DNA of 64,000 nt from Prorocentrum cordatum (taxonomy: Eukaryota; Sar; Dinophyceae; Prorocentrales; Prorocentraceae): assembly GCA_963575745.1 (NCBI GenBank), contig CAUYUJ010008524.1:249670-313669 (forward strand), given 5' to 3'. The translations under genes and the position numbers were made by a program. Numbering within the stretch: position 1 is the stretch's first letter; each line of letters opens with the position of its first letter. Shown one piece after another: positions 1-64,000 of the stretch. Below the pieces are notes generated by a model. It worked only from the letters and a program-made list of their open reading frames with translations, made no database searches and had not been told where the DNA came from.

Positions 1-1487
1 ATGCAACCCTCCGCCTCCTCATCCTGCTCCTCCTCCCGACCTCACCCGATCATTCTTCCATGTTTGTATATACATACACTGTTCCACCTAACCGGCAGGT
101 GGCCACCTGATCCCGGTGCCCCCACCCGACCCATACGTAGTCGGCGTGCTTCCTTTCAGCGTCGGCGTGTCCGCGTCGAAGTTGCCAGATGCGCGGCAGG
201 AATCAGAGGGGCAAGAGGGAGAGATGTGACGCTCTCGCCTCGGTGCCGCACTCACTTCTGCTGAGAATTGGACTCACGCTGGTGGGCGGGCGCAAATGTC
301 GCTTCCGACTCAGCCCCGCGAAGACTCCGACTGAAAGTGGCGATCTCGCCTCGGCGCGACGCATGTCTATAACTCGCTTAAGTGATTGGAGGCGGCGGCG
401 ATCTGTCGCCCTCGCCAAAGCTCCTTGCACAATTCGTCTGGAAGCGGCATTCGAGCGTGGGCGCTGCGCGTCCCGCTCGATTAGTTGCCTGTATGCAGCA
501 GCGGCAGCGAACTCCTGTCTTCGCTGAGGAAGCGAGCAACTTGCTGGTGAAACACATAACTGTTTCGGCGCGAAACATGCTTCACCTTTTTTTTTCTGAC
601 CTCCTTGGAACCGTTGCCATCCAAGAGATGTCCAACAAATCTTCAAACAGAAACGCAACGCACGTATGTTCTACAATTCCGCTCCCTCCCGGGCGCGGCC
701 CGCGCTTTGCCTCCAGCAAGTCGCCAGAAACGGGACATCACGCGAGCGCCTTCCGTTCGCTAGGTGAGACCGCGTTCCAGTCCCAGAGTGCGCCAGATTA
801 GGTGCCGATATTGAGTTGCGCCAGATTAGGTGTAACAGTCAGGGCAATGATGTCCTGAGAATGGTGTTTTGGCTCGCTTCAAGATGCTCACACGGTGTTC
901 CCCCAACGGGGTAACTCCCTCAATGGAGATGACCGCTTGTAGGGGTCTGTGAAGGAGGATCTTGCAGGGGGATGTATTTCGACATCGCTGATGAATATTG
1001 GGTTTAGAGTGGTCCTCCTTTTGCGCTTCCTCCTCCTATTTGTCCTCCCTCTCCTCCGCTTCTCCGTTCTCACCCGCGCGTTCTCCGAAGGGTTTCCACC
1101 ACGGCTGGGGGGACACATGGTCCGATAGCTTGGCAGAGCTCTGGCCACGACTTCCGGCCACATGAGTGATTCCAAAAGGCAGGGAGAGGCGGTGATTCGC
1201 CGTAAGTGTCTTCGATGGGGTTATGCAAAGATACTGTCGGGGCTCTAGTAGGTCCCGCAAAGATCCTGGAAGGCCCCGTCAAGGTTCCATACGGATCCTA
1301 TGAGGTTCCCGCGTTGATCTCATAGGGCCCCCATGGAACTCTATAGGCGCCCCAGTTAGGCCCTTGAGGGTTCCGTAAGAATTATGTAGGCAATCCCAGC
1401 AACCCCAAAGGAGGGCCTTCGGCCCCCCTGTGGGGGTTGCTGGGGTTCTGGTTGATCGGGGGGGCTGAGGTGCTGGGTCGCGCCTGA

Positions 1488-1514
1488 ACCAACATCAGCA
1501 TCAACAACAACAAT

Positions 1515-1549
<35 letters not shown>

Positions 1550-1559
1550 CCACAACAAT

Positions 1560-1590
<31 letters not shown>

Positions 1591-1820
1591 CCAACAACAC
1601 AAACAACAACACCAACACCAAAATAAACACCAACAACAACAGTAACAACAGCAACCACAACCAAAACCACAACCAAAACCTCAACTAACCACAACCATAA
1701 CCACAACTACTGCAACAACACCAGCACCAAAAACAACTCGACCACCATCAACAAAAACAATACAAGCAACAACAACGCCAACACCAACACCAGCAAGAAC
1801 GACAACAAACAACAACAACA
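1488..1820 (+). repeat. (CAA)n-type microsatellite
   Basis: Runs of caacaa with cag, cca and aaa variants over 330 bp. The Val- and Leu-rich minus frames are repeat products. Confidence 0.9.
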
Positions 1821-3174
1821 CCTTGATATTGATCGTGTTTATCTGCCCGCGTGTCATCCACATTATTTGTCCTAACCCCTCGGTGCGAGGCCTCTCCGTC
1901 CTCGATCGTACCCTCCCCCCTCAAGGGTATATGCTCCTTGCCTGCCCAGCCCCCACAACAGGGGAAGGGAGAGAGGAAGAGAAGGGACAAGAGGAAGGGA
2001 GTAGGATGGGGCACGAAAAAGATTAGCGGGGGGGGTCAGACCAAAAAAACCAGCGACGGAACCAAACTGGCGGGCCGGGCGGGCAAACCCTAACGGGCGG
2101 GTCGGGAAGGCGGGCCCAGACGGCGGGGTTGAGCGGGCGGGTCGGTGAAACGTCAATCCTGCATGCAGCGAGAGAACATGTTGAACGATAGCGCGACTCC
2201 TAGGTAAACCGTAATGAGGTCCAGAGCAAGAGCGTGGTTCCTGAGATTCGAGGGCGCGGCGCCTCAATAAATTGCAGCGACGTCCCGCACGAAAGCGATG
2301 TTTGGATCACTTGTAAAAGAATCCCTCGCGAGAGAGCGATTGCGAATACATAAAAGGAAACATCCGGCGGAACCGCTGTTGCATCACACCGGAAGCCAGC
2401 AACGCAGTCTGAGGCTCAAAGTTCCCCATTATATATATATATATGTATATGAGAACCCTCGGCAACATGTGATCCGACAAGAAAGTTTGGCGCTCATGCG
2501 TTTCTCCCTCCCCCGTGTCGCCGCCATTTGGAAGGGCTTTCTGCAAATACCAGTTCCTGAGGGGAAGCATTCAACCGTGAATATACATGCGCACCGCGCC
2601 GCCATGGCCGTAATGCGAGAAACCTCGGGCGAGAACGCCGTTCACGTCTCGAGGCCTCTCTGGACAAAGCGTCTCGGAATGAAATGTGAGGATGTCTCGA
2701 ACGGGAAACGTTGCCGTCGCAGCTGGGCCTGCACAATTTTGAAACTGACAAGGAAGTCGCGAGCGAGAGCGAGGTTCCTCAATTGGGGGCCTCTCGAGCA
2801 AGGGCATCTTGCGGTTAAGGGAGAAACGAACGGGAGCAGTCTTCGTTGTAGCGGGGCCTTTTTTACCAACTTGGTTGACTTGGGTGGCGGGAAGTCTCGA
2901 GCGTCAGCGCCGTTCTTGAGTTTGGGGGCACTTTCGTTTACAGCAAAGGGATCCGAGAGGCGATTCCGCGGGCCCCCGAAGGTGCAGGGAAATCGAGGAC
3001 CACCCCTCCTTTGATCGACGCCCTACGGGACGGCCCCAAAGGGCCTGACGGGGCCCCCGAGAGGGCCCCAAGGGGCCCCAGGAAAGCCCCAAAAGGGCCC
3101 CAAGGCGGCCCCAAAAACGTTTAAGAACGCCACAAAAGCGTTCCGCGAGGGCCGGAAATGGCGGTGAGTGTGCC

Positions 3175-3430
3175 TCCCTCTCCTCCTCCTCCTCCTCCTC
3201 CTCCTCCTCCTCCTTTTCCTCCTTCTCCTCCTCCTCCCCCTCCTGCTCTTCCTCCTCCTCCTCCCTCTCCTCCTCCTCCTCCTCCCCCTCCTCCTCCTCC
3301 TCTCCTCTCTCCTCCTCCTCCTCCTCCTCTCCTCCTCTTCCTCTTCCTCCCTCCCTCCTCCTCTTCCTCTTCCTCCTCCTCCCCTCCTCCTCCTCCCCGC
3401 CCCCCCTCTCCCCCCCCCTCCCCCCCCGCG
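3175..3430 (+). repeat. (TCC)n microsatellite
   Basis: Near-continuous tcc/ctc triplets with some ccccc runs. Preceded at 3040-3110 by 'gggccccaa' units. Confidence 0.9.
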
Positions 3431-6083
3431 GGCCCCAGGAATGGCCCGAAGAGGCCCCACAAATATGTCCGTTCATCCTGTTTGCCCTACTTTGTCACTG
3501 GATGTCTCTTCGTGCACGTCCCCGGCCAGCTCTCATGGGCACGGTTTCTGAGCGGGCGGGCGGGGGCACTTTTTGATTGCGAGTGACGCGGAAGAGGCCG
3601 CGCACCGCCAACAGGGTCGATCAGCGGAAAAAAGGAACAGGCCCCTACGCGGACAGCGCAAGCGGGACGAAGACAGCGCGAGGGGGAAGAGGGACACACG
3701 GGACGAGACAGAACAAGAGGCGAAACAAAACACACGACAGAGAGAGAGAGAGGAAACGCGCCGCCGCAGCTCAGGGTCAGGCCAAGAAAAAAACGAGAGC
3801 CCCAACAGGAGGAGCCATAACTTGTAGTAGAGCGTCGTGCGCAGGCCAAAGCACACAGCTGGGGCGTCACAGAGTGGCCACTGCCGCGAAAGAGCGTAAG
3901 CGTATAACACGCCGGCACATCCAACAAGCCATCTCCAGGGCCGCGCAGTCGATCCGCATGGCCGACGCCATCCACGAGCCGCAGGGGGGGGGGGGGGGGG
4001 GCAAGATGGGGCTCACGCCGGTGGCGACGAAGGCGGGTGGGAATACTTGGTTTGTTGGCGGCCCCCAGGCGAAGGTCAGGAAGCGGGGCATCGAAAAGGG
4101 CGCGAAACGAAGATAATTAGCCGAAGAGGCGCATGCACATGCAAGGGACAAAATGACCCAAATTAAACACCGAAGACCGGCGCCGACATCCAGGCGGGCG
4201 GGGGCGCCACGTCGCAGCGAGCGGCGGCAACGGCGGTACAGCGTGGCCAGGTGATCGAGCCAGGCATCCCAATGGGTGGGAACGCGGCGACCAGCACTGG
4301 AACGGTACTGGAACAGCGGGGATAAGCCGCCCTGGCGGCGCCTGTCTCCGGCCGAACGACACACGGAAGCGAGGCCAAGAAGGGGACGAGAGAGCCGGTG
4401 CGGACGTCAGCCAGGCACACAGCATCATCAAGAAAAAGAGAGGGCGGCACAGAGAATGGCCTCACTCAGCATGGCTCCCTGGCGCAGAACTCGGCTGAAG
4501 CCCGCCCTTGCACATGAGAGGGAGGCGACCCCGTCAGCGAACACGGGGTGGCGTCACCTTCAGCCTGTAGCCAGTGCATACACAACGTATCCGACTCTCG
4601 CGGTTCGGGGCCACAACGATGCAAGTACTGACAGAGGCTGATGCAGACAGGTCTGCTAGGGGAACGGCCATGAACTGCAGAAGGATGAACCACTCGTGCA
4701 GGACCACTCCCTGGTGAAGCCAGACATCAGGTAACACCGGAAGTGAGGCGAACGAACACGCCGATCTCCACTTGTCATGAAGCCAGTAGAGGACGTCCTT
4801 GTGGTGGCGCCATGATCGGGTCAACGTAGAACCAAGGCGATACGCAGGTGGGGGGTGGCGCTGCCTGCCGCTGAGCGCCGGTGTCACCGTGGAAGGGCTC
4901 ACCCCACTCCACTGCCGCATCACGGCAGCGTTCGGAGGCTGGCAGCCAGCCGATAGCCAGTATCCACATCGTATCCGGCACACGCGGCTCGGGGGCCCAA
5001 AAATGCGATGTCCCGGCGAGGTCTTGGCAAGTGGCTGCGCCGAGAAGAACCACAACCTGACCGCTGAAGGTTGAACCACGCGATACGGGCCGCTCATACG
5101 GCGTGGGCACTCACCATGGTGCGTGGTACCACCCCCGTCCACCACATGCCACGCTGCCCCTGCGGAGGACGGATGCGACCGGAGCTGGGGCAGGCAGACA
5201 CCCGCCGCAGCCTGGCCGCAGGTCCGCACCTTGCGCAGGTTGCGTGCTGACCTGCTGGGCTTGGTCGACACTGTTGCTCCCTGGGCATGTCACAATACCC
5301 ACGCACGATGTTGTCTCTGCCGTTGATCGCGGGGGGGCGCAGCCAAGAGCCGCAGAGACTTGTGAAGGAACGGAGGGGGGTGCAGCCAGATGCTGCTGGA
5401 CACAGATGTTGCGCTCTGGGCATCCATGCACGGACCGACCCAGGGCGGACGCACCTCTGCAGTCGCAGCACTCTCCGTCCGGGGGGGGTGCAGCCAAAAG
5501 CCGCAGAGACATTGTGAATGAAGGGGGAGAGGGAGGAGGAGAAGGAGGAGGGAGGAGGAGGAGGGGGCGCCGCCACAGCCCAGGGCGCGGGGTGTGTGCC
5601 CAGGCGCCTGAGACTCACGCTGCGATTGGTGCAATCTTAGCGAACAAGATGGGGGCGCAGCCAAGAGCGGGTGGGAATACGCTAAGCGTGAAGAATTAGG
5701 GGGATGTATCGAGCGGGAGCCCTCATCGTCGCAGCTGGGGCTTCACTAACTTGAGTAACTTGCAAGGGGGTCTCGAGCGAGAGCGCCGTGTCCGAATTGG
5801 GGGTGTCCAGGGGTCCAGGGGTCCCGAGTGGGGAGTCAAGGAGCGCCGCTCTGGCCGTCCAGGGGTGAAAGACGACGAGGTATCGAGCGGGAGCCGTTGT
5901 CGTCGCGGCTGGGCATGCAACGTCACACATTCGGAGAAACCCGCGCTCGAGCAAGAGGGCCTGGAAACATGTCCATAGATCAACTCCCGTAGGTACTCAC
6001 CAACATCAGCAGACAATCCGCCCGCGAGCATCGGCTCTCCTCGGCGGCGGCCGCAACCCGCGGCAGCGGGAGGGCGCGGCGGC

Positions 6084-6134
6084 CTCGTAGCCCTTCTTGT
6101 TCATCTTCTCCATGGCCGGCGCGATCTCCGCCGC
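6084..6134 (-). CDS. HSP90: HSP90 exon 13
   Basis: Phase-0 exon of 51 bp reading AAEIAPAMEKMNKKGYE. It matches the family segment 'A--SP--E-L-KKG-EV' that follows the 'TGES' motif. The acceptor is ..gccgccgag|GCG and the donor is TACGAG|GCCGCC (GC). The next expected exon (starting near 'VLY--EP-DE') is not seen in 1-6083, so this intron runs beyond the window. Confidence 0.88.
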
Positions 6135-9100
6135 CTCGGCGGCGGCGCGGCACGTCCACGCCGGCGGGAGAGTCGAGGAGGATCGACGATGCTCGAAACA
6201 GCACAGCAGACCAGCACTTGACCAGAACTTTGTGCTTGACGCAGCACGGCCAAGGATCCAGCCACGGGGTAGGATCGAAGACGGGAGAACTGAGGATCGA
6301 GGAGGCGGGGACCGAGGACCGAGGAGGATCGAGGCGGGGACTAAGGATTGACGGGAGGGGAATTCGGGATCCAGGGTCGGCGTCGGGGACTGAGGACCGA
6401 GGAGGACCGAGGGTCGGGCAAGGCCGAGGATCGAGGGTCGGGGGCCCCTCGGCCATTCAGGGGCCCCCCTGGAGAGGTCCGCGGGGTCGACGCCGGCTTG
6501 TGGAAGAGGAGCCAGAGCTCTGGCTCCCGAGGGAAGTCCCGACCAAACCAAGGCGAAGGGGGCGATCTAGACTCGGTCAGGCCTTTCCTCAAAAAGGGAG
6601 CCCCTGACCGACCCCGCGGAACCAACTCCCCTGTGGTCTTGTCAGGACTCCTCCTCTGGTGCTCCATCTTCCCCTACCCCTCCCCCGTCCCGGCCGCTCT
6701 CCCCATGCCCCTAAATCCTCAGCCGTCCTCCCCCACCCAAAGACACTGAGTCTTCCGGATGTCCCCGAACGCCGGAGAGCTGATGCTCATGGGATGCCGT
6801 TGGTTCGCCTCACGTTCCCTCGCCGCTCACCCTCCTAGACTCGCTCTTCCCATTCTGAGGGGGAGCGTTGGGAAGGGACCGACTCAGAGGGGGGAAGATC
6901 GAGCTGGAATCGGCGATCAATCGCCGACAGATCGGCGATTCGCTCCCGATAGCAAATCCGCTCGTTCCTGGACGGTGTGGGCTAGCAGGCCTCCATCGGC
7001 GATACACGGGCGATTGCGGGTCGAAGCGTGCCACCCTGAGCGTCCCCCCCTGGCGCTGCCCCCTACACTCCCCCCCACTCCCAGTCCAATCCTCCCCCTC
7101 CCCTCGCCTGGCCCACGCCACGGTCAGCGACAACAACAGAGGCAAGGTGAGTGAGACCACAGGGCGCGCCGTCCACACGCAGGCGGCACGTCTTCCGGGA
7201 ATCGAAACAGCTGAACACACATGCCTCGATGCATGTCTCCCGATTGGCAAGGCTTCGGCTTGCGCACAGACAGCCTCCCAAGGGAGTCCCGGCTGGCCTC
7301 CACGGGCCCCTCGAGTGGCCCCGGGCGGTCTCAGCACTCCGACCACGCGGAGCGCCCTGGGGGCGCCGCCGGCCGGAGACGGCGCCGCGGCGTTGAGACC
7401 ACCCCGGACCACTACTCGGGGGGCCTGTTGGGATCAGCTGGGGCACCCTGCTGGGGCTGTCTGTGCGCAGCTCGAAGCTTTACCAGTCTCGATGGGCCCA
7501 TGTAGCTTGCCCAACTTGCCCAGATTCTACTTCATGGCGCTGGAACCTACAGTTCGACGTCGAAGCTCCCCACGACTGCGCCTGGTCGCGCCTCCCTCGC
7601 ACTTCCTCGCGGCATCGCGCATCCCCAATGCTGCCCCCTCCTCGCCCGATTGCCCCAATTACCGTCCTGCCCCTCGTCCTCCTCGTGCCCCTCGCCCTTC
7701 CTTCGTAACGACTCTTTGCCCTCCGCCCTCCGCCAACGGTCACTACAGGGTCAGCGGAGATCCCGACGCTTTCCCCACGGCCAATCCGCCATTCTGCGTA
7801 GTCTTCGGGCGGCCCCAGGGCCCGGCGATGTTCCCAAAAACAGCTACATGTTTCTCCCCGTCGCGATTCCGCACGATGCGAGCAAGTCTGGGGCAGGTTC
7901 CCAACCGGAATCTGGGGGCGGCCCCACAAGCGAGACCCCTCCTAAGCCTCGATCGCCAAAATAAACCAGAGACAAACCCCAATCAATGGATGGTCCAGAA
8001 GTTCCAAAGGGCCATGTCCAGCCGCAGTTTCGACAGCATCATACAAAACGATTAGATAATGCATTGCATGCCGGGGAAGCAAGAAAAAGTGAAATGGATA
8101 CATATGTGTATATATATGAAGAGAGAGAGAGAGAGAGAAACCCCAAAAGTGCGAAACAAAAGTGATCAATGCCGAGAGAGAGAGAGAAGATAACAAAAGA
8201 GAGAGAGAGAGAGGAGGGATATATATAGAGAGAGAGAGAGCGATAGAAAGAGAGAGAGAGAGAGAGCGAGAACAAAGAGAGAGAGAGAGAGAGCGTGAGA
8301 GAGAAAGAGGTAACGCCCACCGACATCACTAATATACAGGAAACCCAAGGGGAACATAAAAGAGAGAGGGGGCGCCCGCCGACAGCTGCCCACCGAGAGC
8401 CGCCCACCGAAATCGGCCGGCTACTTCCGCCAATCTCTTTGATGTCCAGTCACCCCAAAGGAGCTACGGGAGTGCGGGCACCAGAGGAATCCGAACGAGA
8501 TCCAATCGCTGTGTGTTCGGCGGCGGTCCACGTTTTGGAAGAAGATGGAAGGCACCTCTGGGCACCATTGCCTGCAGGCCGTGAATGAGTTGAAAGCAGT
8601 GAAAGCATCAACGTTGGCAGCCAAACCATGGGATCAGCAGAGGAAGTCCCTGCATGACCAGCTCGAGGTCACAAAGACGACGCTGTCCAACGCCCAGCAA
8701 GAATGTGCAAGACGTGCGAGGCCATTGTGACATTGGCCAACGACTACGAGAAGCATATCAATATCGTTGCTGACCTCACGCCCGAGGTGCAGCAGCTTGA
8801 GACCCAGCACAAGACGGCGGTCCAGCAGGCGCTCAAGGAGCACGCATGCGAGGCCCCCAGTCTGGAGTCATTCATCTCCAGCCAGTTCCCGCCAGGGCTC
8901 GCGCCGTCCGCCGAGGTGCAGACGGCCGTCGCGAAGCTCGCGGCCAAGCTGCACGTGGAGTGGCAAACGGCGCAGGCGGCGCAGCAGGTCCAGGCCGCGG
9001 AGGCCCAGCCCCGCGCGGCCCAGGCGGTCCCAGGCGGCGCGACGACCCAGGCGCCCGCCGACGTCCCAGCCCTTCCCCTGGTGGGCGGCGGACCGCCCAC

Positions 9101-12100
9101 GCCAGCGGGCCCTGGCGCTGCTGATGGCGCAGCAGACGGTGCTGACAAAAGCCCCGAGGAGGCCGCAGCCTACGACGAGGAGGAGAAGGTCATGGAGGTC
9201 GAGGAGCACAACGCCGAGCAGAAGCGCATCGCGGGCATCAAGCGCGCTGGCGAGGCCGTCGGCCAGGCGCTGAACCTGCAAGGCCAGAACCTCTCGCAGC
9301 CCTCGCAGCAGCAGGAGAACACCGAGGCGCTCCAGAAGAGCGCCAAGGCCCTGTGCGCCGCCGCAGCCAAGGGCAAGGGCGGCAAGGGCGACCCCGCGGA
9401 CAAAGCGCCTTACGGGTAACACGGTCAGGTTCGCCACAATCACCGGCAGCTGCTGGAGATCCATCAGGAAGTTTCTCCAATCTCCAGCAGCTGAGGCAGT
9501 GGATGTCACCTGCTGCCAGGAGGCCAGAGTTTTCACAGATGCGCCCCCATTCATTGTTCAGCGGTGCGAGCGCGCGGGGTGGCAATCGATGCTTTCACCA
9601 GCCGTGCTCAGTGACAAAGGGTACCCTGTCCAAGGCACAGGCATTTTGATTCGTGACGGGCATGACTTCGGAGCATCCAGAGTGCAACTTCTTGCAGGGG
9701 TCGCAGAATCACGTTGCACAGCCGTTTCACTCGAACTTCCAGGGCACCGCCCCTTCGCGCTAGTCTATCAACCTGGCCGACGGGGCGGGCCTCAACAAAT
9801 GCAACTTAGAACTTCTAGCAGGGGCTGCAAGGATTCAGGATGCTGCGCGACAACCACTCATCATTGCTGGGGAAGTCCAACGGCTCGGCCAAACATATGA
9901 TGGAGTCGAACTACCCGTTGAGAGCGGGCCTCAAGATTCTGGCCCCAGCTACCCTCACGTGCAAGGTGAGGAAACCCGCTAGCACCATCGATTTCGCCCT
10001 AGCCTCGTCGCGCTTCGACCAGGACCTCTTGGGTGCCACCGTCCTGGACGACTACCCGCTGAGCCCCTACAGACCCGTTCTGTTTCAAATCGGGCGTGGG
10101 AAGCCCTTCATGGTGCCCGCCTTGGGGAAGCCCCAACCGCTCTCTACTACCATGCCCCATGGGCCCACAACTTTGTGCCGCCTTGGGACAAAACCGAAGC
10201 AGCCCTGGGCTTCCTGGACCAGGTCATCGCCCAGGAGACCGACATAGAGGCCCGTTTGCTGACCCTGAACTCCACGTGCCAGCATTTCGCCAGCGGCATG
10301 GCGAAGACGATCAGCATCCGCACGGATACGCCGATCAAGTCGCCCACCATGCCGCGAGTGGGACAACCCAAGATCCGTTGGGCACCAGGAGCCGCTCGGG
10401 AGGTGGAACCGAGGGCTAAGTGGAGGAGCTTGGCGATCCCGATTAGATGGTTGAAAAACAAAGTGATAGATGCCATCCGCAAGGTTCATTCCAGGGACGA
10501 GTTTTACCCTTCGGAGATTTTGGTCAGCATCCAGTCACCACCTCCAGAGCTTGAAGGCACCGAGGAGCTTGCCCGTCTGCTTGACTGTGTTGGACTGCTC
10601 TAGGCGCCGCTGCAGAAGATCCGGGCAACGGGGTGTTGGACCCCAAACTTGTCTTGAAGGTTTCCGAAGAGCTTGATGAATCAGCCGGCCGAGCGCTGCA
10701 AGCTGAGGATGCCAGGGGCCCCACAGTGAAACCACTGCCTGGCAAAACTGGGCCCAGGAGGCCATGTCCAAAGGTGTCGGGTGGGCACACCGCTGGACCT
10801 CAACGCTCACCAGTTGGCAACCTCAGAAAGTATGGCGCCCAGATCTGCAGACCTTTTCAGGACGGCCGTTTGAGTTGCTCCAGTCGGAGGCCCACAGCCT
10901 GGCAGGACTTTGGAAGGTCACGCCGCAGGAGAAGAATTTTAACTTGCCGCCGGCCGAGCGTGACCGCTTGGAGCCCATTACGCCTGGTCAGGTCCGATCG
11001 ACAACCAACGAATTTCCGAAATCAACCAATCAGACTTGGGACGGGTTTCACCCTCGTCATTTTGCTTGACCGAGTTACCGTGACATGAAGCAGGTGTGTA
11101 AGCTTCTGGCTGTCATTGAAGAGATAGGATTATTTCCAACCGCTATTCGCAGTATTATCATTGCCCGGATCGAGAAGCACAAAGCCGACCAATCTGAGGG
11201 CCCATCCTACCGAGGCATCGGTCTCCTTCCCGCTCTCTGGAAGGTATGGTCCAAGATCCGCCAAGTGGAAGCCCGTCGTTCGGAATGGGCCAACTAGAGG
11301 ACCTATCTTGCCCATCGGTCTGGTCGAGGCGCGCTAGAAATTGTTTATGCCCAGGCCCTCAAGGCCGGTCTAGCTGGCTACCAAGCTGTTCACACTGGTG
11401 GCATTCTGTGGGATCTATCTAACTAGTATGAGAATGTGAGCCGCGGCAAGTGGAAGTCTCGGGGTATATCTTCTGGATTTTCGGAAACGCTAGTATGCGT
11501 TGTGATGAACCAATATGGGGGCCCGAGGGTACTTGCAATGAGGACCTCGGCAACTTATGCTGGCTGCGCCACTAAAGGTTTCCCCGCGGGATGCTCGCTC
11601 GCCACCTACAACGTGCAAATGTACACGGTGCCCCCCATGGACTCCTGGGTCCCGAAGTTCCCCACTGTGGACCCTCCATCTTCATAGATGGCTTCATGTT
11701 GGGCAGCAGCAGCACTAGTCTTAGGCCCCTCGTGTCGGATTTGGCGCAGGCCGCCGTCAGCATGCTAGATTTAATCGAGGAGGACCTCGATTGCTCGGTC
11801 GCGCTGCACAAGGCGACGGCGCTGGGCTCGTCAGCAGAGGTGCAGCAGCGACTGGCGAAGGCCCTAGGCAAGCACAGCGGGCCCGAAGGCGTCCACCAAC
11901 AACAATCTGCGCCAAACCTCGGAGTAGATTTCACCATGGGGAACAGGCCCAACAAAAAGTCACGCAAGACCCTCATCAAGCGGTCGGTAAAAATGAAGCG
12001 TCGTCTCCACCGTTTGGCGCAGATTAGGAGAGCGGGTGCAACTGTGCGTAAGATTTACCAAACAGGGTTGAAGGCGGCCGCCTACTACGGGGCAGAGGTG

Positions 12101-23153: not shown

Positions 23154-26100
23154 GTCTGCCCCCCTCCTCTGAACGCCAGCAAACCCGTGACCCCGCAACG
23201 CCCCGTAGAATTCCCAGGCCCTCTCCCCAAGCCAAACGCCTCCTTAATCTCTCCCCCCCCTTCCCCCGCCCCCCCACCATCCACCGCGCCGCTGCCCCCC
23301 CCCTTTTCCAGGAGAGGGCGGGAGATGAGATGGAGGCGGCAGAGCGAGGGGGAAGAGGAGAACGGACGGGGAGGGGCGAGGAGGAAAGGGGCGACGAGAA
23401 CGCGACAATTGCACACTGCGCAGCCTGCCAGGGAGCCGCGAGGTCTCAGATGGATCTGCGCTGCCCTCACCTCCGCTGGCCCTCCCAGGAGCTCACGACA
23501 GTGGCGACACTTGCACACTTCGCAATCTCCCAGGGAACCGCGAAGTTTCAAATGGATCTGCGCTGCCCTCACCTCCGCCTGGCCTCCTCGGAGTCCACGA
23601 AAGTGGCGCCAGTTGCAGTGTCCGCAGCCACCCAGGGAACAGCGAGGTCCCACATGGATCCGCGTGGCCCCGGACTTCGCTGGACCTCTAAGGAGCCAAC
23701 GAAAGTGGCGATAATTGCGCAGTGCGCAGCCCCTGCCCCGGGTACGCCGGCACTGGGTGCCACCAAGGATCCAAGAACCCCGCTCGGAACTCCGAAGGAT
23801 GATGTTTGCGCCGTGTGGTATTATCATGAATATCATTGTTATTCGAAGGTTGGCCTCCTTCCCCCCCTCTCTGGGCCTGGGCCTTTTTCTGTGTAGCAGT
23901 GCGGCCGCGCGGGCGCGCGCCTGTCCTGGCCCTCCTGCATGCGATCGAGGTACTCGGGCAGGCTGGTCATGTTGTCGCCGCTCTTAGAGGAGTAGAACCG
24001 CACGAAGCGCTTGAGCTCGTCCTCCAACACAGAACGGGGAGGAGGAGGAGGAGGAGGAGGAGGAGGAGGAGGAGGAGGAGGAGGAGGAGGGGGAGGAAGA
24101 GGACGGGGAGGAGGAAGAGGAGGAAGAGGAGGAAGAGGAGGAAGACGAGGAGAAAGAAGAGGATCGGCAACGAGCTCCGGGGGGCACTGACATGGGGCAG
24201 GCTTCTTCACAAGGCGGCAGGGCTTCTCAGAAGCCTTCTGAGAAGCCTCGCCGCCTTCTGAGAAGGTCTGACCTTTTTCGCTTCCACCTTGGGCGCGCCG
24301 CCGAGAAACGAAGGTTCCCCCGGCCAGGGAGAAAGGCGAGGACCGCGAGGAAAAAGGAAGAGGTGGGATGGGGGAGGACGGGGATGGTGGAGCGGCGGGG
24401 GGGGGGGGCGGTTTCTGGCCAAAGTAAACCTCGGCCGCGCAAGGGTTACCGGACATGGACCCAAGGAGCGGCGCGAAGACCAGAGCCCCCCCCCCCAGCA
24501 CAAAACGGCCTGCATTTCAGCGCCTTGACTATAGGGAAATAGTGTGTCAGGAGGAGGGGGAGGAGGTCGAGCGTGCCCGAAGGGGTTCCTGTGTCCGCAG
24601 ACTCTCAGAGAACACGCCGCCTGCGCAGCAGGTAATGAGTGACTGCATAATACACTATGGGGTTGAAGGTGTAGAAGACGAACCAGAAAACAAGGAAGCT
24701 GGGACCTGGTGCAGCAGCAGCGAAGCCCTAAGTAGACTCCACATGTCCTGTGTAGGTGTCGCCACCGACCGCAATTGCTTTCAGTCGACATCGGGCTCAG
24801 GAATCGAAGCAAAGGAGTCGGGTTCCGAAAGCCCACACAAATCAGCAAGAATCTGACCGTAAGTCTCCTCCATCTGCACCAAGGCCACTATGTCATCAAA
24901 CTTGGAGTAGTCGACCGGCTTAGCGATCGGAACTACTTTTTTCGGTTGAGTGGATACCGCCAACTCAGGGCGAGCTTCCCCGTCGTCTGTGTCGCGGATA
25001 CGGCCATGAGCATGAGACGAAAGACACAATCCTTTCGACAACACCGTCGCCCGTATTTGCACAATCTCACTGCCGATGAGGGAGGATGCAGAGAATGGAG
25101 CAGCCAGCCCTGGCGAACGCCCACGTGAAACATTCCCCGCACTGGGACGCTCGCTCGACGCGAGACGCCCCTCAGCACGAAACGAGTTGTCACCAACGGC
25201 AGCCTCTGAAGTCGAAACGTTGTCATCACTCTCACGCACGCGACCAGCAACACTCGAAATGATGTTGTTGTTTTTAAGTTGTTCACCATGGCCTCATCGA
25301 TAGAGGAAACCATTTTCGACACCACCTGCTTGAGCTGGACCTCATCAGCAATCTTGGTGAGGCCAGGGGGAATGTCTTCCCATAGGTTCATATGCTGATT
25401 CATAAGACCATTCACAAACTCTCGAGCCTGATCTTGCCCCCCTGTCACTTCTGTATCCTTCCAGCGTAGACGGCGCCACGGTGGGGCGGAGGGCCTGGTG
25501 GCGTGCCTGGGAATGGTCCAGGATAGGTACAAGACTGTTAGACATTCCCAGACCGCTGGCGCCAAACGTTACGTCACCAGGGCTGTTGGTGTGGGCGGGC
25601 CCCGTGGCGGCCGCTGCGTCGAGAAATTCAAAACGCGCTCCTGCTTCCCCCTCTCCGTTGCTCTTCGAAGAAAGGTGAGACCAACAATTTTCTATCTCTG
25701 GCGCAGGTTTCCTGGATCGGCGCTGAACCGTTGCTGCCTCGGCGCACGGAGCGCGCCGGGGGCGGCGCTAGAGGCGGCGCCAGCGGGGTCCAGCGCCGAT
25801 CCGGCACCCCTCCGCGGACCTCCGATTTCTTCTTCTGATTGCCTTTGGCTTGGGGCCCTTTTGGGGTGGCTCTTGGGCCGTCTTGGGGCGATCTTTGGGG
25901 CCTCTTTGGCCGTCTTGGAACGTCGGGAGCCAGAAAAAGTGAGAACGCTATACTCAAACGAACCGAGGACCATGAGTCGCTTTGGCATCTCGGGGCCCTC
26001 TTGGGGGGCAGCTCGGAGCCCTCTTGGCGCGTTGTGGAGGCCTCTTGGGCCGTCTTCGGACCATTGCCACGGAGCGCTCTTGGACCATCTTGGCGATCTT

Positions 26101-29100
26101 GCTCGAGCCGTCGCCTCGCAAGAGCTGTGGGGTGCGCCTGCAGGCCGGGTATCGTGTGGAGCAGCGGGCAGCGGCGCTCCTCCTCCGGGGCCCTGGGGAG
26201 CTGTGCTGAGATCCCCCCCGCTCTGCCGGTCCTCCTACTTCGCCTGCTTTCTTAGGCAGGCCGCAAAGCGAAAGCTCGTAGTGTTAGCATCGGCGGGCCA
26301 ACGCCCGCCCGCCCCGTCGCGCTCGTAGTCGGGCAACACTCGCGAAAGGGCAACAAGGTGTTGCAGGAGGGGGGAGACGGCAGCCACAACTGCCTGCAGC
26401 AAGCCGATGGGCATGATGCGGCGTGCTTGGCCTGTTGCTTCTCTTCTCGGTGCGATCAACATCTTGGCGTGGCTTGGACGTGTGCACATTTCTCCGCGAG
26501 GGCCATCGAAGAGCCTTTTTGGCCATCTTGCAAGAACGTGCGCGCACCCAGCCGAAACATGCACCAGGAATGAACGTCCGAGCGATGGCGAGACATGGGC
26601 GCGGACACATGGGTGCGAACACCGACATCGTTTCCTATCCAATGTATTGAGCAGGGCGTGTCGTCAACGCGGACGTTGTTTATTTTTAGACCAGAAGTCG
26701 CTTGCCCAACAGCGGCCGCGGTCGGTTTTGAGCAACATGTGATGTTGGGCATCGGACCCATGTTTCCGTACCCGTTCGCGTGCGAATCTTCCTTGTTCCC
26801 CTTTCCCACGCCCTATTTCTCCGCCTCCTCCCCCCTCTGCCCTCCTCCATCCTTCTCCTCTCTTCCTCCTCCTCCTCTTCCTCCTCCTCCTGCGCTGCTT
26901 GCTCTTCCTCCTCTTCCTCTTCCTCTCCTCTCCTCCTTCTCCGCCTCCTCCTCTCCTACCTACCTACCTCTTCCTCCTCTTCCTCTTCCTCCTCCGCCTG
27001 CTGCTTGCTCTCCCTCCGCTCCTCAGGACTTCACTCTTCGAGGGTTCTTTATTATAAAAAAGGGGTGTCTCAGGAACCGAGAGGATTCGTTTTGTGCCCA
27101 AGGTCCGAAAACAGCATGTCAAAACACGTCCTAGTTCGAATGCCAGCGGGGTTGAACTGCGAAAGTATGGCGGTGCCATCACCTCCCTCATTGGTATTCC
27201 CCAGTTTCAGGGCGGGTCGAGACCCGTGTGAGTTCCACCTGCACTGCCAACCGCTGTGGGAAGCTGCATCTTTGATGCCACTCAGGGCCTATCTGTTTCT
27301 CAATTGTTAATGTCAGTGGGCACGTGTGATAGCACCCCACATCCTCCTTCTCCTCCTCCTCCCTCCTCCTCCTCCTCCTCCTCCTCCTCCTCCTGATCCT
27401 CCTCCCCTGTGGCGCAAGAAAGGCATCTTTTGGCTTGGGCTCAAGCGAGCCTCGGCATGTTCTGATCTGAATTCTGAGCTCTGCATTATTAGCGTTTCTT
27501 GTACATCTGTGTGTTATTCTTTCTCGTTTTGCAGACGATGGTGTAGATTTGGCTTGCGGTGAAGTACCCTGCATTGCCACTAGGGCGTTGGGGCTTATCA
27601 CGGCTTTCTCTGGCAACCACTATGGTGGATTACGCAGTGCAGCGCATGGGAGTCAGCGCGGTCTTTCGACTCCTGTTCGCCGCCTACTTCAACATATCGG
27701 CACACTCATCAATTCCTTCGACATGTTTCGGATCCCTGGGAGGCAGAAATGTTTGAGCAGCTGGAGATCGAATTGCGCGCTGGCATTGCGGGCCCTCGTG
27801 GTCGAGTATGTGCACCGCGATGGCAACGACGTGCATGCCAGGCGCCCGACGGAGTTCACGATCATCCTCGTGGTGTGTCTTCTAGCCTTAGGCGGGATGT
27901 CCTTATGATCATATCGCGCCAGCTGGATTCTTCGGAGTGTGCACAGCCTCATGTTACCCCGCCTGTGTCTGAAGCGGTGTTATCAGTTCCTGCGGTGCTG
28001 GCGGCTGCTCAAGCTCAGTATGATTATCACTTGGATTTGTATCACGAACTCGCTGGGGCGCAGAATTCGTTGATTGCGAAGCTCCAGGGCACTTTGGAGG
28101 AGCAGGCGGGCGCTGCGCGGTCTTCTGCGACACGATGCGATGCGACCCGCATCCCAGCCCGTATGGGGCGGTCCTCTCAGAGGGCAGGCGTATGGGACAC
28201 GCAGTCCCGGATACCGGGTGCATTGGAAGATGATGATCGGCAATGTGGAAAATATCACAGAGAGAGCTGCATTCAAACGGGCATGACAAATATGTTCAGA
28301 GGAGGAGAGAGTGAGACGGCGCGTGCTGGGCAGGCTCACACGGCTCAGCTGGGCTCACCTTTTTACAAGCCCTTCTTCGAGCGAGTTCCACAGAGTCTCT
28401 TGCGTGCCATGAATCGCCAATGTCATGTGAAAGCACGTATTCCCAGATGCCGTCGTCCCACCTTGTTTTCGGTCTGCCGGCCGAACGACAGGCAGCCTGA
28501 CTGGCTTCGAATCGGCTCCCATTCCATTAATTTTGAGGCCCATCGATACTGATCCATACTTGCAACTCTGTACGCACGCTTCCAATTACGCCGTCTCTGT
28601 TATACACTGGACGCCTGCAACTGGTTTTCAGCAATTTGCGTCGCCCTCTTAACAAAATCCAGCAAGGATTCCATCCGCGTGGCCCTTGACGTGTCTGATG
28701 ACACAGACAAGATTTCTGACATGAAGTTACTGTCAATGTCAGCGCGAACAAAGTCTGAAGAATGCACGTCAGGATGTTCCGGGGGGAGCACTTTCTGGCT
28801 CGTTCCCAGCATTGTTCTAAACAACCGAGCCCTATTACGAATTAGATATACTCCATGTTTGGGCTTCTCTCTGCCGGCACAAGAGAACCCGAGTGGCCTC
28901 CGATATGGCCGCAAGACGGCTCAGAGGGCTCCCGGAGGGCCCAAGATGGCCCAAGAGTATCTCCAGAAGGCCAAAGAGGCCACCATACCGTATGCAAGAC
29001 GGCCCACGGAGGTTTCGATATGGCCTAAGAGACCCATAAGACAACCCTTGAGGCCCCAAAAGGCTCACAAAACGGCTCCAAGAGGTGTCCAGAGGACCCT

Positions 29101-32100
29101 GGATATCTCGATCCTCGATCGATGACGGCGGCGACGGCGACGAGCGGCGCGGGAGGAGGCCGGCAGTCGCAAGGGGCGTGAAGACTTCGGCGATTCCTGG
29201 ACTCGTGGTGGATCTTCTGGGTATTCTCCGGACTCTTCAAAGAAAGTCCAAAATCCACCTCGCCAATGATTTTGATTTCTACCACGTTGGGCGTGTCTGC
29301 CATGGCTTACCTGTCTTCATCCCTGCACGTCGATTAGAGGAAGGTAAATTCAAGTGCACCGAAGAGGGGGGCCAAACGATCCAGGCACTCCCGGGAAGCC
29401 CTCGACGAGGCGTAGCTGTTGGGAGGCACCCCGGAGCGAGAAAACCTCGTAGAGCCAACGAACGTTTCCTCCCCCTCCCCCCTTCGACGGCGAAAGCGTT
29501 CTCATCCACACCGCTTCAGCGGGCGAAGAACAGTATACCATCAACTACCGGGCGATCGGGGACGCCTGTCCCCGTGCGGCTGTTGTATGCCCCGTCCGCG
29601 GAAAAAGTGTATTCTTCCGCTTCTCTTGGACACCACCGGGACTCAAGACCTTCGGCCGGCAGGGTGGCGAACCGGGTCCTTGTAGTCCAGGTCCTCCACG
29701 AGGCCGACCTGGGGGGTGGTGGGGAGCAGCGGGGGGAAGCGGGGAGCGCGGGCGGCAGCCAGTGGCCCTCCCACCGCTCCTGCCCCTCCTCGTCCAGGAG
29801 GGGAAAGAGAAGGGAGGGGAGGGGGGAAGAGGAAGAGGGGGAGAAGGAGAAGGACAGGAGGGGAAAAGGGGGAGGAGGGGGAGGGGGACACAACGACGAA
29901 CACCTCAAGGGGCCCAAATGTGCGACACAGCTACCTCGCATATACAGCGGCTGCGATTTTCGAAGGCAGCCGTAGGACCAGCATACTGCCGAGACTTCGG
30001 GCATCCTGCAGCCCAGCTGGCCTACAGAGTTCGGTCAACCCCGATCATCCAACAACACAGCGAGCTAGCAGACAACGACGGACAACAAGCGGGGGGGCGT
30101 AGGGAGAAGGAGCGAAGCCAAAGCGGGGGTGAGCCCGAAGAACCAAGAGAGCGGGGAGGGGAAGCCAGGAGGCAAACACAACAGAGAACACTACAACGAG
30201 GTGATACACATGCCACAGCTGCCGCATTCGAGCGCGTCCAACAAAAAGATTTTTGGTAATCAGTACACGCCGCTTGCACTCGAGACACTCAAGCCCGCTC
30301 ACCCTCGTGGAGACGTCCTGTCGCCACGAGTCCAGCATGCTGATTCCAGGATAAAACCCGGAACCATCCACAGACCCTTTGAACTCGACGCAGATCGCTT
30401 GGTAGGTCATCGCCTTCTCCATATCGCAAGTCAAGCCTGCGTCCAACACGATCATGGGCCAACTGAGATTATGCTCGTCCACGGTGGGGTGAGGGGTGAG
30501 ACGCGGTATTGGTGTGGACGGTGGCCATCAAGCCCTCCTTCATGCCGAACGCGTTGTTGTCAGCCTTCAGCTCAGGAGCGTGGCCGTTGGTGGCGCACGG
30601 AGCGCAGGAGACGCAATGCACGTCGGTATTGTAGGTGTCGTGGTTCATGCCCCTCGAGATGGTGCGGTTGTCGCCCTTGGCCGATGCCGAGCACACGACC
30701 GTCTCCTCGTCAGCCTACAAGTGCGACTGGATCTTCTCGTCAATCACTTACACGTCCGGAAGCACCCATTCGTAGTCCGCACGGTGCTCAGTAAAGGGGG
30801 CCTCGTTCGGGACTCGGGTGTTCGTGTGCCGCGCCTTCTTGCAATCGATCGCCGAGAACTTCCCGTCGGTCTTGGCCCTGACGTCGCTGCAGCCGTAGAT
30901 GGGATCCGACGAAACGACGTGCGTAGGGACGTCAGGTGTTCCGCATCTCAATCAGCAAGCATGCACCAGCGTGGGCTATTGTACATGTTCTTTATGGCGG
31001 CTGAGGGGCCCGCCTGATGCAGTCCAGGAGGAGGAGACGCAGCCATCGGCTTGAAGATGTTGACGCTCGCCTCCTTGGACTTCCTCGCGTGGGTGCGACG
31101 CGCCCTCGCTCGTCGAAGCACGAGTGTGGTCGGAGATGTACCCGCGGAGGCCACACTGGGCGGCGGAACATTGCGGGGCCATCGGCAAGGAAGCATTGCT
31201 GCTGGGCGGGGGGGCCGTCCTTTCCGCACGGATCGGCCATGGCGCGGCGCGCGCGACGCGGCACCTGCGTCCTCCTGCTGTAGCCGGTGCGGCTAGGGGG
31301 AGGAGGAGGAGTGAGGAGGAGGAGGAGAATTAGGAGAAAGAGGAAGAGGAGGAGGAGAAGCTAGGGCCCCTCCCCCTGCTCATTCTCATCCTCCGCCTCG
31401 CCAGTGAGTGAACCCCTGCCCTCCTCCTGAGAGGGGGGGGGAGGAGGAGGGGGAGGAAGAGGGGGAGGAGGTGAGGCGGAGCGGGGGGAAGGAGAAGGGA
31501 AGGCCCCCACGCCTCCCCCCCTGTCAACGGTGGCTTTCGGCGCTACGACAGGCACGAGCCGCGACAAGCACCACAGGAGCCCCCTCGTCGCCACACGACG
31601 GGGGGCCGCGGGAAGGCGGCGGCAGGGAGCTGGGCAGCCGCGGGTGGAGGAGGGCGCGCGAGAAAGCCGCCCCAGAGCGCGCGCCGCCGCTCCTCGGCTG
31701 GGCCGGTGGGCGGGCAGCCCAGGGCGTGGCGTGCCCCGGCACCACAGGGACGGGGCCCTGAGGCACGCACAGGCCTCCGACGGTGTGATGTTCTCGATCT
31801 GGGCGTGTCTCCTTCCGCCTGCCCGTGAAGAAGTCCATGCACGACGATCGCCTGGTCGCCTGGGTGCCGGAGGCACGGGCCTCGATCTTCCCCCCGAGTT
31901 CTAGGTTGGCACGGTCTTCGGGCCGATCGCGAGCAGCGTAGCTCCTTTCTCTCGGCCCTCGGGTGCCGTTTTCCGCCCGCGGGGCGATCAGAAGTGGGTC
32001 GGGGGACGAAAGACTGCCCTGGGGGAAGTGGTCCGGACCTCTGAGGCAGCGGATTGGAAAAAACAGATCGGCGGATGTCTCGGTGGGGCCCTAGGACGAG

Positions 32101-35100
32101 GAGGACTTGAACAATGCAAATTAAACCTGGAAGCCATTTTCTATCCTTGGTGCCCAATCGCCCCAGAGCCCCATCTTCGAATCCCAGAATGTCCCCTCCT
32201 TGTCCTGCCGCGAGACTGAAGGGGAATGTTCTCAGGGAGCCGGCCCGGGGGGGAGGGAGCATCGAGCTGGAATCTGCGATGCATCACCGATTGATCGCCG
32301 ATAGGCCCCCGATGGCGAAACCGAGCGTTCCTGAGCGGGGTGGACCATCGGGCCCCTATCGGCGATGACTTGGCGATTGGGGGTCGATGCATTCTCCCCT
32401 GAGCCTATCCCCGCCTAACGTTGCGCCTGAGAGACGGCTCAGCGCGCCCTCTGGTCGCCTCTGACCCCATCCCTTGCCTACCGCGCGCACGGCTCCTCGC
32501 AACCAAGGCAGGACCAGCCAACACCGAATCTGGCCGCCCCGTCACGGAATCGAAAGCGAAATCGCATCGGATACTCGGCGACGCTGTTCGAGCATCGGGC
32601 CGACTCGGATCGGGCCGGCCAAAAACGATATCGAATCGCATCGATCGGAACGTAATGAACCCCGTCCTGGTCCCTCCGCGTTGGGGCGACTCGCTGCATC
32701 TTGTAAGAAGGGCTTTAAAAACGGAGCTCTTGGGGACTGTCGGCATGTACATCTAAATTGCAGTCGGGAAAGGAGGATCGGAGACCAGGGTTATCAAAAA
32801 GACGGCCCGCGACGGACACACTGCGCTGGGGATGGGGTCGATAGCTCGGGGGAGCAACGTTACTAAAGTCTCTCATCCTTCTGCCCCCGCTCTTACCTCA
32901 ATCCTCTGTCCGCCCCGCAAAATATCCATCCTTCTCCCAACCATCTTCCTCCTCCCCCTGCTCCTCCTCATCCTCCTCCTCGTGGGCTGACGCATGTTCA
33001 TTGGCGTATGCGTACCTATATGCAGAATCAGACTCGGCCCCGCACTCATACTGACACGCATCAACGTAATCACAATCATGAGCCTGAGCATGGTCATGAT
33101 GCTACGCATACGCCAATACTTGCGCGTACGCGTACACACACGCATGCGCATAGTCGTATTGTGCCACAGTTACGACCATATTCACACTCACGCGCACTCT
33201 CGCTCGTAGAAATACGCCTACACGCACGCATGATCACAATCCTGACCACTATCGCACGCACTAGCATACGTATGCATCTCCTCGTCAACCGCTTTCTCCT
33301 CAACCCCATGTCTCCCAGAGAACCCATTGTGGGAGGGCTCGAGCAACCTTGAAATACTTGCCGTAGTTGCTCCAGAACTGGTCGTATTTGCTCCGCTGCT
33401 TCTCCCTCATGTCGTCGATCGAATCCAGCACCTGCAATGCGTTCGATGATGCGCACCCAACACCCGTGCGGAACCCCACCCTGAATCCGTACCGAACCTC
33501 AACATCCATAACCATGACATTTGGCGTTCCGCCCGCCCAACACCCCCTACCCCCCCCCCCTCATGTCAAGAAACTTCACATTCAACGCCGTGGCTCTTCT
33601 TACGCCCAGGGCGTGTTTTGTTACCGTTGCTTTAGCTCGGCGTGCTGGAAAACATGTTGTGTTGCGGCTGTCGGGTCCCAACAAACAAACCAAAAACTCA
33701 AAAACGGAACGGCTTGTTTCTGCTACGTTGTTCAGCGTTTTCAAATCACCCAGTTGCATTGTTTAACATTGCCATCTACGACGTCCTCAGTTCCTCGTCC
33801 TGGCGCGCAGTCTTTCCTATATTCATATTCTATTATGAATGTGTCTTTTGCACTGCTATTGTCCTCGCTGCTGGCTAGGGCGTCGGGCTTCCGGGCCCGA
33901 TGGCCCATTGTCCCTGCTGGGGCCATCGGGCCTCCGGGCATGTTTCGGGCTGGTGTCAAGCCGGTGCTATAGCGTTTGATAATAGCGCCTTTAGCTCTGA
34001 GAGGGAGAATGGCGGCAAAACCGAAGAAGCGGGAGTGAAGACAGCAGGGAAGACAAGGAACAGCCTTCGACCAGAAAGGGGGGGCAATAAAAATGAGGAT
34101 GATCGACAACGATAAGCCTAAACATGCTAAGACTCCTCCTCCTCCTCCTGCTACTCCTCCTCCTGATCCGCCCTTCTGGTGACCGTCCTCCTCCCCGCCC
34201 CGTCCACCGTCCGCCTCCTCAGGAGGAACGGGGGAAGTGTACGGACCAACACGATGACCTGCAAGGTGAGAGGGGGGGAAAGACTCCAAGGGGGGACATC
34301 GAGCTGGGATCGGCGATACATCGCCGTGAAATCGGCGATCGGCCCCGGTCAGCGAATCCGCACGTTCCCTGGCGGGTGGGCTATGGGGCCCCTCTCGGCG
34401 GTGAATGGGCCACTGAGGGCCAATACGTCACCCCTGAGCCTGTCCCCCCGTAAGGTTTCCTCTGAAAGAAGGAGAAGAGGAGGAAGCGGAGGAGGAGATG
34501 GAGGAGGAGGAGGAGGAGGAGGAGGAGGAGGAGGAACAGGAGGAGAAGGAGAAGTACAGGATAAGAAGGACGAAATAATAATAATAAGAAGAAGAAGAAG
34601 AAGAAAAAGAAGAAGGAAGAGGAGGGGGATCACCAGTGCAATAACGAAGCGGGTGCGCGCGCCTTCCGCACGAGGCGCTTCCGGATGATCTTCAGCGTCC
34701 TCCCGCATCCCCAGCACCGCGGGCAGATCGACGCGTCCGAGAAGGGAGGAGAGGAGGCAGGGATGGATGTTCCCATGGAGTCCTACACGCGCTGCAGTCT
34801 AGGCAGCAAGGGAAGGAGGAAGAAAGGGGGAGAGCCAGGAGAGAGGAGGGAGGAGGGGGGGGAGGGGGGAAGGGAGAGAGGGAGGTAGGGAAGGGGAGGT
34901 GGAGGCAGTACAGGAGAGGGAACGGGGAGGAAGGAGGGAGGGACTGGACAACCCAACCTTGCTCCACCCGCCGCGCAGAACGCGCGCTTTGTCTCCGCGC
35001 CCTCGCGCCGCCCCCTCCATGGAGAAGAGCGCCTCGTCTGGCCCCTGCCGCGACGCGCGGTTGCCGTCGCAGCCGTGTGGGGTGAGCCAGGAGCCGGGAA

Positions 35101-38100
35101 GCGAGGGGGGAGGGAAAGGGGGGGGGGGAAGGGCGAGAGGGAGGGGGGCAAGCTGGGCGCGCCCGCGCCATATCTGACATCCTGCGCTTCCCACCCATCC
35201 CTTCCCATTGCGCTGACTGTTTCTCTATCTGCAGACGCGTGGGATATCGGACCTGGGACGCCATGAACGAACCCATCTTGTTTCGCGCAGCCGGACAGGG
35301 GGAGCTGAGCGGGAGGAGAAAGAGGAGGAAGAATCAGGACGATGACGAAGACAGGAGGGGAAAGGAGAGGGGGCGGCAATGATGGATACAGGTAATGGCC
35401 CGCGCTGGGGCGACAGCGCCAGTCTGAACGAGTAGATCAAAGCGACAGTCCGAAAATGAAGCCCACGTTGCAAAAGAAACATCATTTTGAAACACCGGCC
35501 ATGGTTGCCGCCAAATCCACCCTAAAAAAGCAATGCGCGGAGAGGCCGGGACACCCTTTGGGCAGAGTCAGGGCAGAGAGGAATAGTGTTCATAATGTGC
35601 AACTGTCGAAGGGAATAGCGAGGAGGGAGAAGAGGAAAGAGGTCGGGTAATAGAGAAAGGGCACCAGTGGCATTCAGCAGTTGTGGCTGCAGCAGCTGTG
35701 ACGCCACGCGCTGTTTTCACACAGGGCTTCAGTATCTGCAAATTTGATATAGTGGGGGGCACGTAGTACAGATGCGCGGCACAGCTGCAAAGGGCATCGG
35801 CAGGCCACGCTGACGTGATCCGAAAGGGCGCGGGCCAAAACCGAAGGATGCAAGGACACCCCAACACACCCCCATCCTTGCCGAATTGACGCCTGGGTCA
35901 ACTGCAAGGCCATCGCAAGGGTGCACGGGTAAGTACGTACCCTTGGAGGTCGCGCGTCCCCGAGGACAAGGCGCCGACCCTAAAGGGCGTCCGTGGGCGG
36001 TGCGCACTTCGGCGGCATGGACGCCCAAGGGCGCCCTGGGGTGCCCTGCCTGGCCCGCGCCCTCCAGCGTTGCTCCCCAGATGCGCGACGGTGCGCATAG
36101 TGCGGCGGCAAGGATCCGCCAGGGCGCCCTTCCTGACCCGAAGCCGTAGCGACGCCCCCAAGGTGCGCGACGCGGCGCAGATTGTCACGCGCTGGCCAGC
36201 GGAAGTTGCCAAGGATGGCCCGACGGGCCAAGGGGCCAAGGACGCAACGGTAACCTTGAAAGGGTGCTCATCCCCTGCGGAGGGGCCCTGCTGGTGGACT
36301 GGCGCCGGCGGTTGGGGCGCCGCCTAGCCCAGCGGTCTCCAGGGCGGTCACGGCCTGGCAGATGGCAGCGTCGGTCAGCGTGCCAGCGCGTCGGTGCCCA
36401 TCGAGGATCAGGTCTGCCGGCATGATGGGCACAAGGTCTGTCTCTGGGTCGGCGTGCTCCCACCATATGGCTCGCAGGACATCTTTTGGCTGGGTTGGAG
36501 CATCGATGGCGGCTTCGGGATTGGGGGGCGGTGGGCCCCGTCTGGCGCGCCCAAGTCGAGCGAAGCCAGGGCTAGCCTTGGCCGACCGCCCGTGGCGCTG
36601 CCCCCGCGGTGCGTGCGGTCTTTCGCCTGAGCCGACCTCGGTGGTGCTGGTCTGGGAGTCGCTGGGCTGCGCGTCCGCTGCCTGGCCTACGCTGCCGCGG
36701 CTGCGCGCTCGACGAGGCCCGCTCGCCCCTGGTCCTTACTATGCGCCCTGACTGTACTTGCTTGTCGAAGCGGGACGCGTCCAGGTGTCTCGAAATGGTT
36801 TCCCCGCTGCAGCGCTGGTCTCATTTCAGGATCAGCGCTTGCCCCAGTCATTCAAAATGGCGAAATCGCTCCAGCGCTGGCCACTTTTCTGGATCCGATT
36901 CATTCCTCGTCGGCGTCGCCCCCCCTCCTTTCCCCTCCTCCTCCTCCTTCCCCTGGCCCTCCTGCTCCAGCGCATGCTGCTAATCAGCATCCTCATCCGC
37001 CTAAACATTCCTCATCCTCCTTATCCTCCTGCTCATCCTCCTGCTCATCCGCCGCCTCCTCCTCCCCTCCCCCAATGTGCACAGCCCCCGCTTTCTGATT
37101 ACGCATCACACGATGCGGTCACCTGGGGGGGATCCAGGTCCACCAGGACAACCGTCGGCGGATAGAGAAAAATTAGCGCGACGGGGAGGGACGGGTTGGA
37201 GGGGTAAGACGCCAGATATAGCGCGCGCGTGCCCAGCTTGCCCCCGTCCCTCTCCCCCTCATGCGCCCCCCCTTCCTCTACCCAAAATGCCGCCCCCTCC
37301 TTCCCAGACACATGAAAACATAGATCCAAAGATTGTGCAAACATCCCCGAGAACCATAGGGTCAATACCGTCTCATTCGGCGATGGGGTGCGCCGATTTC
37401 GGATGGAAGCGGCGTCCGCCGCTAATCCACACTCCTGAATCAATATGTTCATCTCCTCCACACCCAAAGATCACACAAACACACCGCCACAACACGGCAC
37501 AAGGGCACCGTACGGCACGCAGGCATGGCACGGCACGCGGGCGCGGCGCAAGCACGACACGCCACGCCACGGCACGCGGGCGGCACCTGCTTCGCCTTGT
37601 AGGACGCGGGCACGGCACGGCACATCAGGGCACCCGGGCAGCACATGCTACGCACTCTACCACGCGGGCACGGCACGGTACGCGGGTCCTGCACGCGGGC
37701 ACGGCACGGCACGGCACGCGGGCGGCACATGTCTCGCCTTGTAGAGCGCGGGCACGGCACGGCGCGCGGGCAAAGCACAGCACAGCACAGCACGCGGGCG
37801 GCACTCTTTGCGGCATCCAGGGCGGGGTCACGGCTTCAAATGCGCGCGCGCGACACGGCACGGGATGCCACGGCACGCGGGCGTCACACCCTGTACATTC
37901 TAGAATGCGGGCGCGGCACGGCACGCAAGCACGGCAAACAATGAGGACTCCCAGAGGACCCCCCCCACCATCCCTCACCACAAAAACAATACAAGGTACA
38001 CTTTGGGGCAAAGTCTGGAGCCATCTTCGGGAGGCCCGCGAGCACTTTGGAGTGTTTGTTGACAGGGGCGGCGGTCGTGTCAGCATATTGCCTGCTGTGC

Positions 38101-41100
38101 GCAGGGCTACCATCCCTGAGAACAAGAACTATACCAAATGCACCTCGCGGCTAAATCTGGATCATGCGAGGCCACCCCGCGAGCACTGTCAAGCGGTTTT
38201 TGATATGGCCTCCTGCGCGCAGGCCCATCAGACACAATGATGGGCATTGGTTTTCAACAAGGATGGCGGGGGCCGACTTTTTTGCCGATGTGTACTGTCA
38301 CGTTTGCAGGCGCACCTGACATACTCTGCACGTGCCCCGAACGTGGCGCACCTGGCGCGGCTGGAGTATGCAGCACACCTGGCGCACACGGAGGAACGTG
38401 GCATATCTGGCGCACCAGGCGTGCCTGGCACGCTCGGGCCCCAGGGGTGCCTGGCGCGCGTGGCGCGCATGGCACGCGTGGCGCACTTCGCCCCAGCGTC
38501 GCGCACATGGGCTCGGTTTTGGTTCTCAGTAGCTGCACATCCAAAGACGACCGCTGAACATGCTGAGGCTCGGGTGTTACTTGTGTGTTGGGAGGGCGGG
38601 TGGGAGTGAGCTAGACGGCTTGCTATCTAGGAGGGTGTCTTGATCATCCCCCCCACCCCGCCGCCTTGTCTGGATCTCCTGAGCCGCCACTGTCCGACCC
38701 CCCCACCGTCCCCCGACCTGCTCTTCTGCAGGATCTCTCGGCCCACGTTCAGGGGCAGGTCCTCAGAGTCGACGACGCCTGCCAACAGGGGGGCGCGCCC
38801 GCGTCAAACAGGCGGCAGAGCGAAGGGACTTCCGACCACGATCGAACCCAGTGCAGATCACACCCAGTGCACGGAGTGAAGTGGCCCTCGGGCCTTCTCA
38901 TTCGAACCAGCCATTTCCGCGCGCAGACGGCGGCACTTCCTTCTATGGTCCGCATAACGTTCGGTAATGCCAGCGTGTGCTTGTCCACAGGTGCCCCGAC
39001 TGTGTGCAGTCGAAACGTGGCCCGAAGGACTGCTGGGGGGGCAAGGCGTGCCGAGGAGGGGGTGGCCCTCCTCCTCCATTTACAGTGTACAGTAGACACG
39101 TTTCCACCGCAACGCTGTGACGTCCAAGCGAAGCAGAGAGAAAAGCACCATGCAACGGCAACATCCACGCGGGTAGTCGTGCAAAAGCCAGAAGGAAAAG
39201 GAGAGACGCCCAGAGCGGCGTCAAGAGGCCTTCTCCACCTCCTCCTACTCATCCTCATCCTTCTCTTCCTCCTCCGTCCGTCCCGTACACGCAATTCCTC
39301 ATCATGCTCCTCCACTTTCTCATCCTCGTTCTTCTCGACCCTATGGAGAATTTTGGGTCACCCGCAACGCCCTGGAACCTTTTACGAAAATCCTCCCCCC
39401 GCGGCCCGAAAAGGACTCCAAATCCGTCACGATGTTTGTCGCATGAGGGAGACTGATGAAGTGGAACACCCTGGGGGAAATGGGATAGATGCAGGGGGAA
39501 ATGATAATATTGCTGTCGATGACCTCCGCAGCGATGGAGAGGAACATGAATACCAAGGTGCCTCAACTACGCCCATATGGGGAAGCGCGCTCTGGAGATT
39601 ACATCTACGAAGCATCCAGCGTCGAAGCCGGCAATGGAGTGAGGGAAGTTCAAACCGCCGAGGGCGGCATTGGCGTACAGAGGGGATGCGGCCGCAAGAA
39701 CACCCCGCAAAGAAACCAGCCCTGAAAATCCAAAAAAGCGTCTTGCCCAGAGCCTGGGTGTCCTGGCCAAGCGCTCCAATCGGAGAAACCCAAGGTACCA
39801 TGGCCCGAGAAATCCCTCCCAGAGCATGAAAAGGAAACGTGCGTGGTGCGGTTGGGGGAGGCAAGCAATTTCTTACGGATGGGGGAAGTCACAGCGCATC
39901 GCCAGGAACGAAGAAACCCAGGGCGGCCCGACGAAAACCATACGGTTTCGTGGCGCGCGTCCCCACTGCAGAAGAAGCACAGGCAATGCATCCACAGTGA
40001 GCCCAGCCCCTTGATCCGCCGAGAGACGGGGGGCCAGGCGCCCGCTGTGCTACGATGCGCTTGAGGAGAGATGGGAGCGGTCGCAACCTCTCGCGGTAGG
40101 GCCGTCGGGAAGAGGCGGGGGCAGAGCCAGTCGGGCGCTTCCGCCACCTACTCGGTGTTCGGCGCCGTGGAGGCTGGCCGACCCCTCGGCGCGGACGCGG
40201 CTCGTGGTGGCCACGCGGACCCAGCCGCGCGAACGCAGCTTGTCCCACTCAGTGTCGACTCGCTCGGAATCGTCGAGATCGGCCTCGATAGCTCATGGAT
40301 GTGCAACTTCTCTCGGGTGGTGGACAGATAGCGCTTCAGCCAAACACCCCTGCGGCTGCAACGCCTTCCCGAGGACCGAACATTGGCAACTCGCTGGGGA
40401 GGATTCGTGTCGTGACGACTTTGGCGTGGGTTTCGAGCACCGAGTGGATCGTACAATCTTGGACGATCGGCGGCTTTTCCGATCGACAAACCATTCAATA
40501 TTAGACGATTCTGGGCCACTGGCGGCGTTCAGCCAGGAACGCCCGCGGCGAGGTCGCCACCGCGTCGATACGGCGCAAACCTGCCGCGGCCGCGCTCGAC
40601 TAGGCAGGATCGGGGTGTCATCAACCTTTAACGTTTTGTTTCTTCGGCCCACTGCTTCCATGAGGGGGAACGTTCGCGGGGGAACACCCGACCCTCCCCA
40701 CCAACCGTCGATTTTCTTGAATCGATAGGAGGCGGGGGTAGGGTTCGAAGTTCGCCACGTGTGCGACGAATTCTCGACCCTACCCCCTCCGCCCATCGAG
40801 TTGCCCGAATCGTTGATCGGAGAGGGTAGGGTTCGGACTTCGCCGCCAGGGGGAGGAGGGGGGGGGGGAACATCGACTTGAAACCGCCGATACATCGGCG
40901 ACGGGCCCCCGATAGCGAATCCGCACGCTCCCGGACGGGGTGGGGCTATCGGGCCCCAGTCGGCGATCAATGGGCGATTGGGGGTCGATGCGTCCCCCCT
41001 GAGCCTCTCCCCCCCAAGCGTTGCCCCTGAGACGTGGCAGGGTCGGGGTTCTATCAACCGCCGACGCGTTCTGTTTCTTCTGCTCCCTGCCCCCAGCTCC

Positions 41101-44100
41101 CAGCTCCCCTCGGGTGCTCGCTAACGGGGAACAATGATAAAAGTTGGGTGAAGAAACGTGCGCCTTTCGTACACATCATGGGCCGGTGGTGGCAATTTGG
41201 GGACAGCTTGGGGTCCCTGAGGGCCACTTTCCTGCAGTCCTCGATCCCTCCCAACTGTATTGCTTCTTGCCAATGCCGTCCGCCCAATCCCCGGCCCACC
41301 TTCCGTGGCAACTCATGGGACCCCCCCATGCCGTCTTGCTGGCTCTTGCAAATCGACGCCAAGTCGACGCTACTTGACGCTGAATCGGCGCATCCTCATC
41401 GACCACCAGACGCTAGCGCACGCTCACGCACGCTGAAGACGGAATTTCGAGAACATACAAAACTTCCATGAATTGCTACCGAACCTGGGGGAACCTAGAG
41501 GTACCGATACCGCTACTCCGCGGACCTCTCCAGGCGCGCGTTCTGACGAGGATTTCGGGGCGAATCCAGCGGTGGAGACGAGGGCTCCCCCGAGGCCCAA
41601 AAAGCCGAAAGCGAGGCCAGCGTAGTGATGTTGGTACCTGTTCCCATCCCCCTCCTCACAAGGCCCAGCGCTGTGCCGCGGCGCCTCGCACGAACGTCAG
41701 CCAGCGGGGGATCAGGTCCTCGCGGGGCCGGCGGGCGCCGCGGGAGGGCAGCGCAGGAGGTGGGAGGTGGGGGGAGCCGGCAGGCCGGGAACCACGAGCG
41801 GTGAACGTATCTGCAGAAGGGCTGCTGAAGTGAGGGACGCTAGATGAAGAGCGAAGTCCCTTTCTGGCGCCAACAGCCTCTGGGTGCACGAGGAGGGCTA
41901 GATCTAGGAGCAATCACAGAATGACCTGAGGAACAGCGAGCCCCTTCCGAACCCAAAGCGGTCCTTGTTCCACTTGTCGCTGTCTTGACTGTAGGTCACC
42001 CAACTTCGCGCCCCCGCGCTGTGATAGGTGTCCTTTGATAGGTTTAGCATATTGATCTTTCTTGTATAGCCCAGCATTCCAGCTCACGGGGCAGCCAGGA
42101 TTGTCCGCTATGACACTCAGGGAAGGTTGTACTGTACTTCGTCGTTCTGGCTCAAGGCCAAAAGTACATCTGTTCATCCTGCTGCTGCCACAGTTGGTAG
42201 CGGAGCAGTGTTCGGCGCGGCCGGCATGGGCGCTCCTAGGCACCGCTAGGCAGCGGTGGTGCCAGGAGCAGCTCGGGCTGCTGCGCGAGCGCTGCTCTCA
42301 TCAAATTGGACAGAGCGCGGATCCACGGCAAGAGTATGCCAGCAGACGACGAAGACGGCAGCAAGAACTACGCTGTGATCGATCCAGGGGGCACGCAGCA
42401 GTCGGGGACGACTGCAGGCGGCAGCGCCCCAGCTACCGGAGCTCAGGCTTCGGGCTCAGGCGGCCAGCTGCCAGATCAGCTCAAGGAGTTGGTGCAGCAG
42501 CTCGTGCAGGAGGCGCTGGGTCCGAGACAGGGCGGCGGAGCTGGAGGCGCAGATGATCGAAGCAGCGGGCGCCCCAGCGGCGATCCAAGCGGGCGAGACA
42601 GCTCCCGAGGCCAGGACCCGTGGAGCGACGCCGGCCGGGACCCCTGGAGGCGTGGAGAGCAGCCGGAGTCCAAGGACGGCGGGAGAGATCAGTCGGATCA
42701 GCAGCAGCAGGAGTCGAACTGGAAGAACACCGACTGGAAGGACAACTCCAACTGGAAGGACTCCGGCTGGCAAGGCTCCGGCTGGGCCGACGGCGGCGGG
42801 TGGTCGAAGGGGGACTACTCGGACCCGCCCGCATGGCCCGGCTGGGGGCACTACCGTTTGTGGAAGAAGGCCATGCAGCGCTGGAATCGGAACACAGATG
42901 TGCAGCTGTGGCGGCGCTCCGAGCGCTTCCTCAAGCTGTTTGACTGGGCGATGCAGGCCAAGTTTGAAGACATCAGCGAGGGCGTCCTGTGCAGCCAGCA
43001 GTGGTTGGACACCCTCCTGACCAGGATGGACATCATGAGTGGTGAGCGCGAGGGTGACGACATGCGACGGGCAGGTCGTCGAGCTCTATTCGAGTGCACC
43101 CGCGGCGCCAAGGAGAGCCTCACACAGTTCGTGGCCAGGAGGGAGCAGCAGATGCAGGAGGCCGAGGGTCACGACATCTGGATGTCCAACCGGATGAAGG
43201 GTTTCATGCTCGAGGAGGGCGCCGGTTTGGGCGCTCAGGGCCAGCAGAACCTTCGAGCGCTGACGAAGGGCAGCCTCGAGTACAGTGACGTTGCCTGGGC
43301 TCTCAGGCAACTTGACTACGGCAGTGGCGAGAAGCTGCTGCCCGGCGGCAGCTCGTCCCATCCCGTCCTGGCCGCAGAAGACGGCCTGGGCGACGGATCC
43401 AGTTCCCCTCCTCCTCCTCCCTCCCAGGCCTATCCTGCCCTGGGCTCCGGGACTGCGAAGCAAGACGACGAGTCGTACTACGACGAGTCAGAGGAGGGAC
43501 CAGAGGAGGAAGACGACGAGCTGTCGGAGTCGGACGTCATGGCCATTTTGGCAGAGATCGAAGACCTCGACCTCGAGGAGGACGAGGCCACAGAGGCGTT
43601 CATCCAGATGACCGGCAAGGTTCAGCGCCGGTCCTGGAAGCAGAACAAAGACCTCAAGCGGGCCGCCAAGCAGGACCGCGAGTTCTACGGAGCCAGGCAG
43701 CCACGCGGAGGCGACGACGGACACCGAGGAGGCCGCGGAGGTGCCCGGGGCAAGGGACGCGGACGAGGTCGCGGAGACCGACAGCGAGGACACGACGGCA
43801 GCTCAGGCACCAACCCGCGGATCCTTCGACTGATGAAGGTGACCCGTTGCAAGAACTGCAAGGAGAAGGGCCACTGGGCCCGGGAGTGTCCCAATCCCCG
43901 GAAAGAGGATGATTCTAGGCGCTCGGATCGACCTCGCCGAGGCATGACGGGCTATACCTTCGACGGGTGCAGCTTCCCCATTCTGAGCTCCGACGTGATC
44001 GAGAGGCTGAGGAACCTGCAGGCGGAGGTCGAGTCCAGCGACGTCTACCTGAACGCCGCCGTGACTCAGGGCCTGGTGGACCCGGGCGCGGGGAGCGACA

Positions 44101-47100
44101 TCGTGGGGCTGCCTTCGCTCAATCGTGAGTCAGAGGCACTTGCCAAGTACGGCCTACGTTACGTGGTGGTGTCCAGCGAGTTCAAGGCACCCAAGAAGGC
44201 CCACGGCATCGGAGGCGAGGCGAAGGTCCTCTGCACCATCCTGTATCCGTTGTGTCTTGGAGGAGTGATGGGCGTGGTGGAGACCACCGTTTTGAACGAG
44301 GACGTGCCGCATATCCTGAGCGTGAACTTGCTAGACTTCCTCGGCTGTGTCTTGGATTTGCCGCGCAATCTTCTGATCTCGCAGTATCTGTCACAGGATA
44401 TCCCGGTCACCAAGCTCGGATCGGGCCATCGCATGGCAGACATAGTGCGAGAGACACGCGGCAGCCACGAGGCTCCCGAGAGTGCGCTTCAGAAGTATCC
44501 TTTTCTGACAGCATCTTCCTTCAGATTGCGGGCTGGCCAGGCACCGCCTATGATGAGTGCCAGCGGAGAGGTGACTGAGTACATCATCGTACCCATCCTC
44601 GTCATCACCATCCCCGGTCACCTCGAGTCCGTGCAGGCATCGATCGGGCTCGAGCTTAACCGCACGAACGGGTCACTAGCTCAGCGGGCCAGATTAGAAC
44701 GGGTTAGGGCCTCGGGATCCCCTCAGAACACTAAGGACGAGAAGATGATCAGCCAAAACAAGGTCACGCGCAAGATCAGAGAGACCGGAGACCCCGACTC
44801 CATCAAGAACGGCACCGGAGCTCTCGAACCCATCGCGAGGATGTGCCGTAGTGCCTCGGCCGGCCTCAGGAGGAGTCTCGGAACCCTCGATCCCATCGTC
44901 AGCAGTGCTACGTCGCACCTCAGAGCCCTCGGCCTCAAGATGGCCAAAGGTCTGATGCAGCTCCTCTGTCTTTCCGTAGCGACTTTGGGCTCGAGCTTGT
45001 ACCAGCGAATCGCTCCAGCTTTCGACCCATCTCAGTTCAGAACTCGTATTCACAGTTCCAGTGATGCTCGCGCCGTGCGCGGCGATCATTCTCGCTCTGG
45101 CCGTGCAGGCCACAGCGGGCGGCAAGAAGAACCAGAAGAAGCCCGGCGCCAAGAAACTCACCGAAGAATTACTGGCACGGCGCCAGGCCAACGGTCAGGA
45201 CTCGGACGTATCCTCGGAGGCGTTCGACGGCTCAGCATTCTCAGTCGGGCAGAGCTTCGAGCCCGGCGCGGCAGCCGCGGCAGTCAGCGGCGACGTGCAG
45301 ATGGCTCCTCAGCCACAGCAGGGAGCCGGCAGTGGTGGCGGTCAGGGCCAGACTCAGCAGACGGTACCGACGATGGCTGCACTCAGTCAGCAGCAGATGC
45401 TGGAGCAGTTTCAGCAATTGTCGAACCCGATGGGACTGGGTCCTGGGCAAGCTATGGCGATCCCGACGGCAGCTACCGCGACAGCGCCACCAGCGACAGG
45501 ACCGACTCCACCGAAGCCCCAGCCGTCGCTGTGGGGAGCTGCAGCTGCGGCGTCTCAGTGGCCACCCCCGACACCGATCCAGGGATCGGCGCAGCCGACG
45601 ATGAGCCAGGCGATCTACGCTCTGGCCTCGGCGGGAGCCGAGCAGCGAGGGCAGCCCCCGCTGCCAGCGGGTCCGCCTCCACCAGAGGCGGCAGCAGCGG
45701 CGGCACCGACACCCCCAGCCGGGGTGTTGACGGGACCGGCAGCCACCAAGCCGCCACCCAAGGCGCCGCCGTATTGCAGTCACCCGGCCAGCGCCATCCG
45801 CTACTACGGGAATCAGCACGGCTCTGGCTCTCGGTGTATGATGTGCGGCCAGAGAATCGCGTGGGTCCCGGGCGGCAACCGCGTCGGGCAGGACGGCCAG
45901 GCGGCGCCCACAGCAGCCGAGGCGGCCAGGGCAGCAGCATCGTCCGCACAGAAGGCTGTCGACCTTCTCCAGAACGATCCCCAGTTCCGAGCCGGAGGGG
46001 CGGCGTTGACAACAGTGAATCAACTGTCTGGCTTGTTACAGGGCCTGCAGTGGCAGCTGGAGTCGATACCCGAAGGGGTACGTGCCCTCAGGAACGTGCA
46101 GAGCGTCGTCGATCAGATGATCCAGGTTGCGACGCAGACTGCGCAGTTTCCCAATCAGGTGGAGGAGGGGCTGCCGCAACTGTTTCAAGGCATGACGGCA
46201 ATCAAGCGCCAGCTGCTCGGGCTGGAGGACTTCGGAGTGGCGATCGACACTCTTCAGGAATCGGTCAACACGATGGCCGGGACGCTCTCGGGGATGGAGA
46301 CCGCGATCGGGCAGATCGGGTTCATGCTCGTGAACGTCGGCACGGCAGTATCGGCGATAGCCCACGCGATCAACAACGGCCAGCAGGTCGAGGCGCAGTG
46401 GGACGCGGTGAGGATGCAGCAGGCGGCAGCGGCAGCGGCGGCCAGCCAGGCGGCGGGCTCAGGCGCGGGGCAGGCAGCGAGCTCAGCCTCGGGGCATCCG
46501 GAGCACTTCGGAGCAGTCCAGCAGCCTCCGCCGCCTCAGGCGACCTTCGGGACGGAGCCGGACCTTCCAGCCCAGATGCCGCCGACGCCGACTCAGAACC
46601 ACGAGATCGATCAGGGCGGCGACCCGTGGCACACGACTACTACCACCACCACCGAGCAGACGGCCACGACTACGCCGACGTCGAACCTGGCTCCGATCCC
46701 GGAGCAGGGCCTCGAGTCCTGGGAGATCCTCAGCAACAGCTCAGGACCAATCGTGTGAGATGCTCGAGTACATGCAGCACTCCCGGGACCGAGCCAAGGG
46801 GCCGGTCTCTGGGCCTTTCGGCCGCCTTCGCGAGCGGCAGTTGCTCACTTTCTGGACCCTGCACGCGTGCGGGGGTAAGAGAGAGTGCACCTACCTCCTC
46901 CGATTTGCCTCATTTCTCTCCTTCTAATCTCAACTCTCGCTCTCTCGATGCTCCAGGTGATATTCCCTCCTCTTCCTCCGGTCCGAGTAGTCAGTCGATT
47001 CCAGTTTTCCCGACGTTCGTTTCGCGCAGGGGGACCTCGTCACTCTCGGCTGGACGCGGCACGAATAACAGGATCGCCGGAGCACAGCTCCGACGGAGGG

Positions 47101-50100
47101 CCACCGAGGACCAGCGGCCCAGGAGTCCGACTGGGGGGAGTTTCGGAGGCCTCGAGTGGCAAGACGGGGACAACACGAATGATGATCACGAGGTCGCACT
47201 GCCTCGACAGGTGCGAACGGCTCTCGAGTCTCGCGCGAGTGCCGAGAGTGCTCAGGAGGACCCCGGGCCCGGCACCTACCTCTCGGGCAGCCGAGGAGTT
47301 AGTTTCATGGAGGTGTTTTCTCCACCTCGCATCGCTCCTCGCGTGGAGCAGAAGGGGGGTCGTCTGGGGGCCAAGTCGAGCTGGGACCTGAAAACCGGTT
47401 GGGATTCGCGCAGGACGAGTGACAGACGAGAGCTCTGGGTTGCCATCGGAGAAGACAGGCCAGAGATGATTTGGCTCTGTCCGTCCTGCCGTACCTTTTC
47501 GGCGATAAGTAGGATCAGTGAGGCAGTGCGAGACCCCATCAAGTGGCATCAGGCTGTGGTCGAAGGAGTAAACGACCTCATTTTGTGTATGAAGATCGCA
47601 GCCTATCAGGCCGAGAGGGGTCGCTATTTCGCCTTCGAGCATCCGTTGTTTGCCAGCTCTTGGGCAGCCAAGGTGGTACGGTTTGTGGCTCAGCTCCCAG
47701 GTGTTCGACGGATCCGGATCGATATGTGCACCTTCGGTCTCAGAGTCACTAAGGAGGGCCTCAACAAGAAGCCCACGGGGCTCCTCACCAATCATCTGAG
47801 GCTGTCGGAGATCATGGATGGCCGGCTGTGTGCCGGCGATCACCCCCATGTCATTCTCGAGGGCAAGAGCCGCACTTCCAAGGCTCAGGAGTACCCCCCA
47901 GCGTTTGCCGAGGCGGTAGCTCGTGCGGTGACGGAGCAGTGGAGTGGTGCCAGCGTGTCCCGAGCGCCCACATGGGCAGAGCTCGACGAGAGCCACTTTC
48001 CCGAGGGCGGAGAGGAAGGCGGGCGGGAGCCAGAGGACCTAGAGGGTCCCGAGGGAGCCAGCGGAAGCGAAGACGACGAGCCAGAGACTCGTCCCTCGGG
48101 TCCCCGAGCCAAGGATCCCTCGCCAGAACCCACCGAGGAGGAGAAGCGTCTTCTCTTCCGCCTTCATGTCAACATGGGCCATCCCTGTAACCGCAAGTTT
48201 ATCAGGGTCCTCCGGGCCGGTGGCGTGAAGATACACCTGCTTCGCTGGATTAGGGATTCCTTCAGATGCTCCGAGTGCGCAGAGCGGGCCCGCACGAGTG
48301 TCCACCGAAGGGTTGCGCTCCCACGCACGTTTAGGTTTAACCACATTGTGGGGGTTGACTTGTTCTACCTTACCTTTCAGGAGCGGACGTTGGCCTTTCT
48401 CAACCTAGTCGACCACGGCTCCAACTTGCAGGTGTGCGTGCGTGTGGAGGAACCTACCGCTGTTCAGGTCTGGCGAGCGTTTGTCAAGGCCTGGGTCCGT
48501 CCTTTCGGGGCCCCCCACTTCCTGCTTTCCGACGGGGGTTCCGAATTCGAGGGTCGCTTCGCTCGAGGACTCGAACAGTGGGGGGTCCTCCACCATGTCT
48601 GCGACGCCAACTCGCCCTGGCAGAATGGCCGTGTGGAGCGGCATGGAGGCTGGGTTAAGGATAGGATCAAAGGCGAGATCGAAGGTGGGTCGGGTCTCCC
48701 AGGGAGTGTGGACGAGCTCGAAGAACTGGTGTACGAGCTATGCGCTCACAAGAACCGCTTCTGGCACCGAGGAGGCTTTTCTCCGATGCAGCTCGTGTTC
48801 GGTGAGAACCCCCGCATGCCCCACGAGTTGTTATCGGACGATCACATGGGCCTCCCTGGTTGGCAGGACGCCATTCGACCCGCTTCGGAGCTTGATTCGG
48901 CCGGCTCCGAGTTCGCCAGGTCTCAGCGGGTCAGAGAGCTCGCTCGCAAGCTAGCTCTGGAAGCGACTGCTCGAGACAAGGTCGCCAAGGCGAGTAAGGC
49001 CCGTGGTCCCGGCCAGGCCCAGGTGTCGTTCACTCCAGGCCAGTGGGTTTTCGTGTGGCGCCGCATGACGCGGGCGGGGCCCCGGGCGGACACCTTGGGA
49101 CGTCGACGGGACGCCTGGACCGGTCCCGGGGTGGTGGTCCTGGCCGAGCGAGGCACCGTGTGGGTGGCGGTACGCGCCCGCCTTTGGAAGTGCTCGCCAG
49201 AACAAGTCAGGCTCGCCAGTGCGGAAGAAGAGTACGGTCTCCAGGTCGCCCAGGACCCGCGCTGGAAGGAGCTCCTGACCCAGGCCCAGGCCAGGCGCGC
49301 TACCGCTGTTGACGTACAGAGAGAGGGCCCGCCCCCTGACGACGCCTGGGACGAACCTCTGAATCCCGGGACGGACTCGGCGCCTAGCGTGCCCACTGGT
49401 CCGGAGCCTCCGCCACGGCCGGATCCGTCCGTCGAGATTCCTGCGGGGCGGCCCCTGGGTCCTCCTGGACCTCCGATGGTCCGCCGAGGTTTCGACCCAA
49501 TCGGACCAGGGCCTCCGAGGACCCCTACGTCGAGGCCTTCGTCAGCAGGAGGGTCCGCCGCGGCAAGGGCCGGGTCCGAGATCACTCGACTCCCGTCCGT
49601 CATCGAAGAGAGCCACGACGGAGACGAGGAGCCTCTCACTCGCCAGGATACGCCAGAGGCAGAGGAGTCTCCCGAGTCGGCTGTGGCCGCCGCCTCTCCT
49701 TCCGCTCCTCCGTCGGCCTCTCCTCTTCCCTCTCCTTCCCCCGTCCCGTCTCCGGTTTCCCCCTCTTTCTCTCCTGCCTCTCCCGCTGCCGCCGCCATTG
49801 ACGCCGCCGTGGGAGGAGGAAGGAGAACGCCCAGAGGTCGGCTGCAACAGCCGAGCGATGTTCCCGCCTGCATCCGGCAGAGGCAGGCGGAGACGCGGGC
49901 CGCCAGCTGTCCCCCGGGAGTTAGCGACTCGAAGCGAGCTAGGATCGAACCCCCTCCGGGTCTCGAGCCGACCGAGGCGGTGCCAACCGCGACCCACTCA
50001 GACGCCAGCACCTCCGAAGGGGGACCAGGCCAGGTAGGTCGGAGGGTGCAGGAGATCGAATCGCGACTCAGAGGAGACGGGTTGTGTTCCTTTTTGGTGG

Positions 50101-53100
50101 GAGCCGAGGATGCGCGGGTGTTCTTGGTTGAGGAGGCTTCTCAGGATCACAAAGAGGTCCTGGCGGCCAGCCGGGGGGGAGAGGTCACTCTGAGCAGGCT
50201 CACTCCAGCTGAGCGGGGGAAGTTCGAGATTTCAGATGACAACGAGTGGCAGAGCATGGCCAGTTCTGGTGCGGTCGAGGTCATTCCGCCCCGAGAGGCG
50301 AAAGTGATCAGAGAGCAGTGCCCCGACCGTATCATCACGAGTCGGATGGTACGGCGGTGGAAACCCGTGGAGGGCACCTTTTCTGAACCAACCGCCAAGT
50401 CCCGGTGGTGTGTGCACGGGCACAAAGACCCAGACACCGGGTCGTTGTTTGTCTACTCTCCCACTCCCCAGACCTCCTCCATTCTCATGTTCATCCAAGT
50501 GTTGATGAATCTCGGACACTTCGGCGATATCGCCGACGTGAAGAATGCCTTTTGCCAATCAGATCCCATGAGCCGTGCTCAGGGAGAAATATACGTGGAA
50601 CCATGCGAGGGCATCAAGGTTGAACGGGGGTCCCTGATTCGGCTTTTGGTGAATGTCTACGGACTTGACGACGCACCACTTGCGTGGCGCAAAACAATCG
50701 TCGGATATCTCAGGACGAAAGGTTTCACTCGCAGCCTCCTGGAACCGTGCTGGTGGATGAGATACGCCCCCGACGGCACCCTCCTCAATATGGTGCTGCT
50801 AGAGGTGGACGATTTCTTCATCTCCAGCAACTCCCAGGAGTCCCGGGCCTGGATCAGAGACACGCTCACCTCCAGGTTTCGCTTCGGCAAGTATCGGGAC
50901 TGTCACGCCGGGGCCGTCGAGTACGCCGGTAGGAGCGTCACCATCGGGCCTCAGAAGACGACAGTGGACCAGGAAAAGTACATCCTGGAGGAAGTGCGAG
51001 CGATCAGTCTTGAGCGTGGGCGTCTTGGACAGAAGGACTCCCCCCTCACTCAGCCAGAGTTCAAGGCCCTTCGGTCCCTCATTTACAAGCTGAACTGGGT
51101 CGGGCGGGAATCCAGACCGGAGGCCGCAGGAACGGCCAGCATTTTGGCGAGTCGCCTGAAAGCGGCCACTACCCGGGACGTGGCCGTCGCCAACAAAATG
51201 GTGAGGTACCTTCGGTCCACGGCCTCGAGGGGCTTGACGATCTGGCGTCTCGATCCCGAGAAAATGGCGTTTGTGTCTTTTTCCGATGCGGGGGGAGTCG
51301 GGGCCCATGAGGGCCTCCTGGACGATCAAGGTCTGCCCGCCGATCCCACGCAAGGGGCCTGGATGGTTTTGGCGACAGACAGAAGCGTGATTGATAACTG
51401 CGCTGTGAGAGCGTCCACCCTGGGTTGGAGGAGCTCTAAGCTCCGCCGTAAGGTTACATCCACCCTCGCAGGCGAGACCCAGGCACTGGCACAGGCCGTG
51501 TCTGAGGTCGAATTTCTTCAAGTACTTTATCGCGATGTAGTTTTTGGAGATGTCGACGTCTCGGACATGTCTCGATGCTCCGGGCCTTTTACTACGGTCC
51601 TGCGTCGGGACTGTCGACTTGGAGGAAGGGAGGACCAGGTCCACGTGGTGGACGCGAAGAGTATATATGACACCATGTTAAAAGAGGGAAATGCCAGCGC
51701 ACGTGACAGGAGGACCGCTTTGGATTTGGCAGCCGTGTGTCAAGCTCTGGAAGGAGCTAGGGGCCACATCAGGTGGGTTCCTCACGCCCGTATGCCAGTA
51801 GACAGTCTGACTAAAGACGACATTAGCAAGGGAAATGCCGCCCTAGGCAGTCTGCTCGCCACCGGCCGTTTGGTCCTCGTGGACGAGGACGGAGAGATGT
51901 CTCGTCGCAAGCACGACCCCGGCAGCAAGGATCGATCCCACGCAGCGTCCAAGAGAACGCTGACCCAGGACTCTCGACTCATCTCGTGGGAGGACTTCCA
52001 GTCGAGCTACGCAGTGTCGGAGTCCGGGGATCCAGGATCCTCCTCCTCTCTCTCCCTCTCTCCTTCTCCCTGAGCACTGACTTATTTGTATAGCTACTGT
52101 TTTGCCTATAGGGGATGCTAAACCTAGGAGAAAGTTTCACCCATGTGATAGGTGTCCTTTGATAGGTTTAGCATATTGATCTTTCTTGTATAGCCCAGCA
52201 TTCCAGCTCACGGGGCAGCCAGGATTGTCCGCTATGACACTCAGGGAAGGTTGTACTGTACTTCGTCGTTCTGGCTCAAGGCCAAAAGTACATCTGTTCA
52301 TCCTGCTGCTGCCACAGCGCCCTCGCGCCGCCCCCGTGGAGAAGGACCACCGCTCTGGCCCAGACCGCGACGCGCGAAGCGTGATTGTTTTGCGCAGCTG
52401 GTGACCTAGACGTATCCATATCCACGCCCTCGAGGTCTGGACTCAGGGGCACGATCCCTCCGTCAGATTGGGCCCCAGGGAGGCAAAAACAAACAAGCAT
52501 CTGGGCAGGGTGTGTTCCTCCCTGGGGCGCCCTGGGATAGAGCGTTAGCACACGACCAGTCATGCACAGCACTCTTCGTCTGCTGCCAATCCACTCCGCG
52601 CGCATGATGCCCGCTTGTCGGGCGTTGCTTTGGAAGGGAGGGGGCGCAACAGACGGGGGGGGGAAGGTGCACATTTCGTGCACATTCTTGATGGGGCGGG
52701 CATTACAAGCGGCGGCCCAGCAGGGCCCCATTCCTGCAACCCTCGATTACCCCTTGCCCCGTTTCTCTCGCCCCCGACGCTTGCTGTGCGCAGCCATCCC
52801 GACTGTCCCGGGGAGAGGCAGGCGTGCTGGCTGAAAAGCCACGCTGCGAGGGGCAGAGGGGCAACGTGACAGGAGGAGGGGGGGGGAGCAAGCAGGGCGC
52901 GCTCCAGCCATATCCGACATCCTACCCCTTCCACACAGCCCTTCCCGTTGCGCTGAGTTCTCTCTATGCGCCGACGGGTGTCACGACGGGTGTCTGCAGA
53001 GGGCCCCATCGTGGCATGCGCAATGTGACTGCCTGTCGTAGTGGATGAGCATCTTCATCAGCAGGATAATCTCAGCCACATTCGGTGCCTGCTGCAAGCT

Positions 53101-54166
53101 AATAGCAAACAGCTGGGTCTGCAGCTGGACCTGGTCTGGCCCGTTTCCCTTGAGCGCCTCGAGCCGGATCGAGGCCGTCTCCTGGAGCCGATTCTACTCC
53201 ATGAACACCTCGACGACCATGCTGATTTCGATCAGGGGCCCGATCTCCCCCGTCAGCTTGCCGTACTCGAGCTTGCCGTCAGGCGGGCTCCAGGGCGTTC
53301 GGCTTGCCGTGCTCGAGCTTGCCAGGCGGGCTCTGGCCTCTTGGCCGTCGGCAAGGCCGCACGAGACGCGGGCTGCTGCCACCAGGGGCCGCCGACGCGG
53401 CGAGGGGCGTGGTGGGGTCCTCCCCCTCGCGCGCCCCCCATGGCGGCGCCGCGCTGCCGCCGCCCGCCGTGGGTCCCCGCGGCCCCCACCCCGAGCGGGC
53501 AACGGCTCCAGGCGGGTGCCCGCCTCCCCCCAAGAGGAGGAGTCCCGCCACCACCGGCACGACGCCGCGCATCAGGAGCGTCGCCATGGTCGAGTTCAGG
53601 GGCTGAGCCCCTTCGCACAAAGCATGCAGTTTGCTCAAAGCCAGACGGCTGCAGAAAGGAGGAGAAGAGAGGACAGAAACGAGGAGGCCAGTGGGAAATC
53701 TTGAAACAAAAGAAGAACCGCCCGAGCAATGACATGTTGAGCACCATCAGCACCATCACCATCATTGTCACAAGTGTCAGCAGCATGGTCACGTGGCGAA
53801 TCTAATCCTCACACCAACCATCATCATAGTCATCATCGCCAACATCAGTAACATCACCACCATCATCATCATGGACATCGTCATCGTCAGCATCTTAATG
53901 CTGTTGTCGCCATCCCCGCCACCACAACAATTATCAGCAGCGGCACCATTCCTGCCGTTGGAACGCCCACTGGAACGCCCGTCGTGAGAGCGCGCTCCTC
54001 ACCAACCATCCACATTGACAGTATGCCGTTATGCTTCCTGACGATGCTCGAACCTTTGCCACCATCCCGGGCAAGAAAAAAAACATGGTCCCTCGTACGG
54101 CATGTCCTTTTCACCCGTGTACCTACTCAGGGGCGCCCGCATCTGCCCTTTACAAATGTATGTCCG

Positions 54167-54235
<69 letters not shown>

Positions 54236-54993
54236 GTTCCTGTCCTCCGCCTCCTCCTCCTTATCCTCCTCCTCCTCCTCCTCCTCCTTCTCCTCCTCAT
54301 CATCACCACCACCACCACAACCCACCGTCATCATCATCATCAGCATCATCATCAGCAGCATCCGCAGCATCATCATCAGCATCATCATCAGCATCATCAT
54401 CAGCAGCAGCATCATCCGCATCATCCTCATAACCATCATCTTCATAATCAGCATCAGCATCAGCATCAGCATCAGTAATAGCATGCTTACCATGATCATC
54501 AACGGCAGCATCAGACGCATCAATTGCTAAAGCAATACAGTCATCAACAACAGCATCAACAGCATCAGCAACAGCATCATCACCTACAGCATCGAACTTG
54601 TCAGACATATCCGCAACATCATCAGCAACCTCATCACCATCGTCATCATCATACGATGACGACTACCATCACCATCACCGTCACCACCACTGCCAACATC
54701 ATCAGCCTCAGCAGAATCATAACCTTCATCAGCATCAGCAGAAGTATCAGCAACACAAGCATCATCATCAACAGCATCATCAAAGACAACATCAAACTCG
54801 TGATCATCAGCATACGTAGCATCAGCATCAACAGCACGATCGTCGTCAACACCAGCATCATCATCGTCAGCATCATTATCACCATCAGCATCATCATCAG
54901 CAGCATCATCACCACCATCATCATCAGCAGCAACATCCCCATGGTGATGACACTCATCACCATCACCACCACCACCGCCATCAAAATCAGCAC

Positions 54994-55024
<31 letters not shown>

Positions 55025-58000
55025 GTCATCATCATCATCATCGTCATCATCATCATCAGCATCATCATCATCATCATCAGCATCATCATATTCAGTATCA
55101 TCATCAGCAGCAGCATCGTCATACTCAAAAGCACCATCAAGACCAGTATTGTCGTCGACAACATCGTCATCCTAACCATCATCAGCATCACCGCCATCGT
55201 TACCAGCAGTATAATCACAATCTATTTTCACAATCTGCACTATCAGCAGCAGGCTCATCATCATCATGAACATCAGCACCACCATCATTCACCAATCAGC
55301 ATCACCATCGTCAGCATCAGCATCAGCATCAGCATCATATTGATACTCAGATTGAACTTCCTCTCCATCGTCATCTGCGTCGTCATCATCCTATTCGTCG
55401 TCACCCTCTTCTTCCATGTACGTTAGACCGACTTTGACCACTGGCCCTTGATATACGCATACCCGACATGTTCCTCATCTTCCACGTCCCCCCTCTTCCA
55501 CCCCCCTCCTCCTCCTCCTCCTCCTCAAAATGGCCCTTTTCCTCCTCCTCCTCCTCCTCCTCCTCCTCCTCCTGCTCCTCCTCCTACTGGGACCCACATC
55601 GGGCCTTTCGCCGCCGCCAACCCGCCGCCGTCCCCGTCGACAGCGGCAGGCCCCCACGCTGCTCCTCGAACTTGTCGTTGATAAACACGCGCTTCACGTA
55701 CAGCCGCATAGCCCGGCCGCCCTCCGAGAACATGTCCTGAGGGCGCGCCCTTTGTTTTCAAGAACTGTTGGTTCGAGCGACGCCCTCCAAAGTACGTGAG
55801 GCGGGATACCCAGGGAACACCGGGATCCTTTAGGCCTGGCGGCCGCGATGTGCAGGGTTTGCGAGGTGGGCCAGGAGCGCTCGTCTCTTAAAACAGAATC
55901 GCCCCAACATGTCGGGTGGGGAAACTGTGAAAACACAAGCCGACGGAAGTCCGCGCGGATGTCTTGGACCAGCGCTGGACGGTGGAGGATGGGCGCAGGA
56001 TAATCAGGACGGCCCGGAGAGTCCGAGGACGAAAGGGCAAGCGCGCAGTTATTCTGTACCCATTGCTCGGCTCTTGATTGTAGATCGCAGTGTGCCGCCG
56101 GGTAACGGCGCGCACGAGGGGCTCGGGCGAGGGGGATGACATTCTGAGAAGGCGGTGGGCCTTCCGAGCCCCTCTTTTGAGGAGCCCCCGAGCCCTCCTG
56201 GAAGCGCCACTCCTTGGAATATTGTTTCTCGCACCTCTACTCCGCAGGCGGTAAACCGATTGCTCTGAGAATATGTGCCCAACCTTGTCGCATTCTAGGC
56301 ATAGGCGAGGCTGCGGCCATCGGAGGCCGAGCGCAGAGAGAACTCAGAGGGAGAGGGGAAAAGTCAAAGGAGAAGGCGATGGACAAGAGCCTTAGAAGGC
56401 CTTGTCTGCGCCGCCATTCCCAGCCCAGCGGGAGACCACACACCAACCGTGTAACGGCTGCACACACGGTGACACTTCTGGTCATGCAACCCTCGGAAAT
56501 CTAAAGCGGAAACCTAATGTAGAAAAGGAGACCCCATCCATGCGTCTAGCCATTACATCTGTTCAACTGTATGGCATGGCCTTCAGGTGTGAGGAAACTT
56601 TCAGCGAGAGCCACACTTTGAACAGGAAAGGGGATCCTCAATCCTTGTTATTGAAGCGAGAGCCACATTCTGGCAACTGCTATACATTCGTAAGACGGGT
56701 GTGAGCGGCACGAAGGCGAAAGCCCAAGTTTCAAAACCACCAACCCATCCATCCTTGTAACGACTGCGAGCTTTGAAGACGAGCGTGCGTGTCACCGAGG
56801 CGATAGCCCCATTGTCAATACCACATCCATCCCTCCAACTGCTGCAAAATTCACCTTGTGCTGCCGAGATTAATGCCAAAAGGTAATAAAGTTCAGGGTT
56901 GCAGGGGATTATACATGTTGCCTACCGGAGGCCAGCATGTGGGAGGGGAAAGAGATGATGTTAAGAGGACCGAAAGCCGAGAATCGAGGATCGAGAATCG
57001 AAGTCCGAGGATCGAGGATCGAGGATCGAGATCGCAGAGAGTGAGAGAAGGAGACACAGCCAGACAGAGAGAGAGGAGGAGGAGGAGGAGGAGGAGGAGG
57101 AGGAGGAGGAGGACGGAGGAGGAAGAGGAGGAGGAGGAGGAGAAGAAGGAGGAGGAAGAGGAGGGAGGAGGACGAAGAGGAGGAAGAGGAGGAGAAAGAG
57201 GAGGAGGACAAAATCCAAAGTTCCAAACCTATTGAATCTCATTTGCAAACGAACAATGGAAATCTGGATTTTCATCTGCTCGTGTAGGGAAGATCATGTG
57301 CCTCGGTTTCTATGGATAGTAAACCACAGCGATCGCGCCCCTGACCAAACTCTTGTTGGCCGTAGATAATCAAGTCTAGCGTGTTAAGTGGGGGGGTCCT
57401 TCTTTATCATCGGCACACGGTTATGATGTGAGTTTGCGCGGCGCTCTGGCGGTAGCCCCATCTTGAAAACCACCACCCCTTCAATCTAGCCAACTATTCC
57501 CCGTGTGTCCGGGGCATAAACGGTGAGGAAGTCTCAGGCGAAACGCCCAGCCCCCCCTACCAGACCCCCTGGGGGGAGGAAGGAATGGAGGGATGGACAT
57601 GGAGAGGCACGCCCCGCAAAGCCCCGATCCCTTGTGAGCTCGAACGGCATGGTGCTTGGAATGAACATGAGCGCGCGGAACTCGATCTGGCCCTCCACCT
57701 GGAGGCCGAGCAGAGAGCAGGGAGGGGCGGAAGCAAAATCGGTCAACATCGAATCGGAAACCGGCTCGATTCGGAACTCGCATAGGATCGGGATGCATCG
57801 TCGCGGAGTGAGAAATGAGATCGGCTCAACTGTGCCAGGATGAACAACAGCGCCACACAAACTCGTCGAAAGATCGCAATCGAGTCAGATCGGGCCGGCC
57901 GGAATCGATGTCGGATCGGACCGATCGGATCGAAGTAGGCCCTGACCGTTCGGGAACGCTCTCGGCGAAGCACAGATGTCGGAGCGCATCCCGAGGCAGA

Positions 58001-61000
58001 AAGACAGAAGCCGACGAAAAAGTCCACAAGCCCGATCTTGGGAGCCAGCGAACACCGAGTCACCTGTCGTGCCTCGCGCGCCCGCAATGCGCGCGGCACC
58101 GCGGCCATCCTCCCGTGAGGAGGAACGTCCAGGGGGGGGAACATCGACCTGAAATCGGCGATACGTCGCCGAAAGATCGGCGATGGGCCCCCTGCATCGA
58201 ATCCCATCACTCCTGCGCAGGATGGGCACCAGGCCCCGATGGGCGATGGACGGGCGACTGAGGGTCAGTGCATCTCCCGCTTGATCCTCGCCCCCCCCCT
58301 GACGTTGCCTCTGACTCGCGCGCCCGCGTGGCGCGCGGCGCCGCGGTCACCCTCCCGCCCTCGCGCCTGCCGCCCTGGAGAGGGGCACCTCTGCGACCCT
58401 GGGCCGCGGGGCGCAGAGAGGCGACCCCATCTTCGCGGCTTCGCGGGCGACCTGGAGGAAAAAAGACGAGATCGGCGGTTCAACGATGGGGCTCTGAGAG
58501 ATGTGCCTGAGGGCGAGAGGCCTCAAACAATGCAAATTCAACCTGGGATCCTCTCTTGTCCAGAGGGCCTCGTCCCTCAGGGCCCCAATTGTGAACCGCC
58601 GAAAGTAAAAGGAAAGGGCAAGGAGAGGGGGAGGAGGGAGGGGGATCGATCGCCCCCCTGTTCCTTGGTCCTTGGGGGACGGAGAGAGGAGGGGACAAGG
58701 GAGGAGGAGGGGGAGAAGCACACGGCGCAGGGCGGGGTATGAGGCGGAGGAAGGGCGAAGAGGAGGAAGCACCGCTCCCCCGATGGAGATGAGGGAGATG
58801 GCTCCTCCACGTCCGCGCCTACTTCTGGAGGCCCCTCGGGGCCTCACCAAACTCTCGGAGGCCTCTGGAGGCCTCCGGAGACCCACCAGGAACCAAAAAC
58901 GTCCACAACCTCCTTCTCCTCCTCCTCCTCCTCCTACTCCTCCTCCTACTCCTCCTCCGTTTCGTCTTCCTGCGCGACTCAACGCTCCACGAAGAGCAAC
59001 CGCCTCTTCGCACTCACCCACCCGTGCCGCCAAAGCGTCGGAGCGGCCAGGGAGGGTATCGATATGGCGGGCGGAGGTCGGCGAACGTCAGCTAGACGCC
59101 TTTTGTGCAGACGTAGCCCGACATCTGGCCAGGGGGGGAACATCGAGCTGGAATTGGCGATACATCGCCGATTGATCTGCGATGGGCCCCAGATAGGGAA
59201 ACCACACGGTCCTGGGCCAGGTGGGGCCATCCCGCCGCGGTCGGCGATCCGTGAGCCAGTGGGGATCGACGCGTTTCCCCCATGAGCCTCTTCCCCCCCT
59301 CAGCGTTGCCCCGGGGCTCCTGCTCCCGTCCTCTTCCTCAGCATCCTCGTCGACGACGACGAAGACGCGGCGGGCAGGGGCCCTGGGAAGGGGACGGGTT
59401 GTACACCACGTCGCCTGGTCGGCTACGGAGCTCCGTGTAAAGATGCCCCAGCTGCCCAATCTGCAACCTGTGGGGCGCTGGAGCGTCTATGCACCGAACT
59501 CCTTCGACGAACTCCTTGGCTCCCTGGCCGACCAAACGACGTGGTGTATACGCCCAGCCCCTCCGAGGCCCTCTCCGCTGGGCAGCCGCAGCGAGGAGCC
59601 CGGCGCCTTGAAGTGCGTCGTCGTCAGGGGCTCGTCGAACGCCTGCACGCGCATCGCGGCGCGCGGGCTCGCTGGCCAGCAAGGAGGCTGCATGTGGGCA
59701 GGGAAGCGCGGGGCGGTTTGATGTGGTGATCGCGATGGAAGCCATGGCGGCAATGAACGCAATGGACGCAATGGACGCGATGGAACGGCAGGAACGCCAT
59801 GGACGCGGTGGACGCGATGGTCGCGGGCTCGCAAGATAGGAAGGGGGAAATCCGACATACGACACCGTGCAACGCCGGCCGATCTCAGGCAGCTGGTGGA
59901 TTCGCAACAAGGATGACTCTTGGCCAATGCGTCCTGGCGACGTGCGGCTGTATTGGAGGAGCCGCCGCAAAACTAGAGATCAGCAAAGGAAAGGGGAAGA
60001 GGGACGACGACGGGATGTGCGAGAATCGCGTCCATGCGCCGCACCTCAGAAAACAACACCTGGGAGAACTTCGCGAGGACGAATTCAGGGCCACTGAGCC
60101 CGAACCCAGGCAGGGTGGCAGGATGGGCCGAACGCTACTAGATCCGCCGCCCCCTGTTGGCTTCCCACAGGGGTGCCCGGCGTGCTAGGTCTTTTCGATG
60201 TTGGTTATGGTTCTTTTCCCAAAGAACTACTCCCCCTGGGGCTTCGGCCGATCCCGCCAGGTTCCCGGAATGGCCCCGAAACCACCTCAACGACCGGAAA
60301 ATCGCCAAGACGGCTCAAGATGGCCATTATGATGGTCGCGTTGACCCAAGATGGCCTCCAAGATGGCCCAAGATGGCCTCCACGTCGCCAAAGATGGTCC
60401 AAGATGGCTTCCAAGACGGCCTGAGAGGGTCCAAGGCCGGTCGCAGGCTGCCTCCTGATGCGGGCCGGGGGCGGCGCCCGAGACGCCGCCAGGGGGGGGC
60501 CCAGCGAGGACCACCGAGGAGTGACACCTGTGTCGCAGTGTTCTTCTTCGAACTGCGTCACCCCTGGGGAAATGTTGCAGACAGCTCAGGCCCTCAATTC
60601 GACCAACCGACCAATGTAGTATCGTGGCCGACCGAGATGAGTCGCTTCGTCCAAAAGATCTTGCAAACACGGCCTGACACTTCCCTCGCCTGTCACGCGC
60701 GGCACCGCGCACAAGATGGGGCGGCGCGCCTTGAAAGTGGTCTTGTAGAACTCCGTGTACTCAGACTGGTTGACCACCTGCGTCGGGGGTTGCTAAAGGT
60801 GTCCCTGGCTCAAAGTGTCGTAGCCTCTCACTCCGTCTTGGAATCCCTGGGCCCCCATGGGCCTCTTAAGGAGCGCCATGGAGGCCCTGCGGGTTCTCCT
60901 TGAGGAAGAAGTCCTGGGAACACCGTGGGCCAAGAACGCTTCTGGCAACACACGACTTCGCACTCCTGGGGAGGAACGAAAGGGGGGGATAGCAAAGGGT

Positions 61001-62448
61001 AGGGTAGAGAATCGGCTCCCGTAGCTGCTTTTCCCAGCGCCTCCCGGCGCCGGGAGGCGCCCATGTATCGAGCAATGGGCCCGAAACCGGCTGCATGTAG
61101 CAGATTTCGTACCCCTCCCTTTCTCGATGCCCCCCCTTCGTTCGGCCCGAACTCCTGCCCGCTCCCTCACTGAACGTCTCTGGGGATCTCCAGAGGCTCC
61201 AGAAGCCTCCAGAGGCCTCCACAGGCCCGAGGGGGCAGCAGCTGCCGAGCATCAGCTCCGGCGAGGGGCACAGCCCTGTGGCAGCTTTGTTCTTTACGCA
61301 CGGCCGTGCGAGGGATGTGCCGAATTGAGTTTGGCGGGAAGGCCAGGGGAGGGAAAGTGAGAAGTGGCGGGCCTTCTTAGCAGGCTTGGAAATTATCTGG
61401 CCTTTGATAAGCGTTCTAGGCCTTCTCCGAAGGCACGGAGAGCTGCTGAAAGGCGCGAGGGCTTCTGAGAAGAAGCTCTGACCACAACGAAGGCCAATTG
61501 GGACGCATGCAAACATTCCAGCTGGAGCCGTGTGGAGCTCACTGCGGGGCGCGAAGCGCGTGAGCTGTACGCCGAAATGCGCGGGCAAGCGCATGCAGAG
61601 TATCCCACTGGGGTCGTGGATGGGGCTCGTGTGTAGGGTGTGCCGAAACGGGTGAAGTATGCATGCAACCCTTTCCACTGACTGAGAACGTATGTGGAGC
61701 TCCCATATGAGACCCCGAATCTTGTGCGATTTGCGCTGAAATAGGAGGCGTCGCAGTGCGGATCCCCCCAGTGGGCCGTACGTGGAGCTCCGTGTGCAGT
61801 CAAGCTGCTAGCACAAGGAGCGCCGAAGTGGGAACGAAGCCTCTCGTTGGCCCAGACCCACATTACTCATGATTGACCAGAGTGTCTTCACTATATGGCC
61901 GCGATCCTCACGGGGGGTTTGCCATTTCCCCATGCTGGCCGGGCTACATGGACTGGAAGTGCAGCTCTCCATGTGGCCACGATCCTCGTACTGGGCGTGC
62001 CGAAATGGACGGCACCGCCATGCGGACCCTCCCACTCAGGCTGAACATGAAGCCCCCAAGCTGGGCCTCGATCCTCGTGAGAGGTGCACTGACATAAGTA
62101 GGCTGCACCACCATGCGGACACTATCAATGGGGCCGTAGCTGAAGCTCCCTTTCGGGCCACGATCCTTGTTAAAAGTGCGCCGACATGGGCAGCATCGCC
62201 ATGATGGCCCTCCCGCGGAGGCCGTAGGTAGAGCTCCCTGCGGGGCCACGTTCCCCGTGACGGGACAACAGCACAATTACCACAAACACCAGCAGCAGCA
62301 GAATCGACATCAGAGGCGACATCATCGCTCACAGCAGCATTGTCACCAGCAGCATTATCATCATCAACATCATCATGATCAGTATCAGTATCAGTATCAG
62401 TATCAGTATCATCATCATCATCATCATGATCATCATCATCAGCATCAT

Positions 62449-62489
<41 letters not shown>

Positions 62490-62918: not shown

Positions 62919-64000
62919 CTGCTGCGCGCCGCGTGTCTCATATCCTCCCCCTCCACATTAGAAGTATGCATCACTGCGTGTTCGTCCACCCTCTTCCTCA
63001 GTCCCGTATCTAGTTTGATTGGTCCTCGCTCCTCAGCCTTAGCCTCCTCCTCCTAATCTTCCTCCTCGTCCTCTTCCTCACTTTCCGTCTTCAATCCCCA
63101 ATGCCTTCTTCCTACCTCATACGACCACGCAGATCCTCGTCCCGCCTCGATCCACACCCCCTACTCCCTACTCCCACCTCCCTCCTTGCCCCTCGCACGT
63201 CGCTTCTTCCCGCACATTGCCCATACGCCTCCTCATGCTCATCACCTCCTCTCCCTTCTCATCATCCTGCCCCTCCTCCTCCTCCTCCTCTTCCTCCTCC
63301 TCCACGCCAAAATGGTCATCATTATCATCAGCAGCATCAGCATCAGTAGCATCATCAGCATCAACATCTGCATCAACATCATCATCATCATCAGCAGCAT
63401 CAGTATCCGCACCTTAAGGACCATCACATCAATCAACCTAATCAGACGCAGCCGCATCAGCATCATCAGCATCACCATCAGCATCATCATCAGCAGCAGC
63501 ATCAGCATAAGCATAATCGGCATCATCGTCAGCAACAGCATCCGGATCATCATCACATATCATCATCACACCATCATCATCAACATCATCATGGTCATCA
63601 TCATCCGCATCATAATCATCATCAACATCAGCATCACCATCATCATCAGAAGCAGCACCATCAAATGTATCATCGTGGTCGCCATCGGCAGCACCATCAG
63701 CGTAATCAACGAAATCACATACATCATCACAAACATCACCATCAGACATAACAACACAAACGACGGCATCATCATCGTCATCATCCTCATCATCGTCGTC
63801 GTCATCTTCATCAGCAGCATCACCAACATCAGCAGCATTGGCACCAGCATAATCAGCATCCGCATCTGCATCAGCATCATCATCATCCGCATCATCAGCA
63901 TCGTAAGCAATAGCTCCATCACCATTAGCATCAGCCTCAGCAGCATCATCACCAGCATCAGCGTCATCATCATCAGCATCAGCTTCGTCACCCTCATCTG
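62919..64000 (-). other. HSP90: Intron sequence upstream of HSP90 exon 1
   Basis: 62940-63250 is pyrimidine-rich with nothing recognised. 63255-63300 is (CTC)n. 63312-64000 is an (ATC)n-type microsatellite running off the window. No further HSP90 exon is visible. Confidence 0.65.

Follow-up and report, generated by a model that had tools for sequence, protein, structure and literature searches.

An HSP90 middle domain divided among thirteen short exons over 57 kb of the Prorocentrum cordatum genome

Exon map and reconstructed coding sequence

The window (the whole stretch of DNA analysed, 64,000 nucleotides, from the bloom-forming alga Prorocentrum cordatum) contained on its minus strand 13 short exons of an HSP90 gene, numbered here in the order of the protein. 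The first of those seen (62877..62918; VMNKMKPIWLRNPE) was followed by an intron with a GC donor. Exons 2 (60730..60777) and 3 (59607..59642) presented a CAG|G acceptor and a GC donor, and exons 4 (57630..57698) and 5 (55665..55736) a CAG|G acceptor and a GA donor. Exon 6 (41685..41718) had a GAG|G acceptor and a GC donor in phase 1, and exon 7 (38718..38778) a CAG|G acceptor and a GT donor in phase 2. Acceptor and donor were GAG|G and GC for exon 8 (34663..34699), CAG|G and GT for exon 9 (33348..33431), CAG|G and GA for exon 10 (29679..29708), GAG|G and GA for exon 11 (23926..24021), which had a trinucleotide array 17 nt upstream, and GAG|G and GC for exon 12 (21388..21423). The final exon of the window, exon 13 (6084..6134), began after a GAG|G acceptor. 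All 13 were placed by spliced alignment; exons 4, 6, 7, and 11 were also located by tblastn.

The lengths of exons 1 to 13 were 42, 48, 36, 69, 72, 34, 61, 37, 84, 30, 96, 36, and 51 nt, and the GC content at the three codon positions was 0.52, 0.32, and 0.94. An initial annotation of this DNA had described 13 micro-exons of 30–96 nt in the correct order, strand and phase; spliced alignment recovered all of them on the minus strand, with the outer borders (62918 and 6084) exact to the base. The 232 contiguous HSP90 middle-domain residues that it had reported were confirmed on the joined exons, which formed a stop-free frame of 232 codons, and recomputation returned the same coding total (696 of 56,835 bases, 1.2%); gene family, strand, phase, exon borders, and coding fraction had thus all been given correctly. 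The accompanying statement that the exons were hidden among microsatellites held for exons 1 and 11 and failed for the others, when proximity was defined as a tandem array of TRF score ≥150 within 50 nt of the exon.

Spliced alignment and controls

Exons were delimited with a spliced protein-to-DNA aligner written for this analysis, which permitted GT, GC, and GA donors and AG acceptors and slightly favoured AG|G, so that splice-site statistics obtained with it are partly imposed by the permitted sites. A tblastn search of the window with a yeast Hsp82 sequence detected, amid many low-complexity matches, five HSP90 fragments, all on the minus strand and at successively lower positions. The spliced protein alignment proposed as a check in the initial annotation was then carried out with HSP90 relatives and yielded the 13 exons at the borders described above. 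With P0001 (an unnamed P. cordatum protein product of 788 aa, encoded on a contig of 501,190 b and the top match among predicted proteins) as query, the 13 exons were obtained with no fillers. P0005 (an MMETSP transcript-derived HSP90 of 765 aa, full length, with an N-terminal leader, and from another copy or strain than the window gene) gave the same 13 exons, the last one 6 nt longer, and spurious filler only beyond both ends.

The 232-residue parts of P0005 and of P0013, used as queries, each gave 13 exons covering residues 1–232, with scores of 992 and 939, respectively. The controls scored far lower: shuffled (14) and reversed (2) queries gave 115–145, and aligning the two parts to the plus strand gave 139 and 131. 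A chance alignment was therefore rejected. A plant organelle HSP90 stretch used as query placed spurious fillers between the true exons; it had been intended as chloroplast HSP90, and its best named matches were plant HSP90-6, mitochondrial. The word LGERVQ at position 12024 of the plus strand was taken as a chance occurrence.

Predicted protein and homologues

The 232 residues of the window were identical to residues 128–359 of P0001 (232/232), because of which the exons had evidently already been joined by a gene predictor. The gene had been thought to escape annotation, its exons being beyond the reach of ORF callers; this view was rejected, as P0001 carries all 232 residues contiguously. 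P0001 matched PF00183 over its residues 66–472 (E 1.2e-148). It is itself a prediction, which may rest on protein homology. According to the sequences and to Pfam the greater part of its N-terminal ATPase domain is missing and it diverges from P0005 after about residue 476, and both of its ends, which lie outside the window, look mispredicted against P0005. The latter protein carries the N-terminal ATPase and the C-terminal dimerisation domains, regions which in the window gene lie outside the window. No 6-residue word from the first 127 residues of P0001 or from its residues 360–480 was found on the minus strand of the window, although words split by an intron would escape such a search; the introns flanking exons 1 and 13 therefore probably run beyond the window, extending over no less than about 1.1 kb and 6.1 kb, respectively.

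Among the 120 homologues listed, the next best were P0003 and P0005, each 95.3% identical, the latter over 232 residues with no gap. Counting P0001, 99 of the 120 spanned 230 or more of the 232 residues gap-free. The label P. cordatum was carried by only one of these 120 proteins, the sole member of its 90% cluster. P0103, which bears a Skav locus label, had in-frame insertions at four places in this region, two of them exactly at introns 5 and 7 of the window and the other two 2 and about 4 codons away from window introns, a weak hint that the insertions may mark conserved intron positions. Thirty phage records showed below 60% identity with P0001, and the three listed were htpG or unannotated.

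Intron length, borders, and content

The 12 introns measured 1,087–15,253 b (mean 4,678, median 2,704). Ten of them were in phase 0, one in phase 1, and one in phase 2. Donors were GC in six cases, GA in four, and GT in two, and the acceptor was AG|G in all 12, as in dinoflagellate spliceosomal introns with their GC, GA, or GT donors and AG|G acceptors, a pattern here partly imposed by the aligner. Introns of the P. cordatum genome average 4,709 b in Table 2 of PMC10666404, and the same paper reports donor proportions of 51.4% GC, 23.8% GA, and 24.7% GT and an AGG acceptor motif at 79.7%. The window gene resembled the typical gene reported there in mean intron length, donor use, and acceptors; it differed in its exons (mean 53.5 b vs. 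239.9 b) and in gene length (at least 56,835 b vs. a mean of 24,462 b). Because mean length and donor use match these published genome means, the introns count as average for the species as described in that paper; it is the exons that are short, hence the many introns per coding base.

Introns of P. cordatum are stated in PMC10666404 to be enriched in introner elements, recognised there by inverted repeats of 8–20 nt and direct repeats of 3–5 nt located no more than 30 nt from each of the two intron ends. Inverted repeats of 8 nt near both ends were present only in introns 8 (33432–34662) and 11 (21424–23925), 2 of 12, and each was equalled or exceeded by 1.5% of random internal pairs. Direct repeats of 3–6 nt occurred at the junctions of all 12 introns, as AG|G-like borders on both sides would produce.

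Intron 5 (13,946 b) contained a Copia-type LTR retrotransposon at 42020..52317, on the plus strand and so antisense to the gene, with the paired LTRs and the RVT_2 reverse transcriptase by which Ty1/Copia elements are recognised. Its two LTRs (42020–42193 and 52144–52317, 174 nt each) were 100% identical, which suggests a recent insertion, and a single open frame of 3,255 codons (42306–52073) included RVT_2 (E 6.8e-12) and a CCHC knuckle (E 5.4e-5). This 10.3-kb element makes up 18% of the 57-kb span.

The introns were rich in simple repeats, trinucleotide arrays being common in them. Long imperfect TCA/CAT trinucleotide arrays were observed at 54328–55122, 62332–62831, and 63316–63981, the second of them ending 46 nt from exon 1. 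The window held 102 ORFs of at least 150 aa, and none of the 14 other long ORFs tested, outside HSP90 and Copia, had a Pfam match. Two plus-strand ORFs in intron 12 (8703–9419 and 11591–12286; 238 and 231 aa), non-repetitive and lacking a Pfam match, are possibly remains of mobile elements. Scans of the window returned zero Rfam families at gathering thresholds and zero tRNAs.

Class of HSP90

When compared with solved structures, the 232 residues matched Hsp90 structures with E values down to 3.1e-77. The best score (262.6 bits, 50.2% identity) corresponded to the middle domain of the apicomplexan Plasmodium protein in PDB 1y6z, which we take to be the apicoplast HSP90. Scores below it hardly separated the HSP90 classes (226 bits for chloroplastic HSP90-5, 214–225 for cytosolic Hsp90s, 217 for Endoplasmin, 182 for HtpG, and 155 for TRAP1). 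Endoplasmin/GRP94 and TRAP1 were rejected as the nearest class on their 217 and 155 bits vs. 262.6 for 1y6z, with the caveat that Endoplasmin scores close to cytosolic Hsp90.

A midpoint-rooted tree of 29 rows (24 proteins hand-chosen from 240 fetched, the window, and four references, Endoplasmin and TRAP1 not among them) grouped the window with 1y6z and secondary-plastid algae with support of 99/99, although 1y6z is on a long branch and its placement was flagged as unsure by the tree tool. The window was separated from the Leishmania and yeast Hsp90s and from plant HSP90-5 and -6, and plant chloroplastic HSP90-5 clustered with plant HSP90-6 and not with the group of the window. A hydrophobic stretch with a nearby phenylalanine is expected of a dinoflagellate plastid leader. 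In the relatives inspected, taken with no control set, the hydrophobic N-terminal stretch was found in 10/10 and a nearby F in 8/10. The gene is most likely the plastid HSP90 of dinoflagellates, its targeting being judged from these relatives.

Discussion

With high confidence, the locus represents a nuclear P. cordatum gene of the HSP90 family, of which the window covers the middle part; the plastid HSP90 is its most likely identity, and 12 introns of dinoflagellate type interrupt it. These spliceosomal introns, with GC, GA, or GT donors and AG|G acceptors, divide the coding sequence of the conserved middle domain into 13 short exons, and splicing of a long pre-mRNA in the cell would yield an ordinary chaperone mRNA. 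Simple repeats and mobile elements, the Copia insertion among them, have filled introns whose length is normal for this species, and it is these introns that account for the 57-kb span.

Two other explanations were weighed. The exons could belong to a silent or decaying copy, the expressed gene lying elsewhere, for example one yielding P0005-like transcripts; P0005, from the transcript set, does differ at 4.7% of the 232 residues, and gene duplication is reported in PMC10666404 to be frequent in P. cordatum. We consider this very unlikely, since the frame stays open for 232 codons in 13 pieces with GC at third positions of 0.94, splice borders are found at 12 of 12 introns, and the single P. 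cordatum protein among the 120 homologues listed forms a 90% cluster of its own. Even less credit is given to the idea that the 57-kb spread is partly an artefact of assembly, with unrelated stretches joined between true exons. Introns rich in simple repeats do mislead assemblers, but all 13 exons are ordered on one strand and the mean distance between them equals the average intron that PMC10666404 gives for the genome.

A length of more than 150 kb for the whole gene is a plausible extrapolation; scaling the rate of the window to a protein of 765 residues gives about 187 kb, by arithmetic only. We suggest only tentatively, and would not bet on it, that the complete gene exceeds 150 kb, a length at which a heat-shock-family gene would be far too long for fast transcriptional induction and would have to come under post-transcriptional control, and that its micro-exons would be recognised through AG|G on both sides instead of a GT donor.

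HSP90 genes with many introns have already been published for dinoflagellates. The Amphidinium carterae gene, cited in PMC4430677 with 25 introns, is intron-rich like the window gene and is described there as a tandem array, and the Cochlodinium gene has, in the same paper, one intron of 454 b. An intron of 26,372 b in a dinoflagellate is cited in PMC11453091. The word HSP90 does not appear in the main text of the P. cordatum genome paper (PMC10666404), and a literature search on dinoflagellate plastid HSP90C returned no paper. What had made the gene sound extraordinary in the initial annotation did not withstand these comparisons: its mean intron equals the species mean in PMC10666404, a predicted protein at NCBI already contains its exons joined, and a dinoflagellate HSP90 gene rich in introns is in print in the sources cited. 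The gene is already known in kind and already annotated in part.

Over the middle of the protein, P0001 and the spliced alignment agree; the ends of this public model could be improved by using full-length relatives. The picture of dinoflagellate gene structure is unchanged by this gene, which is normal for a long-intron genome; it provides a clean and checkable case of coding sequence being diluted to about 1% in a large dinoflagellate genome.
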